Shown here in pieces: positions 1-50,700 of a stretch of DNA of 50,700 bases. A program made the translations under genes and the position numbers. This DNA is from a virus. The first letter of the stretch is position 1, and each line of letters begins with the position of its first letter. The notes under the pieces were generated by a model. The model saw only the letters and a list, made by a program, of their open reading frames with translations, made no database searches and was not told the origin of the DNA. Where the stretch lies: the IMG/VR virus record IMGVR_UViG_3300032323_002680, positions 1 through 50,700 of that record. One strand, 5' to 3'.

Positions 1-123
1 CGAGCCCACACCTGAGCCTACAGACGAGCCCACACCTGAGCCTACAGACGAGCCCACACCTGAGCCTACAGACGAGCCCACACCTGAGCCTACAGACGAG
101 CCCACACCTGAGCCTACAGACGA
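1..123 (+). repeat. Five tandem 24-bp repeats encoding EPTPEPTD
   Basis: About five near-perfect copies of a 24-bp unit (gacgagcccacacctgagcc plus taca) read in frame as EPTPEPTD. The array starts at the window edge, so its true length is unknown. Such acidic Pro/Thr repeats usually form extended linkers in phage structural proteins. Both repeat arrays and assembly breaks are common at such sites. Confidence 0.95.
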
Positions 124-661
124 TGTTGAAATTAAAGATGAGGTTCTGTCAGCTTTAGTTCCTGAAAAAGGAAGCGGAACTGAAGAAGATCTTTCTAATG
201 TTATTGCAAATCTCACAAGCAAAGATAATAAACTAGTTGTATTGTCTCCAGAGCAGATATCTGCAGTTAGTCAAACCCTAAAGGCTTTAACCCAAGAGGC
301 TAAAGCAGAGGTTGCAGAAAATCTAGGAATCAAAGCTTCAGATGTTGCTCAGGTTGCAGAAGCTATGAAAAGCAACCCAGAGCTTGCTCAGGCATTTGTT
401 GAGTTTGAATCTAGAGCAGATTCTGCAGGAGATGCAAGCATGCCTTATACTTTAGCAGACGCAACAACAGAGGTTCAGACAGAAGCATTTTTGGCGGATC
501 CAATAGGAGCACTTACAGATATTGATTTTGAAAAGATATTTAGCCCATCTGAATGGGGTAAAGACATGACAGATGACCAAAGAGAAAAAGCTCAGGAAGT
601 TGTAATACCAGTTATTATCGCATCAAATATTATTGCAGCTGCAATGACTAGGAGGATATAA
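2..661 (+). CDS. C-terminal part of a repeat-containing phage protein, probably structural (5' truncated)
   Basis: The frame is open from the first full codon of the window, so the gene starts outside. It reads as EPTPEPTD repeats, then an acidic helical region, and ends in a hydrophobic segment (VVIPVIIASNIIAAAM). The TTG at 242 is in frame but is not needed as a start. The stop overlaps the next ATG (TAATG), and a perfect AGGAGG lies just before it. I do not recognise a family. Position beside the lysis genes, and after tail genes if the map is circular, suggests a tail or virion protein; this is inference. Confidence 0.8.
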   Translation, partial: EPTPEPTDEPTPEPTDEPTPEPTDEPTPEPTDEPTPEPTDDVEIKDEVLSALVPEKGSGTEEDLSNVIANLTSKDNKLVVLSPEQISAVSQTLKALTQEAKAEVAENLGIKASDVAQVAEAMKSNPELAQAFVEFESRADSAGDASMPYTLADATTEVQTEAFLADPIGALTDIDFEKIFSPSEWGKDMTDDQREKAQEVVIPVIIASNIIAAAMTRRI

Positions 662-855
662 TGAAAATAATCAAGGCAATATTTAAATATATATGGGAAG
701 TAATTAAGGAGAGCATAGCTCAGATATTTACCCTTTTGGGCTTCTTTATTGCTTGGCTAACACTTACTGGATCAGCCCAGCAGGTAGTTGGAGTTGCCAC
801 TTTAATTGCTACAGCAATATGGCTTCTTACAATACCACTTAGAAAAGAGGACTAA
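661..855 (+). CDS. Small two-helix membrane protein, holin candidate
   Basis: 64 residues with two predicted membrane segments (about 20-38 and 40-57), a short basic N-terminus and a charged tail (RKED). It starts on an ATG overlapping the previous stop, with AGGAGG 6 bases upstream, and ends in a TAATG overlap with the lipoprotein gene. Size, topology and location three genes before a CHAP endolysin fit a class II holin. The 136-residue membrane protein at 1081 is the alternative, and the pair could form a holin/antiholin set. Confidence 0.6.
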   Translation: MKIIKAIFKYIWEVIKESIAQIFTLLGFFIAWLTLTGSAQQVVGVATLIATAIWLLTIPLRKED

Positions 856-860
856 TGGTG

Positions 861-866
861 TATAAT
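861..866 (+). promoter_or_regulatory. -10 box (TATAAT) for leaderless start at 873
   Basis: TATAAT followed by exactly six bases and ATG, so transcription would begin on or next to the A of the start codon. No clear -35 is seen. Confidence 0.5.
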
Positions 867-872
867 TGTACT

Positions 873-1088
873 ATGAGGAAAATAATTTCTATTGCTCTGG
901 CTGGCCTATTAATGGTATCATTAACTGGATGTGATTCTTTAAACAGATATCGCTACCCATGCCAAGATCCTAAAAATTGGGAAATTGCAGAATGTAATCC
1001 TCCAGAATGTGAAGCTTCACAGACTTGTACAAAAGATGTAATAGAAATTACACCTACCACACCAGAACAGGAAATAACAAATGGCTAA
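873..1088 (+). CDS. Small lipoprotein
   Basis: 71 residues beginning MRKIISIALAGLLMVSLTGC, a textbook lipoprotein signal with lipobox LTGC, so Cys20 should be lipidated and the protein anchored outside the membrane. The mature part is Cys- and Pro-rich (CQDP, CNPPEC, CTKD). The upstream in-frame ATG at 855 has a Shine-Dalgarno and overlaps the previous stop. I prefer 873 because the signal peptide starts there and a -10 box sits six bases before it; both may be used. A lysis-cassette lipoprotein could act in outer-layer disruption, but function is unproven. Confidence 0.7.
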   Translation: MRKIISIALAGLLMVSLTGCDSLNRYRYPCQDPKNWEIAECNPPECEASQTCTKDVIEITPTTPEQEITNG

Positions 1089-1491
1089 ACAAAAGCTAAC
1101 GCCTGCAGATCTAGATGCTCGTTTAAAGTTTATTTTAGGAATAACACTTGGCAGTATTCTATTCATGACAGCGCTTGGAATTATTTACGGATTATTGTTC
1201 GTAACACAACCTATCGGAGCTCAGTCAGAAAATGACAAAATGTTCTTTAATGTTTTAGGTAGCATTGCAACATTTATTACAGGAACCCTTGCAGGAATTT
1301 TGATTGGTAACTCAGGTGCTAAAGACATCATGGCAGCACAGATAGCAAACAAAGAAGTAGATGCAAAAAACACACAAGCAGATAAAAAATTAGAAGCAGA
1401 AATTGATGCAACAGCAGCTCGTTTGGCAGCAAAGCCAGATGGCGCAATGCCAGAAGAGCAACCAGTTGATCTAGATTGGGATAAAGACTAA
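1081..1491 (+). CDS. Two-TM membrane protein with helical C-terminal tail, holin-like
   Basis: 136 residues with membrane segments at about 16-41 and 57-77, then a charged Ala/Lys/Glu helix probably in the cytoplasm and an acidic end (DLDWDKD). It overlaps the lipoprotein gene by 8 bases and shares a TAATG overlap with the endolysin gene, so the two are translationally coupled. That coupling makes it a strong holin candidate. No family was recognised with certainty. Confidence 0.6.
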   Translation: MAKQKLTPADLDARLKFILGITLGSILFMTALGIIYGLLFVTQPIGAQSENDKMFFNVLGSIATFITGTLAGILIGNSGAKDIMAAQIANKEVDAKNTQADKKLEAEIDATAARLAAKPDGAMPEEQPVDLDWDKD

Positions 1492-2075
1492 TGGCAGAAC
1501 AAGGTACAGCAGCTCGTCTAATAGAAGTTGCTACAGCAGAGATTGGAACTATTGAAGGTCCAAAAGATAACGAAACTAAGTACGGTGCTTTTATGAAAGC
1601 AAACTTCCAACCATGGTGTGGAAGTTTCGTAAACTGGTGCGGGTCAGAATCTGGCGTAAAGATTCCTAATACTGTTTACACGCCAGGAGGTGCAGCAGCA
1701 TTTAAAAAAGCTGGTGCTTGGATTGATGTAGATGTTGCAGATCCAGAGCCAGGAGATATAGCGTATTTTGATTTCCCTTCAGATGGGGTCGATAGAATTT
1801 CTCACGTAGGTATTGTTGTTAAAGACAATGAGGATGGAACTGTTTGGTGTATAGAAGGAAACACATCTTCAAAGAAGTCTGGAAGCCAAAGAAATGGCGG
1901 AGAAGTTTGCAAACAACTTCGTGCTTATAAGAAAAATAAAGCTGGAGTTTTAATTTCAATTGTGGGGTTTGGAAGACCAAAGTTTGGTGCCTCAGCAGCC
2001 CCAGCAAAAGCAGCAGCCCCAGAAAAAAAAGCGGCAGCATCTAAATCAAAGAAGTGCCCTACCTGTGGCAAATGA
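1491..2075 (+). CDS. CHAP-domain endolysin (amidase/peptidase)
   Basis: 194 residues. The N-terminal ~165 form a CHAP cysteine peptidase domain: Cys43 in PWCGSFVNW, His105 in ISHVGIV and Glu122/Asn124 in IEGN are the expected catalytic positions. The domain cleaves peptidoglycan cross-links or the amide bond at lysis. An Ala/Pro/Lys-rich linker follows, ending in CPTCGK, a possible wall-targeting or metal-binding tail. No signal peptide is seen, so a holin is needed for export; two candidates lie directly upstream. Confidence 0.85.
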   Translation: MAEQGTAARLIEVATAEIGTIEGPKDNETKYGAFMKANFQPWCGSFVNWCGSESGVKIPNTVYTPGGAAAFKKAGAWIDVDVADPEPGDIAYFDFPSDGVDRISHVGIVVKDNEDGTVWCIEGNTSSKKSGSQRNGGEVCKQLRAYKKNKAGVLISIVGFGRPKFGASAAPAKAAAPEKKAAASKSKKCPTCGK

Positions 2076-2218
2076 ATAAATACTCTATTAAGATAGAAAT
2101 AACAGCAGTCATTGAAGCTTTTAACGAGGATGATGCTAGAGATTATGTTAATGAGATATTTGGTACTGATGAAGAAGTTCAATCAGTAAAAATTGTGAGT
2201 GTAAAAGAAAAGAGATAG
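2072..2218 (+). CDS. Small hypothetical protein
   Basis: 48 residues beginning MNKYSIKIEITAVIEAFNED. The ATG overlaps the stop of the endolysin gene (ATGA). The alternating hydrophobic strand, helix, strand pattern with NEDDARDYV looks like a small alpha/beta fold. Too short for most gene callers, but the coupling and codon pattern support it. Function unknown. Confidence 0.65.
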   Translation: MNKYSIKIEITAVIEAFNEDDARDYVNEIFGTDEEVQSVKIVSVKEKR

Positions 2219-2220
2219 TT

Positions 2221-2856
2221 TTGTCTTTAGTTATAGAAAGACCAGAAGAAAATATTGTATATTTTAAAGGCATTATAGAAAACTATCAGGAAATAATAGA
2301 TGCTATAGAATCACTTTCTAATGATGCGGTTAGTGAATGGAGACCATGGAATGGCCACGGATCTTCAACAAGATACGGGGACATTAAAGATGTCCGTAGA
2401 GATAAAATAGTAGAAATAAATTCTGATAAAGACAGAGCCAAAGCTGCATTTGCCATAAACTGTTTAACAAACAAAATGTCTGAATGTGCTATTGAGTATG
2501 CCAATATTTTTAATATAGACAGAGAAGCCTTGTATTATGCAGTTTCACTTCTTACAGACCCAAGAACAATGATGGGTATAAATAAGTATGATGAGGGATC
2601 CTTCATGGGATCCCATGTTGATTTTAACGAAGACAATTATTATTTAGCATATACTATCGTTGTTTATTTAAATGATGACTATGAGGGCGGAGAGCTTTAC
2701 TTTAATGATTTAGATATAAAGATAAAGCCACAGGCTGGAAGCATAATAATGTATCCATCTTCCGCCCCATATTCTCATCAATCCCTAAAAGTTTTAAAGG
2801 GAAGAAAAATGTTAATAACTCATCATTGGCAAATGATTTTGCCACCAAACGGTTGA
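2221..2856 (+). CDS. 2-oxoglutarate/Fe(II)-dependent oxygenase (prolyl hydroxylase-like)
   Basis: 211 residues with a TTG start two bases after the previous stop. The double-stranded beta-helix core carries His132-x-Asp134 (GSHVDFN) and distal His186 (YSHQS), the facial triad that binds iron. YLNDDYEGGELYF and KPQAGSIIMYPS are typical of P4H-like phage enzymes, which couple decarboxylation of 2-oxoglutarate to hydroxylation. The substrate is unknown; protein, nucleotide and cell-surface targets are all possible. One of eight related but diverged oxygenases in the window. Confidence 0.85.
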   Translation: MSLVIERPEENIVYFKGIIENYQEIIDAIESLSNDAVSEWRPWNGHGSSTRYGDIKDVRRDKIVEINSDKDRAKAAFAINCLTNKMSECAIEYANIFNIDREALYYAVSLLTDPRTMMGINKYDEGSFMGSHVDFNEDNYYLAYTIVVYLNDDYEGGELYFNDLDIKIKPQAGSIIMYPSSAPYSHQSLKVLKGRKMLITHHWQMILPPNG

Positions 2857-2882
2857 CTTTCACCACTTTGGTAATGTATAAT
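2853..2882 (+). promoter_or_regulatory. Sigma-A-type promoter TTGACT-N18-TATAAT
   Basis: The -35 TTGACT at 2853-2858 overlaps the oxygenase stop codon, with an 18-base spacer and TATAAT at 2877-2882. It drives the 2906 gene through a short leader and probably the WhiB-like gene beyond. Confidence 0.75.
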
Positions 2883-2905
2883 TGTATAGATAAGGCAAAT
2901 TAATT

Positions 2906-3127
2906 ATGTTAAATTTAACAGAGCGTGGAGTAGATGTTTTAATAAAAAGATCTAATAATTTTTATTGGAACAATTACAATTTAATAGCGTGGGAAAAAAA
3001 TAGTAGCGGATATTTTAATCTCAAGGGCGTTTATAGAAATAACTCCTGGGGAATCGCAAACGAGTTCCCAGTTAATTCAAAGGGTATATGGTCAATTCCG
3101 CTAAAACATGTCAGATATTTTAAATAA
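2906..3127 (+). CDS. Hypothetical protein
   Basis: 73 residues rich in aromatic and Asn residues (NNFYWNNYNLIAW) with no membrane segment. It is read from the promoter at 2853 and overlaps the WhiB-like gene by 20 bases. The strand-rich pattern suggests a small beta fold. No family recognised. Confidence 0.6.
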   Translation: MLNLTERGVDVLIKRSNNFYWNNYNLIAWEKNSSGYFNLKGVYRNNSWGIANEFPVNSKGIWSIPLKHVRYFK

Positions 3128-3419
3128 AATAAATTCAGACCAAGATTCTATAAGATGGTGGGACTTAGCAGCATGCAATGGAATGGACACCAACCTATTT
3201 TTTGATAAGTACGAGTCAGATGTTCAGATGGCCAACGCAATAGATCAATGCTGTCTCTCGTGCCCAGTCATAAAAATGTGCTATCAGTCTGGCACGGAGC
3301 AAGATGAATATGGTGTATGGGGTGGTGTATTCTTGTCCTCTGGCCTGGTAGATAAGATGAAGAATACTCATAAAACAAAAGAGATATGGAAGCAGTTGAG
3401 GTCTAAGCATGGTGTCTAA
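3108..3419 (+). CDS. WhiB-family iron-sulfur transcription regulator
   Basis: 103 residues. Four cysteines, Cys23, Cys49, Cys52 and Cys58 (spacing C-x25-C-x2-C-x5-C), match the [4Fe-4S] ligands of Wbl proteins. The turn motif GVWGGV (about 69-74) and a short basic C-terminus follow. Wbl proteins are restricted to Actinobacteria and their phages and usually act by binding region 4 of the primary sigma factor. This is a strong host marker. It could redirect host or phage transcription and is a candidate trans-acting factor for the unusual reverse-strand promoters. Confidence 0.9.
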   Translation: MSDILNKINSDQDSIRWWDLAACNGMDTNLFFDKYESDVQMANAIDQCCLSCPVIKMCYQSGTEQDEYGVWGGVFLSSGLVDKMKNTHKTKEIWKQLRSKHGV

Positions 3420-3717
3420 TGTCTATGATGACAAACACTTTAAATATGGAATGAATCAATGGACTGGTGAACCAAACAAGCCAGTTTTTTACACAGAAGA
3501 AATGAAAAGAAAAGTTTGGGAAATAAAGAAACCACTATTTTTGCTAATGGATATAGTAAAGTATCCAGACTTTTTAGCATTAAGATTGTATGAAGATAAC
3601 TTCATGCAGTTTGATGGTGAAGAAAAAGAAAAAGTTATTGATTATGTTACTAAGGTTAAAAAACTACTTGAGTCTTATGGTGTTCGAGTAGAACTTGAAG
3701 GGAAGCCAACAAATTGA
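3409..3717 (+). CDS. Hypothetical protein
   Basis: 102 residues, soluble and charged, with Trp/Lys-rich helices (EEMKRKVWEIKKPLFLLMDI). It overlaps the WhiB-like gene by 11 bases, so it belongs to the same transcript. No family recognised. Confidence 0.65.
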   Translation: MVSNVYDDKHFKYGMNQWTGEPNKPVFYTEEMKRKVWEIKKPLFLLMDIVKYPDFLALRLYEDNFMQFDGEEKEKVIDYVTKVKKLLESYGVRVELEGKPTN

Positions 3718-3953
3718 ACGAGAAAATATTTTGCTATTCATGTAATAAAACAAAGAATAAGCTTAACCTAAAGAAGTCATCGCTTCTTCCAATCAATCTA
3801 TTCTTGTGTCAAACATGCATAGATGAAAAGCTTGAGCCAAGGTGGGTGGTTTTAATTGCTGGTAGACAAAATGGTCATGAGCATGTTAAAGATTTTATCC
3901 AGAAAAGAAAGTATATTGGTTCTGAAATAACAGCATCTGAGCTATTAATTTAG
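3714..3953 (+). CDS. Zinc-ribbon-like small protein
   Basis: 79 residues with a TTG start overlapping the previous stop (TTGA). Two CxxC pairs (CYSC near residue 7, CQTC near residue 32) suggest one zinc site. Short zinc-ribbon proteins of this kind recur across the window. Function unknown. Confidence 0.6.
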   Translation: MNEKIFCYSCNKTKNKLNLKKSSLLPINLFLCQTCIDEKLEPRWVVLIAGRQNGHEHVKDFIQKRKYIGSEITASELLI

Positions 3954-3957
3954 ATTA

Positions 3958-3983
3958 ATTATAAGGTATAATTACCTTATAAT
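3958..3983 (+). promoter_or_regulatory. Perfect 11-bp inverted repeat covering -10 and start codon
   Basis: ATTATAAGGTA, four bases TAAT, then TACCTTATAAT, a perfect inverted repeat. It contains a TATAAT (3967-3972) and runs into the ATG at 3982. This layout fits an operator, or an mRNA hairpin that hides the start. Confidence 0.6.
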
Positions 3984-4296
3984 GGAAACAGTTTATGTAA
4001 CGATTGTAGCATCAATATTAGCTGCAGCGCTTAGCGGGTTTGCTACTGCGTTGGTTAATGGATTTAGAGATGCCAAAAAAGAAAAAAATAGGCGGGAAGA
4101 GCGTGAAAAAGACCAACTAAAGCTGGATGTAAAAGACCTTAAAATAGAATTATATCAGCTTGAAAAAGAATTAAATGAGTGGAAAGATAAGTATTATAAA
4201 GCCATTCAGGACTTAATTGAAATGAAATCTGAGCTTGAAAGCGTATTATCTCAGTTAAATCATATAGAATATCATGAGATGATGGACACAGAATAA
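3982..4296 (+). CDS. Membrane-anchored coiled-coil protein
   Basis: 104 residues with one N-terminal membrane helix (about 4-27) followed by a long, highly charged heptad-like helix (residues 33-100). The topology resembles small phage spanin-like or holin-associated proteins, but no family is recognised. The start codon sits inside the inverted repeat at 3958-3983. Confidence 0.65.
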   Translation: METVYVTIVASILAAALSGFATALVNGFRDAKKEKNRREEREKDQLKLDVKDLKIELYQLEKELNEWKDKYYKAIQDLIEMKSELESVLSQLNHIEYHEMMDTE

Positions 4297-4305
4297 TTAA
4301 AATAG

Positions 4306-4311
4306 TACAAT
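4306..4311 (+). promoter_or_regulatory. -10 box (TACAAT) for leaderless start at 4318
   Basis: TACAAT, exactly six bases, then ATG. The spacer AAAGGT could alternatively be read as a weak Shine-Dalgarno, but it is too close to the ATG. Confidence 0.5.
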
Positions 4312-4317
4312 AAAGGT

Positions 4318-4875
4318 ATGACTTGTATTGTTGCTATTGCCCAAAATGGTGTTGTCTACATGGCTTCCGACCATGCCGCATCAGATGATAAAACTGGGTG
4401 GATCTTATCAAGAAAAGAACCTAAGTGTTTTAAAGTTGGTCAGTATGCTGTTGCATTTACAGATTCATTTCGTATGGGACAAATTCTTCAGTACATGTGG
4501 ACCCCACCAAAATATACACCAACAAAAACAAATTCTGGATTAGATAAATTCATGAGAACAAAATTTGTTGATTCAGTAAAAGCCGCTTTTAAAGAACATG
4601 GATATGGAAGTATTGGATCCTCATCAGAAGAGGATACAGGAGGTATTTTTATAGTAGGTGTTGAAGGTAGAATCTTTACTATAGATGAAGACTTTCATGT
4701 TGGAGAAAACATAGTAAACTACATGGCAGAAGGAAGCGGCGGGATGATTGCCTTGGGAGCACTTCATGCAACAAAGAATCAAAAAAACCCTAGACTAAGA
4801 CTTAAAGCCGCATTAGAAGCTGCAACTGAGTTTAATATGAGCGTATCTGCCCCCTATACATACATTCAGGTTTAG
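4318..4875 (+). CDS. Proteasome beta-like N-terminal nucleophile hydrolase
   Basis: 185 residues. After Met removal the chain would begin with Thr2 (MTCIVAIAQNG), the expected nucleophile of the Ntn-hydrolase fold. MASDHAAS near 15-22 aligns with the proteasome/HslV GADSRAT-type strand, and AEGSGGMIALGAL with the late conserved glycine turn. Family members are self-compartmentalised proteases. Actinobacterial hosts often carry a 20S proteasome, so the gene may come from or act with the host system. It could instead be a non-proteolytic Ntn relative. Confidence 0.65.
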   Translation: MTCIVAIAQNGVVYMASDHAASDDKTGWILSRKEPKCFKVGQYAVAFTDSFRMGQILQYMWTPPKYTPTKTNSGLDKFMRTKFVDSVKAAFKEHGYGSIGSSSEEDTGGIFIVGVEGRIFTIDEDFHVGENIVNYMAEGSGGMIALGALHATKNQKNPRLRLKAALEAATEFNMSVSAPYTYIQV

Positions 4876-4877
4876 TG

Positions 4878-4883
4878 TATAAT
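4878..4883 (+). promoter_or_regulatory. -10 box (TATAAT) for leaderless start at 4890
   Basis: TATAAT overlaps the end of the Ntn-hydrolase gene, then six bases and ATG. It makes the upstream in-frame GTG at 4875 an unlikely start. Confidence 0.55.
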
Positions 4884-4889
4884 TACTTA

Positions 4890-5102
4890 ATGGATATAAA
4901 CGACTTAAGGCCAGACTACTCAAGATCAATGGACATACGAGGTGTGCCAACACATGTGTGCCCATGTGGTTGTGAAATATGGAACCTTAAAGTTATGTTT
5001 GATAGTTGTGAAATTGCAACTTATTTTTTAGACATGGAGTGTGCTAATTGTGGCACACTGGCAACTGCACCAACGCCACTTGATAGAGAAGAAGAAGAAT
5101 GA
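4890..5102 (+). CDS. Zinc-ribbon protein
   Basis: 70 residues with two metal-binding knuckles, CPCGC near residue 24 and CANC near residue 52, joined by a strand-rich segment, and an acidic EEEE tail. Start chosen at the ATG six bases after a -10 box. The stop overlaps the next ATG. Function unknown. Confidence 0.65.
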   Translation: MDINDLRPDYSRSMDIRGVPTHVCPCGCEIWNLKVMFDSCEIATYFLDMECANCGTLATAPTPLDREEEE

Positions 5103-5278
5103 GATCACAAAGAAGAATTGATTTGCTAGAGCTTGAGCTTTATAAGCTTAGAATTGAATTAGATATAATGCACGAGATCATGAGCAATGTAATTAACACT
5201 CAGATCCAAGCAACTGAAGCAAAAAACATAGACTCTGGTAAATGGTACCCAAGAAAAAGCCCTAACCCTAACTCGTAA
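5099..5278 (+). CDS. Small coiled-coil hypothetical protein
   Basis: 59 residues starting MRSQRRIDLLELELYKLRIE, an amphipathic helix with Leu/Ile heptads, ending in a Pro/Asn-rich tail. The ATG overlaps the previous stop (ATGA). It ends five bases before a strong promoter. Function unknown. Confidence 0.6.
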   Translation: MRSQRRIDLLELELYKLRIELDIMHEIMSNVINTQIQATEAKNIDSGKWYPRKSPNPNS

Positions 5279-5282
5279 CCCA

Positions 5283-5311
5283 TTGACAACTTCTGTCGTA
5301 TTTAGTAGAAT
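5283..5311 (+). promoter_or_regulatory. Sigma-A-type promoter TTGACA-N17-TAGAAT
   Basis: Consensus -35 TTGACA at 5283-5288, 17-base spacer and TAGAAT at 5306-5311. The ATG of the subtilase follows seven bases later, so the transcript should be leaderless or nearly so. Confidence 0.8.
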
Positions 5312-5318
5312 AGGCTTT

Positions 5319-6281
5319 ATGAAAAAACTAATAACTATGGCACTTGCTGCCACACTAATCGCTATTACAACTATGCCAGCTCAGGCAAACCTAAAGACAA
5401 AGACATCTGTTCCAACTATTGCTATTTTGGATACAGCACTGGACACTTCAATTCCTTCAATCAAATCAAGAATTGTTGCAGAAGTTTGTATTCTAGATTG
5501 GCCTTCATGTCCAAACGGCAAAACTTTTATGGAAGGCAACGGAGCTTCCGTTCTTCCTGCAAATATTTTATCTAATTCTGATTTTAACCATGGAACTCAA
5601 ATGGTTTCTGCAGCAATTGCAAGCAACCCAAACTTGAACATTGTTTTTGTAAGAATCGTCGGCAACACTAGAGCTGGAAAGCAACAGACATACGGACTTA
5701 ATACACTTGTTAAAGCACTTACCTGGGTTAATAACAACAAGAATAAGTACAATATTGTAGCAGTTGCATCATCAAATGGTGCAAGTGCTCCAGTTATTAA
5801 AAAGAGTGCAGCATCTGCATACTGTTCACCAACTGCTTTAGATTCAGTTATCTCTAGTCTAAGTGCTTCTGGAATTCCAACATTTTTCCCTTCTGGAAAC
5901 AGTGCTGGAAATCCTCAGATGCTTGGCAAAATTGAGTGGCCAGCATGCATTAGCGCCTCAATTGCAGTAGGCGGTGTTGAAACAATCAACCTAGATAAGC
6001 CACAGATTTCTTTGGTAAGTAACTACGATAAGAATCTAGTAGATCTATGGGGAGAAATCCATCAGCCGACTATATATCCTGGAAATGTTTCTGGTTACTC
6101 TTATGGAACATCAGTTGCAGTTCAAGTTATTGCTGCAAAATATGTTTACTTAAAGTCAGTAAAGCCGACTTTATCATCTACTCAACTTATTGAATTGATG
6201 AAGTCATCTTCTGATCCAGTACAAAATTCTGCAGGTCAGAGTGTCTATCTATTTAATCTATTAAAGGCAGTAAATGGATAA
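5319..6281 (+). CDS. Secreted subtilisin-family (S8) serine protease
   Basis: 320 residues. A Sec signal peptide (MKKLITMALAATLIAITTMPAQA) probably ends after Ala23. Catalytic residues are Asp38 in AILDTALD, His91 in NHGTQM and Ser265 in YGTSVA, with the oxyanion Asn in FPSGNSAG. The order D-H-N-S is that of S8 peptidases. Start chosen at the ATG seven bases after the -10 box. An exported protease is unusual for a phage. It may trim host surface proteins, and the large surface protein encoded at 7021 is a possible partner; this is inference. Confidence 0.85.
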   Translation: MKKLITMALAATLIAITTMPAQANLKTKTSVPTIAILDTALDTSIPSIKSRIVAEVCILDWPSCPNGKTFMEGNGASVLPANILSNSDFNHGTQMVSAAIASNPNLNIVFVRIVGNTRAGKQQTYGLNTLVKALTWVNNNKNKYNIVAVASSNGASAPVIKKSAASAYCSPTALDSVISSLSASGIPTFFPSGNSAGNPQMLGKIEWPACISASIAVGGVETINLDKPQISLVSNYDKNLVDLWGEIHQPTIYPGNVSGYSYGTSVAVQVIAAKYVYLKSVKPTLSSTQLIELMKSSSDPVQNSAGQSVYLFNLLKAVNG

Positions 6282-6483
6282 GAAGTTAACTGTACTTGAA
6301 GAAATTATTAAAGATATTGGTGAGGAGTTGTACCAGAAATGGTACAACGCCTTAGCAATTGAAGATAGAACAGAAGAAGCCTCTAAGGCAATGGCTGCTA
6401 ATGCAGGAGAGACTGCAATTTGGGTAATTCAAACATTTATGAATAAGTTCAATGATGCAGCGGATGAATTAAAAGGAGACTAA
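6274..6483 (+). CDS. Small helical hypothetical protein
   Basis: 69 residues, almost entirely helical and charged (LTVLEEIIKDIGEELYQKWY), overlapping the protease gene by 8 bases. An AGGAG for the thioredoxin gene lies in its last codons. No family recognised. Confidence 0.6.
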   Translation: MDKKLTVLEEIIKDIGEELYQKWYNALAIEDRTEEASKAMAANAGETAIWVIQTFMNKFNDAADELKGD

Positions 6484-6484
6484 A

Positions 6485-6787
6485 TTGATTGTTACAGACG
6501 AAAGCTTTGATAGGGTTTTAGATTCTCACGCTTTAGTCCTTATCGACTTTTGGGCACCATGGTGCGGTCCTTGCAAAATGATATCTCCTATACTGGATGA
6601 GATATCAAATGAGTGCGGGCTCTGGGTAGGAAAGCTAAATGTTGATGAAAATCCTGTAAAATCAGCAGAATACTCTGTAACCTCTATACCTTATATGGTA
6701 CTATTTAAGTCGGGGAAACCAGTAAAGACTATTACTGGAGCAAAACCTAAGCATGTAATGCTAGAAGAACTTTCAGAATGGATCTAG
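6485..6787 (+). CDS. trxA: Thioredoxin
   Basis: 100 residues with the classic active site WAPWCGPCKM (Cys27, Cys30), VDENP and the cis-proline loop TSIPYMVLF. TTG start with AGGAG 7-8 bases upstream. It reduces disulfides and is the usual reductant for ribonucleotide reductase. The phage reductase at 39258 is far away, so co-regulation is not obvious. Length is slightly short for the family but complete. Confidence 0.9.
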   Translation: MIVTDESFDRVLDSHALVLIDFWAPWCGPCKMISPILDEISNECGLWVGKLNVDENPVKSAEYSVTSIPYMVLFKSGKPVKTITGAKPKHVMLEELSEWI

Positions 6788-6972
6788 AAAACATAGATTC
6801 AAATCATTTAGAGTTTGAGATATGGCTCAAAAATGGTTACGATAGAGGCTGGGTTTCAGATGTATTTTGCGATACACACGATGGTCCGCCTTTAACAGAT
6901 GAAGAAATGCAAGAATGGGAAGAAGGAGGAGATCCCTGCTCTTTCCATGTAAAAGTAAATGCACTACACTAA
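6778..6972 (+). CDS. Conserved hypothetical phage protein with FCxTHDG motif
   Basis: 64 acidic residues carrying GWVSDVFCDTHDGPPLTDEE and GGDPC, a pattern I associate with small actinophage and actinobacterial proteins of unknown function. The Cys/His arrangement could bind metal. Overlaps thioredoxin by 10 bases. Confidence 0.6.
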   Translation: MDLENIDSNHLEFEIWLKNGYDRGWVSDVFCDTHDGPPLTDEEMQEWEEGGDPCSFHVKVNALH

Positions 6973-7020
6973 ATTTCTGTAATCGCAAAGATAACAGAGG
7001 AAATAAGGAGAATAAATTAA

Positions 7021-8211
7021 ATGAACTCATTTAAGAAAATCGCACTAGCCATGGTTGCAGCCATGACTTTGGGCACAATGGTAGCAACACCTGCAAGTGC
7101 TAACACCATGTCAGTTGTAGCAACAACATGGAACGCTGCTAAGTCTGGCGGAGCCGACTTTGATGCTCCAGCAACTGCTGGAACAGCACTAACTACTGCA
7201 ATCGTACGTCCAGTACCTGCAGACAATGCAATTGACAACACAGACGTTGTTCGGTTGGTAGCAACAGTAACTGCTGGAACAAACGTAGTAGCAACAGCAA
7301 CAAACGCAACAATCGTTTCTGCATTGCACTCATCAGCTGCACCAGTAGGAGCATCTTCAGGTTCTTCAACCTTGACAGTTGCAACTGGAACTGGTACAAC
7401 AGCAACATTTTATGTATACACAAAGACAACAGCAATTGGAACAGTTGTAATTACAAATGGTCCAGTAACACTTACATACTATGTACAGGGTACAGCTGGT
7501 CTAATTAACAACCTAACTGTTTCTGCACCTTCTGCAGGAGCAGCAGGAACAAAGCAGGACATTGTTGTAACAGCAACAGATGCGTTTGGAAACAAGGTAT
7601 CTGGTAAGTCAATTACAGCAACCGTATTTGCTTCGACAGCAGTTATGGATACAGCAACAGTAACAACTGGTGCTACACTAGCAGATTTTGGAACAGCAAC
7701 CTTTAAGGCAACTCTTCCAACAACAGGAACACGCTCATTAATTACATTTGCTCCAACAACATCAACAGATGCAGTTGCAGCAGCAGTAGTTGGATTGACT
7801 GCTCCAACACTTGCACCATTCGCAGAGATTTCAGTTCGTGATCTAGTATCAGAGCTTGCTGCACAGACCGCTGCTAAGGATGCAGCACTTGCTGCTAAGG
7901 CCTTAGCCGATGCTGCAGTTCTTAAGGCTGCTGCTGATGCAGTAACAGCTAAGGCTGCTGCTGACAAAGCTCTTGCTGATGCAAAGATCGCCGCTGATGC
8001 AGCACTTGCTGCAGCAGTTAAGGTAGAGACAGATAAAGCTGCTGCTGCTAAGCTAGCATCAGATGCTGCTCTACTCGCTAAGGATGCACAGATTGCTAAG
8101 TTGACTGCAGACAACGCTGCAGCAATTAAGAGCATGAAGGCTGCATTTAATAAGTTGGCTCTTCAGTGGAACAAGAAGAATCCAAAAGCTAAGGTTGCCC
8201 TAGTAAAGTAA
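7021..8211 (+). CDS. Secreted surface (S-layer-like) protein with Ig-like and Ala-rich coiled-coil regions
   Basis: 396 residues with a strong signal peptide (KIALAMVAAMTLGTMVATPASA). Beta-rich Thr/Ala/Val Ig-like sequence runs to about residue 275, then a long Ala/Lys/Asp coiled coil (about 275-380), ending in a basic segment (NKLALQWNKKNPKAK). It resembles cell-surface proteins of small-genome aquatic Actinobacteria, so capture from the host is likely. It may remodel the infected cell surface or block superinfection; this is inference. Good Shine-Dalgarno (AAGGAG). A long hairpin follows the stop. Confidence 0.65.
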   Translation: MNSFKKIALAMVAAMTLGTMVATPASANTMSVVATTWNAAKSGGADFDAPATAGTALTTAIVRPVPADNAIDNTDVVRLVATVTAGTNVVATATNATIVSALHSSAAPVGASSGSSTLTVATGTGTTATFYVYTKTTAIGTVVITNGPVTLTYYVQGTAGLINNLTVSAPSAGAAGTKQDIVVTATDAFGNKVSGKSITATVFASTAVMDTATVTTGATLADFGTATFKATLPTTGTRSLITFAPTTSTDAVAAAVVGLTAPTLAPFAEISVRDLVSELAAQTAAKDAALAAKALADAAVLKAAADAVTAKAAADKALADAKIAADAALAAAVKVETDKAAAAKLASDAALLAKDAQIAKLTADNAAAIKSMKAAFNKLALQWNKKNPKAKVALVK

Positions 8212-8213
8212 TT

Positions 8214-8245
8214 TTTAAGGGCAGTGGGAAACCACTGCCCTTAAA
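8214..8245 (+). terminator. Strong 14-bp hairpin with GAAA loop after surface protein
   Basis: TTTAAGGGCAGTGG and CCACTGCCCTTAAA pair perfectly around a GAAA tetraloop, just after the stop. The poor downstream T-run means it may terminate inefficiently or serve as a stabilising 3' structure. Confidence 0.75.
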
Positions 8246-8258
8246 TGGGTAAATAAAA

Positions 8259-8888
8259 ATGAGCCTACTATCAACATTTAAAGAAGCAGCAGTTACAGAA
8301 GAAGCTGTACTCATTAAAGAATATTTTAAAACAGAATTTAGCTGGCAAGACACATTAAATTTTATATATAAGCAAACGATTGATAAGAATATAGAGCTTG
8401 AGGAAAAAGTTAGAAGCCAGGATGACAGTGTAGGTGTTAATGGAAATATCTTAACTCAGCATCCATTCTGGCTCGCTCCACAAACTGGGTTGATATGGAA
8501 AGATTTTCCAGAAATAAAAGATTTTTTAAAGAAAATAAATTTAGAATCTGGTTACGATTATGATTTTGCAGATTGTGGTTATTATAAAGAGTGGGATGCC
8601 AGAAACTGTACATGCGAAGCGCTATGGCATAGTGAAGGAATAAAGGTTTCCCTTGGAGAAAGGGTTGTTAATGAGCACAGTGACCCATGGCCAGCATGCT
8701 ACCTTCAATCAATTGGAAACTCATTTTGGGAAATAAAAGGAAAAAACTCTAAAGTGGTTTACGAGTTAAGTCCTGGAGACCTATTGTTTTTTCCAAAGAA
8801 TACAACACACAAGGTTTGGGCTAAGGGTCCTAGGGTAGGATTTTTAATAAATGCTGACAGAAATAAAGAGATTGCTAAGTCTTTATAA
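8259..8888 (+). CDS. Cupin/JmjC-type 2-oxoglutarate Fe(II) oxygenase
   Basis: 209 residues. The C-terminal half is a cupin core with His140-x-Asp142 (NEHSDPWPA) and distal His184 (TTHKVW), preceded by YELSPGDLLFFP, as in JmjC/cupin_8-like hydroxylases. These act on proteins or small molecules; the target is unknown. It starts just after the hairpin at 8214-8245, with no strong Shine-Dalgarno. A distinct subfamily from the P4H-like oxygenases nearby. Confidence 0.7.
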   Translation: MSLLSTFKEAAVTEEAVLIKEYFKTEFSWQDTLNFIYKQTIDKNIELEEKVRSQDDSVGVNGNILTQHPFWLAPQTGLIWKDFPEIKDFLKKINLESGYDYDFADCGYYKEWDARNCTCEALWHSEGIKVSLGERVVNEHSDPWPACYLQSIGNSFWEIKGKNSKVVYELSPGDLLFFPKNTTHKVWAKGPRVGFLINADRNKEIAKSL

Positions 8889-8890
8889 AA

Positions 8891-9058
8891 ATGGTACAAT
8901 TAAATAATGAATGGGATCACTTTCACATAATACAAAAAAAAGTTTTAGGTGAATTGATTAAAGATATGCAAGGATTAGAGATACCGCCAGACTGGAGACC
9001 AAAAGAGGTTTTGAGTTTAGTAATTAGAAAATTAAAAGAAAAAGAGGAATCATGTTAA
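8891..9058 (+). CDS. Small hypothetical protein
   Basis: 55 residues starting MVQLNNEWDHFHIIQKKVLG, basic and helical at the end (RKLKEKEESC). It begins three bases after the previous stop and overlaps the next gene by 7 bases. Function unknown. Confidence 0.6.
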   Translation: MVQLNNEWDHFHIIQKKVLGELIKDMQGLEIPPDWRPKEVLSLVIRKLKEKEESC

Positions 9059-9279
9059 CTAGATTAAAGTTCAAAATTTTTGGTTGGCTACGTGTCACAC
9101 CAAAAGAGTCCGTGTTTGAAAAAGTTTCTGCCGATGTATTTTTAGAATCATTAAAGGCACCAGCCAAGAAGGCACCAGCCAAGAAGGCACCAGCCAAGAA
9201 GGCACCAGCCAAGAAGGCACCAGCCAAGAAGGCACCAGCCAAGAAGTCGGCTGGATCAAAGGGTAACTCAGTAGCATGA
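9052..9279 (+). CDS. Histone-H1-like basic repeat protein
   Basis: 75 residues: a 35-residue unique N-terminus (MLTRLKFKIFGWLRVTPKES), then about six KAPAK/APAKK pentapeptide repeats and a short Ser/Gly tail. Lys/Ala/Pro repeats of this type bind DNA or RNA non-specifically, as in bacterial histone-like tails. Possible roles are DNA compaction or a charged tether. Repeat number is likely to vary between strains. Confidence 0.7.
   Translation: MLTRLKFKIFGWLRVTPKESVFEKVSADVFLESLKAPAKKAPAKKAPAKKAPAKKAPAKKAPAKKSAGSKGNSVA
9155..9246 (+). repeat. Six tandem 15-bp repeats (aaggcaccagccaag)
   Basis: Identical 15-bp units encode the KAPAK repeats. Near-perfect nucleotide identity points to recent expansion by slippage. 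Confidence 0.9.
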
Positions 9280-9491
9280 TTAAAGCAAAGAACAAAAGTT
9301 TGTACAAGTCAATCACATGGCCATTTGTACACATATTCTTTGTAGGCGGATTGCTTTATATTGTTACTAAACTTCTTACAGGAGAAGCAGAATGGGAATA
9401 CATTGGTATTGGAGCAATATCTTATCTAGCTGTAGAGATGTCATTCTACTATCTACACGAAAAAATCTGGGACAGAGTTAAGGGTAAGTAA
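9276..9491 (+). CDS. DUF2061-like small membrane protein
   Basis: 71 residues with two membrane segments (about 12-33 and 40-60), the pattern SLYKSITWPFVHIFFVGGL and the terminal motif YYLHEKIWDRV. These match DUF2061 proteins, whose role is unknown. Overlaps the previous gene by four bases (ATGA). Confidence 0.65.
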   Translation: MIKAKNKSLYKSITWPFVHIFFVGGLLYIVTKLLTGEAEWEYIGIGAISYLAVEMSFYYLHEKIWDRVKGK

Positions 9492-9499
9492 TTTAATTA

Positions 9500-9622
9500 A
9501 TGAGTTCATTAGATAAATGTGAAATAAAAGATTGTGCTGGAGAAGCAAAGTATATAACTTCTACAGAAAGCAAAATGATTCAAGTATGTAAGACCTGTTA
9601 TAATAAAATTTATAAAAGGTAG
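9500..9622 (+). CDS. Tiny zinc-ribbon protein
   Basis: 40 residues with CEIKDC and CKTC pairs, enough for one zinc knuckle. It sits between two well-supported genes in the same orientation. Function unknown. Confidence 0.5.
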   Translation: MSSLDKCEIKDCAGEAKYITSTESKMIQVCKTCYNKIYKR

Positions 9623-9638
9623 ATAATAAGGAAATAAA

Positions 9639-10109
9639 ATGGAAAATCTAATTAATCTATTAAAAGCTTTTCAGGCTAATTCAGTTGTATATACTGATTT
9701 AGTAAGAGGTTTTTTCTGGAATACAGAGTCTGTTTTGATGAGGCAGTCTAGAATTGTTTATGAAGACATCTATCAAGACTCAGAAAAAGCTGTTCACGAG
9801 ACATCTACTTGGCTAAGACGACTAGGTGCAGAAGCTTCATACACTATTGAAGATTACGCAAAGTACCAAACTCTAGGAAACGTTAAGCCAGATACTTATT
9901 GTGGTGTTGAGATGGCCATTCATCTAGTACCAATTAATAAAAAAATGATTGAAGATATCAAGAACTTGATCTCTGTTTCAAATGAAAACAGCGAGTACGG
10001 ACTGTCTTCATATCTATCTGATCGACTATCTGCTCATCAAGAGTGGAACTGGTTCCTGGAATCGAGCTTAAAGCTTCCTCCAAACCCATGGAAGTCATTA
10101 AAAGACTAA
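9639..10109 (+). CDS. Dps/ferritin-like protein
   Basis: 156 residues. LLKAFQANSVVYTDLVRGFFWNTES, then YEDIYQDSEKAVHETSTWLRRLG and a last helix SAHQEWNWFLESSL, follow the four-helix Dps layout. Dps proteins mineralise iron and protect DNA. The usual ferroxidase His is replaced (FFWNTE), so iron oxidation may be lost or changed. Related ferritin-like genes occur in aquatic phages. Shine-Dalgarno AAGGAA upstream. Confidence 0.65.
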   Translation: MENLINLLKAFQANSVVYTDLVRGFFWNTESVLMRQSRIVYEDIYQDSEKAVHETSTWLRRLGAEASYTIEDYAKYQTLGNVKPDTYCGVEMAIHLVPINKKMIEDIKNLISVSNENSEYGLSSYLSDRLSAHQEWNWFLESSLKLPPNPWKSLKD

Positions 10110-10110
10110 G

Positions 10111-11109
10111 TTGTCACAATACAAGATCAGTGCAGTACAAATAGATGTAAACGGTCTATGTAATGCTGGTTGCTGGTTTTGCCCAGTTTCTTATGAAGGA
10201 AATCCAAAGTCTGCTATTAGAGATATGGAGTTGGGGGAGTTAGAAAATATACTCTCTCAACTCCATAATGGCAAAGGCGACTTTGTTGATCCTAATTTAA
10301 AAAATATTTATACAGCCAACTACAATGAAGTTCTTCTTTATAAAAACTTTGAAGAGATGTTTGATTTATATAGAAAATATAACTTTACTATAAACATCCT
10401 TACAAATGGCACCCCCCTTACAAAGAAAAAAGTTGATATAATTAAAAATAATATCGATGTAGTAGGCGGAATACTTTTAAATATACCATCTGGGGATAAA
10501 ACTAGATGGTCTAAGTATGTAAACTTAAATGAAAAAATGTTTGACAAAATGGTAGATAACGTTTTGTATGCAGCAGAAGAGCTAAAACAATTATCATTAG
10601 AAAATAGATTTTATTTAATGGTAAACGGATTGAATAGTAACTCATTAGTTGAAAATGGTGGATGGCTAGACATACTACCTGGAGCTCCAGATCTAAACTT
10701 AGATGTAGAGTCTGGCGATTTAGCTCAGGAAGTTATCCTGCTTAAATCTATATTCCCATCAATTGATGTTTTTCCAGCACATCACCTTTACGACAGGGCA
10801 GGACACCTTGCTGACTCAGGAATAATTGATCAGACTTCAGCCATTAATAAATATTTGGCGGGAGAAGGCAAAAAGGTTATTGGATGTAATGGTGGATTGG
10901 GTGTTAGAAGCAGAACTAATGAGTGGATACACATTAATCCAAATGGGGACTTGTTTATTTGTTGTGCCGACTTTGATTTCAAAACTGTTTATGGAAACTC
11001 CAATAATTCTAGCCTAAAAGAAATATGGCTTAGCAAAGCAAGGTTTGACATGATAGAAGACTCATACTCAAATATGTGCACCAAATGCTCAGCTGCAATA
11101 TGGGGGTAG
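10111..11109 (+). CDS. Radical SAM enzyme with SPASM/twitch-like C-terminus
   Basis: 332 residues, TTG start one base after the previous stop. CNAGCWFC gives the CX3CX2C cluster (Cys17, Cys21, Cys24). C-terminal Cys259, Cys284, Cys285, Cys323 and Cys326 (GDLFICCADF, MCTKC) suggest a second Fe-S cluster of the SPASM/twitch type. Such proteins modify peptides or proteins, mature other enzymes or act on small molecules. Three tiny peptides with a shared CxxCGC motif follow within 500 bases, which makes a peptide-modifying role worth testing. Confidence 0.8.
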   Translation: MSQYKISAVQIDVNGLCNAGCWFCPVSYEGNPKSAIRDMELGELENILSQLHNGKGDFVDPNLKNIYTANYNEVLLYKNFEEMFDLYRKYNFTINILTNGTPLTKKKVDIIKNNIDVVGGILLNIPSGDKTRWSKYVNLNEKMFDKMVDNVLYAAEELKQLSLENRFYLMVNGLNSNSLVENGGWLDILPGAPDLNLDVESGDLAQEVILLKSIFPSIDVFPAHHLYDRAGHLADSGIIDQTSAINKYLAGEGKKVIGCNGGLGVRSRTNEWIHINPNGDLFICCADFDFKTVYGNSNNSSLKEIWLSKARFDMIEDSYSNMCTKCSAAIWG

Positions 11110-11115
11110 TCATCA

Positions 11116-11220
11116 ATGTGCTGGATATGTGGATGCGCTGACCATGTTGGGCCTGGAAATGAAAGAGAGCCTAAAACAGAGGTTGATCCTAATCAACTAA
11201 ATGCTATAATAGAGGAATAA
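11116..11220 (+). CDS. CxxCGC mini-peptide 1
   Basis: 34 residues starting MCWICGCADHVGPGNEREPK. The N-terminal CxxCGC is shared with the peptides at 11422 and 11514. It follows the radical SAM gene by six bases. Could bind a metal or be a modification substrate. Too short for standard gene finding, but the repeated motif supports it. Confidence 0.55.
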   Translation: MCWICGCADHVGPGNEREPKTEVDPNQLNAIIEE

Positions 11221-11267
11221 GTGGAATACTAGTCCCGCTTAAATAAACAACCTATAGGAGTAATAAC

Positions 11268-11420
11268 ATGTCAGACGGAAAAGATTTAAACGGATTTACA
11301 TCACCAAAGGTAAACGATTCAACAGTATGGGGAAATAACGAGCAGTATGCAGCTGATCCAAAGGCAGCATTCCCATCAACAGACGTTTCAAACCAAGCGC
11401 AGGCTCAAGGTCCAAAGTAA
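11268..11420 (+). CDS. Small hydrophilic hypothetical protein
   Basis: 50 residues, MSDGKDLNGFTSPKVNDSTV onward, rich in Asn/Ala/Gln/Pro and with no Cys. A clear Shine-Dalgarno (ATAGGAG) lies 8 bases upstream. It sits between CxxCGC peptides; function unknown. Confidence 0.6.
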   Translation: MSDGKDLNGFTSPKVNDSTVWGNNEQYAADPKAAFPSTDVSNQAQAQGPK

Positions 11421-11421
11421 T

Positions 11422-11514
11422 ATGTGCATTGAATGCGGTTGCGAAAGCGTAGGAAGCGAAACTGGAGTTAAAGAAGTTAACATCCAGGATGTATCAGATC
11501 AAAGGAATCAGTAA
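11422..11514 (+). CDS. CxxCGC mini-peptide 2
   Basis: 30 residues starting MCIECGCESVGSETGVKEVN. It begins one base after the previous stop and its stop overlaps the next ATG (TAATG). Paralogue of peptides 1 and 3 at the N-terminus only. Confidence 0.55.
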   Translation: MCIECGCESVGSETGVKEVNIQDVSDQRNQ

Positions 11515-11621
11515 TGTGTAAAGATTGTGGATGTGGTTTGGAGCAAGAAATTCAAAACGAATCTGCTGAGTCACCAGCTAGCAGAAACGTTGTGACAATA
11601 TCACAAATTAAGGGCGCATAG
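11514..11621 (+). CDS. CxxCGC mini-peptide 3
   Basis: 35 residues starting MCKDCGCGLEQEIQNESAES, ending VVTISQIKGA. Overlaps both neighbours by one base, so all these short genes are translationally coupled. Possible metal-binding peptide or modified precursor. Confidence 0.55.
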   Translation: MCKDCGCGLEQEIQNESAESPASRNVVTISQIKGA

Positions 11622-11803
11622 TGTCAGAAAATGTTGTAAACTCTGGAGAGGCAACAAAAAAGAATCCATCTCAGGGTAAATTTAAATCTGGCATACAACC
11701 AAAAAGACCACCAATTAAGATTGATGTCAATAAGCACGGAATTAGAAGAGAGACTCCAGCTGTTCCTCAAGCGCCTAGAAAAACTGGAAGAAAAAAAGTA
11801 TAA
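11621..11803 (+). CDS. Basic hypothetical protein
   Basis: 60 residues with pI clearly high (KRPPIKIDVNKHGIRR, RKTGRKKV), likely disordered and nucleic-acid binding. GTG start overlapping the previous stop (TAGTG); its own stop overlaps the next ATG. Confidence 0.6.
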   Translation: MSENVVNSGEATKKNPSQGKFKSGIQPKRPPIKIDVNKHGIRRETPAVPQAPRKTGRKKV

Positions 11804-11940
11804 TGCCTCCAAAAAAATTTGGCAGACAAATACCTTTTAACGATACGGTTATTCGTGATGGCAAAATAGTAAGATTAAGAAAAGACGGTAGGATAAAAGC
11901 TGTTGTTGGAGAATATACTCCAAAGCATCCTAAGAAATAA
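11803..11940 (+). CDS. Small basic hypothetical protein
   Basis: 45 residues starting MPPKKFGRQIPFNDTVIRDG, with a strand-turn-strand pattern (DGKIVRLRKDGRIKAVVGEY) and a basic end. Coupled to the preceding gene by TAATG. Function unknown. Confidence 0.6.
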   Translation: MPPKKFGRQIPFNDTVIRDGKIVRLRKDGRIKAVVGEYTPKHPKK

Positions 11941-11987
11941 CAACGCTCAATAATACATTAGCGTTACTTAAGGTTAGGTGTTTTAAG

Positions 11988-12815
11988 TTGATAATTAATG
12001 GTAATGAAGTAGAAGTAGAAAAGCTTCATGAAAAAGTTTGGGTTTTTAAAAATGTTTTTAAAAGCTCAAAGGAAATGCTAGATTTTTATTTAACAAACCA
12101 CAGCGATAAGTCCATTCCCTGGTATGAGTTTGGATTTCACATACTTATACCTACCAGAGCTAAATGCTTTGAGTCTTTCCCTACAGAAGATGAGTGGTCT
12201 GTTTTCTCAAGCGATCATTTTGCTGAAAGAGATGATGATATATCAAATAATAAATATGTGTCAGAGCTATTTAAAGTTTTTCATGAGTCCTCTAAAAATT
12301 ACTTTGATTCAGTAAAAGTTGACTATGATAACTTTTGTTGGGATTCTGTTGACATAGCCTACTATAAAGACGGCATGGGAGTAAACTCTGCTCAAGGAAT
12401 GAATTACCATACTGATTTTCAGGAAGAAAGAAGAAAAGACCCTGGACTAAAGTTTGGAACAACATGTCTTTTTTACTTAAATGATGATTATGATGACGGA
12501 GGAATAAACCTTATAGAGTTAAGCGATGATAAAGAAACTCTGATTAATCATATATTTTACAAGCCAGGCGCAGGCGATCTTGTAATGTTTCCTTCTGGAC
12601 ATCCCTTTTACCACAGCCCAATGATAGCTAAAAATGGCTCAAAGGCTCTCATAAGAGCTTATTGGAGGTATGAGTATCCAGGATCTGAAGATTGGCACAC
12701 GGAAAAATCTCAGCATACTGAAGAAGAGTGGAAAGACATACTCAGGGAAAGACATAAGGAAGGTTCATTTGCCCAGGGAAGAAGCCTAAACAAGTGGAAT
12801 GAGATGCATCTGTGA
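11988..12815 (+). CDS. 2-oxoglutarate/Fe(II)-dependent oxygenase
   Basis: 275 residues, TTG start. Iron ligands are His141-x-Asp143 (NYHTDFQ) and distal His209 (FYHSPM), with FYLNDDYDDGGINL and KPGAGDLVMFPSG between them. Larger than the other P4H-like copies owing to N- and C-terminal extensions. Its stop overlaps the sulfotransferase start, so the two enzymes are probably made together and may act on one substrate. Confidence 0.85.
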   Translation: MIINGNEVEVEKLHEKVWVFKNVFKSSKEMLDFYLTNHSDKSIPWYEFGFHILIPTRAKCFESFPTEDEWSVFSSDHFAERDDDISNNKYVSELFKVFHESSKNYFDSVKVDYDNFCWDSVDIAYYKDGMGVNSAQGMNYHTDFQEERRKDPGLKFGTTCLFYLNDDYDDGGINLIELSDDKETLINHIFYKPGAGDLVMFPSGHPFYHSPMIAKNGSKALIRAYWRYEYPGSEDWHTEKSQHTEEEWKDILRERHKEGSFAQGRSLNKWNEMHL

Positions 12816-13615
12816 AACAACTTTACTTTTTGCACATACCAAAAACAGCGGGGCAGTATATATCTAAAAATATAAAAGAGTCATTAGATAAAAATAATAT
12901 ACCTCATCATATTACTACCCATTTTCCAAATAACAATGGATTTGTTAATAAGCCTTATATATCTATGCATGCTGGCACTTATCCGATAGAAAAAGTTCCC
13001 AGTATTGACGTTGCAACTATAGTAAGAAATCCAATTGAGGCAAGGGTAAGTTACTTTAATTTTGTATACAATAGGGCTCTTTATAATAGGCCTGAGTATG
13101 CAGAAAAAAGTCTACCGATAGAAAAGCTAAGATACTATTTGTTTGAAGACCCTAACTTTGAACTACACAATAACTATCAATCTAGATTTATTTGTAATCC
13201 AGCAGACGAGAGATCTTTTAACCCCATGACCTTTTACAAAGATCATTACGAGGAGCTAATGTACCCGTTTTTAAAAAAGGGGGAAGCATTTACCTGGTTT
13301 GTAGAAAACGATCATACAACACTAGAAAACGCAATGTCTCAAATAAATAAGTTTAAGATAAAATCTACTTTAGACAACATAGACTTATTTAAACAAGAAA
13401 TAAATAGTTGGTTTAAAGATAACTATAACGTAGATATAAGGTTTGCAGAAAATAAGATTAACATAGGCACTGCTAATTATGGAGATGGAAATCTTATGTC
13501 TAGTTCAGAACTACTTAGCCTGCTAACAGATTCAGAAAAAGAAAAAATAATAGAAAATAACTACATAGACTATTCAGTATATAAGCACTTAAAGGAAATT
13601 GAAGATGAAAAATAA
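12812..13615 (+). CDS. Sulfotransferase family protein
   Basis: 267 residues, GTG start (GTGA overlap). HIPKTAGQYI near residue 8 is the PAPS 5'-phosphosulfate loop of Sulfotransfer_2-type enzymes, and IVRNPIEARVSYF is the 3'-phosphate loop. It should transfer sulfate from PAPS to a hydroxyl or amine, commonly on glycans. Flanked by oxygenases that could create the acceptor hydroxyl; that link is inference. Confidence 0.75.
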   Translation: MKQLYFLHIPKTAGQYISKNIKESLDKNNIPHHITTHFPNNNGFVNKPYISMHAGTYPIEKVPSIDVATIVRNPIEARVSYFNFVYNRALYNRPEYAEKSLPIEKLRYYLFEDPNFELHNNYQSRFICNPADERSFNPMTFYKDHYEELMYPFLKKGEAFTWFVENDHTTLENAMSQINKFKIKSTLDNIDLFKQEINSWFKDNYNVDIRFAENKINIGTANYGDGNLMSSSELLSLLTDSEKEKIIENNYIDYSVYKHLKEIEDEK

Positions 13616-14162
13616 TGTATCTAGTTATAGATATATAGACACATTTGATGTGTCTGAGATATCAAAATCAGTGTCTAGGTTTGATAAAGAGTGGGCTATT
13701 GATACAAGCAGGCAACATATGTTTAAAGAGCACAAAGACACATATACCTACATGATTCAAAACTTTCCTCTGGCGTGGACTCCAGGATCTGAGGTTAAGG
13801 TTGAGAAAAGGTATGCTGATGAAAGACACTACTTAGAAATAAAAGAATTAATTGAAAAGATTTTAGTTCTTAATCCTGGAATGGTCGCAAGAGTTATGTA
13901 CATTAAGCTTCCTGCTAAAAAAAATGTTCCACACCATAAGGATTCTGGATGGTATTTATCTAATGTTAAAAGATTTCATATACCAGTTTTAACAAACGAT
14001 AAGGTTTCCTACACAGTAAATGATGAGCTTAAGTTTATGAAAGTTGGTGAGTGTTGGGAGATAAATAACACTGCTTACCATTCAGTTTTTAACGATGGTG
14101 ATACCGATAGAGTTCATCTAGTGGTAGATATAATTCCAAAAGAGGTTTTAAATGAAAATTAA
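13605..14162 (+). CDS. Aspartyl/asparaginyl beta-hydroxylase-like oxygenase
   Basis: 185 residues. His111-x-Asp113 (PHHKDSGW) and distal His159 (AYHSVFN), with RFHIPVLTND and GECWEINN, match the Asp_Arg_Hydrox fold. Start taken at the ATG nine bases after AAAGGA; an upstream TTG (13599) is possible. Overlaps both neighbours, so it is part of one operon with the sulfotransferase. Confidence 0.8.
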   Translation: MKNNVSSYRYIDTFDVSEISKSVSRFDKEWAIDTSRQHMFKEHKDTYTYMIQNFPLAWTPGSEVKVEKRYADERHYLEIKELIEKILVLNPGMVARVMYIKLPAKKNVPHHKDSGWYLSNVKRFHIPVLTNDKVSYTVNDELKFMKVGECWEINNTAYHSVFNDGDTDRVHLVVDIIPKEVLNEN

Positions 14163-14688
14163 AACAGAATCAGTATTGAGCACAGAAGAATCTGCAGCCG
14201 TAATTGACTTTGTGCTTAACAACTTTGACAACGATAAGTTCTTTAAAAACAATGGTAACGCAAGAAGGTACTGCAGCGTGACTAATGTTGATACACCAGT
14301 AACAGATTATTTAAAAACAATAAGATCTCAAAAATTTAAAGAGATTGGAATAAATTCATTTTTAGAAGAGCCAGTTTATGGAATTTTTATAGGAGTAAAT
14401 GGTGAAAGTGGATTTGTACACCCACATAGAGATTCAACAATTGATGGTTACGAGCACTTTAGGCTTAACTTTTTAGTGTCCAAGCCAGATGGCGGTGGAA
14501 TGCCAGTGGTAGATGGTAAAGAGTACAGTATAGAAGAAGGACAGTCTTGGATAAACATTGCTTCTAAATGGGCTCACATGAGCACCCCAGTAGTAGGAAC
14601 AAAGAATAGAATAGTTTTAAGCTTAGGCGGTTATGTCAAAATAAGTGATGTTGATTTAGTTGTTAATTTACTAAATAAAGAAATATAA
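14152..14688 (+). CDS. 2-oxoglutarate/Fe(II)-dependent oxygenase
   Basis: 178 residues. His92-x-Asp94 (HPHRDST), FRLNFLVSKPDGGGMP and distal His142 (KWAHMST) followed by Arg in KNRIVLSLGGY fit the 2-oxoglutarate oxygenase core. Overlaps the preceding gene by 11 bases. Substrate unknown. Confidence 0.8.
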   Translation: MKIKTESVLSTEESAAVIDFVLNNFDNDKFFKNNGNARRYCSVTNVDTPVTDYLKTIRSQKFKEIGINSFLEEPVYGIFIGVNGESGFVHPHRDSTIDGYEHFRLNFLVSKPDGGGMPVVDGKEYSIEEGQSWINIASKWAHMSTPVVGTKNRIVLSLGGYVKISDVDLVVNLLNKEI

Positions 14689-14691
14689 GCA

Positions 14692-14720
14692 TTGACAATA
14701 TTATCCTAAGAATGTATAAT
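14692..14720 (+). promoter_or_regulatory. Consensus promoter TTGACA-N17-TATAAT, leaderless
   Basis: Perfect -35 at 14692-14697 and perfect -10 at 14715-14720 with 17 bases between, then six bases to ATG 14727. The clearest example of the leaderless class in this window. Confidence 0.85.
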
Positions 14721-14726
14721 AGTAGT

Positions 14727-14888
14727 ATGAATAACTTTATTATAATTGGACTAATTGTATTTGTTTTGTCAGCATATTTAGGCGTTAAGCTTTATCGAGA
14801 TATGTCTTTTATTTTTAATGCAAAAAGAATTCAAGAGCAATACAAAAAAGATAAATTTTGGGAAACCCAAGAATTTTTTGAAGAATAG
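14727..14888 (+). CDS. Small single-TM membrane protein
   Basis: 53 residues, N-terminal membrane helix MNNFIIIGLIVFVLSAYLGV, then a charged cytoplasmic helix rich in Lys/Glu/Phe. Directly downstream of a consensus promoter. Function unknown. Confidence 0.65.
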   Translation: MNNFIIIGLIVFVLSAYLGVKLYRDMSFIFNAKRIQEQYKKDKFWETQEFFEE

Positions 14889-14898
14889 GAATACTTAG

Positions 14899-15195
14899 AT
14901 GATAAAGCCATTCGGCAACCTTTTGTTAATTAAAGAAGATAAGGTAGAAGACAGAACCACATCTTCTGGAATAGTCCTTATGGCTTCATTAAGTGAGTCT
15001 AACCTAAGAACTGGAAAGATACTAGACTTAGGCAACGGAGAGTATAACTACAAAGGTGAGTTAATTCCTATAACGGGTCTTGAAGTTGATGATATTGTTT
15101 ATTACAATCAAAATAGCGGAACTGACATTGAAGATACAGATGGAGAAAAGTATTTACTTCTAAATACAAAAAGTGTGCTTGCAATAAAAGGATAG
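14899..15195 (+). CDS. GroES-like co-chaperonin (Cpn10)
   Basis: 98 residues. IKPFGNLLLIKEDKVEDRT opens the Cpn10 fold, TTSSGIVLM is the mobile loop that docks on GroEL, and VLAIKG closes the barrel, all at the usual family length. No GroEL is visible here, so it must work with the host chaperonin, as T4 gp31 does in capsid folding. Shine-Dalgarno is weak (AGGAATAC). Confidence 0.85.
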   Translation: MIKPFGNLLLIKEDKVEDRTTSSGIVLMASLSESNLRTGKILDLGNGEYNYKGELIPITGLEVDDIVYYNQNSGTDIEDTDGEKYLLLNTKSVLAIKG

Positions 15196-15198
15196 AGA

Positions 15199-15384
15199 TT
15201 GAGACCTAGATTTAAATTTAAAACTATATTAAAATCTGTTACATTGCAGGTTAAAACTAAGTGTCCAGAAAAATGGCTTTTGATTGATAGAGAAACTGGT
15301 GTAGCTTATCAGGGTAGCGAAAATGGTCATTGGGACAGGCTGGACCCAGTCATTAAAGAAGCAATAAACAAAGAGGTGCTATAA
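15199..15384 (+). CDS. Small basic hypothetical protein
   Basis: 61 residues, TTG start three bases after GroES, basic N-terminal half (RPRFKFKTILKSV) and a REtGVAYQGSENGHW segment. Probably co-transcribed with GroES. No family recognised. Confidence 0.6.
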   Translation: MRPRFKFKTILKSVTLQVKTKCPEKWLLIDRETGVAYQGSENGHWDRLDPVIKEAINKEVL

Positions 15385-15385
15385 T
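15380..15385 (+). promoter_or_regulatory. -10 box (TATAAT) for leaderless start at 15392
   Basis: TATAAT overlaps the previous stop codon, then six bases and ATG. Confidence 0.55.
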
Positions 15386-15391
15386 TATTCT

Positions 15392-16174
15392 ATGACTACT
15401 CCTATAATTCACGACATGCCTGGTGGCGTAATATACATAGAAAATGCATTTCCTAAAGCTAAAGAGTTTTTAGATTTTGTAGAATTAAACAACGAAAACC
15501 CTGAAATTTTAAAAGTTTTTCCATCATGGACTACATGGATTGATGGTTATCCAGTTAGCTTAGACCCATACGATATGACAAAATGGGAGCAGATATTCCC
15601 AGATAATGAACACTCTTTAAGAGGTGTGTCTAAGCTACTAGATTGGGATTTATCTTACAACGATAATAACAACTTTTGGCCAAGAAAAGATGTGTCTGAA
15701 CATGCTAGTAATAGCGTAGATCATCAGAAATCTTTGCCAGCTATTAAGATGATAGAAGATGACTACATAAACGCCTTAAAAATTTGGTCAGAAAAAACAA
15801 ATAATGATTTGCCTCACCACATAACCAGAAACTATTGTATTAGAAAGTATAGAACTGGCGGTGGCATGGGACCACATATAGATAGAAATATATTGAATCC
15901 AAAAAACACTATGGACTGGACATCTCTTATATATCTTAACGATAACTACGAAGGTGGAGAGATTGTCTTTGATGATCTTGGATATTCAATAAAGCCATCC
16001 GCAGGCAGCATAGTCTTTCTTCCCTGCTTAACCTCTCATTCAGTTAATGAAGTTTTGTCTGGAAATAAAACATACATCTTTTTATTCATGCACACTGGAA
16101 CAGGAATAACCTCAGCTTTGGGTGAACCTTACCACGCACTTGAAGAAGCTTTAATTAATTTTAATAAAAAATAA
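15392..16174 (+). CDS. 2-oxoglutarate/Fe(II)-dependent oxygenase
   Basis: 260 residues. His162-x-Asp164 (GPHIDRN) and distal His216 (TSHSVNE) with IYLNDNYEGGEIVF and KPSAGSIVFLPC identify a P4H-like oxygenase with a long N-terminal extension that may bind substrate. Own leaderless promoter; a consensus promoter follows its stop. Confidence 0.85.
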   Translation: MTTPIIHDMPGGVIYIENAFPKAKEFLDFVELNNENPEILKVFPSWTTWIDGYPVSLDPYDMTKWEQIFPDNEHSLRGVSKLLDWDLSYNDNNNFWPRKDVSEHASNSVDHQKSLPAIKMIEDDYINALKIWSEKTNNDLPHHITRNYCIRKYRTGGGMGPHIDRNILNPKNTMDWTSLIYLNDNYEGGEIVFDDLGYSIKPSAGSIVFLPCLTSHSVNEVLSGNKTYIFLFMHTGTGITSALGEPYHALEEALINFNKK

Positions 16175-16179
16175 ATCTA

Positions 16180-16208
16180 TTGACAGCATTTAGTTTATAT
16201 TATATAAT
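16180..16208 (+). promoter_or_regulatory. Consensus promoter TTGACA-N17-TATAAT
   Basis: -35 at 16180-16185 and -10 at 16203-16208 with a 17-base spacer, eight bases before ATG 16217. Confidence 0.8.
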
Positions 16209-16216
16209 AAACTATA

Positions 16217-16348
16217 ATGATAAAAAAAATAGTTTGCCGAATAGCTGGACATACTCTTGTTGATGCTGGAGCATGTCCCTATACAGGATCAACATATCAA
16301 TATTGTGAAAGATGCAAGTCCATGATTCCAATTCAGGTGGCTGTATGA
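16217..16348 (+). CDS. Tiny zinc-binding protein
   Basis: 43 residues; Cys7, His12, Cys19 and CERC near residue 30 could make one zinc site (MIKKIVCRIAGHTLVDAGAC). Read from a consensus promoter. The stop overlaps the next ATG. Confidence 0.55.
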   Translation: MIKKIVCRIAGHTLVDAGACPYTGSTYQYCERCKSMIPIQVAV

Positions 16349-16452
16349 AAGAGCCAAAAATAATGAAGATGGATTGGCGTTCATTAGGATATTGGCCAGT
16401 ATATAAAGATGGAAAGCTTACATGGGAAAAGGATCCAGAAAAAAATGATTGA
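16345..16452 (+). CDS. Tiny hypothetical protein
   Basis: 35 residues (MKEPKIMKMDWRSLGYWPVY and on), ATGA overlap with the gene before and 8-base overlap with the gene after. Trp/Tyr-rich. Supported mainly by coupling. Confidence 0.45.
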   Translation: MKEPKIMKMDWRSLGYWPVYKDGKLTWEKDPEKND

Positions 16453-16708
16453 TTGGTTAGTTAATCGCGTATTTAGATTCACATCTTTAAGACAAGCTAT
16501 CTTTGATGAAGTCCATCTGTATGATCATTTAGATAGCATTATGAGCGACCCAGAATCCATGGAGACAGCATCATTGAGTTGGTGTGAAGGAGATACATGG
16601 TATGGTTGGACACATGATAGTAACGCAAAGCGTTACTACTTTGACGATATTGGTAACAAATCCCTAATTGGATTATGGGAAGATCAATTCCTAAGCAAAG
16701 CAGAATAG
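16445..16708 (+). CDS. Hypothetical protein
   Basis: 87 residues with a basic N-terminus (MIDWLVNRVFRFTSLRQAIF) and an aromatic acidic C-terminal half. I chose ATG 16445 because the upstream ATG at 16409 lies deep in the preceding gene. No family recognised. tRNA-Arg begins four bases after the stop. Confidence 0.6.
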   Translation: MIDWLVNRVFRFTSLRQAIFDEVHLYDHLDSIMSDPESMETASLSWCEGDTWYGWTHDSNAKRYYFDDIGNKSLIGLWEDQFLSKAE

Positions 16709-16711
16709 AAT

Positions 16712-16782
16712 TTCAGGTTCCTATAATGGTCGTAGAGCGGTTTCCGAAACCGACAATGAAGGTCCGATTCCTTCACCTGGAG
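16712..16782 (+). tRNA. tRNA-Arg (anticodon CCG)
   Basis: Seven-pair acceptor stem TTCAGGT/ACCTGGA, short D arm, anticodon stem CGGT/ACCG with loop TTCCGAA (anticodon 16744-16746, reads CGG), T stem GAAGG/CCTTC with a seven-base loop. CCA is not encoded. Unusual first pairs (U-A, U-G) and a three-pair D stem lower certainty about function. Confidence 0.8.
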
Positions 16783-16786
16783 CATA

Positions 16787-17437
16787 ATGGATAGACATAG
16801 GGTAATTTACTTAGACGGACTAGAAAGATCTGGTAACGTATATTTGTCAGCTGTTATTGATAAATCTATGGATGTGCAAGTAAAAGCAGTAAGAAGTCAT
16901 GACATAAATACTCTTAAGCAGTACAAAAGGGCAAATCCATTTATAGTGCCAGTAAGAGATGCGTTTGCGTCAATAGCATCTTCTAAGGTATACAGAGACT
17001 ATGTTCACGCAAATGGTTTATATAACGATATAGATTCAGATAATAATAATTTAGATGTAATTATATTGAGGTACAAGGAGTACATAGATTACCTAATAAA
17101 GTCACCTAAATTTTTTATAGCCCCATTTCACCGTTTTACTGAAGATCACAACGAAACCTGTAAAAAAATTGTTAAGTTTTATGAAGATACCTCAGTGCTA
17201 TCTATAACAAGAGCCCTAACAAAAGAAGAGATGTTGGCAGAAATTCTATCAGATCAAAAATACTCTGATTGGGGAGACATGTGGTTTCACAAAGAGTTAG
17301 GAAATTTCCCTAGAAGCCAAAGTGAAAGTAAGGCGGAGGTAGAAAGTATTCTTGCAGACAAATACAGCAAAGATATTGAAGAGATACAGCGTGGAATAAA
17401 CATTCTATACCAGAGATACTATGATATTGAGATTTAA
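16787..17437 (+). CDS. Sulfotransferase-like protein
   Basis: 216 residues. GLERSGNVYLSAVI near residue 11 resembles the RSGT-type PAPS loop and IVPVRDAFASIASS the 3'-phosphate loop. The usual Lys/Thr of the loop is changed, so activity is uncertain. It starts four bases after the tRNA and its stop overlaps the next ATG (TAATG). Confidence 0.6.
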   Translation: MDRHRVIYLDGLERSGNVYLSAVIDKSMDVQVKAVRSHDINTLKQYKRANPFIVPVRDAFASIASSKVYRDYVHANGLYNDIDSDNNNLDVIILRYKEYIDYLIKSPKFFIAPFHRFTEDHNETCKKIVKFYEDTSVLSITRALTKEEMLAEILSDQKYSDWGDMWFHKELGNFPRSQSESKAEVESILADKYSKDIEEIQRGINILYQRYYDIEI

Positions 17438-17574
17438 TGCCTAAGCATTGGGAGGACAAATCTCAATGGATTACAAATTGTCCAATATGTTACTGTGCGG
17501 TTACCCACCAGTTAAGAGACTACCATATTCAATATCATGAAAATCAAACAAAAAATGATATAATATCTAAATGA
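17437..17574 (+). CDS. Small C2H2-type zinc finger protein
   Basis: 45 residues with CPIC near residue 16 and paired His (HIQYH) near residue 37, a plausible single C2H2 finger. Overlaps both neighbours (TAATG and ATGA). Could bind nucleic acid. Confidence 0.55.
   Translation: MPKHWEDKSQWITNCPICYCAVTHQLRDYHIQYHENQTKNDIISK
17559..17564 (+). promoter_or_regulatory. -10 box (TATAAT) for leaderless start at 17571
   Basis: TATAAT, six bases, ATG. It lies inside the end of the zinc finger gene. Confidence 0.55.
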
Positions 17575-18179
17575 AAGTACTATGTGTAAGCTTAGGCAGA
17601 AATGCAACCCAATCATTTGCTGAATTTGTAAAGGATCAGGGATTTAAAACAACTCATTTCTATAATATTCAAACAGTAAAATTAGGGGAATTTTCTGAAA
17701 ACGCTGAAGGAATACTAGATCACTTTAAATCATTGCCCTACTCTGATGCCCATGTTGATATGCCAACATGCCTAGTGTTTGATAGTCTGTATGAAATGTT
17801 TCCAGATGCTAAGTATATAAATATAACAAGGCCAGCTGAAGATTGGGTGGCTTCCATGATAAAGATGAAAAACCATTATATTGATAGAATGGGTATTAGT
17901 AGAGACCCTTTCCCATTCGAAGAAGCTTACTGTAATATGTATATTAAAACAGGTAAGAATAAGATTCAAGATCTTGACGAAGATGAGCTCTACGCAATAA
18001 GGCAAAAGCATTTAGACAAGGTAAAGGACTTTTTTAAAGATAAAAATAATTATCTAGAGGTTGAGCTGTCAGATCCAGAAATTGGTAAAAAGATAAAAGA
18101 ATTTATTGGTGGTACAGAAGATATTCCATTTCCAAATCATGATGGCTTTAGAAGAAAAAATTTCAGTCAACCACTTTAA
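17571..18179 (+). CDS. Sulfotransferase family protein (Sulfotransfer_4-like)
   Basis: 202 residues. VSLGRNATQSFAEFVKDQGF matches the GxGRTGTTS loop and helix of this family, and FPDAKYINITRPAEDWVASM the conserved core strand with the 3'-phosphate-binding Arg. Third sulfotransferase-like gene in the window, each from a different subfamily, which argues for several substrates or acquisitions. Confidence 0.7.
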   Translation: MKVLCVSLGRNATQSFAEFVKDQGFKTTHFYNIQTVKLGEFSENAEGILDHFKSLPYSDAHVDMPTCLVFDSLYEMFPDAKYINITRPAEDWVASMIKMKNHYIDRMGISRDPFPFEEAYCNMYIKTGKNKIQDLDEDELYAIRQKHLDKVKDFFKDKNNYLEVELSDPEIGKKIKEFIGGTEDIPFPNHDGFRRKNFSQPL

Positions 18180-18191
18180 ATAAATTAATGG

Positions 18192-18197
18192 TATAAT
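18192..18197 (+). promoter_or_regulatory. -10 box (TATAAT) with leader and Shine-Dalgarno
   Basis: TATAAT 25 bases before ATG 18223, with ATAAGGA as Shine-Dalgarno. A conventional, leadered start. Confidence 0.5.
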
Positions 18198-18222
18198 AGA
18201 TACCTAACGATAAGGATATATT

Positions 18223-18450
18223 ATGTGGTCTTGGATACTAGCAGCAATTGGTGTAACAGGAATATTTTTTGTGGGTCGTAAGGTTATATGGGCCTGGCTC
18301 TTATTGCTATTTAATGAATTCTTATGGATTGTTTATGCAGTTACAACTAAGCAATACGGTTTTATTTTTGCAGCCGTTGCTTATGCAGTTGTTTATATTA
18401 GATCTTACATACACTGGTCTAAGGAGCCAGTTAATAAAATTTCATTATGA
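18223..18450 (+). CDS. Small multi-pass membrane protein
   Basis: 75 residues with three likely membrane segments (about 3-20, 22-40 and 45-62), many Trp/Tyr, ending SKEPVNKISL. No family recognised. Overlaps the flavin monooxygenase gene by four bases (ATGA). Confidence 0.65.
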   Translation: MWSWILAAIGVTGIFFVGRKVIWAWLLLLFNEFLWIVYAVTTKQYGFIFAAVAYAVVYIRSYIHWSKEPVNKISL

Positions 18451-19250
18451 AAATGTACTGGTTTGAAAGAGACTTGCAAACAAATGAGTCTCTAGAGCGT
18501 AGAGTTAACGAGATGAAAAAAGCTGGGATAGATGGTGTCATGTACCCATTTGGATCCACAATGGGTGATTACTTTACCAAGATATCTAGAATAATTGATG
18601 TTAAAAGTAAGTTTAAATACATTATAGCAATTAGACCATACACAATATCAGCTCAATACCTATCAATGATATGCTCATCTATAAACAGCATATCCCCTAA
18701 CGTTCTTGCAATAAACCTTTTAACTGGATACATTAACAAACACGAGCAGGCATACGGAGGAATACTTTCAGAGCCAAATGACAGCTCTCCAAGCATAGTT
18801 AGATCTAATTTTATGCTTGAATACGCTAAAGAATTCAAAAAGATAAGCAATAACGAGTTCTTTGTTTCTACTACAAATGAAACTGTATTTAATAACTGTG
18901 CTGAAAATGGCTTTGCAATGATAGTTCCTTATGTCTGGTACAAGGCTAACCGATTTGACATAGAGGATCAGAAGGTTGTTATATCGATAGCCCCAGTGCT
19001 AAAAGACAACAAGGAGCACCATCATTACGAGTGCGATAATAACAATGAGTGTAGGCACCCAGCAGATGCTACATGCATGGATCTAGACTTTTTTACAACT
19101 GAAGAGTTCTTTGAGTTCTTAGACGATGCAGAAAAAAGAGGAATTCATGGGATGCTATTTCAAGAAGCTGACTATATAGCTCAAGAATATGAAAACATAT
19201 TACCTGCTATTACTGAATATAAAAGGCGAAAAAGTGAAGTCGAAAAGTAG
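18447..19250 (+). CDS. Luciferase-like (bacterial LLM family) monooxygenase
   Basis: 267 residues, TIM-barrel pattern. YIIAIRPYTISAQYLSMICSS followed by LAINLLTGYI closely resembles the strand/helix of LLM flavin enzymes such as SsuD (AVRPG...T...LNVVTG). These use reduced FMN and oxygen to oxidise substrates, including sulfonates. With three sulfotransferases nearby a sulfur link is attractive but unproven. The gene ends SEVEK in a 24-bp sequence repeated at the end of the gene at 19685. Confidence 0.7.
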   Translation: MKMYWFERDLQTNESLERRVNEMKKAGIDGVMYPFGSTMGDYFTKISRIIDVKSKFKYIIAIRPYTISAQYLSMICSSINSISPNVLAINLLTGYINKHEQAYGGILSEPNDSSPSIVRSNFMLEYAKEFKKISNNEFFVSTTNETVFNNCAENGFAMIVPYVWYKANRFDIEDQKVVISIAPVLKDNKEHHHYECDNNNECRHPADATCMDLDFFTTEEFFEFLDDAEKRGIHGMLFQEADYIAQEYENILPAITEYKRRKSEVEK

Positions 19251-19273
19251 AGACAGCCTAGTCACTACGTGAC
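19231..19273 (+). repeat. Repeat module copy 1: SEVEK tail plus palindrome GTCACTACGTGAC
   Basis: 24 bases ending in the stop codon region are identical to 20298-20321, followed by a perfect inverted repeat at 19261-19273. The second copy has a compensating change in the palindrome. Confidence 0.8.
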
Positions 19274-19297
19274 CAGTTTTACTTAACTGGGATATGC

Positions 19298-19303
19298 TAT
19301 AAT
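19298..19303 (+). promoter_or_regulatory. -10 box (TATAAT) for leaderless start at 19310
   Basis: TATAAT, six bases, ATG, located 25 bases after the palindrome of repeat copy 1. Confidence 0.55.
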
Positions 19304-19309
19304 AAGAGT

Positions 19310-19507
19310 ATGGAAAATACAATGGATTATTTATCAGACAACGAAGATGAAGACAAGTGGGACAACATTCAAAAAGCCTGTTGGAGCGGATACAAGCAGG
19401 TAGGAATGAAAGATAAGGGTGGCAAGCAAGTACCTAATTGCGTACCTATCAAGAAGTCACTATTCGGCACAGAAGGACCACAAGACCTCATACCTAGGAA
19501 TAAGTAA
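19310..19507 (+). CDS. Small conserved phage protein with GMKxKGGKxVPNCVP motif
   Basis: 65 residues. CWSGYKQVGMKDKGGKQVPN, then CVPIKKS, is a motif I know from many small phage proteins of unknown role. Acidic N-terminus. Leaderless promoter upstream. Confidence 0.65.
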   Translation: MENTMDYLSDNEDEDKWDNIQKACWSGYKQVGMKDKGGKQVPNCVPIKKSLFGTEGPQDLIPRNK

Positions 19508-19508
19508 T

Positions 19509-19679
19509 ATGGGTATATTGGATAACCTTGAAGCGGCCTTAGAGCGGGCGGAACAGGCAGATAAATGCTATTACTGCTCTAATCTAGCCAAATATACAGA
19601 TGTAGCTCATAAAGATCATAATAACTATGTAGTAGTAGGTGTATGCGAATGCCATGCATTTAAAGGATTAAGCTCTTAA
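19509..19679 (+). CDS. Small zinc-binding protein
   Basis: 56 residues: helical N-terminus MGILDNLEAALERAEQADKC, then CYYC and a CEC pair. AGGAATAAGT serves as a weak Shine-Dalgarno. Longer upstream extension of the frame is unlikely because it overlaps the preceding gene. Confidence 0.55.
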   Translation: MGILDNLEAALERAEQADKCYYCSNLAKYTDVAHKDHNNYVVVGVCECHAFKGLSS

Positions 19680-19684
19680 TATAA

Positions 19685-20317
19685 ATGATTCATAAAGTAA
19701 ATGACATTTTTACATCATCACAAGTAGAGTCATTAAATGAGATTGTTGATAGTCTTGTAATCCCAAAAGTCGACAACAGTCCAGGTAGCCAATACGTATC
19801 TTCAATTAATAATAATGGGACTGGTGTTTGTGAGGAGCTTGGCCGTCTTCAAGTAAGTGATATATGGTCTTCGGAAGAATTACTAAAAAAAATAAATCAA
19901 ATAGTCAGATCTTTGACCGATACGCCGCTATCCCTTAAGCACTCAATGTATGTAGAGTATAGCAATAAATACGGTATCCCAAACTTGCCACCACATTTTG
20001 ATAAAGATGATGGAGACTTAATAGTAAACTATCAGCTAAAATCTAATACATCATGGGGTGTTGGAGTTGGGCTTGACATCTATGATTTAGAAGACAATTC
20101 TGCTGTTATATTTAATGGAAACACTGATATCCATTGGAGACCTCATAAGGAATTTAAAGATAAAGATTATATAAGAATGATATTTTTTAGATTTCATAAT
20201 AGAGAAAATCCTTCAGATTATAGTCAACTCCCTGAAAACCAATCAGATATAGCATTTTCTGAAGCAATAAATCTTAGAGAAAGATTAATATTGACCGAAA
20301 GTGAAGTCGAAAAGTAG
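19685..20317 (+). CDS. 2-oxoglutarate/Fe(II) oxygenase-like protein
   Basis: 210 residues. His104-x-Asp106 (PPHFDKDD), distal His150 (DIHWRPH) and Arg in RMIFFRFH suggest the oxygenase core, more diverged than the other copies. Ends in the repeated SEVEK tail (ESEVEK), identical at DNA level to the end of the flavin monooxygenase gene. Confidence 0.65.
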   Translation: MIHKVNDIFTSSQVESLNEIVDSLVIPKVDNSPGSQYVSSINNNGTGVCEELGRLQVSDIWSSEELLKKINQIVRSLTDTPLSLKHSMYVEYSNKYGIPNLPPHFDKDDGDLIVNYQLKSNTSWGVGVGLDIYDLEDNSAVIFNGNTDIHWRPHKEFKDKDYIRMIFFRFHNRENPSDYSQLPENQSDIAFSEAINLRERLILTESEVEK

Positions 20318-20340
20318 AGACCCCCTTGTCAGTACCTGAC
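20298..20340 (+). repeat. Repeat module copy 2: SEVEK tail plus palindrome GTCAGTACCTGAC
   Basis: 24 bases identical to 19231-19254, then a perfect inverted repeat at 20328-20340. The arms differ from copy 1 by a paired C/G to G/C swap, so pairing is conserved. Confidence 0.8.
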
Positions 20341-20354
20341 ATAAATGTTATAAT
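20326..20354 (+). promoter_or_regulatory. Promoter TTGTCA-N17-TATAAT, leaderless
   Basis: -35 TTGTCA at 20326-20331 overlaps the palindrome of repeat copy 2; -10 at 20349-20354; six bases then ATG 20361. The palindrome may be an operator on the -35. Confidence 0.7.
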
Positions 20355-20360
20355 AAATAC

Positions 20361-20570
20361 ATGCTGCAGAACTTAGAAATACCTGATCCCTTTGCTACTT
20401 TTGTGGCACATAAATATGCCAACTTTAAGGGAGCTAAATATGACTTCTTTAGCGGTGAATGGGATATGGTATGCGGTGCATGCGAAGAGCCATTAAACGC
20501 TCCAACTAAGAAGATATTGACTAAGATCAGGCTATATCACACTAGAAATGAATGTATGGGTGGATACTAA
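20361..20570 (+). CDS. Zinc-finger-like small protein
   Basis: 69 residues with CGAC near residue 38 and a His/Cys pair near the end (YHTRNEC), probably one zinc site. Overlaps the next gene by 19 bases. Function unknown. Confidence 0.6.
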   Translation: MLQNLEIPDPFATFVAHKYANFKGAKYDFFSGEWDMVCGACEEPLNAPTKKILTKIRLYHTRNECMGGY

Positions 20571-20917
20571 TTAAAAACCTAAACCAGGTATTCAAGCCAT
20601 ATAAAGCTCAATTTGATAGATCTCCCCTACATATTAAGATCATAGCCGTTTTGTGCGTTATGTACCTATCTGTCCCAATTGACCCATTTGATATACTATT
20701 TCCTTGGATGGCATTTACAGATGATCTATTCATAGCAGGCATCCTACTCAAGATATTGCACAAACACGGCGGGCTACCAGAAGAAGATAAGACTTCCCCT
20801 ATAGACCTACTAAGAGATATATTCAAGAGAGTAGATAAGAAACAAGAGCCTACTTCCTTAGCAGTACATTTATTTAAAGATAATGTATGTAGACATTGTG
20901 GCTTAAAAAAGGTATAA
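20552..20917 (+). CDS. DUF1232 (YkvA-like) membrane protein with CxxC tail
   Basis: 121 residues. LSVPIDPFDILFPWMAFTDD and FIAGILLKIL match the DUF1232 signature. Two hydrophobic segments lie at about 29-50 and 57-70. The C-terminus adds NVCRHCGLKK, a metal-binding extension. Role of the family is unknown. Confidence 0.7.
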   Translation: MYGWILIKNLNQVFKPYKAQFDRSPLHIKIIAVLCVMYLSVPIDPFDILFPWMAFTDDLFIAGILLKILHKHGGLPEEDKTSPIDLLRDIFKRVDKKQEPTSLAVHLFKDNVCRHCGLKKV

Positions 20918-20918
20918 T
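20913..20918 (+). promoter_or_regulatory. -10 box (TATAAT) for leaderless start at 20925
   Basis: TATAAT overlaps the previous stop, then six bases and ATG. Confidence 0.55.
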
Positions 20919-20924
20919 AGAGAT

Positions 20925-21116
20925 ATGATAACTATACTAGCAATAGCCATTACATGGTACCTAACTAAGGTATATTACACAAAGACCTTAACTGTGCAAA
21001 TTCCAGTTAAGGAAGAAGGACCCATGGTCCATGTGAGATGCGTTAAATGCTCTCAGACTATATATACTCATAGAGAAAATCTTCGTGCTCCATTCTACTG
21101 CTTGGCTTGCAATTAA
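20925..21116 (+). CDS. Membrane-anchored zinc-ribbon protein
   Basis: 63 residues: N-terminal membrane helix (residues 2-18), then CVKC and CLAC pairs near the end forming a zinc ribbon. Leaderless promoter. Function unknown. Confidence 0.6.
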   Translation: MITILAIAITWYLTKVYYTKTLTVQIPVKEEGPMVHVRCVKCSQTIYTHRENLRAPFYCLACN

Positions 21117-21118
21117 CC

Positions 21119-21580
21119 ATGAAAAAGGTAATGATAGCCGATTTGGTTAAGGCAGTTGCAGAAGAAATAGAAGCTGAAGAAGATAGAGCCATTCGTGAAG
21201 AAGTAGCAGAATCCCTTGGGGTAGAGCCAGGGGATTTAGACGATGATGATGTTGAAAATTACTTATCAATGGGCGGGAACAAAGGGGAGATGCAATCCTC
21301 AATAGGACCAATACAATGGATCTACGATAATACACTAAAGGCATATATAGTCTATCTTGTACTAGAAACTGCTAAAGGACCAAGAGACATCCTATATAGA
21401 TTAGATAGAGATATGATGAAAGAATGGAAAGATTCTAGCTCTATTGGCGAACATTATAATAATATAATCAGAGGAAATGAATCCATAGAAGACCCAAGGA
21501 CATCTTGTGGCTGTGGTCCAAATCCCTGTGAACCAGGTCAAATAGACCAATTCAAAAACAAATACGCCTCCTTATCCTAG
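21119..21580 (+). CDS. Hypothetical protein, possible KTSC-like domain
   Basis: 153 residues. Acidic helical N-terminus (LVKAVAEEIEAEEDRAI), then SSIGPIQWIYDNTLKAYIVY and SIGEHYNNIIRGN, which resembles the strand pattern and last motif of the KTSC domain found in phage proteins. Ends with a Cys-rich CGCGPNPC segment. Start ATG 21119 preferred to the TTG at 21107. Last forward gene before the boundary. Confidence 0.55.
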   Translation: MKKVMIADLVKAVAEEIEAEEDRAIREEVAESLGVEPGDLDDDDVENYLSMGGNKGEMQSSIGPIQWIYDNTLKAYIVYLVLETAKGPRDILYRLDRDMMKEWKDSSSIGEHYNNIIRGNESIEDPRTSCGCGPNPCEPGQIDQFKNKYASLS

Positions 21581-21611
21581 TATCCCCCTCCATTTAATCT
21601 CCCTTGTATCA

Positions 21612-21630
21612 GCCTCCTAGAGGCTTATTT
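21612..21630 (+). terminator. Hairpin terminator of the forward block
   Basis: GCCTC-CTA-GAGGC followed by TTATTT, 32 bases after the last forward stop codon. Confidence 0.65.
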
Positions 21631-21660
21631 AGTGGAGTATTGTGGAGTAAAGTGGAGAAT
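21631..21660. repeat. Three 10-bp tandem repeats (GTGGAGTA-like)
   Basis: agtggagtat, tgtggagtaa and agtggagaat follow each other with an exact 10-base period, one helical turn, so one face of the helix carries three copies. Iteron-like or binding-site array. Confidence 0.6.
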
Positions 21661-22056
21661 CATACTATTAATTTAGGCCCAAATACTATCATTATATATA
21701 GTTAAATATATGTGTGTAATGGAACAAACGATATCATTTCGTAATCGTAATGTCAATAGGGCCCATATAAAGCATATTGGCCAATATATGTCAATAGATA
21801 TTTCCAGGATATTTAAAATATGTTCGTAAAGAGCAATTTTGGCCCATATTTATGGCAAAAAATTATGTCTAATTCTGTATAATTTGTCTCATATAATGAG
21901 ATATTTTATACAGATATTGACAGATTTTATTCGATTTGCTACAAATTCCAGCGTATTTTTACATGCGTCGTAAAGAAGAAATTTGGCCCATAAGATGGGC
22001 ATACAAAAATGGGACATATAGCTAATTAAAGCCATATGCCCCATAGGGGAAATATA

Positions 22057-22401
22057 TTAGAATGAATCTAGATCCATTATGTACTTAGGGTCTCTTACTC
22101 TTGTTTCTTCAAGGGATTTGATTGTTAGGTTTCTATCCACCGCCCCGTATTTTGCCTCAATCATATCGTTGAGAGCATCAGCCAGAAGCAATCCTTCGGA
22201 TGTATATCCCTTATCCCATTCTGACTTTAATCTAAGGGAATTATATTGGATAATATATCTAACTAGTTCCATTAGCCTGTCTTGTGTATACAAGGTATGT
22301 TCAGTTGTTAGTACATTAGCCATTACTGCTGGTGAGAAGTTAGCATTATTTAGATAGTCTGTTAGTTTTTCTGCCGCTTTGAATTCGTTCGCCTTAGCCA
22401 T
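22057..22401 (-). CDS. Hypothetical protein
   Basis: 114 residues, soluble and helical (MAKANEFKAAEKLTDYLNNA), with no family recognised. Last gene of the reverse block. Starts 21 bases after the -10 of its own TGTCAG-type promoter, with GAAAGGCGG as Shine-Dalgarno. Confidence 0.7.
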   Translation of the reverse strand: MAKANEFKAAEKLTDYLNNANFSPAVMANVLTTEHTLYTQDRLMELVRYIIQYNSLRLKSEWDKGYTSEGLLLADALNDMIEAKYGAVDRNLTIKSLEETRVRDPKYIMDLDSF

Positions 22402-22421
22402 GAGTTCCGCCTTTCATTTTG

Positions 22422-22444
22422 ATTATACCATTGACCACTGACAT
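22422..22444 (-). promoter_or_regulatory. TGTCAG-type promoter, copy 14
   Basis: ATGTCA box at 22444-22439, 11 bases, TATAAT at 22427-22422 (reverse strand). Confidence 0.75.
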
Positions 22445-22459
22445 TTGTAAATGAAGCGA

Positions 22460-22500
22460 GGTTCCTCCCCTTTCCCGTTTTCCCACAGAGAGGAGGAACC
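22460..22500 (-). terminator. Long hairpin, probable transcript end
   Basis: GGTTCCTCC and GGAGGAACC pair perfectly over a 23-base loop between the 22515 gene and the next promoter. No long T-run, so a stability or processing element is also possible. Confidence 0.55.
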
Positions 22501-22514
22501 CCACACTTAGCTTA

Positions 22515-22667
22515 TTACTTGACGTTCTTCTTGTCTGTGAAGACTACGCCCTCTTGTGCTGCCTTGCTGATAACGCCTAGAGCTGCAGCTGAAAAGCGAC
22601 CACGCTTGCCTACAGTAATTCCCTGGGCCTTTAGGTATTCACGAGTTGTTGTTGGTGTTGATGTCAT
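22515..22667 (-). CDS. Lsr2 C-terminal-domain-like mini DNA-binding protein
   Basis: 50 residues. REYLKAQGITVGKRGRFSAA is close in layout to the DNA-binding domain of Lsr2 (REWA-x-NG-x-VS-x-RGR-I-PA-x). The RGR loop inserts in the minor groove of AT-rich DNA in Lsr2. The N-terminal oligomerisation domain is missing, so it may compete with or counteract host Lsr2 silencing. Its promoter is a normal -35/-10 type, unlike its neighbours. Start ATG has AAAGGATC upstream; earlier ATGs overlap the promoter. Confidence 0.6.
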   Translation of the reverse strand: MTSTPTTTREYLKAQGITVGKRGRFSAAALGVISKAAQEGVVFTDKKNVK

Positions 22668-22700
22668 TTGTTTGATCCTTTCTAGATCTTTGTTATATAT

Positions 22701-22729
22701 ATTATATCCGAATTTCGGGGTTTTGTAAA
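22701..22729 (-). promoter_or_regulatory. Sigma-A-type promoter TTTACA-N17-TATAAT
   Basis: Reverse strand -35 TTTACA (22729-22724), 17-base spacer, TATAAT (22706-22701). A CGTAA element lies just upstream at 22736-22740. No TGTCAG box. Confidence 0.7.
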
Positions 22730-22775
22730 TAGGGTCGTAAAGCAATATTTTTGCCCGTGTCCCTTAGCTTAATGA

Positions 22776-22802
22776 CCGTTATGTCCGAATTGTCCATAAC
22801 GG
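22776..22802. terminator. 8-bp stem hairpin
   Basis: CCGTTATG and CATAACGG pair over 11 bases, between the 22815 stop and the Lsr2-like gene. Probable end of the upstream transcript, without a strong T-run. Confidence 0.5.
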
Positions 22803-22814
22803 CCAAAGCTATCT

Positions 22815-22997
22815 TTATTCAGTTGTTAGTTCTTCTACTTGGTATGGCTCTATCTTATCCTTTTTAGCAGCAGCCTTTACCCATTCCTTTTTCGGGCTTG
22901 ATACTGCCTTATACCATGCGTCATCGCTATCATCTGCAGTTACTACAATGTAGTAATCTTGAATGATATCTCCATAGACTTTATATTGTTTGCTCAT
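22815..22997 (-). CDS. Hypothetical protein
   Basis: 60 residues: strand-helix pattern (YKVYGDIIQDYYIVVTADDS) like small phage DUF proteins that follow the form 'residue-sensing strand plus DDAWYKA helix'. ATG overlaps the upstream gene's stop (ATGA). Function unknown. Confidence 0.6.
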   Translation of the reverse strand: MSKQYKVYGDIIQDYYIVVTADDSDDAWYKAVSSPKKEWVKAAAKKDKIEPYQVEELTTE

Positions 22998-23131
22998 AGC
23001 CCCACCTGTTCTACCTTATCTTTAATTAATTTAGCAATGATGTTGTGTGCCTCGATGTTTTCAGTTTCGGAGCCACCCCATAGCAATGCCTGTGCCTTAC
23101 TAAGTTGATCGTTTAGATACTCATCACTCAT
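22994..23131 (-). CDS. Small hypothetical protein
   Basis: 45 residues starting MSDEYLNDQLSKAQALLWGG, ending VEQVGL. Overlaps both neighbours (8 bases upstream, 4 downstream), typical of this block. Function unknown. Confidence 0.6.
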   Translation of the reverse strand: MSDEYLNDQLSKAQALLWGGSETENIEAHNIIAKLIKDKVEQVGL

Positions 23132-23438
23132 CTTCATCTTCGTCCTCCTCCTGCTCGTCTTCAGGGTCTACGATGTAGTCCCTGCTTAACATCCAATCTA
23201 AAACTTCTTCTTGATGTTGTTCGGCACCCCACTCCAAGGAGAACCCTTGGCCAGCCTCCACAGCCTCGCAGAGGTGGTCCCACATCTCATCTATGGTGCA
23301 GTTCTGCTTGTAGGTCTCATCCTCAAAGATGTTGTTGATTGTTGACCAAGTCCACAACCAAACCAGGGATAGACCAAGGTCAGTGCTGTCTAGAATCTTT
23401 AAACATTCGTTTAGTTTATCTTTATCTTCAGGCTTCAT
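23124..23438 (-). CDS. Acidic hypothetical protein
   Basis: 104 residues, helical, with a strongly acidic C-terminus (PEDEQEEDEDEDE). Such tails can mimic DNA or bind basic proteins. I chose the ATG at 23438, which overlaps the previous gene by 11 bases; 23456 is possible. Confidence 0.65.
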   Translation of the reverse strand: MKPEDKDKLNECLKILDSTDLGLSLVWLWTWSTINNIFEDETYKQNCTIDEMWDHLCEAVEAGQGFSLEWGAEQHQEEVLDWMLSRDYIVDPEDEQEEDEDEDE

Positions 23439-23694
23439 TACGTGCTCCAATCGCAAATGATAGTTGGTATGTTAGATTATATAGTTCTACTAATGCGTCA
23501 AGGTGTCCTTCAAGATTTAATCTATTAACAGTTTGGTCGTACTCTTCATCATCCTGATTTGTATATTCAGATAGTAATTGCTCGTCAATGAGCATTAGAT
23601 TCTTTAGTTCTCCATGCAAGATATCAAGGCCTGATACTCCTGCATTTACCATGCGTTGCAAATGGGGCGGGAGCCCAATGTCTTCTGAGTTCAT
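23428..23694 (-). CDS. Hypothetical protein
   Basis: 88 acidic helical residues (GLPPHLQRMVNAGVSGLDIL). Start coupled to the upstream stop by TAATG. A TGTCAG promoter lies just upstream, within the preceding gene. Confidence 0.65.
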   Translation of the reverse strand: MNSEDIGLPPHLQRMVNAGVSGLDILHGELKNLMLIDEQLLSEYTNQDDEEYDQTVNRLNLEGHLDALVELYNLTYQLSFAIGARNEA

Positions 23695-23900
23695 TAATAT
23701 ACCCTTTCGTTATTAATCATTATATCATTGGCCACTGACAAAATATGTTCCATAGTATCAATTGCACCAGTGTAATAAGCATCTGATTCAAAATACTCAT
23801 CTTCATTTAAAGGTACATTATTTCTAGCATCCTCTAAATCTTGATTAAGACTAATTAAATGTATCTTCATGTATTCCATAAAGTGTGATGATCTAGTCAA
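23694..23900 (-). CDS. Hypothetical protein
   Basis: 68 residues, start taken as TTG because GGAGGG lies four bases upstream and an earlier ATG would overlap the upstream gene for its whole N-terminus. Helical, acidic. A promoter for the next gene is embedded near its 3' end. Confidence 0.5.
   Translation of the reverse strand: MTRSSHFMEYMKIHLISLNQDLEDARNNVPLNEDEYFESDAYYTGAIDTMEHILSVANDIMINNERVY
23719..23741 (-). promoter_or_regulatory. TGTCAG-type promoter, copy 13 (inside a gene)
   Basis: TTGTCA at 23741-23736, 11 bases, TATAAT at 23724-23719, inside the coding sequence of the 23694 gene and driving the 23428 gene. Confidence 0.75.
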
Positions 23901-24066
23901 AGTAACCCTCCGCCCATAGCCCGTCAAAAAATTCATTTACTTTTTCAAGCTCTGAAATAAACTTATCCTTGGGCATTAAATCGGACGGGTATCTAAGATA
24001 AAACTTCTGAGCCTTAGATATAGTGTCTTGCATAGAAACAATATCATCTTGTGTATAGCCTAGCAT
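23893..24066 (-). CDS. Small hypothetical protein
   Basis: 57 residues starting MLGYTQDDIVSMQDTISKAQ, a helical protein ending in WAEGYFD. Its ATG overlaps the previous stop (ATGCTAG) and its end overlaps the next gene. Function unknown. Confidence 0.6.
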   Translation of the reverse strand: MLGYTQDDIVSMQDTISKAQKFYLRYPSDLMPKDKFISELEKVNEFFDGLWAEGYFD

Positions 24067-24206
24067 TCTATCAACTCCATATATTTAATCATAGTGTTTA
24101 ATGTTATATGAATGTGACAATCACAATCATCTGATGTATCTCTATCATCAAAATGGATTAAGTTGTCATCATAGATATAATCAATTAGTTCTTGGCTGGT
24201 AATCAT
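24060..24206 (-). CDS. Small hypothetical protein with CDCHIH motif
   Basis: 48 residues; a DDCDCHIHIT segment near residue 27 could bind metal. ATGA overlap with the upstream gene, 7-base overlap downstream. Confidence 0.55.
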   Translation of the reverse strand: MITSQELIDYIYDDNLIHFDDRDTSDDCDCHIHITLNTMIKYMELIEC

Positions 24207-24415
24207 AGTAGAAATTCATCTCCTTCAATATAACCATAGTATTCATTGTATGATTGCTTTAAGTTATCAGGAGCAAATTGCATAAATTTCCATTCAGCAA
24301 ATGCCTCCCCTTCTTCTAAGTTAGCATTATTCCAATCTTCAAATAATGCTTGCTCAATATCTACTTGAATTGCTCCAAGAATATGTTCTCCTACTGTATC
24401 TGTAAATGCTTCCAT
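24203..24415 (-). CDS. Hypothetical protein
   Basis: 70 acidic residues (MEAFTDTVGEHILGAIQVDI), coupled by TAATG to the DUF1281-like gene. No family recognised. Confidence 0.65.
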   Translation of the reverse strand: MEAFTDTVGEHILGAIQVDIEQALFEDWNNANLEEGEAFAEWKFMQFAPDNLKQSYNEYYGYIEGDEFLL

Positions 24416-25140
24416 TATGCATCCGCCTTTTCCATAGAAGGTAATAATACCATGTGGGTCTGACAAATTGCCATAGCATCAAGGTCAGCATCATGGCTAA
24501 AGAAACAAGATGAACATATCTCGCCACAATCATTATCGCAATACTCAAATGTATCTGTTGCATCACAGTTGTTACATTTTGTATCATATGATGATTCTGA
24601 GATAACTTCTCCACGGAGGAATTCCATTTCTCCACCCCAACCTGTTTCTTCTTCATATACTAAAGTAAATAGTAGATTAGGGTATTGTGCAGATAGTTTA
24701 GATATAGCAGCAAGAGGTCTTGACCATGCCGTTTCAAAGTTGTAATAGACTACATAGTTCTCGCCATTCTCGGCTTCTTCCATATATGTAGTAGGACTAG
24801 TTTCTTCTTCTGTTACGGCAACATCCCACTTAGTTCCCCAGTTGCGGATATTCCAGTTGTACCAGTCATTAGTTTCAAACTTGTACCAATTCTTGTCGCC
24901 CACCGTACCAAAGTCGGGCTGGGAAAGATAAACCTCGTCAGTAACATTATCATCTATATAGTTATAGATGTTATGAAAACTAAAGATAGGATTAACATGC
25001 TTGATATGTTTAATCTCAAATGCTAAATCACCACGAGATTGAACTTTGCTTATATATGGCTTATTCATTTGTTTAATTAAAGATTTAACTTGGTCAGGAT
25101 TTCCTTCAATAGTTAAACCGTTATATACCCAATTTGGCAT
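24415..25140 (-). CDS. DUF1281/YubB ferredoxin-like domain protein with zinc-binding C-terminus
   Basis: 241 residues. MPNWVYNGLTIEGNPDQVKS, later NWGTKWDVA and FETAWSRPLAAISKLSAQYP, match the YubB/DUF1281 ferredoxin-like family of plasmids and phages. A C-terminal extension has CNNC, CDNDC and CSSC pairs, probably two zinc sites. Function of the family is unknown. The start follows the TGTCAG promoter at 25168; earlier ATGs lie inside it. Confidence 0.75.
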   Translation of the reverse strand: MPNWVYNGLTIEGNPDQVKSLIKQMNKPYISKVQSRGDLAFEIKHIKHVNPIFSFHNIYNYIDDNVTDEVYLSQPDFGTVGDKNWYKFETNDWYNWNIRNWGTKWDVAVTEEETSPTTYMEEAENGENYVVYYNFETAWSRPLAAISKLSAQYPNLLFTLVYEEETGWGGEMEFLRGEVISESSYDTKCNNCDATDTFEYCDNDCGEICSSCFFSHDADLDAMAICQTHMVLLPSMEKADA

Positions 25141-25167
25141 TTTATATCCTTTCGTTGATATGTGATA

Positions 25168-25190
25168 ATTATACATTGGACCACTGACAA
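25168..25190 (-). promoter_or_regulatory. TGTCAG-type promoter, copy 12
   Basis: TTGTCA at 25190-25185, 11 bases, TATAAT at 25173-25168. Confidence 0.75.
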
Positions 25191-25234
25191 ATGGAATAGA
25201 GTTGGCATGTGATACATGCCACATGATTCAGCTT

Positions 25235-25250
25235 TGTGGTCAACATCACA
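25235..25250 (-). promoter_or_regulatory. Degenerate CRP-type palindrome
   Basis: TGTGGTCAACATCACA differs by one base from TGTGA-N6-TCACA and, like the perfect copies, is followed by AATTCCAGGG. Confidence 0.45.
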
Positions 25251-25323
25251 GCAAATTCCAGGGAATATAATTGACAGTCGTAAAGACAATATGCTACCCT
25301 CATGTCTTTGAGGGCAAAGAAAA

Positions 25324-25346
25324 ACCCCCAGATCTTACCTGGGGGT
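25324..25346 (-). terminator. Rho-independent terminator
   Basis: On the reverse strand ACCCCCAG, loop, CTGGGGGT then TTTTTC. One of the best terminators in the window. Confidence 0.85.
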
Positions 25347-25448
25347 ATTGAATAATGGCTGCCTGGATTTCCAACGAAAGAAATAAACCCGCTTTACTTA
25401 GCGCCTGGCCCTAAGACTGATAGACGCACCATTATATTTCCTATTAAA

Positions 25449-25468
25449 ACCAGGACCTTAGTCCTAGT
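25449..25468 (-). terminator. Rho-independent terminator of the 25473 gene
   Basis: On the reverse strand ACTAGGAC-TAAG-GTCCTGGT followed by TTTTAAT, directly after the stop codon. Confidence 0.75.
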
Positions 25469-25472
25469 CTAA

Positions 25473-25838
25473 TTATACCATAACTAGTCGACTGTATTTG
25501 TCTACAAATGATGCTAAGGATGAACTAAATACAACCGTCTCTAAGTCTTCCTCGTATAATGTAAACGTTTGGCTAGCCCAATTAATCACAGGCACCTTAT
25601 GCTCATTGTCCCCCAATTGGTTGACATAGATACCCCACGATAATGTTTGGTTCCAATCTTCTCCAATTAGATGTGATATTGCAATGCGTGTTGCATATGA
25701 TGGGTCCTGCCATCTTGTCTCTGCAGCCTGTACAGCATTTGCTAGTTTTGCTAGCATGTCATATCCTGCCCAGTGCCCATACAAAAACACTGTATCACCC
25801 TTTTGGTCTTTAAACCCAAAGTTTGCTCTGTCTCCCAT
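25473..25838 (-). CDS. Conserved phage/actinobacterial hypothetical protein (MGDRANF family)
   Basis: 121 residues. MGDRANFGFKDQKGDTVFLY, GHWAGYDMLAKLANAV, RWQDPSYATRIAISHLIG and DNEHKVPVINWA are a recurring pattern in actinobacterial and actinophage proteins of unknown role. Compact alpha/beta pattern, full length. Overall arrangement suggests a regulator or host-takeover protein, but no function is known. Confidence 0.7.
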   Translation of the reverse strand: MGDRANFGFKDQKGDTVFLYGHWAGYDMLAKLANAVQAAETRWQDPSYATRIAISHLIGEDWNQTLSWGIYVNQLGDNEHKVPVINWASQTFTLYEEDLETVVFSSSLASFVDKYSRLVMV

Positions 25839-25839
25839 T

Positions 25840-26040
25840 TTATTCCGCCTTTTCTAAAGTAGGTAGTGCTGGTTCTTTCTTGTCTAATTCTATCACTTCA
25901 TAGGCGACCTTGTCTAGGCCTGCCTTATTTTTGTTGTAGTGGTGACCGCAAAAAGCTAGTTCGCCTTCTACTAGTTTAATTAAATACATTGCATCTGCTG
26001 ATCCACATGAATCGCAAGGAATGAATTCTCTGTCTCTCAC
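25840..26040 (-). CDS. DUF7455-like zinc protein
   Basis: 66 residues. CDSCGSADAMYLIKLVEGEL, AFCGHHYNKN is the C-x2-C...C-x2-H-like pattern of a small family common in Actinobacteria. GTG start overlaps the upstream stop (GTGA). Function unknown. Confidence 0.7.
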   Translation of the reverse strand: MRDREFIPCDSCGSADAMYLIKLVEGELAFCGHHYNKNKAGLDKVAYEVIELDKKEPALPTLEKAE

Positions 26041-26183
26041 AGAGCACCGCCTTCGATCATCTCAGAAAGACGGTCAAGAATCCAAGAATCAATATCGTTG
26101 ATATCAATTTCTGATAACTTCTCCATTATTTCTTCACGAGCAAACTTATACCCGTCATCCCATCCATCCTTATACTCTGACAT
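26037..26183 (-). CDS. Small acidic hypothetical protein
   Basis: 48 residues: MSEYKDGWDDGYKFAREEIM, a pattern seen in many small phage proteins (GWDDGY...ARE), ending EMIEGGAL. AAGGAGAG Shine-Dalgarno. Coupled to the DUF7455 gene by GTGA. Confidence 0.65.
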   Translation of the reverse strand: MSEYKDGWDDGYKFAREEIMEKLSEIDINDIDSWILDRLSEMIEGGAL

Positions 26184-26192
26184 AATCTCTCC

Positions 26193-26396
26193 TTAATAAC
26201 CTGTGGTTTCGTAGTCTGATACATAAGATTCAGTTAAGTTATACTTATCTCTAAGTCTACTTACTTTCTCAATACTACCAGTTCCAATGTTGAATGTCAA
26301 TGGAGACATTGCTTGCGGGTCGAGCCCTGTGATTTGTGCATCCCAATAGGCCCTCTCCATGGAGAGCCTATCAGGAGCGGTGAGTTCAAAATACAT
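26193..26396 (-). CDS. Hypothetical protein
   Basis: 67 residues (MYFELTAPDRLSMERAYWDA), start coupled to the upstream stop by TAATG. Mixed alpha/beta, no family recognised. Confidence 0.65.
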   Translation of the reverse strand: MYFELTAPDRLSMERAYWDAQITGLDPQAMSPLTFNIGTGSIEKVSRLRDKYNLTESYVSDYETTGY

Positions 26397-26812
26397 TAGT
26401 CCACCTCTACTGAATCGATAGATGATGACATATATGTAATAGGCTCATCATAAGATACTGTGTCAAAGTCTGTTTCGTGAATTGCATTGATAGCAGACTC
26501 CTCGTCACGAGCATTAACTGTAACTGAATATTGTACTGTTACAGTCAACTCAAATTCATTTGTAAGTTCGAACCCACAGATGCTTGCAATCTCTTCTGCT
26601 TGAAACTCAGTCAATGAATCATCATCAAGGCCCTCTAGTGTAAAGACCTTCATGTTATCACGTAACTGATTCAGAACGCTTGCAGTATTGTAATCTCGTT
26701 GAGTTACACGCTGGATGTGCTCTTCCAACTGTGTAATGCGGGCCTTGTTCTCAACTAACTGTGACTCAAGGAATTCTCGTGTCATGTAGTGATTATCTGT
26801 TGTTGTTTCCAT
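26396..26812 (-). CDS. Short form from internal start
   Basis: 138 residues starting METTTDNHYMTREFLESQLV. Typical leader with CAACAACGAAAGAGGAT before the ATG and a TGTCAG promoter upstream, all inside the long form's frame. Likely the main product, with the long form as an in-frame N-terminal extension. Function unknown. Confidence 0.65.
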   Translation of the reverse strand: METTTDNHYMTREFLESQLVENKARITQLEEHIQRVTQRDYNTASVLNQLRDNMKVFTLEGLDDDSLTEFQAEEIASICGFELTNEFELTVTVQYSVTVNARDEESAINAIHETDFDTVSYDEPITYMSSSIDSVEVD

Positions 26813-27013
26813 TTTATCCTCTTTCGTTGTTGTTGGTGTAATTGTAGCATGCTCCACTGACAATAATGTGGTCTTGCGTCCGCATGGGCATGTGAGCGTT
26901 GTCACACCTGAAGGAAAGCCAAATCCATCAGATGATGTTAGTTCTATTAATGAATCACATTCATCTGGGTCACAGACAAATGTATACTTGCTTGATACTA
27001 GTTCGTTGGTCAT
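26396..27013 (-). CDS. Two-part protein with internal promoter and start (long form)
   Basis: 205 residues from ATG 27013, which lies seven bases after a TATAAT (leaderless). The first ~55 residues carry CDPDEC and CPCGRK, a zinc ribbon. They run in frame through what looks like another gene's promoter and leader (THITPTTTKEDK-like linker) into a second domain from Met68. That domain has a coiled-coil and strand pattern (YSVTVNARDEESAINAIHET). The second part alone can be made from the internal promoter at 26841-26863 and ATG 26812. Confidence 0.65.
   Translation of the reverse strand: MTNELVSSKYTFVCDPDECDSLIELTSSDGFGFPSGVTTLTCPCGRKTTLLSVEHATITPTTTKEDKMETTTDNHYMTREFLESQLVENKARITQLEEHIQRVTQRDYNTASVLNQLRDNMKVFTLEGLDDDSLTEFQAEEIASICGFELTNEFELTVTVQYSVTVNARDEESAINAIHETDFDTVSYDEPITYMSSSIDSVEVD
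26841..26863 (-). promoter_or_regulatory. TGTCAG-type promoter, copy 11 (inside the long form)
   Basis: TTGTCA at 26863-26858, 11 bases, TACAAT at 26846-26841. Confidence 0.75.
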
Positions 27014-27020
27014 GAAGAGA

Positions 27021-27043
27021 ATTATACAGGATCCGACTGACAT
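27021..27043 (-). promoter_or_regulatory. TGTCAG-type promoter, copy 10
   Basis: ATGTCA at 27043-27038, 11 bases, TATAAT at 27026-27021, then seven bases to ATG 27013. A CGTAA element lies upstream at 27077. Confidence 0.75.
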
Positions 27044-27114
27044 TATCAAGGATTTCCAGGGGATTTTTATGTGAGTCGTAACACACTTTTTGCCCCCTTA
27101 GCTTTGAGGGCGCT

Positions 27115-27191
27115 TGGCGATCCATAACGGACTTGAACCGTCGACCTCTACCGTGACAGGGTAGCGCTCTAACCAACTGAGCTAATGGACC
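27115..27191 (-). tRNA. tRNA-Asp (anticodon GTC)
   Basis: Reverse strand cloverleaf with acceptor GGTCCAT/ATGGATC, D arm AGCTCAGTTGGTTAGAGC, anticodon stem CTACC/GGTAG with loop CTGTCAC, T arm GACGG-TTCAAGT-CCGTT and encoded GCCA end. All positions are canonical, so it should be functional. Confidence 0.95.
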
Positions 27192-27192
27192 T

Positions 27193-27224
27193 AAAAAATT
27201 GTGAGCAGTTTTTATTCATGCTCA
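27193..27224 (-). terminator. Terminator of the DUF932 gene
   Basis: On the reverse strand TGAGCA, loop, TGCTCA then CAATTTTTT, between the gene at 27238 and tRNA-Asp. Confidence 0.7.
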
Positions 27225-27237
27225 GGAATTTATTTAT

Positions 27238-28245
27238 TTAGAACGCAGAAATTAATTTCTTAATTTTATTTTTTTCTGCGGTTAGAATTGGGTCAAACCC
27301 TGATGCACCCGCCATGAGTGTTTCAGAATTTCCACGACCTGAACGATAGTAATCAAGGCGTTCAGTAAGTGCATTGAATGCACCCCACTTTGTTCCCTTG
27401 ATGTTAGCGTTAGTTGGTGAGTTGTGATACAACTCGTCAAGCAACACGACTTTGTTTTCCCACTTAGTCAATGCAACTTTAGCAGCATCCTTGTCAGGCT
27501 TAGGATAAATTGTCTGAATTAACTTTGAGAATTCAGCATCAGTGATTGATTGAGAATAAAGAGCCTGAGCCTCTTTCTCGAATTCATCAAAGTAACCAAG
27601 AGCAAGCCCAAGAGTTTCACGAGCAACTTGGATGCGACCTTCAACAGATTGCGTGTGGCGAATCTTGAAAGATTGCTTAGCATTCTTCATTGCAAGATTG
27701 AGAGTGTTTTGGCATACAACACGAACAGGAGTAACAGCAGCCTGAACAGCAACTGACCCGTCATGAGATGTCCAAACAATTAGATACAACTTAGTTGCAT
27801 CATTTGCGCCTTGTGGGTCAAGCACCATTGTGCGAGGAATATCCACTGTACCGAATACAACCTTACCGCTACGAAGTGAGCCAGCAGATTCCCAACGGCA
27901 ATCAGCATTAGCATCATGAATTGCATCAGCAAATGCGAATAGTTCCTCATTCTGCACAGGCTTGTAACGCTTTCCAACAGTTGCAAGAACATCAGTTCCA
28001 TTGTTGAATGGGTTGTCACGAATAACTAATTGAGCATTAGATACATCATTCCATGTATCTGAGATGTGGTCAGTTAGTGGAGACAGGCGAACATTCCAAT
28101 TAGAAAGTTTTGCCTCATCTAACATCATTTGAGTTGTGACATCTTCATCTTGTGTAAAGATGCGATTTGCAAGGTTGTGCCATGCAGGTGCGCCACGAAG
28201 TGCGAATGCAACTTCGCCATTTTCCATTTCTAGATTATGAGCCAT
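27238..28245 (-). CDS. DUF932 phage/plasmid-like protein (TIGR03299 type)
   Basis: 335 residues. WHNLANRIF, VGKRYKPVQNEELFAFADAI, RSGKVVFGTV, YLIVWTSHDGSVAVQAAVTP and RVVCQNTLNLA are the hallmark motifs of the DUF932 family found on phages and plasmids. Full length. Biochemical function is unknown; DNA-related roles have been suggested. Promoter copy 9, a CRP-type site and a DnaA-box pair lie upstream. Leader ends AACGAAAGGTAAAAA before the ATG. Confidence 0.85.
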   Translation of the reverse strand: MAHNLEMENGEVAFALRGAPAWHNLANRIFTQDEDVTTQMMLDEAKLSNWNVRLSPLTDHISDTWNDVSNAQLVIRDNPFNNGTDVLATVGKRYKPVQNEELFAFADAIHDANADCRWESAGSLRSGKVVFGTVDIPRTMVLDPQGANDATKLYLIVWTSHDGSVAVQAAVTPVRVVCQNTLNLAMKNAKQSFKIRHTQSVEGRIQVARETLGLALGYFDEFEKEAQALYSQSITDAEFSKLIQTIYPKPDKDAAKVALTKWENKVVLLDELYHNSPTNANIKGTKWGAFNALTERLDYYRSGRGNSETLMAGASGFDPILTAEKNKIKKLISAF

Positions 28246-28276
28246 TTTTTACCTTTCGTTTGTTTGATTAGTTGTA

Positions 28277-28299
28277 AGTATAACAGACCCCACTGACAT
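28277..28299 (-). promoter_or_regulatory. TGTCAG-type promoter, copy 9
   Basis: ATGTCA at 28299-28294, 11 bases, TATACT at 28282-28277. Confidence 0.8.
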
Positions 28300-28336
28300 T
28301 GTCTATGATTAGTTACAATATGTCCGAATTGATCAA

Positions 28337-28352
28337 TGTGATTAATCTCACA
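28337..28352 (-). promoter_or_regulatory. CRP/GlxR-type palindrome TGTGATTAATCTCACA
   Basis: Perfect TGTGA-N6-TCACA centred about 74 bases upstream of the predicted start of transcription of promoter copy 9. Identical to the site at 30116. Confidence 0.7.
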
Positions 28353-28363
28353 AAATTCCAGGG

Positions 28364-28395
28364 TTATCCACAAGTGGTCGTAACCCTGTGGATAA
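28364..28395. promoter_or_regulatory. DnaA-box pair flanking CGTAA
   Basis: TTATCCACA (28364-28372) and TGTGGATAA (28387-28395), inverted, with GTCGTAA between. Both are perfect DnaA-box consensus. Confidence 0.7.
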
Positions 28396-28442
28396 CCCCT
28401 TAGCTTTGCGGGCCAGCTGCATATGCAACTGGTGTTAGATCT

Positions 28443-28697
28443 TTACAGACCTAACTCATCCCTAGTTAATTGGTTTTTGCGATTGAAGTTAATAACTTCG
28501 GACGGGAGGTAAAGAGCAGTAGTCTTAGTCTTCTTCAATGTATCATAGACATAAGCACGAACATCCCCTAAGAAGTTTCCTCTATTAGAGAATGCTAACT
28601 CAGTTAGATAATCTTTATCTACACCTTGTTCTGAATAGATTGTTACATCATTTGCTTTGTTTGCATCATAGATTTCTACTCTGAAACGATTTTTCAT
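28443..28697 (-). CDS. Hypothetical protein
   Basis: 84 basic residues (MKNRFRVEIYDANKANDVTI), strand-rich N-terminus and LPSEVINFNRKNQL near the end. Leader ends AACAAAGGCAACAAA. No own promoter seen; probably read from copy 8. Function unknown. Confidence 0.65.
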   Translation of the reverse strand: MKNRFRVEIYDANKANDVTIYSEQGVDKDYLTELAFSNRGNFLGDVRAYVYDTLKKTKTTALYLPSEVINFNRKNQLTRDELGL

Positions 28698-28768
28698 TTT
28701 GTTGCCTTTGTTAGTAGTTGTCCCACAAGGGAGAGCAGTTTGGCGACATACTCAGGTCGTTGGATTAT

Positions 28769-29191
28769 TTACAGATAACGAGCAACTGCATTGTATGTAG
28801 AAGTATTAACTACTTCCTCATCTGTCATCTTGAGAATACGAATAGCGTTCTCGATTTCTTGCTTTTGCTCTAGGTATGTATGGCGACCCATCTGCTCAAA
28901 GTCACGCTCAGGCTCTGCTGGCAGTTCTGATTGTGTAACTGTCAAATCAAAGTCAATGTTAAGAGTGTTATTCCAAGCACGATAGTTAGTACGGAAGTTT
29001 TCTGCCTTCTTGATGTTAGAAACGGCATAGGCAGTAATTTCCTTCTGCCACTTTTCCATAGCCTTCTTATACTTTGCTTCGTTTGTTTCTTGATTAGCAT
29101 AGTTAGCATTAAGTTCTACCAACTTTGCTTCTAGTGCCTTGATTACCTTTGGTGTTGCGATTTTAACTGAGATTGCTTTTCCTCTAGCCAT
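28769..29191 (-). CDS. Helical hypothetical protein
   Basis: 140 residues, basic coiled-coil-like (MARGKAISVKIATPKVIKAL, KAMEKWQKEI) with an EQMGRHTYLEQKQEI helix. Leader ends CAACAACGAAAGAAGGAAAC. No family recognised. Confidence 0.7.
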   Translation of the reverse strand: MARGKAISVKIATPKVIKALEAKLVELNANYANQETNEAKYKKAMEKWQKEITAYAVSNIKKAENFRTNYRAWNNTLNIDFDLTVTQSELPAEPERDFEQMGRHTYLEQKQEIENAIRILKMTDEEVVNTSTYNAVARYL

Positions 29192-29230
29192 TTGTTTCCT
29201 TCTTTCGTTGTTGGTTAGTTTGATTAAGTA

Positions 29231-29253
29231 ATTATAGCAGGGGGGTCTGACAT
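29231..29253 (-). promoter_or_regulatory. TGTCAG-type promoter, copy 8
   Basis: ATGTCA at 29253-29248, 11 bases, TATAAT at 29236-29231. Confidence 0.8.
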
Positions 29254-29277
29254 TTCTGCGACCCCCCTCCCATTAAA

Positions 29278-29460
29278 TTAAACGCCTAGTAGTGTTTGAG
29301 CGGATACGGAAGTCCAACGAGTTTCCTTGTTGGGCATTTCCAATAGCACACGCACCGAGCCAGATGTTTGTGGGTGGATTTCTTTAATCACACCTGTTTT
29401 CTTTGACTTAAGGGTAGTGAATAAATCGCCTACCTGATACAACTTGTCGTTGATTGTCAT
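29278..29460 (-). CDS. Small beta-rich hypothetical protein
   Basis: 60 residues. YQVGDLFTTLKSKKTGVIKE and GSVRVLLEMPNKETRW suggest a small SH3- or KOW-like barrel. Leader ends AAAAGAGGCAATAA. Function unknown. Confidence 0.65.
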   Translation of the reverse strand: MTINDKLYQVGDLFTTLKSKKTGVIKEIHPQTSGSVRVLLEMPNKETRWTSVSAQTLLGV

Positions 29461-29500
29461 TTATTGCCTCTTTTCTTTGTTAGGTTGGTAATTATAGCAT

Positions 29501-29523
29501 TGGGGTCTGACATTAGTCTAGCC
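29501..29523 (-). promoter_or_regulatory. TGTCAG-type promoter, copy 7
   Basis: ATGTCA at 29523-29518, 11 bases, TATAAT at 29506-29501. Confidence 0.8.
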
Positions 29524-29561
29524 CTGTCTCAGTATTTGAGAAAGTTATTGTGTGACCTTAG

Positions 29562-29822
29562 TCACTCAGGTAGCCAAGCGTGTAAGTGGTGAGCCTCGAT
29601 GATAGCCCACACTGGCGCACATGTCTGCCCCTTGTAAGTAATACCATCAGGCATTTCGATAGTTTCATCCCACATGTCATCATGAGCAAAATCTATTGCT
29701 TCGATACATACTGGCACCATAGAAAGTGGGACGGGTGGGTAATGATTACCCTGTAAGTGATAGCCTATTGCTACCTCTAAGTCTAATTCCTCAGATAAAT
29801 CTAATGCTGTATTGTATCCCAT
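29562..29822 (-). CDS. Conserved actinophage hypothetical protein
   Basis: 86 residues. EVAIGYHLQGNHYPPVPLSM and VCIEAIDFAHDD form a pattern recurring in actinophage proteins of unknown function. Coupled to the upstream gene by TAATG. Confidence 0.65.
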   Translation of the reverse strand: MGYNTALDLSEELDLEVAIGYHLQGNHYPPVPLSMVPVCIEAIDFAHDDMWDETIEMPDGITYKGQTCAPVWAIIEAHHLHAWLPE

Positions 29823-30025
29823 TATTCTGCCACCTTAAGAATTGCGTAGGACCCATTAGCATTTACTTCATCAAGAATTGGTTGTAGGCGTGGTGCCACC
29901 AATTCTTTTAATAGTGACTCTAGCATAAAGATACGAGTATTTTCATCAAGGGCCATAACTTGTGCAGTTACTGGATGGCCTTCCTTAAACTCTGTAACAA
30001 ACTTTAGATTATGTTCTACTATCAT
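29822..30025 (-). CDS. Hypothetical protein
   Basis: 67 residues starting MIVEHNLKFVTEFKEGHPVT. ATG 30025 chosen because upstream ATGs lie inside the promoter. Leader has CAACAACGAAAGGCAAT. Function unknown. Confidence 0.7.
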   Translation of the reverse strand: MIVEHNLKFVTEFKEGHPVTAQVMALDENTRIFMLESLLKELVAPRLQPILDEVNANGSYAILKVAE

Positions 30026-30056
30026 TTTTATTGCCTTTCGTTGTTGGTATAAGAGT

Positions 30057-30079
30057 ATTATACACTGGTCCACTGACAA
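30057..30079 (-). promoter_or_regulatory. TGTCAG-type promoter, copy 6
   Basis: TTGTCA at 30079-30074, 11 bases, TATAAT at 30062-30057. Confidence 0.8.
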
Positions 30080-30115
30080 ATTGTGCAACACGCCCAAGAT
30101 TTATCTTATTTATTT

Positions 30116-30131
30116 TGTGATTAATCTCACA
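30116..30131 (-). promoter_or_regulatory. CRP/GlxR-type palindrome TGTGATTAATCTCACA
   Basis: Perfect TGTGA-N6-TCACA centred about 74 bases upstream of the predicted transcription start of copy 6. Confidence 0.7.
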
Positions 30132-30144
30132 AATTCCAGGGGGT

Positions 30145-30174
30145 TGTGGATAACCCACGTAAGCCTGTGGATAA
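30145..30174. promoter_or_regulatory. DnaA-box direct pair flanking CGTAA
   Basis: TGTGGATAA at 30145-30153 and 30166-30174, 21 bases apart (two helical turns), with ACGTAA between. A CCCGC/GCGGG hairpin follows, then the palindrome TGCATAGCTATGCA. Confidence 0.7.
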
Positions 30175-30207
30175 CCCCGCAGTATTGCGGGCCTGCATAG
30201 CTATGCA

Positions 30208-30339
30208 TCATTCTGCATATTTATTTTTATGTTTGATCTTTCTAAAATATTTTTTCTTATTGCGAACAGGTTGCGCCGCATTACTGCGACGCAATTCCTG
30301 AATTCGCTTTACTTTATCTCGTAGTGAGTTTTGGGACAT
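30208..30339 (-). CDS. Small very basic hypothetical protein
   Basis: 43 residues starting MSQNSLRDKVKRIQELRRSN and ending in a Lys-rich stretch (KKKYFRKIKHKNKY). Probably binds nucleic acid. Overlaps the upstream gene by 26 bases. Confidence 0.55.
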   Translation of the reverse strand: MSQNSLRDKVKRIQELRRSNAAQPVRNKKKYFRKIKHKNKYAE

Positions 30340-30505
30340 GATACCCACTCGCTTCATGAAATCTATTTACATCAAATCGGTCATTATCTTTCGCAAACAT
30401 TTCTGCAAAATCATTTACCATTTTGGAAAATAGTGCTGGGTGTGCTTTATCGCTTGCGAACTTTAGAATTTCCGCAACCGCGACATAATCTTTTCGTGTC
30501 ATCAT
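30314..30505 (-). CDS. Hypothetical protein
   Basis: 63 residues, helical (KDYVAVAEILKFASDKAHPA). Two adjacent ATG codons (30505, 30502) overlap the upstream stop. Function unknown. Confidence 0.65.
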   Translation of the reverse strand: MMTRKDYVAVAEILKFASDKAHPALFSKMVNDFAEMFAKDNDRFDVNRFHEASGYHVPKLTTR

Positions 30506-30705
30506 TTAACTGATACCATTCCATTTCTGTAAAATACTTTGGTGTACATTTTGCCAGTTGGCGTCATTATGTTTACTGTTGAGAATTCGTTAGCCATACC
30601 CCAATCAGTAAAGCGAAAGAAACTTTCCCAAGCACCGAATTCCTTTTCGTATTCAGCCGTCCAGTGTGGCGCATTGCCGTCATAGGCGCAAGTTAATTTA
30701 TACAT
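30502..30705 (-). CDS. Hypothetical protein
   Basis: 67 aromatic-rich residues (MYKLTCAYDGNAPHWTAEYE) with beta-strand pattern. TAATG coupling to the upstream gene. Function unknown. Confidence 0.65.
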   Translation of the reverse strand: MYKLTCAYDGNAPHWTAEYEKEFGAWESFFRFTDWGMANEFSTVNIMTPTGKMYTKVFYRNGMVSVK

Positions 30706-30848
30706 TAGTCATTTTCTCCGTTCCAAAATAGTGAGCCGTCATCTACGCAATCGCAAGGTTCGCAATCAAAATCATTATCATTACCAAAAAAGATTACTCC
30801 ATGACCTAAGCAATCTTGGCAATCTATTGTTAATACTGAGTTAATCAT
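30705..30848 (-). CDS. Small zinc-knuckle protein
   Basis: 47 residues: MINSVLTIDCQDCLGHGVIF, then CEPCDC. Two CxxC pairs suggest one zinc site. TAATG on both sides. Function unknown. Confidence 0.6.
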   Translation of the reverse strand: MINSVLTIDCQDCLGHGVIFFGNDNDFDCEPCDCVDDGSLFWNGEND

Positions 30849-31012
30849 TAGTGTTGTTCCTCGCAATCTTTGTCATAGTCAAATTCGCAGAAATAGCAAC
30901 CCATGAACTCTAAGTGCTTTTCGCAGTAATACTTAAACTGACTTTCATCACAACAAAAATGTTGCTCGTCTGCGATTTCATAGAAATCGGTTTTGTCGAT
31001 TATGTTTAACAT
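30848..31012 (-). CDS. Small cysteine-rich protein
   Basis: 54 residues with CC, CEKH, CYFC and a final CEEQH, a likely zinc- or Fe-S-binding micro-protein. Leader CAAACGAAAGGAAAACT before the ATG, under promoter copy 5. Confidence 0.6.
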   Translation of the reverse strand: MLNIIDKTDFYEIADEQHFCCDESQFKYYCEKHLEFMGCYFCEFDYDKDCEEQH

Positions 31013-31040
31013 AGTTTTCCTTTCGTTTGTTTATTTAGTT

Positions 31041-31063
31041 ATTGTATCAGGTAGCACTGACAA
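31041..31063 (-). promoter_or_regulatory. TGTCAG-type promoter, copy 5
   Basis: TTGTCA at 31063-31058, 11 bases, TACAAT at 31046-31041. Confidence 0.75.
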
Positions 31064-31064
31064 A

Positions 31065-31274
31065 TTACTTTGCCACATTAACGGCAATGGTAGCCCAAAA
31101 GTTATTTAGTCCATGAGTAGGGCGAACCTCGATAGCGTAAGCCTCAAGATTTTCTCCGTACCATAGACCCTCACGCTTTGAGGCATAAACGATAGTCCCC
31201 TCGTTTGGGCGAGAAATTGAGCGGTAGTGTGTTCCTACAAGTAGGGCGGGAATTGAGATAGATTTTGCTGACAT
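31065..31274 (-). CDS. Hypothetical protein
   Basis: 69 residues, beta-rich (ISIPALLVGTHYRSISRPNE), with the look of a small SH3-like barrel. Leader ends AACGAAAGGTGACAACTT. Function unknown. Confidence 0.65.
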   Translation of the reverse strand: MSAKSISIPALLVGTHYRSISRPNEGTIVYASKREGLWYGENLEAYAIEVRPTHGLNNFWATIAVNVAK

Positions 31275-31308
31275 AAGTTGTCACCTTTCGTTTGTTGTTA
31301 TGTATGGA

Positions 31309-31331
31309 ATTATACACGAACCCACTGACAT
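31309..31331 (-). promoter_or_regulatory. TGTCAG-type promoter, copy 4
   Basis: ATGTCA at 31331-31326, 11 bases, TATAAT at 31314-31309. Confidence 0.8.
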
Positions 31332-31378
31332 AATCTAATTACTAGCGAGTAATTCCACATTTTGAGACGCTTAAGTCA

Positions 31379-31394
31379 TGTGATAAAAATCACA
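31379..31394 (-). promoter_or_regulatory. CRP/GlxR-type palindrome TGTGATAAAAATCACA
   Basis: Perfect TGTGA-N6-TCACA about 84 bases upstream of the predicted start of copy 4, one helical turn further than at copies 6 and 9. Confidence 0.7.
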
Positions 31395-31426
31395 AAATCT
31401 TGGGCGTGTCGGAAAATTCCAGGGGT

Positions 31427-31456
31427 TGTGGATAAGTCCCGTAAGGCTGTGGATAA
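31427..31456. promoter_or_regulatory. DnaA-box direct pair flanking CGTAA
   Basis: TGTGGATAA at 31427-31435 and 31448-31456, 21 bases apart, with CCCGTAAGG between; then a GC hairpin and TCAACTT/AAGTTGA hairpin. Confidence 0.7.
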
Positions 31457-31507
31457 CCCCGCTCTTTTGCGGGCGCATCAACTTTTGTCAAGTTGACACG
31501 CCGTTGC

Positions 31508-31606
31508 TTATTCGAAATCCTTAAAAATTTCTTCAAGCTTTAAGATTTGCTCATCTGTAAGATGATCGATTTCAATCGCTTTCTCAAATCCAAAAAAGTC
31601 ATTCAT
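31508..31606 (-). CDS. Tiny acidic hypothetical protein
   Basis: 32 residues starting MNDFFGFEKAIEIDHLTDEQ, one amphipathic helix. Overlaps the upstream stop by 8 bases. Marginal by length. Confidence 0.5.
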   Translation of the reverse strand: MNDFFGFEKAIEIDHLTDEQILKLEEIFKDFE

Positions 31607-31817
31607 TCATTAGCCTTTCCAAATCGTCTGCATTATCTTTTAAGTAATTATCCTCGAAATCTAAAAGTGCCTCATTGTATGCAATAGGGTCACAATCTTT
31701 TAGAATTTGGGAGGGATAAAAAACAGCGTTACCCATTTCATACACGGGATAGCAATCGTCAAGCATTTCATCAAATAATTGTTTAATCGCAAAAGCAATT
31801 TCGAAATCTGTTGTCAT
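31599..31817 (-). CDS. Acidic hypothetical protein
   Basis: 72 residues starting MTTDFEIAFAIKQLFDEMLD, acidic, helical. ATG 31817 has GAGGAG upstream; an earlier ATG overlaps the neighbour. Function unknown. Confidence 0.65.
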   Translation of the reverse strand: MTTDFEIAFAIKQLFDEMLDDCYPVYEMGNAVFYPSQILKDCDPIAYNEALLDFEDNYLKDNADDLERLMNE

Positions 31818-31819
31818 TA

Positions 31820-31999
31820 TTACCAGCACTCCTCACAAGTAAATTTAGTAAAGTCTGCATCTTTTGCAAAAATCTCTAAATAGTTATTCGCACAAATTGT
31901 GCATGATAGCAAATAAGTTTTTGCCTTTTGATACATGTATGGATTAGAGTTAGATAATTCTCTATTCTCTAAAACCTCTGATGAAATTAAAATGCTCAT
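31820..31999 (-). CDS. Small zinc-ribbon protein
   Basis: 59 residues, helical N-terminus MSILISSEVLENRELSNSNP, then CTIC and CEEC pairs. ATGA overlap with the upstream gene. Function unknown. Confidence 0.6.
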   Translation of the reverse strand: MSILISSEVLENRELSNSNPYMYQKAKTYLLSCTICANNYLEIFAKDADFTKFTCEECW

Positions 32000-32181
32000 T
32001 TAGTTAAACTCCAATCGGTGTAAAATGGTAAGCGGTTATTGTCATCATAGAAATAAACTCTATCTATGTTCTGCTCGCATGTTTCGCAGAAAGTGTATTC
32101 GACATCTACGCCCATGCCATAGGTAGTAGATACGCTCTCCATGTGTGGAGTGTGTGTATGTGTAGTTGTTAGTGTAGTCAT
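31996..32181 (-). CDS. Small zinc-ribbon-like protein
   Basis: 61 residues: Thr/His-rich N-terminus (MTTLTTTHTHTPHMES), CETC in the middle and an aromatic tail. ATG 32181 follows GAAAGGTGG, under promoter copy 3. Confidence 0.6.
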   Translation of the reverse strand: MTTLTTTHTHTPHMESVSTTYGMGVDVEYTFCETCEQNIDRVYFYDDNNRLPFYTDWSLTK

Positions 32182-32214
32182 TTGAGACCACCTTTCTTTT
32201 TCGTTATAGTAGGA

Positions 32215-32237
32215 ATTGTACACTAGGGGGCTGACAT
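32215..32237 (-). promoter_or_regulatory. TGTCAG-type promoter, copy 3
   Basis: ATGTCA at 32237-32232, 11 bases, TACAAT at 32220-32215. Confidence 0.75.
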
Positions 32238-32285
32238 TTCTCTACTTACTAGCCAGTAATTCCAAGATGTGAGACGCTCAGCCTA

Positions 32286-32301
32286 TGTGATACTTATCAC
32301 A
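32286..32301 (-). promoter_or_regulatory. CRP/GlxR-type palindrome TGTGATACTTATCACA
   Basis: Perfect TGTGA-N6-TCACA about 85 bases upstream of the predicted start of copy 3. Confidence 0.7.
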
Positions 32302-32313
32302 TAAATTCTGGGG

Positions 32314-32345
32314 TTTTCCACAGAGGCCCGTAACCCTGTGGATAA
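32314..32345. promoter_or_regulatory. DnaA-box pair flanking CGTAA
   Basis: TTTTCCACA (one mismatch) and TGTGGATAA (perfect), inverted, around CCCGTAA; then the 18-bp palindrome CCCGCAAGTACTTGCGGG and GCTTGACATTGTCAAGC. Confidence 0.65.
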
Positions 32346-32400
32346 CTCCCGCAAGTACTTGCGGGCCAGCTTGACATTGTCAAGCCGACACGCCGTTAGG

Positions 32401-32523
32401 CTAGTGTGACTCTTGCCACATCTCTCTCATCTCTGCTTTAAAGTCATGCCATACGATCCTCGCCATGTATAGGGCGGGGAGGGCAAGGGATAACTGTACT
32501 AGTGTAGTAAGTAGTCTATTCAT
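32401..32523 (-). CDS. Tiny membrane protein
   Basis: 40 residues; hydrophobic MNRLLTTLVQLSLALPALYM then a charged tail. ATGA overlap with the upstream gene. Possible membrane-acting takeover peptide; function unknown. Confidence 0.55.
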   Translation of the reverse strand: MNRLLTTLVQLSLALPALYMARIVWHDFKAEMREMWQESH

Positions 32524-32687
32524 GCTGTTACCTTTATGTCCATTACATTAGCGGTAAACTTTTTAATCTTTCCTAATTCGCTATCGTTGAGCGATTGTAT
32601 TACATGGTCAATAGCCTTAGCCTCATGCGCTACATTGTCAATAGAGATTAGTTTAGAGCCTTGCCAAATTGAGTAAGTGATAGTCAT
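32520..32687 (-). CDS. Hypothetical protein
   Basis: 55 residues starting MTITYSIWQGSKLISIDNVA, strand then helix. GGGAGAACTAATA precedes ATG 32687. Function unknown. Confidence 0.6.
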   Translation of the reverse strand: MTITYSIWQGSKLISIDNVAHEAKAIDHVIQSLNDSELGKIKKFTANVMDIKVTA

Positions 32688-32689
32688 TA

Positions 32690-32872
32690 TTAGTTCTCCC
32701 ATGTTAGTTGGTATAGTTTTGCTAGTGCCTCATCATCTGAGTCATCAAATTCATCTAGTGGAGGTTGTTCCTCATCTACCTCATCAAGGTATGCGTATGC
32801 GTCTGCGACATCTGATTGGATAGTATCCCACTTAGACACGCTATTAGTTTCGTATGAGTATGCGTATGACAT
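32690..32872 (-). CDS. Acidic hypothetical protein
   Basis: 60 residues, Tyr/Asp/Glu-rich (YAYLDEVDEEQPPLDEFDDS), strongly acidic, possible DNA mimic or binding partner of a basic protein. TAATG coupling. Confidence 0.6.
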   Translation of the reverse strand: MSYAYSYETNSVSKWDTIQSDVADAYAYLDEVDEEQPPLDEFDDSDDEALAKLYQLTWEN

Positions 32873-32985
32873 TATTTATTCATCTCCTTAGCGATAGCCT
32901 CTGACTTAGTTAGTGCCTCTAGGGCGATTGCTAGGGAGGCAAGGCGTTGCGCCTCTACCATTTGCTTGTATTCATCTAGTGTCAT
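32872..32985 (-). CDS. Tiny helical hypothetical protein
   Basis: 37 residues (MTLDEYKQMVEAQRLASLAI), one long helix. Leader CAACAACGAAAGGTCAGAAT under promoter copy 2 gives firm support despite the length. Confidence 0.6.
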   Translation of the reverse strand: MTLDEYKQMVEAQRLASLAIALEALTKSEAIAKEMNK

Positions 32986-33016
32986 TATTCTGACCTTTCG
33001 TTGTTGTTATGTTGTA

Positions 33017-33039
33017 AGTGTAGCATAGGGGTCTGACAA
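33017..33039 (-). promoter_or_regulatory. TGTCAG-type promoter, copy 2
   Basis: TTGTCA at 33039-33034, 11 bases, TACACT at 33022-33017. Confidence 0.7.
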
Positions 33040-33073
33040 ATTGGGGAGGTTGGAGAGGTGTGTCGGTGTGACC

Positions 33074-33250
33074 TTACTCACACTCTCCGCAAGGGCATTG
33101 AGGAAACTCTTGCTCTTGCTTGATACGATTAGCAAGGCGCTCAACCTTCATGTATGTATCAAATGAAGCGCCTCGGAAAGATACGACCTTTCCTTCAGCG
33201 ATAAGGTGAGCAGCCTTAGCAATTTTTTGCTCTAGTGTTAGTGAAGTCAT
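33074..33250 (-). CDS. Small hypothetical protein with CPCGEC end
   Basis: 58 residues starting MTSLTLEQKIAKAAHLIAEG, ending QCPCGECE, which could bind a metal. First gene of the reverse block, leader CAACAAGAAAGGAAGT under promoter copy 1. Function unknown. Confidence 0.6.
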   Translation of the reverse strand: MTSLTLEQKIAKAAHLIAEGKVVSFRGASFDTYMKVERLANRIKQEQEFPQCPCGECE

Positions 33251-33282
33251 TTTTTAACTTCCTTTCTTGTTGTTATACCTTA

Positions 33283-33305
33283 AGCATAGCATGGGGGACT
33301 GACAA
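33283..33305 (-). promoter_or_regulatory. TGTCAG-type promoter, copy 1
   Basis: TTGTCA at 33305-33300, 11 bases, TATGCT at 33288-33283. Confidence 0.7.
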
Positions 33306-33342
33306 ATTTACGCAAATCTCGGGCGTGTCGCAAAAAAACCTT

Positions 33343-33358
33343 TGTGATAAGGCTCACA
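33343..33358 (-). promoter_or_regulatory. CRP/GlxR-type palindrome TGTGATAAGGCTCACA
   Basis: Perfect TGTGA-N6-TCACA about 74 bases upstream of the predicted start of copy 1. Confidence 0.65.
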
Positions 33359-33541
33359 CTCACGCTCAAGACCAAAATAATTATGGGCGCACTATCCGAA
33401 ATGTCCGTTTTGTCCAGGGTGTGTATCATACATGTAAAAAATATATTAACATTTTTATAAATCTGAAATCCTAGTCAACTGGAATATATGGCGGGGTTAT
33501 GATAAGATACTCTTTGATCAGTATAGCTTTTATATTAGCTA

Positions 33542-33571
33542 TTGACTTTGGTAAAATCAAAATGCTACACT
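33542..33571 (+). promoter_or_regulatory. Promoter TTGACT-N18-TACACT
   Basis: Forward promoter for the methyltransferase operon, leaving a leader of about 165 bases. Confidence 0.55.
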
Positions 33572-33740
33572 TAGTTTGCTTTGTGGGGGCTTACCCTGAA
33601 ACTCAATATGTACCAGATGTAATCTGTGGGTATTTCAGGAACGCTTCTCTATCTTTCCAAAAAGTTAAAATTTGGGGGGTAGGGGGGCTTTCCTAAAATC
33701 TAATATCCCCAGATAAATCATACAAGAAAGTAAAGAACAA

Positions 33741-34352
33741 ATGCCAAAACTGATAAAAGGAAGCACTAGTCAAGCTAGTCAAGAGTCATTTGTTTTAAAT
33801 GTGCTGAAAGAAAAACATAACGGTACCTATGTAGAATTAGGTGGGGGATGGGCAGAAAGAAACAGCAATACTTATTTGCTAGAAACTAGATATGGCTGGA
33901 AAGGCCTATCATTTGAAAATGACCCTAGTAGAGCACATAATTATAACCTAACTAGAAAAAATAAAACCCTGCAGGTAGATGCCAGATGGTTTAATTATGA
34001 AAGATATTTTATAGAAAACAACTACCCTATCCACATAGACTATTTACAGATGGATCTGCATCCAGCATTCTCAACTTTTGAGGCACTAAAGAATATGCCA
34101 CTTAGAAAGTACAGATTTTCAACAATTACCTTTGAACACAATGGATATCAAGATCGTTGGCATAAAGAATTTATTCAGGGGGAATCTCAAAGGATGCTTA
34201 AAGACCTTGGGTATGTATTAGTAACGGAAAATGTTATATTTAACGGTAAAGCTTATGAAGATTGGTATGTTGACCCAAGAGTGGTTCCATATGATAACTA
34301 CAAAGATTTTATAAACAAAGACATTTTGCATAGCGACCTATTTGATGGATAA
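33741..34352 (+). CDS. FkbM-like SAM-dependent methyltransferase
   Basis: 203 residues. SQASQESFVLNVLKEKHNGT, YVELGGGWAERNSNTYLLE and GWKGLSFENDPS follow the Methyltransf_21/FkbM pattern: a glycine-rich SAM loop, then the acidic ribose-binding residue. These enzymes O-methylate sugars and natural products. The long, G-rich leader upstream may be regulatory. Confidence 0.65.
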   Translation: MPKLIKGSTSQASQESFVLNVLKEKHNGTYVELGGGWAERNSNTYLLETRYGWKGLSFENDPSRAHNYNLTRKNKTLQVDARWFNYERYFIENNYPIHIDYLQMDLHPAFSTFEALKNMPLRKYRFSTITFEHNGYQDRWHKEFIQGESQRMLKDLGYVLVTENVIFNGKAYEDWYVDPRVVPYDNYKDFINKDILHSDLFDG

Positions 34353-35013
34353 TGTTATAAAGTTTAACCCTGTAAGCAAGTTTGCAGAAAAAAACATTCC
34401 ATGTCCAAAACCTGCAAGAACATATACTCCAGATTGGTACAAAAATATACCAGCATTTAGAGACGGCAGGCAATCAGACAAAACAATTAAAATGTGTCCT
34501 CCATTTGCAGACTCTTTTGGATTTGGCTATATACAAGAAACATGGGAAGAGATTGAAATAAATTCTGGTCGACTAATATCTAAAAGTAGCATGTGTGAAA
34601 TAAGAGGAAAAGTCGACAATAGTTTTTCAATACCAAATGACTATACAGATATGGAATTTGTGTGGCATCCAGGATGGAATCCAGAATTACCTAAAGGATA
34701 CTCTGCATTAATTACTCATCCTATCAATAGAGTTGATTTGCCATTCTATACTTTAAGTGGAGTAGTAGAGCATGATACGTACTTACAAGCGATGCCAGGA
34801 TCAAATTTACCACTATTGCTAAAAAAAGATTTTTCTGGGATAATACCTATAGGAACACCAATGTATCAGATAATTCCATTCAAAAGAGATTCCTGGGAAT
34901 CTTCGCTGAATGAGTACGACAAAGATGCTCAAGGTAAAATAACAAATCCTATAGCATCATATCCTTCTGGTGGATATAAAAAACTACATTGGATCAAGAA
35001 AAATTTTAAATAA
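34345..35013 (+). CDS. DUF6065-like protein
   Basis: 222 residues. CPKPARTYTPDWYKNIP, KGYSALITHPINRVDLPFY, TLSGVVEHDTYLQ and IPIGTPMYQIIPFKRDSW resemble DUF6065, a family of unknown function often near sugar or methyltransferase genes. ATG 34345 chosen; a TTG at 34342 is adjacent. Overlaps the methyltransferase by 8 bases, so the two probably act together. Confidence 0.6.
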   Translation: MDNVIKFNPVSKFAEKNIPCPKPARTYTPDWYKNIPAFRDGRQSDKTIKMCPPFADSFGFGYIQETWEEIEINSGRLISKSSMCEIRGKVDNSFSIPNDYTDMEFVWHPGWNPELPKGYSALITHPINRVDLPFYTLSGVVEHDTYLQAMPGSNLPLLLKKDFSGIIPIGTPMYQIIPFKRDSWESSLNEYDKDAQGKITNPIASYPSGGYKKLHWIKKNFK

Positions 35014-35030
35014 AAAACGGGGGTAGAACA

Positions 35031-35108
35031 GTGAAACTTCTTTGCCAAATAGCCATAATAACTGTCATTACTTTTATCCTTGGTATATTCATACAGATAA
35101 TAGGCTAA
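35031..35108 (+). CDS. Tiny membrane peptide
   Basis: 25 residues, GTG start with GGGGGTAG upstream; nearly all one membrane helix (IAIITVITFILGIFIQIIG). Marginal by length. Confidence 0.4.
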   Translation: MKLLCQIAIITVITFILGIFIQIIG

Positions 35109-35113
35109 TATAA

Positions 35114-35188
35114 GGGCCTATAGCTTAATCTGGTTAAAGCACTTGTCTTATATACAAGCGACTTTGGGTTCAAATCCCAATGGGCCTA
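35114..35188 (+). tRNA. tRNA-Ile (anticodon TAT)
   Basis: Acceptor GGGCCTA/TGGGCCT, D arm AGCTTAATCTGGTTAAAGC, anticodon stem CTTGT/ACAAG with loop CTTATAT (anticodon UAU, reads AUA), T arm TTGGG-TTCAAAT-CCCAA. CCA is not encoded. Bacteria normally read AUA with a lysidine-modified CAU tRNA, so this is an unusual way to decode a codon frequent in this phage. Confidence 0.9.
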
Positions 35189-35209
35189 CTTTGTTTAATG
35201 ATTATGGAG

Positions 35210-35215
35210 TATAAT
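35210..35215 (+). promoter_or_regulatory. -10 box (TATAAT) for leaderless start at 35222
   Basis: TATAAT, six bases, ATG, directly downstream of tRNA-Ile. Confidence 0.5.
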
Positions 35216-35221
35216 ACATAT

Positions 35222-35374
35222 ATGAGAGCTTATGATGTTCCCCTTTCCGCCCTCCTTTATATTGTATATGCTGGTGTCCCAGAGTATGACCTAAAAGGGC
35301 CTACAGGGGATGAATTAGAGGCGTACATAGCTATTATGAATCAAATCATAGAAGATGAAAATGATGGTCTCTAA
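35222..35374 (+). CDS. Small hypothetical protein
   Basis: 50 residues starting MRAYDVPLSALLYIVYAGVP, ending acidic. ATG chosen six bases after the -10 box; the longer frame from 35180 would overlap the tRNA. Function unknown. Confidence 0.6.
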   Translation: MRAYDVPLSALLYIVYAGVPEYDLKGPTGDELEAYIAIMNQIIEDENDGL

Positions 35375-35431
35375 TTTCGCGGCTCACTTTTCGCCGCACT
35401 TTTTAGCTTCGTGTTCATGTAACAAGTAGGG

Positions 35432-35437
35432 TATAAT
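35432..35437 (+). promoter_or_regulatory. -10 box (TATAAT) with leader
   Basis: TATAAT 34 bases before ATG 35472; AAAGGAG is the Shine-Dalgarno. Confidence 0.5.
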
Positions 35438-35471
35438 ATACTTACTCTTAACAAATTAAAGGAGATATTAA

Positions 35472-35735
35472 ATGAGTTTTTTTCAAACACTGGAAGATGA
35501 TGCAATAACTCTTATGTGGAGAAAATTTGATGTTTTCCTTATAGATGAGTTTAAGAAAGAAAATGCAGATCTTCCAGAAGATGATGTTAATTCTGCTATT
35601 AAAGATGGCAATTTAACTATTAAATGGCAAGAGGAAACAGATCTAGAATTATCAGAACGAGAAGAGTATCTTGTTTTGAATTTTGGAACAGAAGAACAAA
35701 TAGAATCTTTTAATAAATGGAAGGAAGTAAAATAA
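35472..35735 (+). CDS. Hypothetical protein
   Basis: 87 acidic residues (FFQTLEDDAITLMWRKFDVF), strong AAAGGAG upstream. Stop overlaps the next ATG. No family recognised. Confidence 0.65.
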   Translation: MSFFQTLEDDAITLMWRKFDVFLIDEFKKENADLPEDDVNSAIKDGNLTIKWQEETDLELSEREEYLVLNFGTEEQIESFNKWKEVK

Positions 35736-36271
35736 TGGGAATATTAGATGATGTAACTCACGCTGGAGACGAGCCAGAAGTTTCTGGTAGTGTTGTTGAA
35801 GAACCACGATTTTTAACTATTACTGAAGAAGAAAACGCTACTATTAAAGAGTGGCTAGGCGCAGCATTAGATGAAGAAAAAGAGGTCGTAGTTGACGGCA
35901 ACGTAACAAAGACATTTTACTCTCATGCAAGAGTACCAGTAAGAGCAATCTTCCAGGATATCAGACAAAAAATTAAAGAAGCAGATAACAGAGAATCAAA
36001 TGTATTTATTACAAAATACTACACCACTTTGATCTCATCATCAGAAGCGGCAGAGTATTTAAATGATATTTGCTTATCTGATGGCTCAGAAGACGCTGCA
36101 CCTAACACATACTTTGCAATGGTATTAGATGGTAATCTAAATAGCAGCATTTTCCCCGCAAATACATTTGAAAAGAATAGCGGTTACTTTGTAGTTCCAG
36201 ATCCAAAAAATGAGACTATATCTCATTCTGGAAACGAAGACCTACTTCTTCTTTGCTTTAGCTTAACTTAA
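35735..36271 (+). CDS. Hypothetical protein
   Basis: 178 acidic residues starting MGILDDVTHAGDEPEVSGSV, with a hydrophobic end (DLLLLCFSLT). TAATG coupling to the gene before; GGAAGGAAG as Shine-Dalgarno. Possibly structural or regulatory; no family recognised. Converges on the reverse-strand oxygenase. Confidence 0.65.
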   Translation: MGILDDVTHAGDEPEVSGSVVEEPRFLTITEEENATIKEWLGAALDEEKEVVVDGNVTKTFYSHARVPVRAIFQDIRQKIKEADNRESNVFITKYYTTLISSSEAAEYLNDICLSDGSEDAAPNTYFAMVLDGNLNSSIFPANTFEKNSGYFVVPDPKNETISHSGNEDLLLLCFSLT

Positions 36272-36277
36272 TATTAG

Positions 36278-36928
36278 TTAGTTATTGTAAAAGTTTGGGA
36301 TTTTTATAAAGCCTGGCAAAACATATCGTGTTGGTCCTTCTGTTACAAACCTTACGCCATGTTCCCATTCAGCATCTCCACCAAAAAGTAACATGTCGCC
36401 AGCTTTTGGTTTCATTTCAAATTCTTTTTTAGCCCAAAATATTTCTCCACCATTGTAGTCGTCATTTATGTATATGACTGCAGCATGCTGAATCGATTCA
36501 TCAGTATTTTGATCATGATGAGAAACTAGCTGTATCCCGTTGTACATTCTTTGGATAAAATAAAATCCACTAAGAACAAGATTCTCACCAGATTTTGCAA
36601 GAACATCGTTAAATCTTTGGTCTACGCTCCTGTGTATCTTTGAATCAATAAAAGATAAATTTTTATCGTTCCAGTTAGATGTTATTTCATACAATCCTTC
36701 TTTAACTAGATTTTCAACATCTTCTCTTCCAAACTTTGACTTAGTAAAAACTTTTAATTGGTCTGTGTACCACTTGTCCCATTCTTCTTCAGTGGTTCTA
36801 TTTATTATGTTATAGTACTCTGCTATGTCTTCTTCGGTTATAAAGTTTTTAACAACCAGTAACCCATCAATAGGGCATTCTACTGTATATCCGCTATCTT
36901 CAAATTCTTTTTTTAGCCATGTAGTCAT
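36278..36928 (-). CDS. 2-oxoglutarate/Fe(II)-dependent oxygenase
   Basis: 216 residues. His137/138-x-Asp139 region (VSHHDQN) and distal His190 (EWEHGVRF), with VIYINDDYNGGEIFW and KPKAGDMLLFGG. P4H-like. Leaderless start six bases after TATAAT on the reverse strand. Lies six bases from the convergent gene, so antisense overlap of transcripts is likely. Confidence 0.85.
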   Translation of the reverse strand: MTTWLKKEFEDSGYTVECPIDGLLVVKNFITEEDIAEYYNIINRTTEEEWDKWYTDQLKVFTKSKFGREDVENLVKEGLYEITSNWNDKNLSFIDSKIHRSVDQRFNDVLAKSGENLVLSGFYFIQRMYNGIQLVSHHDQNTDESIQHAAVIYINDDYNGGEIFWAKKEFEMKPKAGDMLLFGGDAEWEHGVRFVTEGPTRYVLPGFIKIPNFYNN

Positions 36929-36934
36929 AATTTA

Positions 36935-36940
36935 ATTATA
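36935..36940 (-). promoter_or_regulatory. -10 box (TATAAT) for leaderless start at 36928
   Basis: Reverse strand TATAAT, six bases (TAAATT), ATG. It overlaps the end of the methyltransferase gene. Confidence 0.55.
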
Positions 36941-37573
36941 TCATTTCTTCCATATAATAGCTTGGCCAGTAGGTAGCTCAAGTATATTGTGCTTTTCAAA
37001 TGCTTCATCTATTGCTTTTCTGGAGCCAATTGTTTTTAACGAACCATAGTCATCGCATATTAATACACCGCCTTTAATAATTTTGGGCCAAAAGTATTTA
37101 ACTGCGTCTCTTGTCGGTTCGTATAAATCAACATCTATGTGAACAAAAGAGTATGTAGATTCATCTATGTCAGAAAATACTTCTGGTATCCAGCCCTTTT
37201 TTAAAACCACATTATCGTATCTTGACAAGTTGTTTTTTGCCCAAGCCATTTCAGATTTTAGCTTTACTGTTTTAAAATAGTCTGTATCAAATTCTCCTGG
37301 CTCCGAGACTCCTTCCCAAGAGTCTATTCCAATAAACTTTTTGTCACAAAACTCTGCTGTAAAGAACATTGTCATTCCAGCATAAACACCGCATTCAGCA
37401 AAATCAAGATAAGGGTTTATGATAGACTGTTGCTTTGCAAGTTGTCTAAGAATATAAATTCTTCCATACAAAGCATTATCCATTACATTATTTATGTTAC
37501 ATATTAAATTAAAATCATTGTGAAGTTTTACAAATTGTTGATCTTCTGTCCATCTGCTTAAATACGAGTCCAT
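36941..37573 (-). CDS. TylF/macrocin-like O-methyltransferase
   Basis: 210 residues. LDFAECGVYAGMTMFFTAEF is the SAM loop, FIGIDSWEGVS and VHIDVDLYEPTRDAVKYFWP the metal-binding Asp and core of the TylF family, and GGVLICDDYGS the last motif. These methylate sugars or sugar-modified products. AAGGGG Shine-Dalgarno, just after a terminator hairpin that may also act as an attenuator. Confidence 0.75.
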   Translation of the reverse strand: MDSYLSRWTEDQQFVKLHNDFNLICNINNVMDNALYGRIYILRQLAKQQSIINPYLDFAECGVYAGMTMFFTAEFCDKKFIGIDSWEGVSEPGEFDTDYFKTVKLKSEMAWAKNNLSRYDNVVLKKGWIPEVFSDIDESTYSFVHIDVDLYEPTRDAVKYFWPKIIKGGVLICDDYGSLKTIGSRKAIDEAFEKHNILELPTGQAIIWKK

Positions 37574-37581
37574 TTTACCCC

Positions 37582-37661
37582 TTAAACAAAAAACCCTAAA
37601 GGAGGCGGATCCTTTAGGGTATTTGTTGCGTTATATCCGCATAGTGTAATTTATATTACAC
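37582..37661 (-). ncRNA. Candidate small RNA or attenuator leader
   Basis: Between a reverse-strand promoter (37668-37696) and a strong terminator (37588-37620) lie about 80 bases with the palindrome GTGTAATATAAATTACAC and no reading frame. The terminator's second arm includes CCTCCTTT, like the anti-Shine-Dalgarno of 16S rRNA. Either a free small RNA or an attenuated leader for the methyltransferase. Confidence 0.4.
37588..37620 (-). terminator. Rho-independent terminator
   Basis: On the reverse strand ACCCTAAAGG, 8-base loop, CCTTTAGGGT then TTTTTG; 10 perfect pairs. Confidence 0.9.
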
Positions 37662-37667
37662 AACTAT

Positions 37668-37696
37668 ATTGTATTGCATGATTTTTTAGAAAGCAA
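37668..37696 (-). promoter_or_regulatory. Promoter TTGCTT-N17-TACAAT
   Basis: Reverse strand -35 at 37696-37691 and -10 at 37673-37668, leading into the candidate small RNA. Confidence 0.55.
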
Positions 37697-37698
37697 TA

Positions 37699-37884
37699 CT
37701 ATTTTACAAGTTCTTTTTCAGCAAGTACGTCGTAAACAGCACTCAATGCGTGATGGATAGATGGAGTGCTTTGCTCCATGAAATTATTTACTTCAGTTTC
37801 TTCCATACCGCTTGCTAGAGCCATGCTCTTATTGATTTCACTAAAAACCTCAACCATGAGGTCTATTACTTCTTCTCTATTCAT
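37699..37884 (-). CDS. Hypothetical protein
   Basis: 61 residues, helical (MNREEVIDLMVEVFSEINKS), Met/Glu-rich. Overlaps the upstream gene by 8 bases. Function unknown. Confidence 0.65.
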   Translation of the reverse strand: MNREEVIDLMVEVFSEINKSMALASGMEETEVNNFMEQSTPSIHHALSAVYDVLAEKELVK

Positions 37885-38080
37885 CTTTCTCCTCAGAAAT
37901 AAATGCAGGGGCAGGTCCCAGCAAAAATCCTTCTTTATGATATTCTACCATTTTTTCTATTTCTTTAACATCCCCTAGCTGCTTAGCAATTAGGCATAAT
38001 ACGTCATATACTCTATGAAGCATTATATAATTTACCATAGGCAAATTATCCTCTAAATTGCTAGAATTGCTTTCAGGCAT
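37877..38080 (-). CDS. Hypothetical protein
   Basis: 67 residues, helical (MVNYIMLHRVYDVLCLIAKQ) with acidic end. Overlaps both neighbours by 8 bases. Function unknown. Confidence 0.65.
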   Translation of the reverse strand: MPESNSSNLEDNLPMVNYIMLHRVYDVLCLIAKQLGDVKEIEKMVEYHKEGFLLGPAPAFISEEKDE

Positions 38081-38261
38081 TTTTTGCCTTCATGTCTTCT
38101 AAGACCTCATCAATTGTATTTAAGCCTTTAACTTTAGCAAGCTCTAAATATGATTGAATTGTTGTTAGTGCCTTTTCAGCAAGGAATGCTCTTGGTATAT
38201 GTGCACAAGGTATGCTTGAGGACATGTCTAAAACTAGATCTTTATCAAATTTGCTTTCCAT
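38073..38261 (-). CDS. Hypothetical protein
   Basis: 62 residues starting MESKFDKDLVLDMSSSIPCA, then a helix-rich C-terminus. An alternative ATG lies two codons upstream. Overlaps both neighbours. Function unknown. Confidence 0.6.
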   Translation of the reverse strand: MESKFDKDLVLDMSSSIPCAHIPRAFLAEKALTTIQSYLELAKVKGLNTIDEVLEDMKAKNA

Positions 38262-38466
38262 GGACATTTTCTATTTCTTTCATCATTTTGCTATAGAGGG
38301 ATAATCCTATATGCATTTTGTATTCACAAGAAATACAATAAATAAAAATTTTATCTTCGTTGTCAATATTAGAAAAGAGAAGGCCTTGATCTAATGGGCA
38401 AGCCATTTCTGGAACAAGACCTTCTCTCGAAAGAGTTAAATATTGAGATACTAATTGTATCTTAAT
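38245..38466 (-). CDS. Small zinc-binding protein with ATT start
   Basis: 73 residues from an ATT codon: AAAGGAG lies five bases upstream and no ATG, GTG or TTG fits before residue 21. Sequence QLVSQYLTLSREGLVPEMAC, then YCISCEY gives C..CxxC. The start codon call rests on the strong Shine-Dalgarno; ATG at residue 21 is the alternative. ATT starts are rare (infC-like) and usually mean tight control. Confidence 0.5.
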   Translation of the reverse strand: MKIQLVSQYLTLSREGLVPEMACPLDQGLLFSNIDNEDKIFIYCISCEYKMHIGLSLYSKMMKEIENVHGKQI

Positions 38467-38478
38467 GATAACTCCTTT

Positions 38479-39039
38479 CTAACTTTTAGATGGAAATTTG
38501 CTTAGCCACTCTTTTGTTCTAGGTGTTAAGCCTTTCCATGACGACCAATCTTGACCGCCATTGGTCATATAATACGTTATCTCTGCGTTAATTGCTGGAT
38601 CAAATAACGAGTAGTTACTATCCAGTTTGAATTTTTCTTTTCTATCATCACCCAAGTTTCCTATCATGTTGATCTGAAAAATTCCGTAGGAGCTGTCTCC
38701 AGTGTTCCTGTTGCCGTTATAAGCCATTGGGCGTCCATTAGACTCCTTTTTAGCTACAGCCCACGCCATTTTAAGGGCGCTACCCTCAAAGCCTACAGCT
38801 TTGAGAAGTTCAACCAATTCTTTGTCTGTTAAAGACTCTGATGGTTTCCACACAGTATTGCTGAATTTCTCCAGCTTTTCCTTGTTAAGTTGTGCTTCGG
38901 TTTTTACATCTGGCTTTACAACCAGAGCAGAAGCTGTTTGAATCATTTCTGGTTGACCAGTAAATAAAAACAATACAGCTACTGATATTGCAACATAGTG
39001 ATGTAAAACATCGCTAAGTTTTTCTTTTATATTCTCCAT
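38479..39039 (-). CDS. Membrane-anchored SLT-type lytic transglycosylase
   Basis: 186 residues. N-terminal hydrophobic segment (about 15-39) exports or anchors it. The lysozyme-like domain has Glu99 (AVAKKESNGRP), TGDSSYGIFQINMIGNLG and SLFDPAINAEITYYMTNGG, the usual SLT motifs. It would cut glycan strands, complementing the CHAP endolysin, or act in virion entry. ATG 39039 chosen: GGAGG eight bases upstream. Promoter at 39073-39102. Confidence 0.8.
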   Translation of the reverse strand: MENIKEKLSDVLHHYVAISVAVLFLFTGQPEMIQTASALVVKPDVKTEAQLNKEKLEKFSNTVWKPSESLTDKELVELLKAVGFEGSALKMAWAVAKKESNGRPMAYNGNRNTGDSSYGIFQINMIGNLGDDRKEKFKLDSNYSLFDPAINAEITYYMTNGGQDWSSWKGLTPRTKEWLSKFPSKS

Positions 39040-39072
39040 AGGCATTTCCTCCAATAGAGATAACGAACTATA

Positions 39073-39102
39073 AGAATACCATTAGAAACTCTAATATGTC
39101 AA
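39073..39102 (-). promoter_or_regulatory. Promoter TTGACA-N18-TATTCT
   Basis: Reverse strand -35 at 39102-39097, 18 bases, -10 at 39078-39073, leader of about 27 bases to the transglycosylase. Confidence 0.65.
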
Positions 39103-39257
39103 CTTGTATTTATCATTATACCTGTTTTAGTTAACTGATAATAATGGGCTAATTGTTCATTTTTATTAATCACCCTTCACTTTCTTAAAAAAGTTTGGTA
39201 GAATAAGACTCTACTTAAATTACATTAAACCGCTAGGCGGAGAAACAGGTTCTATAA

Positions 39258-41192
39258 ATGTCTAATACTATTGAAAACCCGTACGAAAATTTTATTGCGT
39301 TATCTCGTTACGCTAGATGGATTCCAGAAGAGAACCGTCGTGAAACGTGGGGTGAAACAGTAGATCGATATTTTGATTTTATGTTAAACCACCTAAAAGA
39401 AAATTATAATTATATTCCAGATGAGAAGCTTGTGGCGGAATTAAAAGACGGTGTATTTAAAAGAAATGTCATGCCCTCAATGCGCTCCGTGATGACATCT
39501 GGAGCAGCTTTAGAAAGAGATAATGTAGCTGGATACAATTGTTCATTTGTTCCAGTAGATAGCCCAAGATCATTTGATGAAACGATGTATATTTTGATGT
39601 GTGGAACAGGTGTTGGGTTTTCTGTTGAATACAAGTATGTTAACAAGCTTCCTTCCGTCCCAGAATCATTTGAAAAGTCTACTACCGTTATAATCGTAGA
39701 AGATTCAAAACAAGGTTGGGCAAAAGCATACAGAGAGCTTCTTGCTTTACTTTGGTCGGGCCAAATCCCAGCAGTTGATGTTTCAAAAGTTAGACCAGCA
39801 GGAGCAAGACTTAAAACTATGGGCGGTAGGTCTTCAGGTCCACAACCATTAGTTAATCTGTTTGATTTCACAATTGCAAAGTTTAAGAATGCTGCAGGCC
39901 GTCAACTAAAGCCAATTGAGGCACACGACATTATGTGTAAAATTGGAGAAGTTGTTGTAGTTGGAGGAGTTCGTAGATCTGCAATGATTTCTCTTTCAAA
40001 CATTAATGATATAGAAATGGCAGCAGCAAAATCTGGCAACTGGTGGGAAAACAATACCCAACGTGCACTTTCAAATAACTCTGTAGCTTATTCTCGCAAG
40101 CCAGAGATGGAACAGTTTATTGCAGAGTGGAAAAATCTATATGACTCAAAATCAGGTGAGCGTGGGATATACAATGTTGCTGCAGCACAAGCACAAGCAG
40201 CAAAGTATGGAAGAAGAGATCCAGAAATTCATTATGGAACGAACCCTTGTTCAGAAATTATTCTTAGACCCTATCAGTTTTGCAATCTTTCAGAAGTCGT
40301 ACTTCGTGAAAAGGATACAGTTGAAGATGTATCAAATAAAGTACGCCTTGCTACAATTCTTGGGACTTGGCAGTCAACGCTAACAGACTTTAAGTATCTT
40401 CGTAAGATTTGGAAAGACAACACAGAAGAAGAGCGCTTGCTTGGAGTTTCTCTAACAGGACAATTTGGGCACAAGTTCTTTTCAGGTAAACAAGGCCTTG
40501 ATAAGTTGGAAAAAACACTTGAAGGCCTTCGTGAATATGCAAGAACAACTAATTCAGAAGAGGCAGCAAAGATTGGGATTTCTGAGTCTGCAGCTATTAC
40601 ATGTGTAAAGCCTTCTGGTACAGTCTCTCAACTAGTTGGAGTGTCTTCAGGAATGCACCCATGGCATTCTCCATACTATATCCGTACAGTTCGTGGATCG
40701 AAAGGAGATCCAATTTCTTTGTTTTTAAAGGAAGTTGGAATTCCAGTAGAAGACGATGTTATGAAACCAAATGAAACTTATGTATTTTCATTCCCAGTAA
40801 AAGCTCCAGATGGCGCTATTGTTAGAAGCGATCTAACAGCTTTAGATCACCTAAACACTTGGCTTGTTTATCAACGTGCTTGGTGCGAACACAAGCCTTC
40901 TATTACCGTTTCAGTAAAAGAAGAGGAATGGATGGAAGTTGGAGCCTGGGTATATAAAAACTTTGATGAGGTTTCAGGAATTTCATTCCTTCCTCATTCA
41001 GATCACACATACAAGCAAGCTCCATACCAAGAAGTAACAAAAGAAGAGTACGAGGCTCTTGTTGCAAAAATGCCAAAGTCTATTCGTTGGGAAGATTTAT
41101 CTTTTTATGAAACAGAAGATGGAACTTCTGTAAACGCTACTCTAGCCTGTAGTTCTGATGGCAACTGCGAATTGGTAGATATTAGCGCATAG
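39258..41192 (+). CDS. nrdJ: Class II (adenosylcobalamin-dependent) ribonucleotide reductase
   Basis: 644 residues of the monomeric RTPR type. Cys331 in NPCSEIIL (thiyl radical site) with Glu333, redox pair Cys95 (YNCSF) and Cys342 (FCNLSE; the 11-residue spacing from Cys331 matches the family), and C-terminal Cys631/Cys637 (CSSDGNCE) for re-reduction. It makes deoxynucleotides using vitamin B12, independent of oxygen. Needs B12 from the host or surroundings; the phage thioredoxin is a likely reductant. Slightly shorter than cellular forms. Confidence 0.9.
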   Translation: MSNTIENPYENFIALSRYARWIPEENRRETWGETVDRYFDFMLNHLKENYNYIPDEKLVAELKDGVFKRNVMPSMRSVMTSGAALERDNVAGYNCSFVPVDSPRSFDETMYILMCGTGVGFSVEYKYVNKLPSVPESFEKSTTVIIVEDSKQGWAKAYRELLALLWSGQIPAVDVSKVRPAGARLKTMGGRSSGPQPLVNLFDFTIAKFKNAAGRQLKPIEAHDIMCKIGEVVVVGGVRRSAMISLSNINDIEMAAAKSGNWWENNTQRALSNNSVAYSRKPEMEQFIAEWKNLYDSKSGERGIYNVAAAQAQAAKYGRRDPEIHYGTNPCSEIILRPYQFCNLSEVVLREKDTVEDVSNKVRLATILGTWQSTLTDFKYLRKIWKDNTEEERLLGVSLTGQFGHKFFSGKQGLDKLEKTLEGLREYARTTNSEEAAKIGISESAAITCVKPSGTVSQLVGVSSGMHPWHSPYYIRTVRGSKGDPISLFLKEVGIPVEDDVMKPNETYVFSFPVKAPDGAIVRSDLTALDHLNTWLVYQRAWCEHKPSITVSVKEEEWMEVGAWVYKNFDEVSGISFLPHSDHTYKQAPYQEVTKEEYEALVAKMPKSIRWEDLSFYETEDGTSVNATLACSSDGNCELVDISA

Positions 41193-41195
41193 TGG

Positions 41196-41246
41196 TACAA
41201 TTATAGAATTGGGCTAAGGCTCAAAATTCCTAGGCTACCCGCCTAG
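41196..41246 (+). promoter_or_regulatory. -10 box and leader hairpin before 41265
   Basis: TACAAT at 41196-41201, then a leader with hairpin CTAGGC-TACCC-GCCTAG (41230-41246) and AAGGAGG before the ATG. A CCGCTAGGCGG hairpin precedes the reductase gene in a similar place. Confidence 0.5.
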
Positions 41247-41264
41247 AAATAAGGAGGATCAAAA

Positions 41265-41498
41265 ATGGCAAAAGCTAAAGAAGATCTAAATGGAGATGGA
41301 AAGGTTACAATGCAAGAGAAAATTCTAGCAGCACTGGCAAGTTATGGACGTCATTTTCTAGGAGCAGCAATTGCTCTGTATATGACTGGCAACACTAGTC
41401 CAAGAGACCTAATGTTGGGCGGATTTGCTGCCACAGCACCCGTAATTTTGAAGGCACTTAATCCAAACGAGCCATCGTTCGGATTCACTAAAAACTAA
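41265..41498 (+). CDS. Holin-like membrane protein with EF-hand-like N-terminus
   Basis: 77 residues. DLNGDGKVTMQEKI is an EF-hand-like loop. Hydrophobic stretches GRHFLGAAIALYMTG and LMLGGFAATAPVILKAL, then NPNEPSFG, match a small membrane family often annotated as holin in phages. Two other holin candidates lie at 661 and 1081. Strong AAGGAGG. Confidence 0.55.
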   Translation: MAKAKEDLNGDGKVTMQEKILAALASYGRHFLGAAIALYMTGNTSPRDLMLGGFAATAPVILKALNPNEPSFGFTKN

Positions 41499-41513
41499 AA
41501 ATAGTCAATTAGA

Positions 41514-41547
41514 AATACTCCTGTGCTAAAATTAGTACAGGAGTATT
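41514..41547 (+). promoter_or_regulatory. Perfect 11-bp hairpin before the tail genes
   Basis: AATACTCCTGT and ACAGGAGTATT pair around a 12-base loop. No T-run follows, so it is more likely an mRNA 5' or processing structure than a terminator. Confidence 0.6.
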
Positions 41548-41569
41548 CCTATTTAGGAGACTATGGCAA

Positions 41570-41917
41570 ATGGCAGGACAAAAGAATTTCGAAGTAGATC
41601 AAAATGCAACATTTAGCTTTGTAGTAGAATATAAAGACGAAAATGATAATGCTATTGATTTAACTGGCGCATCTGCAAAAATGCAGGTTCGTGATGTAAA
41701 GGGTGGAACAAAGTTAGCAGTAACTTTAACATCTCCAAGCGGCGGTATAGTAATAAATGGTCCTCTTGGTAAATTAACTGTAACACTTACACCAACTCAA
41801 ACAAATAAAATCTTTTATCCAAAATCATCTTATGATGTTATGGTTATAGATTCTAATGGTAATAAGATAAAGCTCCTTGAAGGGTTTATGACCCTAAATA
41901 GATCGGTAACTATTTAA
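41570..41917 (+). CDS. Tail/baseplate-associated Ig-like protein
   Basis: 115 residues, BppU-N-like beta sandwich: FEVDQNATFSFVVEYKDEND, IDLTGASAKMQVR and FYPKSSYDVMVIDSNGN. First of a run of fibre genes. Stop overlaps the next ATG (TAATG). Structural role is inferred from pattern and location. Confidence 0.65.
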   Translation: MAGQKNFEVDQNATFSFVVEYKDENDNAIDLTGASAKMQVRDVKGGTKLAVTLTSPSGGIVINGPLGKLTVTLTPTQTNKIFYPKSSYDVMVIDSNGNKIKLLEGFMTLNRSVTI

Positions 41918-42357
41918 TGACTGAATCTGTAGTTGTTCGAGAGCAAATAAACAAAGTAGTAATTTCTTCACCTGGACCACAAGGTCCAAGAGGAAGAACC
42001 ATTTTAAATGGCACTGGAGACCCAGCAGCAAATCTAGGTCTAGTTGGAGATTTTTACTTTGACATGTTGTCCGCTGCATTTCACGGACCAAAACTTTCTG
42101 ACGTAACTTGGTCGGGAGCAAGCAAAATATTCTTAACAAATAATACATTAGCTTATTCATGGGAGCTAGCTCAAGTAACTGGCCCTTCAATGGGAGTGTA
42201 TTCTCTTGTTATTACTCATGGACTAGGATATCAACCAAACGTAACGGTTAAGTCTAGTGCTGGAGATATTTTGGAAACTGGAATAGACTACAATAGTACT
42301 AATCAAATAACACTGACTATGGCTCAACCATTTTCAGGGACAGCATACCTGTCATAA
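41917..42357 (+). CDS. Structural protein with short collagen-like motif
   Basis: 146 residues: VVISSPGPQGPRGRTILNGT has a brief Gly-x-y collagen-like run typical of phage fibre necks, followed by a beta-rich C-terminal domain (MGVYSLVITHGLGYQPNVTV). Likely a trimeric tail fibre component. Confidence 0.65.
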   Translation: MTESVVVREQINKVVISSPGPQGPRGRTILNGTGDPAANLGLVGDFYFDMLSAAFHGPKLSDVTWSGASKIFLTNNTLAYSWELAQVTGPSMGVYSLVITHGLGYQPNVTVKSSAGDILETGIDYNSTNQITLTMAQPFSGTAYLS

Positions 42358-42368
42358 GGAGATAGCAA

Positions 42369-43664
42369 ATGGCAAGAAAATTTTTAGTTAGCGTTGATCT
42401 CAACAAGAATGAGTTGCTCAATGCTAGAATCCAAAACTTAGGCTCAGCGCCTTCAAATCCAGTAGTTGGACAGATTTACTACGACACATCCAATAGCACA
42501 ATGTATTACTACAATGGGCTATCAGCACCTAACGGTCCATGGATGCCAATGTCTGGCTCTACAGAGGTCATACAAGATGTTATTGGTTCATCTATTGTTG
42601 GTGGAGTTGGCTTAACAGCAACATACGGAGATCCAGCAGGAACAACAACAATTGATTTGGACAACACAGCAGTCACAGCTGGTTCATATGGTTCACAAAC
42701 AGAAATTCCTACATTTACAGTAGACGCACAAGGTCGTTTGACTGCAGCAGGAACAGTAAGCGTAGCAACAGAGCTTGATATTACTGGTGACACTGGTACA
42801 ACATCAATTTCTTTACTTACAGAAGGATTAACAGTTTCTGGAGGAGAAGGTATCGATGTTGCCGTAACAGACAACACAATTACAGTTTCTGCAGAAGACG
42901 CAACATATACCAATAAAGGTGTAGCATCATTTAGCTCAACAGATTTTACAGTAACAGCAGGAGCTGTATCTCTTAATAAAGACCCAGTAATTACACTCTC
43001 AGGAGATATAACTGGTTCTGCAACAATGACCAATTTGGGCGATGTTACAATATCAACTACTATTGAGCCAAACTCTGTAGCTCTTGGAACAGATACCACT
43101 GGAAGCTATGTTGCAACAATTTCTGGAACAGCTGGCGAAATTACAGTATCAGGATCTGGATCAGAGTCTGCAGCAGTAACAATCGGTTTGCCAGATGATG
43201 TAACAGTTGCTGGAAACCTTACAGTTAACGGAAACCTTGATGTACAAGGATCAATTAACTCTATAAGCACAACAGAAGTTAATATTGTTGATAATAAAGT
43301 TGTACTTAATACAAATGTTACTGGCGCTCCATCAGCAGATGCTGGACTAAAAGTAAATCGTGGAACCTCAGCAGATGTAGAGATTCTATGGAATGAAACA
43401 GCAGATCAATGGACATTAACAAATGACGGCACAAATTATCATGAGGTAACAAGAAAGTATAAGACTACTCTTAATACTTCAGCAACATCTTATACAGTAA
43501 GCCACAATTTAGGCACAAAAGATGTAGTAGTTTCTATCTATGAAGTAGCTTCACCATTTGCAGAAATACTTACAGATGTTGAACATACTTCAGATACAGC
43601 TGTTACACTTAAGTTTGCAGTTGCACCAGCATCTGGAGAATATAGAGTAGTTGTAATAGGATAA
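42369..43664 (+). CDS. Tail fibre protein
   Basis: 431 residues. N-terminal SAPSNPVVGQIYYDTSNSTM is a common phage fibre motif. A long Thr/Val/Gly-rich beta-helix-like shaft follows, with NLTVNGNLDVQGSINSISTT near 295 and a compact C-terminal domain (TSYTVSHNLGTKDVVVSIYE). AAGGAG upstream. Confidence 0.75.
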   Translation: MARKFLVSVDLNKNELLNARIQNLGSAPSNPVVGQIYYDTSNSTMYYYNGLSAPNGPWMPMSGSTEVIQDVIGSSIVGGVGLTATYGDPAGTTTIDLDNTAVTAGSYGSQTEIPTFTVDAQGRLTAAGTVSVATELDITGDTGTTSISLLTEGLTVSGGEGIDVAVTDNTITVSAEDATYTNKGVASFSSTDFTVTAGAVSLNKDPVITLSGDITGSATMTNLGDVTISTTIEPNSVALGTDTTGSYVATISGTAGEITVSGSGSESAAVTIGLPDDVTVAGNLTVNGNLDVQGSINSISTTEVNIVDNKVVLNTNVTGAPSADAGLKVNRGTSADVEILWNETADQWTLTNDGTNYHEVTRKYKTTLNTSATSYTVSHNLGTKDVVVSIYEVASPFAEILTDVEHTSDTAVTLKFAVAPASGEYRVVVIG

Positions 43665-43673
43665 GGATCTTAA

Positions 43674-44048
43674 ATGGCTAAAAAGTTTAAGTCTCTACTC
43701 AATCTTCTTACACTTCCAGAAGACCCACTTGTGGGCTTAACTGGAGATGTGTACTTTAATGTAACTAGTAAAAACATTAAAATATACAACGGTGCAATTT
43801 GGGTTGACTTGACTCCAGCTTCTAAAGATCCCGCTCCATTTTATATGCATACTCATGCTTATGATGGAAGTGTTCACACTGTTAACTTAAACGAGACTGT
43901 GTACTTTGATAATTTAAATCAAAACTCTGGCGTTGAAGAAACAATTCCTGTTATAATTGGTCTAGACGGTGGTACTCCAACATCATCGTATGCAAATTCA
44001 AGTTATACGCAATTAACATTGTTGGATGGAGGCCAAATTGGCGACTAA
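43674..44048 (+). CDS. Tail fibre-associated protein
   Basis: 124 residues. DPLVGLTGDVYFNVTSKNIK is the same 'x-GxxYFNxxxxxxxxYxGxxW' module as its neighbours. His-rich segment MHTHAYDGSVH near the middle could bind metal as in fibre tips. AAGGATC upstream. Confidence 0.65.
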   Translation: MAKKFKSLLNLLTLPEDPLVGLTGDVYFNVTSKNIKIYNGAIWVDLTPASKDPAPFYMHTHAYDGSVHTVNLNETVYFDNLNQNSGVEETIPVIIGLDGGTPTSSYANSSYTQLTLLDGGQIGD

Positions 44049-44589
44049 TTACCCTACATCAAAAGATAATCTTACCAATCCTGCCGCAACTGAATCAATG
44101 GAAGGCCATGCAGCACTGCATGGTACTGTAAATGATGCAATTGAAGCAATTGAAAACAAGCTTGGTGTAAATGGATCTACAGATGTAAACTCAATAGACT
44201 ACAAGGTTTCTCAGCTAGAAACAAGCCTGGCTACCCTTGATGCAGAAAACGCTTCAGAACTTTTGGGGCTAGATGGAAACAACGATCTAACAATAGACGG
44301 AATAGAAAACAAAACAGCTATAGATTCATTTTCAAAGACAGTATACAAGACAGCTAAGTATTCATTGCAGATACATAAATCTGTTGGAAACCTAACATCT
44401 ACATCAAATATACTTTTGTTGAATGATGGAAATGATGTTTACATATCAGAATCAGACATTGTATCAAACACAGATCAAACACTTGCCAATATTACTTTTG
44501 AAGAAAATAACGGTATAATAAGTCTGTGCGTAACTCCTGTTTCAGGATCAGTAAAAGTAAGATATTTTAGAACAGCATTAAAAGCATAA
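44038..44589 (+). CDS. Tail structural protein (MATNYPTSKDxLTNP family)
   Basis: 183 residues. TTG start with GGAGG five bases upstream restores the conserved opening MATNYPTSKDNLTNPAATES and HAALHGTVNDAIEAIENKLG, common in phage fibre connectors. Overlaps the preceding gene by 11 bases. C-terminal strand-rich domain. Confidence 0.7.
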   Translation: MATNYPTSKDNLTNPAATESMEGHAALHGTVNDAIEAIENKLGVNGSTDVNSIDYKVSQLETSLATLDAENASELLGLDGNNDLTIDGIENKTAIDSFSKTVYKTAKYSLQIHKSVGNLTSTSNILLLNDGNDVYISESDIVSNTDQTLANITFEENNGIISLCVTPVSGSVKVRYFRTALKA

Positions 44590-44615
44590 AAAAGCAGTAA
44601 AAGGGAGTCATATAA

Positions 44616-46283
44616 ATGGCAACAGTAAATAAAAACTTTAGAATTAAAAATGGGCTTATCGTTGAAGGTGGCACCGCTACCGTTGGCGGTTTTGGTGTAT
44701 TAACAAAAGCCCAAGCAGACCAAGACTACATTGTAAGTCTTATTGGTGGTACAGCGACCTCAGCTAATGAAGCTAACAAGGTTGTAAAGCGCGATGCCAA
44801 TGGAAACTTTGCTGCAGGAACAATTACTGCAACATTTGTTGGTAACGTAACAGGTACTGTTTCAAGCCTTTCAAATCATGACACAGACGACCTTGCAGAA
44901 GGTTCAAACCTTTACTTTACAAATGCTCGTGCACTTTCAGCAACAGCAGCAGCATACGATGCAGCAGGATCAGCATCAGGAGCTCAATCAGCAGCAATCT
45001 CTGCAGCAGCATCAGACGCTACATCTAAGGTAGCAGCAGAAGCAGCGCTTAGAGTATCAGGCGACGCAGCTTCAGTATCAACTGCAGCAGCAGACGCTAC
45101 TACAAAGGCAGATGCAGCTCAGGCAGCAGCTATTTCTGCAGCAGCATCAGACGCAACATCTAAGGCTAACGCAGCTCAAGCAGCAGCTATCTCAGCAGCA
45201 GCAACAGATGCAACAGGTAAGGCTAATGCAGCTCAAGCAGCAGCTATCTCAGCAGCAGCAGCAGATGCTACTACAAAGGCAGATGCAGCTCAGGCAGCAG
45301 CAATTGCAGCGGCAGCAACAGCAGCAGGCTCAGCACTTTCAAGTGCAATTTCAACAGAAGTTTCAAATCGTAACACAGCAATTTCAACAGCGGTAGATAA
45401 CCTTGTTGCAGGAGCACCAAATTTACTTAACACACTTGATGAATTAGCAGCAGCAATTGCAGACGATGCAAACTACGCAACAACTATGACATCAGCTTTG
45501 GCGACAAAAGCTCCGCTTGCGTCTCCATCACTTACTGGTACACCTACAGCGCCAACAGCAGCAGCAGATACAAACACAACCCAGATTGCAACCACAGCGT
45601 TTGCTAAGGGTGAAGCAGATGCAGCTCAAGCAGCAGCAGAAGCAACTGCAGCAGCAGATGCAACATCTAAGGTAGCAGCAGAAGCAGCACTTAGAGTATC
45701 AGGCGACGCAGCTTCAGTATCAACTGCAGCAGCAGACGCAACATCTAAGGCTAACGCAGCTCAAGCAGCAGCTATCTCAGCAGCAGCAACAGATGCTACT
45801 ACAAAGGCTAACGCAGCTCAAGCAGCAGCTATCTCAGCAGCAGCAACAGATGCAACAGGTAAGGCTAACGCAGCTCAAGCAGCAGCAGAAGCAACTGCAG
45901 CAGCAGCTAACACAGCACAGCAAAATGGAACTACAGCATTTACAGCAATTAATTACAACGATGTTGCTAAGCAAGTTGCAGCAACAACTGGAAATATTGC
46001 AGTGGCAGCAGAAACAACAGCTATCGCATGGACAGCAGTAGATTACAGAAGCGCTAAGCTTGTAGTTAAGGTAAAGAATGGTGTTCATACACAGGTGTCA
46101 GACCTAGTAATAACACTTGATACTGCAAACAACGTAGCAGTTTCTGAATATGGAATTACATATTCAAACGGAACAGAATTAGCTGCAGTAACAGCAGATT
46201 ATTCTGGAACAGATGTAAGAGTTAGAGTAACACCAGCAAATGCCAACACAGAAGTTGTCGTTGTTGGAACACTAATTAAATAA
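44616..46283 (+). CDS. Long tail fibre with Ala-rich coiled-coil repeats
   Basis: 555 residues. N-terminal FRIKNGLIVEGGTATVGG, then repeats of the form AQAAAISAAATDATGKANAAQ-like over about residues 110-430 that should form a trimeric coiled coil. A globular tip follows (VDYRSAKLVVKVKNGVHTQV). Strong GCAGCA nucleotide repetition follows from the Ala codons. Shine-Dalgarno AAAAGGGAG. Confidence 0.75.
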   Translation: MATVNKNFRIKNGLIVEGGTATVGGFGVLTKAQADQDYIVSLIGGTATSANEANKVVKRDANGNFAAGTITATFVGNVTGTVSSLSNHDTDDLAEGSNLYFTNARALSATAAAYDAAGSASGAQSAAISAAASDATSKVAAEAALRVSGDAASVSTAAADATTKADAAQAAAISAAASDATSKANAAQAAAISAAATDATGKANAAQAAAISAAAADATTKADAAQAAAIAAAATAAGSALSSAISTEVSNRNTAISTAVDNLVAGAPNLLNTLDELAAAIADDANYATTMTSALATKAPLASPSLTGTPTAPTAAADTNTTQIATTAFAKGEADAAQAAAEATAAADATSKVAAEAALRVSGDAASVSTAAADATSKANAAQAAAISAAATDATTKANAAQAAAISAAATDATGKANAAQAAAEATAAAANTAQQNGTTAFTAINYNDVAKQVAATTGNIAVAAETTAIAWTAVDYRSAKLVVKVKNGVHTQVSDLVITLDTANNVAVSEYGITYSNGTELAAVTADYSGTDVRVRVTPANANTEVVVVGTLIK

Positions 46284-46298
46284 TTTAATAAAGGTTTC

Positions 46299-46321
46299 GG
46301 GGGATTCCTTAAAAATCCCCC
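46299..46321 (+). terminator. Hairpin after long fibre gene
   Basis: GGGGGATT, 7-base loop, AATCCCCC; no T-run, so termination strength is uncertain. Confidence 0.55.
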
Positions 46322-46352
46322 ACCAAAACACTTAGGGGATATGTGAACTTAA

Positions 46353-46718
46353 ATGGCAACAGATAATAAGAATTTTAAAGTAAAGAATGGACTCAATGTA
46401 GCAGGTACTGCCACATTTGGGTCTAACGTCGTTTTAGGAACAACACCCCTTCGATTTGATACAGTAACAAATAAGCTACAAATTCAGCTAAATGGAGCAT
46501 GGGTTCCAATAGCTTTTAATTCAGAAATTCCAGATCCAGCAGCTCAGGTTGGATTTATGGATATTGGATTAGCAATAGATTATAACGGCCAGCCAATATA
46601 TACACTTCAGGCAAATGGAGTAAATCCTGGCACAACTAGCAAGTTTGTAGATGGTGGATCTCCATATTCTACAGATTCAGATGTTTCAATGGTTTTTGAC
46701 TCAGGCGTCATATCTTAA
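46353..46718 (+). CDS. Small tail structural protein
   Basis: 121 residues. NFKVKNGLNVAGTATFGSNV matches the N-terminus of the 44616 fibre, so it is probably a short paralogue using the same attachment. C-terminal part VDGGSPYSTDSDVSMVFDSG is common in phage virion proteins. Confidence 0.65.
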   Translation: MATDNKNFKVKNGLNVAGTATFGSNVVLGTTPLRFDTVTNKLQIQLNGAWVPIAFNSEIPDPAAQVGFMDIGLAIDYNGQPIYTLQANGVNPGTTSKFVDGGSPYSTDSDVSMVFDSGVIS

Positions 46719-46771
46719 ATCATTAAGTGATACAATAAGCAGTATAAATAAAATATATAAGGGGTACTAAA

Positions 46772-49700
46772 ATGGCAACAGTAAGATTACAATTAAGAAG
46801 AGGCTTAGCAGACGATTGGAATGATGCAAATCCAACATTAGCAGCTGGAGAAATTGGTATTGAAACAGATACTAACACTTTTAAATTTGGTGATGGAAAC
46901 ACTCCATGGAACAGCCTTGCATACGCCCTTTCAGGAACTGTAGACGACTATATTCTACTAACTACAAAAGGAGCTGCAAACGGAGTAGCATCTCTTGACT
47001 CTTCTGGATTTATTCCAGCATCTCAGCTACCCCCACTTGCAAAGGTAACCGTTAGTGCAGTCGCTAATCAAGCCGCAAGACTTGCACTTACAGCAGAAGC
47101 TGGAGATATTGCTATTCAGGCAGACAACGGAACAACATATGTTCTATCTTCTTCACCAGCAAGCACTAATGGAAACTGGAGAGAAATTTCTGCAACAGCC
47201 GCAATTTCAGCTGCAGTAGCAGCTCACGAAGCAGATACAACATCTGTTCACGGTATCGCAGACACAAGCCTTCTTGTAACAACTAATGGAACTCAAACAC
47301 TTACAAATAAAACAATTACATCTCCATCTGGTCTAGTTAAGTCAGATGTAGGTCTTGCAAATGTTGATAATACTTCAGATGAAAACAAGCCAGTCTCTCT
47401 TGCAGGACTTGCAGCACTTGGCTTGAAAGCACCACTAGAGTCACCAGCTCTTACTGGAACTGCAACAGCAAATAATCTTACAATTTCTGGAAACTTGGTC
47501 GTAAATGGAACAACATCTACAATTAATTCAACAACACTTACAGTTCAAGACAAGGACATCGTTCTTGGACAAACATCATCTCCAACAGATGCTGGAGCTA
47601 ACGGCGGCGGTATAGTTCTAAAAGGAACAACAGATAAATCAATTACATACAGCGTTGCTAAAAATGCTTGGGAGTCGTCAGAAAATATTAATATTCCTGG
47701 AGACAAATCAATTAAGATAAACAACATTGATGTCTTAACAGTAAGCACAGTTTTAGGAAAAACTCTTCCAGGAGTAGTTGTTGGAACAACTGAAACTCAA
47801 ACCCTAACTAACAAAACAATTAATAGTCCAGTAATCGATGCACCAACATTTTCTGGAACATTCTCTCTTCCAATAACTACAAGTATTGGAAATGTTTCTG
47901 CAGATGAAATGCAAATGATAAACGGAGTTACATCAAACGTGCAGACTCAGATCGATGCTAAGGCACCATCTGCTTCTCCTACATTTACAGGAACAGTAGT
48001 TCTTCCTTCAACTACAAGTATTGGAAATGTTTCATCTGAAGAGCTAGAGCTTCTAAACGGAGTTACAGCAAACGTACAGACTCAGATCGATGCTAAGGCA
48101 CCATCTGCTTCTCCTACATTCACAGGAACAGTAGTTCTTCCTTCAACTACAACTATCGGAAATATTTCTTCCCAGGAGCTAGATCTTCTAAACGGAGTTA
48201 CAGCAAATGTACAGACTCAGATCGATGCTAAGGCACCATCTGAATCTCCTACATTCACAGGAACAGTAACATTGCCAAGCACAACATCAATCGGAAACCT
48301 TACTTCAACAGAGTTGGGGTATCTTGATGGAATTACATCTTCTGTGCAAACACAGATTGGCGCAGCAGCAACAGCACTTTCAAGTCACGAAGCAGATACA
48401 ACAAATATTCACGGTATTGCAGACACTTCACTGCTAGCAACTACAACAAATGTTGCAACAGCTAAATCAGAAGCAATTTCCGCAGCTGGAACAGCAGCAG
48501 ACACAAAGGTGTCAACTGCAGTAGCAGCACTTACAAAGTCTTCAGTAGGCCTTGCAAATGTTGACAATACATCAGATGCTAATAAGCCAGTTTCAACTGC
48601 TACTCAGACAGAGCTTGATTTAAAGGCTCCAAAAGCTTCACCAACATTTACTGGCACAGTAGTTCTTCCAGCAGTAACAGCAGGTGGAAGCATAGTTCCT
48701 ACAACAGATAATACATTTGATCTAGGTTCTCCTACAAAGATGTGGAAAGATATTTACGTTGGTCCAGGATCACTTTATGTTAATGGTCAGAAGGTTCTTC
48801 AAGATGAATCAGGAGCAATCGTTGTTTCTGCTGACATTAACGAAAACCTAGGATTAAGAACAAGCGGAAGCGGTAATATTGAGTTTGATCCAACAGGAAC
48901 TGGCGTTGTTAACGTCAAGGGACCTCTTGTTATGGAAGCAGGCGCAAATATTTCAAGTGCTGACGGAAATGGAATTAACTTCTCTAATACAGTACAGGTT
49001 GACTCTATTGCTAGCAAGAGCACAAACACAGACTTGTCACTATCTGGAAATGGAACAGGAAAAGTTTACCTTAATGATAATGCAGAGGTAAATGGAAACC
49101 TTGTTGTTGGTGGAAACCTAACAGTAAGCGGAACAACTACAACTGTTAACAGCGAAACAATTAGCTTAGCTGATAATATCATTGACTTAAATAGCAATTT
49201 TACTACTGGTACTCCAACAGAAAACGCAGGAATCAGAGTAATTCGTGGAGACTCTAATGCAGTTCAGGTACGTTGGAACGAAGCCACAGATAAGTGGGAG
49301 TTTACAACTAACGGAGCAGATTATTCTGTAATAGCTCCAACTGACTCACCAACATTTACTGGTACAGTAAATGGAATTACAAAGTCTATGGTAGGTCTTG
49401 CAAATGTTGACAACACATCAGATGCAAGCAAGCCAGTCTCAACAGCACAGCAAACAGCACTTGATTTAAAGCTAGCTTCTGCTACAGCTGCATCAACATA
49501 TGCTCCAATAGCTAGCCCAACATTTACTGGTACAGTAACAGTTGCAGCAGCAGGAGTAGCATTTACAGATGGAACACAGACAAAACAAGGAGTTCCTTCA
49601 CTTACAACAATTGGAACTGAAATTTCAGCAGCATACAACCTTTCAACTGGTGGACTTGCTCTAAGAGATCAGCTAATCCCAATTGCAGGAACACGAGAAA

Positions 49701-49915
49701 TTACAATACCAACAAACTCAACAACAGCTTTCCCAATCGGAACCTCAATAAGCTTCTATCAGGCATCAGGAACTGGTGCAAGCTTTGCGGGGGCAGATGT
49801 ATCGGTTGTAATTTTACGTACACCAGGATTAAAATTAAGAACAACACACTCATCAGCGACATTAACCAAGGTAGCAATAAATACTTGGCTTCTAGCTGGA
49901 GACTTGACTGCATAA
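46772..49915 (+). CDS. Large tail fibre / receptor-binding protein
   Basis: 1047 residues. N-terminal VRLQLRRGLADDWNDANPTL, AAGEIGIETDTNTFKFGDGN is the phage fibre attachment module. Four repeats of SPTFTGTVVLPSTTSIGN plus ELLNGVTANVQTQIDAKAPS follow, with GLANVDNTSD units between, then a C-terminal domain with AFPIGTSISFYQASGTGASF. Longest gene here; likely sets host range. Confidence 0.8.
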   Translation: MATVRLQLRRGLADDWNDANPTLAAGEIGIETDTNTFKFGDGNTPWNSLAYALSGTVDDYILLTTKGAANGVASLDSSGFIPASQLPPLAKVTVSAVANQAARLALTAEAGDIAIQADNGTTYVLSSSPASTNGNWREISATAAISAAVAAHEADTTSVHGIADTSLLVTTNGTQTLTNKTITSPSGLVKSDVGLANVDNTSDENKPVSLAGLAALGLKAPLESPALTGTATANNLTISGNLVVNGTTSTINSTTLTVQDKDIVLGQTSSPTDAGANGGGIVLKGTTDKSITYSVAKNAWESSENINIPGDKSIKINNIDVLTVSTVLGKTLPGVVVGTTETQTLTNKTINSPVIDAPTFSGTFSLPITTSIGNVSADEMQMINGVTSNVQTQIDAKAPSASPTFTGTVVLPSTTSIGNVSSEELELLNGVTANVQTQIDAKAPSASPTFTGTVVLPSTTTIGNISSQELDLLNGVTANVQTQIDAKAPSESPTFTGTVTLPSTTSIGNLTSTELGYLDGITSSVQTQIGAAATALSSHEADTTNIHGIADTSLLATTTNVATAKSEAISAAGTAADTKVSTAVAALTKSSVGLANVDNTSDANKPVSTATQTELDLKAPKASPTFTGTVVLPAVTAGGSIVPTTDNTFDLGSPTKMWKDIYVGPGSLYVNGQKVLQDESGAIVVSADINENLGLRTSGSGNIEFDPTGTGVVNVKGPLVMEAGANISSADGNGINFSNTVQVDSIASKSTNTDLSLSGNGTGKVYLNDNAEVNGNLVVGGNLTVSGTTTTVNSETISLADNIIDLNSNFTTGTPTENAGIRVIRGDSNAVQVRWNEATDKWEFTTNGADYSVIAPTDSPTFTGTVNGITKSMVGLANVDNTSDASKPVSTAQQTALDLKLASATAASTYAPIASPTFTGTVTVAAAGVAFTDGTQTKQGVPSLTTIGTEISAAYNLSTGGLALRDQLIPIAGTREITIPTNSTTAFPIGTSISFYQASGTGASFAGADVSVVILRTPGLKLRTTHSSATLTKVAINTWLLAGDLTA
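47881..48270 (+). repeat. Repeats of about 126 bp within the large fibre gene
   Basis: Near-identical units encoding NVQTQIDAKAPSASPTFTGT at about 47940, 48070 and 48210. High DNA identity suggests recent duplication or gene conversion, a way to vary fibre length. Confidence 0.8.
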
Positions 49916-49941
49916 TAAACATAATGGATAGGGGTTAAAAA

Positions 49942-50700
49942 ATGGCAAATAAAAGAATTGGTACGAGAGCATCAGCGCAGGATAATTTCCTGGAACCAAA
50001 CAAGCCAATAATTGACAGCGTAACAGACGTTGGAACAGATAGGCCGTATGGTAATGGTGCCGTAACAGTAGTATTTTCTTTGCCAGCAGGTTCCCCTCCA
50101 GCAACATCTTATAGTATAACAGCAAGTACTGGACAAACAGGAACAGGATCTTCCTCTCCAATTGTTATAACAGGATTTGCATCTGGTGCAACTCCAACAT
50201 TTACAATGACAGCCTCAAACGCTGCAGGAACCTCTCTTGCTTCAGATGTTAAGGGCCCAGTTACAGTTACAACAGTCCCACAGCAACCCCAATCTGCTTC
50301 AGCAACAGCTGGTGTAAATCAAAATACAATTAACTGGCAACTAGGAGCAAACGGAGGCAAGCCATTAACACGGCACAATGTTACTGGATCAGATGGATCA
50401 GCTTCTGGAAACCTATCTGGAAGTGCAACATCAACAGTAATAGCTGATACAGCAAATACTTCACAGACATACTCTGTTATAGCAAGAAATGACAACGGTC
50501 CGTCTTTGGCTTCAAATAGCACTGGAAGCGTTATGACTTTACCACCGTTCTTCCCATTCTTCCCACCGTTCTTCCCACCGTTCTTCCCATTCTTCCCACC
50601 GTTCTTCCCATTCTTCCCACCGTTCTTCCCACCGTTCTTCCCACCGTTCTTCCCACCGTTCTTCCCGTTCTTCCCACCATTCTTCCCACCGTTCTTCCCA
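49942..50700 (+). CDS. FnIII-like structural protein with PPFF repeats (3' truncated)
   Basis: 253 codons visible, open to the window end. N-terminal MANKRIGTRASAQDNFLEPN, two fibronectin-III-like beta domains (TSYSITASTGQTGTG and RHNVTGSDGSASG regions), then PPFFPFF repeats from residue 200. Probably a tail or virion surface protein. The repeats are almost pure Pro/Phe, very unusual composition. Confidence 0.75.
   Translation, partial: MANKRIGTRASAQDNFLEPNKPIIDSVTDVGTDRPYGNGAVTVVFSLPAGSPPATSYSITASTGQTGTGSSSPIVITGFASGATPTFTMTASNAAGTSLASDVKGPVTVTTVPQQPQSASATAGVNQNTINWQLGANGGKPLTRHNVTGSDGSASGNLSGSATSTVIADTANTSQTYSVIARNDNGPSLASNSTGSVMTLPPFFPFFPPFFPPFFPFFPPFFPFFPPFFPPFFPPFFPPFFPFFPPFFPPFFP
50540..50700 (+). 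repeat. Tandem CCACCGTTCTTC/CCATTCTTC repeats encoding PPFF/PFF
   Basis: Units of 12 and 9 bp alternate irregularly to the window end, so total length is unknown. Confidence 0.9.

Follow-up and report, generated by a model that had tools for sequence, protein, structure and literature searches.

The window, by which we mean the whole 50.7-kb virus record analysed here, contains an exactly shared stretch of 24 bp, AAAGTGAAGTCGAAAAGTAGAGAC, at 19231-19254 and 20298-20321. Features around these two copies are listed below, with E-left denoting the left block of the element (E) to which the repeat belongs.

18447-19250, plus strand: gene of 267 aa (family F56), no assigned function, 3' end running into copy 1 (..KRRKSEVEK and stop; ORF list)
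19231-19254, plus strand: E-left of copy 1, the 24-bp repeat including SEVEK-TAG
19261-19273, plus strand: hairpin of copy 1, GTCAC-TAC-GTGAC
19298-19303, plus strand: -10 hexamer TATAAT of copy 1 with TG extension (TGcTATAAT), read from the sequence
19310-19507, plus strand: gene of 65 aa (F22), right of copy 1 (ORF list)
19509-19679, plus strand: gene of 56 aa with CxxC (F7)
19685-20317, plus strand: 2OG-Fe(II)-oxygenase-like gene of 210 aa (F85), ending ..LTESEVEK and stop inside the element (ORF list)
20298-20321, plus strand: E-left of copy 2, the same 24 bp as in copy 1
20326-20354, plus strand: candidate sigma-70-type promoter of copy 2, TTGTCA-17-TATAAT, with the -35 within the left arm of the hairpin (consensus scan)
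20328-20340, plus strand: hairpin of copy 2, GTCAG-TAC-CTGAC
20361-20570, plus strand: zinc-ribbon-like gene of 69 aa (F2), usual right neighbour of copy 2

As the preliminary description had noted, two genes that are unrelated to each other, F56 and F85, end in the same 24 bases with the tail SEVEK and a stop, and these bases are followed by GTCAC-tac-GTGAC in one case and by GTCAG-tac-CTGAC in the other. Only the first 20 bases are coding (K/E-SEVEK and TAG), the remainder lying past the stop. The 22-bp core of the repeat, with up to three mismatches allowed, was found twice in the window and not once in 100 shuffles, which rules out a chance origin. The palindromes alone were not rarer than chance, with 13 matches in the window at up to two mismatches versus 11 expected. 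Hence, their significance derives from position and comparison. The F56 gene had no match in Pfam or PHROG; its relatives were found in 6 loci, and one of them, 49% identical, likewise ends in KSEAEK and stop. F85 matched phrog_2954 weakly (E 6.8e-6) and represents cargo between F7 and copy 2. In other phages F7 is located directly left of the copy-2 element, and no relative of F7 was found among phage records. Copy 2 is the usual element in front of F2, into which F85 reads, and copy 1 goes with F56. Many further cargo genes are located at 2221-20317 and 33741-37573 of the window, among which a 2OG-Fe(II) oxygenase and a sulfotransferase were confirmed by Pfam and others are similar by eye. 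The F5 zinc-finger gene at 17437-17574 presents another swapped tail, its last ~10 residues being wholly different between relatives.

Each copy had been proposed to precede a leaderless promoter. This applies to copy 2, where TTGTCA (20326-20331) is separated by 17 nt from TATAAT (20349-20354) and where the palindrome overlaps the -35, as originally described. Copy 1 offers only an extended -10, with TATAAT 6 nt before the ATG at 19310 and thus near-leaderless; the consensus scan, which requires a -35, listed none for this copy, whose palindrome does not serve as a -35. Elsewhere many copies, not all, are followed by such a sequence.

The ribonucleotide reductase of the window is closest to those of ~131-kb Streptomyces phages (66% identity), and the F0 gene has matches in phages of actinobacteria only. 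From these two genes we take the virus to be an actinophage; a T4-like origin, our first guess, was ruled out by the same matches. Base composition and the kind of relatives suggest a freshwater habitat and a low-G+C actinobacterial host. A host or prophage origin of the repeat was ruled out as well, since the 19-mer was absent from genome_contigs and the type II pattern gave 5 scattered matches in unrelated phyla, which is chance level. Other repeats are present in the window. Four copies of a ~47-bp repeat (28353-28399, 30132-30178, 31414-31460 and 32303-32349, within 28351-32349) carry paired TTATCCACA/TGTGGATAA sites that resemble DnaA boxes and may mark a replication origin region. A promoter-like repeat family with at least 8 copies lies on the minus strand at 24441-33306 (reverse complement AATGTCAGACCCC..TGCTATAATTAC), and short tandem repeats occur at both contig ends (1-123 and 50521-50700) and in the coding region 9154-9258.

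Searching for the repeat at gene ends in other phages, as the preliminary description had suggested, was productive: an exact scan retrieved the 22-bp core from 42 viral contigs, mostly as a single copy per record. The view of the tag as a gene-end module stands insofar as genes end in SEVEK by running into it, but in most contigs it is non-coding. The core occupies one syntenic place, with variable genes on the left and either the 69-aa F2 or the 114-aa F14 on the right; where a second copy is present, it follows F56 or, in one case, a different gene. Genes reading into the core have their stop within it, either in the SEVEK frame (F56, F85, L141 and F5 types) or in another frame (L077 and L080). 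Distinct left neighbours of the same element comprise F7, F50, F43, F85, F56, an F5-type zinc finger, two unrelated single genes and an inverted F71, and at one locus (L047) the element lies between divergent genes. Diverged relatives of F2 have diverged elements upstream.

A degenerate scan added further elements in 93 stretches, some of them chance matches. The contigs are metagenomic with many near-duplicates, and removal of duplicates left 116 contexts, of which a few are chance matches. The common form of E is (TGATCGC)AATTAGTG..CGGCGGTAGAGA, followed by the hairpin. A hairpin was present in 80 of the 116 contexts and lacking in 36; a fitting promoter-like sequence, near-leaderless and with a hairpin arm doubling as -35, was found in 59 of the 80. 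Since 36 contexts are devoid of a hairpin and 21 of these have an ATG within 17 nt, hairpin and promoter are not obligatory parts of E. A stop codon of a sense ORF lies between -45 and +25 nt in 85 of the 116 contexts (27 inside or at E-left), compared with 20% of random positions. Several unrelated genes end in IDRN and stop or a like tail, because AATTAG of E serves as their stop. Covariance models R1 and R2, trained on members of the E family, detected 1-3 strong copies in each record, on a single strand and for the most part within a few kb of each other, so that exchange is local rather than genome-wide. The repeat of the window belongs to a family of gene-junction elements in actinophages, probably of freshwater, situated in a variable small-gene region of ~100-115-kb genomes. 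Arrays resembling E-left (AGTGCGAAAA repeated, then GGCGA..AGAACC) were observed on the minus strand of the window at 35333-35404 and at L307-L312; several records carry them 14-16 kb downstream and on the strand opposite to E. The complementary strand of the window array reads as a GCGGC..GCCGC-ACTTTTT terminator after ORF 35180-35374.

Flanking sequences were compared for 27 contexts with 310-nt flanks, for which the random identity level is 0.52. In 65 pairs the right flank was shared (at least 0.75 identity) with the left at random level, and in 15 pairs the left flank was shared (at least 0.70) with the right at random; owing to near-duplicate contigs these pairs are not independent events. 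The joint is visible base by base between L077 and L083 and between the window and L066. L077 matches L083 from the 22-mer onwards to the right, whereas their sequences to the left are unrelated; L066 and L083 have F56 and the tag in common and differ beyond. The recurrence of this pattern in different contigs argues against assembly artefacts. The type of E-left does not follow the F2 gene, the same type being found at 0.69 F2 identity and different types at 0.96. The F9 junction has the promoter whether or not E is there, E-left and palindrome coming and going together, and F5 tails likewise occur both with and without E. Gain and loss of E have thus taken place between identical neighbours, and E is a two-sided homology joint, with the same right side joined to unrelated left genes and the reverse. 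The recombining cassette joint proposed at the outset, at which genes could be swapped, is supported by unrelated genes joined on either side of the same element.

In a set of 27 distinct hairpins that was anchored on a loop motif, compensatory changes occur and 134 of 135 stem cells are paired; pairing dropped to 16-35% when the arms were slid, and 0 of 2000 shuffles reached the observed value. A sequence-based alignment gave 97.3% paired stem cells versus 76.5% in shuffled data, a value attained by 0 of 500 shuffles and destroyed by sliding, and RNAalifold on 31 elements predicted the E hairpin alone. Observed stems include GTCAG, GTCAC, GACGG, GACAG, GCCAT, TCCAC and TCAAC. Stem letters thus vary at every position; the loop is TAC in 23 of 27 hairpins, and each of the three wobbles in the stems is T-G when read on the sense strand, with no A-C among them. 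The stem-preserving paired change between the two window copies is accordingly part of a covariation extending over 27 alleles, but it is not one local compensatory mutation. GTCAG or GACGG precedes F2 and GTCAC or GCCAT precedes the 65-aa gene; copy 1 has GTCAC, the allele found before the 65-aa gene elsewhere (L237), and F2 in the window has GTCAG. The allele follows the right-hand gene and the tag is joined to both, so that the window contains one tag with two right-hand hairpins. Minimum-energy folds of E-left, which varies in length, were weak and inconsistent. The idea that GUA in E-left pairs with the UAC loop was discarded, as copies with GGGAG and a TAC loop exist. Upstream of F2 in L157, L160, L162 and L163, E is replaced by a 9-bp hairpin, GGGGCAGTC-tatt-GACTGCCCC (a variant in L157), whose right arm carries the -35 of the next promoter.

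Taken together, we consider it likely that E is a cassette at gene boundaries, equipped with a hairpin and in many copies with a promoter, similar to but distinct from the PeSL cassettes of T4-type phages, and that flanking genes are exchanged at it. We regard the family, the covarying hairpin, the place at gene ends, the two-sided joints and the gain and loss of E as established. Its parts are the conserved E-left block, about 20-40 nt long and placed at a stop codon or shortly behind it, and, in about two thirds of contexts, a covarying 5-6-bp hairpin with a TAC loop; in most hairpin copies an arm also provides the -35 of a candidate near-leaderless promoter that would serve the following gene. 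Since many junctions, in one phage or in different ones, have E in common, recombination between homologous copies could replace the left or the right gene, as the joints suggest. Incoming genes that have lost their own stop would continue into E and terminate at one of the stops it supplies (AATTAG, AGTGA or ..GTAG), which would give unrelated proteins the same tails (SEVEK or IDRN and stop). Consensus and spacing suggest that the candidate promoters fire, and the hairpin may act in the read-through mRNA of the upstream gene as an end, processing or coupling signal. A bolder proposal, which we put forward tentatively, is that E represents a structured phage RNA of a kind not described before. 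Its UAC-loop hairpin, preceded by a conserved block at the stop codon, would be recognised by a phage factor where genes meet, and the conservation of the element would at the same time let crossovers occur there in a region of cassette exchange.

Among the alternatives, a structured RNA is the most serious, although we consider it doubtful as the primary role. E would then mainly be a new signal for end, processing or translation coupling in read-through or polycistronic mRNA, bound by a phage factor, with gene swapping as a by-product; as to anatomy this is compatible with the cassette. It would account for the covarying stem with its constant TAC loop and sense-strand wobbles, for the fixed orientation at sense gene ends, and for L219, L225, L252 and L267, where a sequence resembling a Shine-Dalgarno site, and no promoter, comes after the hairpin. 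The weak folding and variable length of E-left argue against it, as do the divergent genes at L047 and the outcome of the Rfam 15 search, in which no covariance model matched at gathering score and sub-threshold matches were consistent with chance. Termination is not supported, since the hairpins are short and without a U-tract: the stem has 5 bp, neither a GC-rich stem with a T-run nor a U-run was found in copy 2 and most relatives, and copy 1 fits the terminator scan only loosely.

The shared operator or hairpin that had also been envisaged survives in part, as the pairing is conserved, but an operator is rather unlikely. Under this explanation a phage or host repressor or activator would bind the palindrome over the -35, E-left would be a second protein site, and sharing would define a regulon. 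The overlap with the -35 in copy 2 and in the 59 hairpin contexts fits, and E resembles an added regulatory layer at the F9 junction, where the promoter persists without it. A site read by sequence should, however, display the reverse of variable stem letters and a near-constant TAC loop. Furthermore, 21 hairpins lack a fitting promoter, which also rules out the -35 as sole cause of the palindrome, and there are only 1-3 copies per genome. An RNA hairpin therefore seems to fit better than a protein-read operator, a choice based on small numbers, namely loop conservation and three wobbles.

An origin of E as the 3' end of the F5 zinc-finger family, left as a remnant after replacement of F5 by other genes, is improbable. 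The tails of some F5 genes do consist of E read as coding sequence, e.g. HENLTAISEVEK and stop, and ..ISEVGENREIPVNYVDTTDGIID with GTCAAC-TAC-GTTGAC in frame, but others, including that of the window, are without E, the lengths of E-left break the frame, and many genes other than F5 are followed by E. Least probable is a small MITE- or REP-like mobile element inserting at gene ends: presence or absence between the same genes, acquisition of E tails by unrelated genes and short direct repeats (CTA, GAYC) flanking some copies would agree with it, but filled and empty sites revealed by eye neither terminal inverted repeats nor a constant target duplication, the few copies share a single orientation to genes, and promoter parts are kept in alleles without E.

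As a gene-boundary cassette, E would explain C-terminal tails common to unrelated proteins and would couple gene exchange to a ready hairpin and a candidate promoter. In isolated phages of the abundant freshwater actinobacteria, two regions of the genome vary extremely, which has been attributed to recombination (PMC10202952), and E offers a concrete, searchable joint for a variable region of this kind. The covarying TAC-loop hairpin itself is a new candidate structured element.

T4-type phages reportedly contain PeSLs (promoter-early stem-loops), mobile regulatory cassettes that are said to mediate gene shuffling (attributed to Arbiol 2010 and Comeau 2014, which PMC4503421 cites). As these are generally described, E resembles them as a short intergenic module combining a gene-end stem-loop with the promoter of the next gene and common to unrelated genes at shuffled joints; promoter-like sequence over the hairpin, seen in 59 of 80 contexts, might correspond to their joined early promoter and stem-loop. 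In contrast to PeSLs, E occurs in actinophages, its hairpin overlaps the -35 without a U-tract, it is preceded by the conserved E-left block that supplies stop codons, its copies are few and its promoter is optional. We did not file E as a PeSL, since it has no U-run terminator and, judging from ribonucleotide reductase and F0, does not reside in a T4-type myovirus genome. The stoperators of mycobacteriophage L5, 13-bp repressor sites in many copies, are likewise asymmetric and oriented with transcription, but are not known to have a covarying hairpin. The conserved ~58-bp intergenic repeats in the early-middle region of halovirus HF2 are described as carrying promoters (PMC8707807), which shows that such repeats can be promoters; theirs are archaeal, and in the part of that source considered here neither a covarying hairpin nor a gene-end joint is reported. 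In cluster K mycobacteriophages, the 13-bp SAS (GGGATAGGAGCCC) is tied to start codons, with an inverted repeat with 17-bp arms upstream (PMC3203893, where stoperators serve as a contrast). E differs in that E-left lies at stop codons, the hairpin has 5 bp and is located downstream, and the consensus is unrelated to that of SAS. Both systems combine an asymmetric block with an inverted repeat in actinophages, keep mainly to one orientation, mark junctions where gene families change, and are not common in hosts (PMC3203893). SAS/ESAS is the closest actinophage parallel to E.

Follow-up and report, generated by a model that had tools for sequence, protein, structure and literature searches.

The window analysed here, a stretch of 50,700 nt of viral DNA, carries on its minus strand a block of genes preceded by sequences of one common design, in which a TGTC-containing box stands at a fixed distance from a -10 hexamer and a palindrome of the CRP/GlxR type often lies further upstream. 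These elements, their spacing and phasing, their confinement to the block and their conservation in related phages are evident from the DNA. As an overall model, we consider it about an even proposition that this is an early block with a shared promoter design that would be served by a host CRP/GlxR-type activator and by a dedicated factor reading TGTC.

A scan of the whole window for WTGTCAG-N10-TAYRHT yielded 14 exact sites, all on the minus strand between 22422 and 33305, and no further exact match; dinucleotide shuffles of the window gave a mean of 0.10 and a maximum of 1, with none of 100 reaching 14. The gap between WTGTCAG and the -10 is exactly 10 bases in all 14, or 11 when counted from WTGTCA, and the strand, coordinates and spacing reported in the initial annotation are therefore confirmed. 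Missing from that annotation was a 15th site, TTGTCAG-N10-TATTAT (promoter 13, 24444..24466), which lies upstream of the ORF at 24415-24203 and deviates only in its weaker -10. An ATG follows the -10 by 20-39 nt at 14 of the 15 promoters; the exception, at 27043, has its ATG only 7 nt past the -10, so that the mRNA there would have no leader or almost none. Although real, the leader varies: the conserved form claimed to precede most starts is borne out for the shorter ACGAAAG (9 of the 14 exact sites), whereas the full CAACAACGAAAGG occurs exactly in only two.

Palindromes of the form TGTGA-N6-TCACA, which is the GlxR consensus according to PMC7999487, were overlooked earlier. They lie 5' of 10 of the 15 window promoters (seven exact, three with one mismatch), the exact ones numbering 7 against 0.10 expected, and most of their centres cluster around -64, -74 and -85, at intervals of one helical turn. 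All promoters being on the minus strand, the sites at 33343-33358, 30116-30131 and 28337-28352 are centred at -74.5, -73.5 and -74.5 from promoter 1 (33283..33305, with TATGCT as its -10), promoter 6 (30057..30079) and promoter 9 (28277..28299); those at 33067-33082 and 26891-26906 are centred at -64.5 from promoter 2 (33017..33039) and promoter 11 (26841..26863, within the ORF of promoter 10); and those at 32286-32301 and 31379-31394 at -85.5 and -84.5 from promoter 3 (32215..32237) and promoter 4 (31309..31331). One mismatch is found in the sites of promoter 7 (29491..29513; 29551-29566, -74.5), of promoter 10 (27021..27043; 27070-27085, -63.5), the promoter with the close ATG, where TTGATA adjoins the box at 17-bp spacing, and in both sites of promoter 12 (25168..25190; 25235-25250, -81.5, and 25208-25223, -54.5). 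The remaining five comprise promoter 5 (31041..31063), without a site at up to two mismatches, promoter 8 (29231..29253), with only a two-mismatch palindrome at -40.5 that was left out of the count, and promoters 13, 14 (23719..23741) and 15 (22422..22444).

Promoter 9 precedes the gene for a 335-aa DUF932 protein (27238..28245, minus strand, PF06067), which was the query for finding relatives and whose homologue in Streptomyces phage Riptide sits in the terminal repeat. Another minus-strand gene (22515..22667) has an apparent TATAAT promoter without a TGTC box; its 50-aa product has no Pfam match and over 39 residues shares 44% identity with Riptide gp7, which carries an Lsr2-like annotation. 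Ten relatives of 96-117 kb each carry 9-16 sites on one strand and in one block. The block corresponds to the 10,690-bp terminal direct repeat of Riptide; a repeat of this kind is suggested among the freshwater contigs by two, G008 and G010, in which the block spans the contig ends. Relative G003 matches Riptide, in the same order, in TerL (60%), MCP (63%), portal (56%) and DnaE (54%). By homology and synteny, the block is probably the terminal-repeat-type early region of a Stanwilliamsviridae-like actinophage, related to the BE-type Streptomyces phages such as Riptide. Relatives of one protein numbered 252 in one viral-contig scan and at least 595 in a wider scan, so phages of this group are common in such collections. 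A scan of genome contigs returned a single phage contig, 110 kb long, from a MAG bearing the title cyanobacterium.

Two kinds of loci entered the wider comparisons: L009-L127 were fetched by the box itself and are biased accordingly, and the others were fetched by homology (L128-L207, the best 80 of 252; L261-L340, the best 80 of at least 595). Distinct promoters were obtained by thinning at 70-80% identity, leaving out sites close to a contig end. On the block strand of the best 80 of 252 homology-fetched loci, the -10 lies at 10 bp in 406 of 608 distinct TGTCAG contexts and at 9 or 11 bp in none. An analysis anchored on the leader, which makes no assumption about the box, found at the expected offset of 175 distinct anchors an exact TGTCAG in 85, one mismatch in 22 (19 of them TGTCGG), two mismatches in one and three or more in 67; the antisense control had 0 of 40 with zero or one mismatch. 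A free scan of 4-mers, anchored on the -10 and RBS, covered 59 of the 80 distant-homology loci, themselves the best 80 of at least 595 relatives, 21 loci with 2-3 boxes being omitted, together with the Riptide and Yaboi loci (L210, L256). In this set, TGTC starting at -28 was the top 4-mer in box-poor (89/634 against a mean of 4.3) and box-rich (247/856 against 8.5) sets alike, and in Streptomyces-like phages it was enriched at 11 of 143 anchors against 0.8. Across the wider family, the shared part of the box is TGTC only, at -28 to -25, and the next two bases differ between phages.

Single-base variants inside TGTC are nearly absent at promoters, and in a set that includes box-fetched loci TGTCAG at 10-bp spacing occurs 1572 times against three for TGTCAA. 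TTTCAG and TGGCAG, with counts of 64 and 38 at 10 bp and of 49 and 8 at other spacings in that set, were rejected as further variants, since they come from only six and two distinct contexts, none with leader and ATG. Nor do TGTCAG and TGTCGG mark separate phage groups, both forms being mixed within genomes; the bases after TGTC track phage relatedness only loosely, the nearest neighbour being of the same class in 37 of 53 cases against an expected fraction of 0.45. The form TTGACAAATGTC with an extended -10 was found in just nine viral-contig stretches (control, one) and is thus not general among unrelated phages. Two apparent boxes in Microbacterium phage Warren, in G+C-rich surroundings and with no evident leader, were taken as coincidence.

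The sequence logo, built on a set that includes box-fetched loci, has no conserved -35, and TGn, or TG adjoining the -10, is present in 295 of 422 distinct promoters. In another set that includes box-fetched loci, 72 of 421 distinct promoters match TTGACA in at least five of six positions at normal spacing, against 4 of 421 with shuffled flanks. The box itself has the wrong geometry for a normal -35 at 11-bp spacing, and a canonical -35 is sometimes also present at 17-18 bp. The initial annotation's analogy with T4 middle promoters, in which the box would take the place of the -35, is not supported in that form: the box ends 10 bp rather than 12 +/- 1 from the -10, and those 72 promoters keep a good match to TTGACA. 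Its broader proposal, a promoter class peculiar to the phage and dedicated to a block of mostly small genes, is supported; the box keeps its register with a -10 that is often extended.

The CRP-type sites extend well beyond the window. In a set including box-fetched loci, 226 of 477 distinct promoters have a palindrome at up to one mismatch, three permuted controls giving 0-3, and 251 have none; 73 exact palindromes occur across 11 genomes and none in the reversed control. Centres peak near -54.5, -64, -74 and -84.5, and of the periods tried 10 was best (R 0.77, n=177, box-fetched loci included), whereas in a wider set fetched by homology the phasing is weaker (R 0.52-0.57, n=71). Since the sequences are related, the Rayleigh values cannot be read as true probabilities. 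Match to the -35 is higher at promoters with a CRP-type site (3.41 against 2.77, box-fetched loci included), which is not what simple compensation predicts. No CRP-type site was found at 41 promoters of divergent box phages (five groups, box-fetched loci included), and no exact palindrome in 120 kb of Riptide scanned or in L261-L266. PF00027, the cNMP-binding domain, had no match in 14 related phage records, which implies a host regulator.

What reads TGTC is a separate matter. That the whole block is run by the host, being the first DNA to enter and transcribed at once by host polymerase with CRP/GlxR and a second host factor, or a property of the polymerase, that recognizes TGTC, would dispense with a phage activator and seems to us possible, though improbable. 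Consistent with it are the host factor implied by the CRP-type sites and the near-canonical promoters of the corresponding Riptide block, a terminal direct repeat; moreover, in a tree of DUF932 proteins four box-bearing phages fall together with the Streptomyces phages (99/98; several rows are long and their placement unsure), and TGTCRG density therefore does not follow that gene's phylogeny. However, TGTC at -28 is missing from canonical extended-10 TTGAC promoters outside the block (0/43 in four phages) and occurs in 1 of 178 in Riptide outside the terminal repeat, so it is not a general polymerase preference, and its occurrence in Streptomyces-like phages means that one freshwater-host factor would not be enough. 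For the reader of TGTC, a conserved phage protein, at a little under an even chance, is more likely than a host protein, which we rate clearly lower.

Among phage candidates, the initial annotation favoured a WhiB-like protein that acts on sigma region 4 and directs polymerase to the box. Wbl proteins do bind sigma region 4, and a WhiB is present in all ten relatives of one set and in all 14 of a second (three records common to both) and is annotated in Riptide as gp224. Yet the gene, in the window at 3108..3419 (plus strand, PF02467), lies outside the block, from which 17-19 kb separate it there and in the relatives G001 and G003, and nothing ties its product to the box; known Wbl proteins touch DNA upstream of where the box lies, and part of the promoters retain a -35. 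We regard this form of the model as very unlikely. A homologue of the Riptide MerR-like HTH protein and a small HTH protein are, like WhiB, each found in 14 of 14 relatives (97-133 kb each), and all three are present as well in phages that have few TGTCRG boxes or none. Gene content offered no better candidate: among 21 G003 ORFs that are present in three box-rich genomes but absent from Riptide, some of them apparently spurious, no DNA-binding protein specific to box-rich phages was recognized by eye. Such a comparison carries little weight, given that some TGTC boxes are found in Streptomyces-like phages as well, and the loose link of the post-TGTC bases to relatedness weakens the case for a co-evolving phage reader. 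TGTC might instead be an operator at which a phage repressor silences the block at a later stage, as with repressor sites between -35 and -10. Its position in the spacer would suit this, as would the palindromic TTGACA-AA-TGTC at several promoters of G013, which matches other families in its portal and terminase, and of the fragment G014; many near-identical operators in one phage genome are a known pattern, exemplified by stoperators. But a blocking operator needs no single exact distance to the -10 such as is kept here, with none at 9 or 11 bp, the logo of the window clade has no palindrome, and we think repression unlikely.

In the favoured model of a host CRP/GlxR-type activator with a dedicated TGTC factor, many genes or small operons of the block would each have their own promoter. 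From upstream to downstream this would comprise, at about half of the promoters in the window's clade, a site for the activator; a weak or optional -35; the element AAW-TGTC(A/G)G, which occupies -31 to -23 of the spacer and keeps its TGTC core at -28 to -25; a -10 that is often extended; and the RBS leader. The -10 would be read by host polymerase carrying the main sigma factor, the CRP-type protein would work as in class I activation, upstream and in helical phase, and a polymerase-touching factor would read TGTC in register with the -10, by MotA-like logic that implies no MotA kinship. That these promoters are active, that the effect is activation and not repression, when they act and which two proteins are involved are all predictions from sequence. 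More tentatively, TGTC at -28 to -25 may be a new promoter element for an activator class that works beside a retained -35 without displacing sigma region 4, joined with host cAMP-CRP in one phage regulon, so that freshwater phages of a whole widespread family would make expression of an early block depend on the carbon status of the host; we hold this combination to be less probable than the general model.

In the lake phages, some 15 mostly small genes under near-identical promoters, many with a host CRP-type site, suggest genes tied to host physiology. If so, this would be a phage gene block under a CRP-family regulator of the host that also has a fixed element in its promoter spacers. Streptomyces phages of this family can be cultivated and would allow both the CRP link and the spacer element to be tested directly. 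A partial survey of the open-access literature found no prior description of such promoters in these phages, and nothing useful on host CRP, early promoters and Stanwilliamsviridae.

Comparison with known systems sets these promoters apart from each. The cluster A mycobacteriophage stoperator GGTGGMTGTCAAG, an asymmetric operator, also contains TGTCA, but here the logo has no GGTGG before the box, TGTCAA is near absent and the distance to the -10 is fixed; the difference in flanks and position noted initially holds. The terminal-repeat promoters of Riptide and Yaboi resemble the present ones in lying in the corresponding block, with many genes having their own promoter and a similar leader, but have TTGnnn at -35, mostly TAGACT as -10, few TGTC boxes, no TGTCRG box and, in the Riptide and L261-L266 sequence scanned, no exact CRP-type palindrome; in five Streptomyces-like loci TGTC stands at -28 in 6 of 35 distinct promoters, TGTC having been one of two entry routes to that list. 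With CRP/GlxR class I promoters they share the palindrome and centres placed 5' of the -35 in helical steps, but the sites lie in a phage block, a second fixed element occupies the spacer, and the centres deviate by 2-3 bp from the class I optima of E. coli. For T4 middle promoters, PMC2988021 describes a MotA box, WWWTGCTTtA, 12 +/- 1 bp from a sigma-70 type -10 with TGn in about half, sigma appropriation by AsiA/MotA, and a MotA that tolerates deviations. Here the consensus (AAWTGTCRG) and spacing (exactly 10 bp) differ, TGTC variants are near absent, some -35s are good and CRP-type sites are added, so that the comparison is an analogy only; the analogy lies in a -10 of the main-sigma type, in many cases with TGn, an A/T-rich triplet followed by TG, and a phage-specific box between the -35 and -10 regions, repeated at many promoters per genome.

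The box promoters of the window are a real, strongly conserved and dedicated promoter class. The 14 sites of the initial annotation, which had placed TGTCAG at one fixed, short distance from a TATAAT-like hexamer on the minus strand at 22422-33305, are present exactly as it gave them, against a shuffling expectation of 0.10, and a fifteenth with TATTAT as its -10 lies at 24466. In ten relatives of 96-117 kb, 9-16 exact sites per genome occupy a single strand and a single block, a region of mostly small genes that spans 6.7-11.4 kb (one block truncated by a contig end, two running over contig ends), while the reversed control pattern gives 0-1 matches. The length of these relatives indicates that the window, which is the entire 50.7-kb IMG/VR record, is a piece of a larger phage. 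One 205-aa ORF of the window (26396-27013, minus strand) has its ATG 7 nt past a -10, so that its message would be leaderless or nearly so; a second box promoter lies within it, and an in-frame start at 26812 would give a 138-aa product.

The 115-kb relative G003 is syntenic with Streptomyces phage Riptide along much of its length (TerL 60%, MCP 63%, portal 56%), and the corresponding block is also carried by Yaboi, whose record places it in the Stanwilliamsviridae. In Riptide the block forms a terminal direct repeat of 10,690 bp with identical copies and includes a DUF932 homologue and a gene for an Lsr2-like protein, and by analogy the block of the window may be a terminal-repeat-type early region. 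In the relatives G008 and G010 the block extends over the contig ends, which is compatible with a repeat collapsed in assembly without being proof of one. A host among low-GC freshwater Actinobacteria is likely, because WhiB is present, relatives infect Streptomyces, G+C is 35-42% in block-bearing genomes or fragments (G003, G012, G016 and the L212 phage), and the Nanopelagicales are low-GC with WhiB-bearing phages (PMC10202952). The L212 phage (G011 contig 31) is a 110-kb contig of the Riptide-like family that was assigned, probably by mis-binning, to a MAG titled uncultured cyanobacterium. The window also carries three tRNA genes, Asp (27115-27191, minus strand, within the block), Ile (35114-35189, plus strand) and Arg (16712-16783, plus strand), and a 185-aa HslV/proteasome-like Ntn hydrolase homologue (4318-4875, plus strand) whose 20 listed matches, at 31-39% identity, belong to phages infecting Vibrio, Aeromonas, Geobacillus, Moorella and other hosts.

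The logo built from 383 distinct sites reads AAW-TGTCAG-T-SS, then TGn and TATAAT, and has an A where transcription is expected to begin; since sites were admitted only with TGTCAG and the TA...T of the -10, the conservation of these parts is not a result of the logo. Spacing from box to -10 is rigid, with 406 sites at 10 bp and none at 9 or 11, and the leftover sites that bear the leader (the RBS-bearing stretch before starts) mostly have a weaker -10, still 10 bp from the box. When the anchor was the -10 and leader only (n = 175), the box was exact at 85 sites and had one mismatch at 22 and two at 1; among the 67 others, ten show a match shifted by 5 bp, the true box being seen from a second -10-like hexamer. 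Single-base variants inside TGTC are rare at the 10-bp spacing, and the commonest, TTTCAG (64) and TGGCAG (38), come from 6 and 2 distinct contexts respectively, without leader and ATG.

TGTC is also the core that emerges from distant homologues. A free 4-mer scan of Riptide, Yaboi and 59 of 80 distant-homology loci, themselves the best 80 of at least 595 relatives, found TGTC at -28 as the leading 4-mer in both box-poor and box-rich groups, and as enriched, not leading, in Streptomyces-like phages. Of 422 distinct TGTC promoters, 204 continue with AG, 72 with GG, 56 with TG and 90 with other bases. These two bases vary between phages, being mainly TG in eight loci, mixed in others, and C plus another base in L298 and the Streptomyces-like L261 and L262, and they track DUF932 relatedness only loosely (same class in 37 of 53 nearest neighbours, 0.45 expected). 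Further downstream, positions -22 to -20 show two modes among 421 distinct promoters, TGG (174) and ACC (81), with no single consensus. On the gene strand, boxes of the form TGTCAG or TGTCGG (TGTCRG) number at least three in 37 of the best 80 of at least 595 relatives and none in 21, which comprise every locus whose G+C exceeds 0.48 (eight) and thirteen with a lower G+C. Box density does not follow the history of the DUF932 gene, since the Streptomyces phages, which lack TGTCRG boxes, adjoin four box-bearing phages in its tree; an alternative reading of this placement is that box density depends on the host.

The TGTC element belongs to the promoters of the block and not to the polymerase generally, because, in four phages, none of the 43 canonical extended-10 TTGAC promoters located away from the block has TGTC at -28, and the figure in Riptide outside the terminal repeat is 1 of 178. 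TGTC at -28 is likewise missing from the four canonical extended-10 TTGAC matches inside the block. TGTCRG sites outside the main block of these four genomes number three, a pair in the L212 phage and a single one in G017. In the window, the 50-aa homologue of Riptide's Lsr2-like protein (22515-22667, minus strand) has an apparent TATAAT promoter and leader without a TGTC box, and box-free promoters ahead of the same leader recur in relatives.

The initial annotation had the box replace the -35. No conserved -35 is seen in the logo of 383 distinct sites; simple replacement does not seem to hold, for 72 of 421 promoters keep a TTGACA match of at least five of six bases at 16-18 bp, and shuffling the flanks leaves 4 of 421. 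Within this set the better -35 accompanies a CRP-type site, the palindrome TGTGA-N6-TCACA. In G013 and G014, TTGACA immediately precedes TGTC at several promoters. The portal and terminase of G013 match families other than those of Riptide-type phages, and its bases after TGTC are variable; its canonical TTGACA promoters (L227-L229, L234) include several that form TGACA-AA-TGTC palindromes, as in the fragment G014.

Other motifs accompany the boxes. An intergenic element recognised by eye recurs on the minus strand of the window at about 32350, 31430, 30180, 28400, 27100, 25300, 22740, 21980 and 21840, in many cases 60-110 bp ahead of a box promoter; it has TTACGA or TTTACGA at the centre of an imperfect inverted repeat, followed by CCTGGAATTT, and its arms vary by copy, some being paired DnaA-box-like TTATCCACA. 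Of 421 distinct promoters, 39 have CCTGGAAT upstream, and GGCGTGTCG, or in reverse CGACACGCC, is another motif enriched upstream of boxes in the relatives and the window. GCGTGTC is found upstream in 88 of 421, its starts peaking at -45/-44 and -86, a separation of about four turns of the helix.

Several features bear on what reads TGTC. The rigid register argues for a protein that contacts polymerase rather than a plain blocking operator, the restriction of TGTC to one promoter class argues for a dedicated reader, and its occurrence in both Streptomyces-like and freshwater-type phages argues that the reader is old. A conserved phage protein best fits an old reader. Three phage proteins, each found in 14 of 14 relatives searched, are candidates: a counterpart of the MerR-like protein of Riptide (its matches weak, at 24-38% identity, in ten relatives), a 46-50-aa HTH protein and WhiB, the factor tentatively favoured initially.

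A second input is suggested by the CRP-type sites, which accompany 10 of the 15 window promoters (7 exact, 3 with one mismatch) with centres from -63.5 to -85.5, one promoter having a second site centred at -54.5. They occur in 226 of 477 distinct promoters, as against 0-3 for three permuted palindromes; centres peak near -54.5, -64, -74 and -84.5, the best of the periods tried being 10 bp (R 0.77, n = 177). In the broader homology set (88 of 422; peaks at -64, -74.5 and -84.5) phasing is weaker, with R 0.52-0.57. Of 73 exact palindromes in 11 near-complete genomes, 70 lie within the span of exact boxes or at most 100 bp from it, and three lie beyond it by 0.3-1.5 kb, one in G004 and two in G010. 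No match to PF00027 was found in 14 related records, with C. glutamicum among the 10 of 14 genomes in which the control was detected. The simplest reading would be a host CRP-family regulator working as at class I promoters. Because more divergent box phages mostly lack the CRP-type site (0/4 in G013, 0/14 in G012, 0/14 in G016, 0/6 in L118, 0/3 in G014, 4/13 in the L212 phage), it counts as an extra element on top of the TGTC class; in the wider clade of the window it accompanies 180 of 367 distinct promoters.

Among known systems, the T4 middle promoters are nearest in logic to the box class (PMC2988021); they differ from it in consensus, spacing and -35 behaviour, so the box class is not filed with them. 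By descent, the box class appears to be related to the Streptomyces terminal-repeat promoters. The predicted CRP-type sites of the block agree in sequence and phasing with CRP/GlxR class I promoters, GlxR of Corynebacterium having the same consensus (PMC7999487), and would represent a previously unrecognised host-regulator input to the box promoter class.
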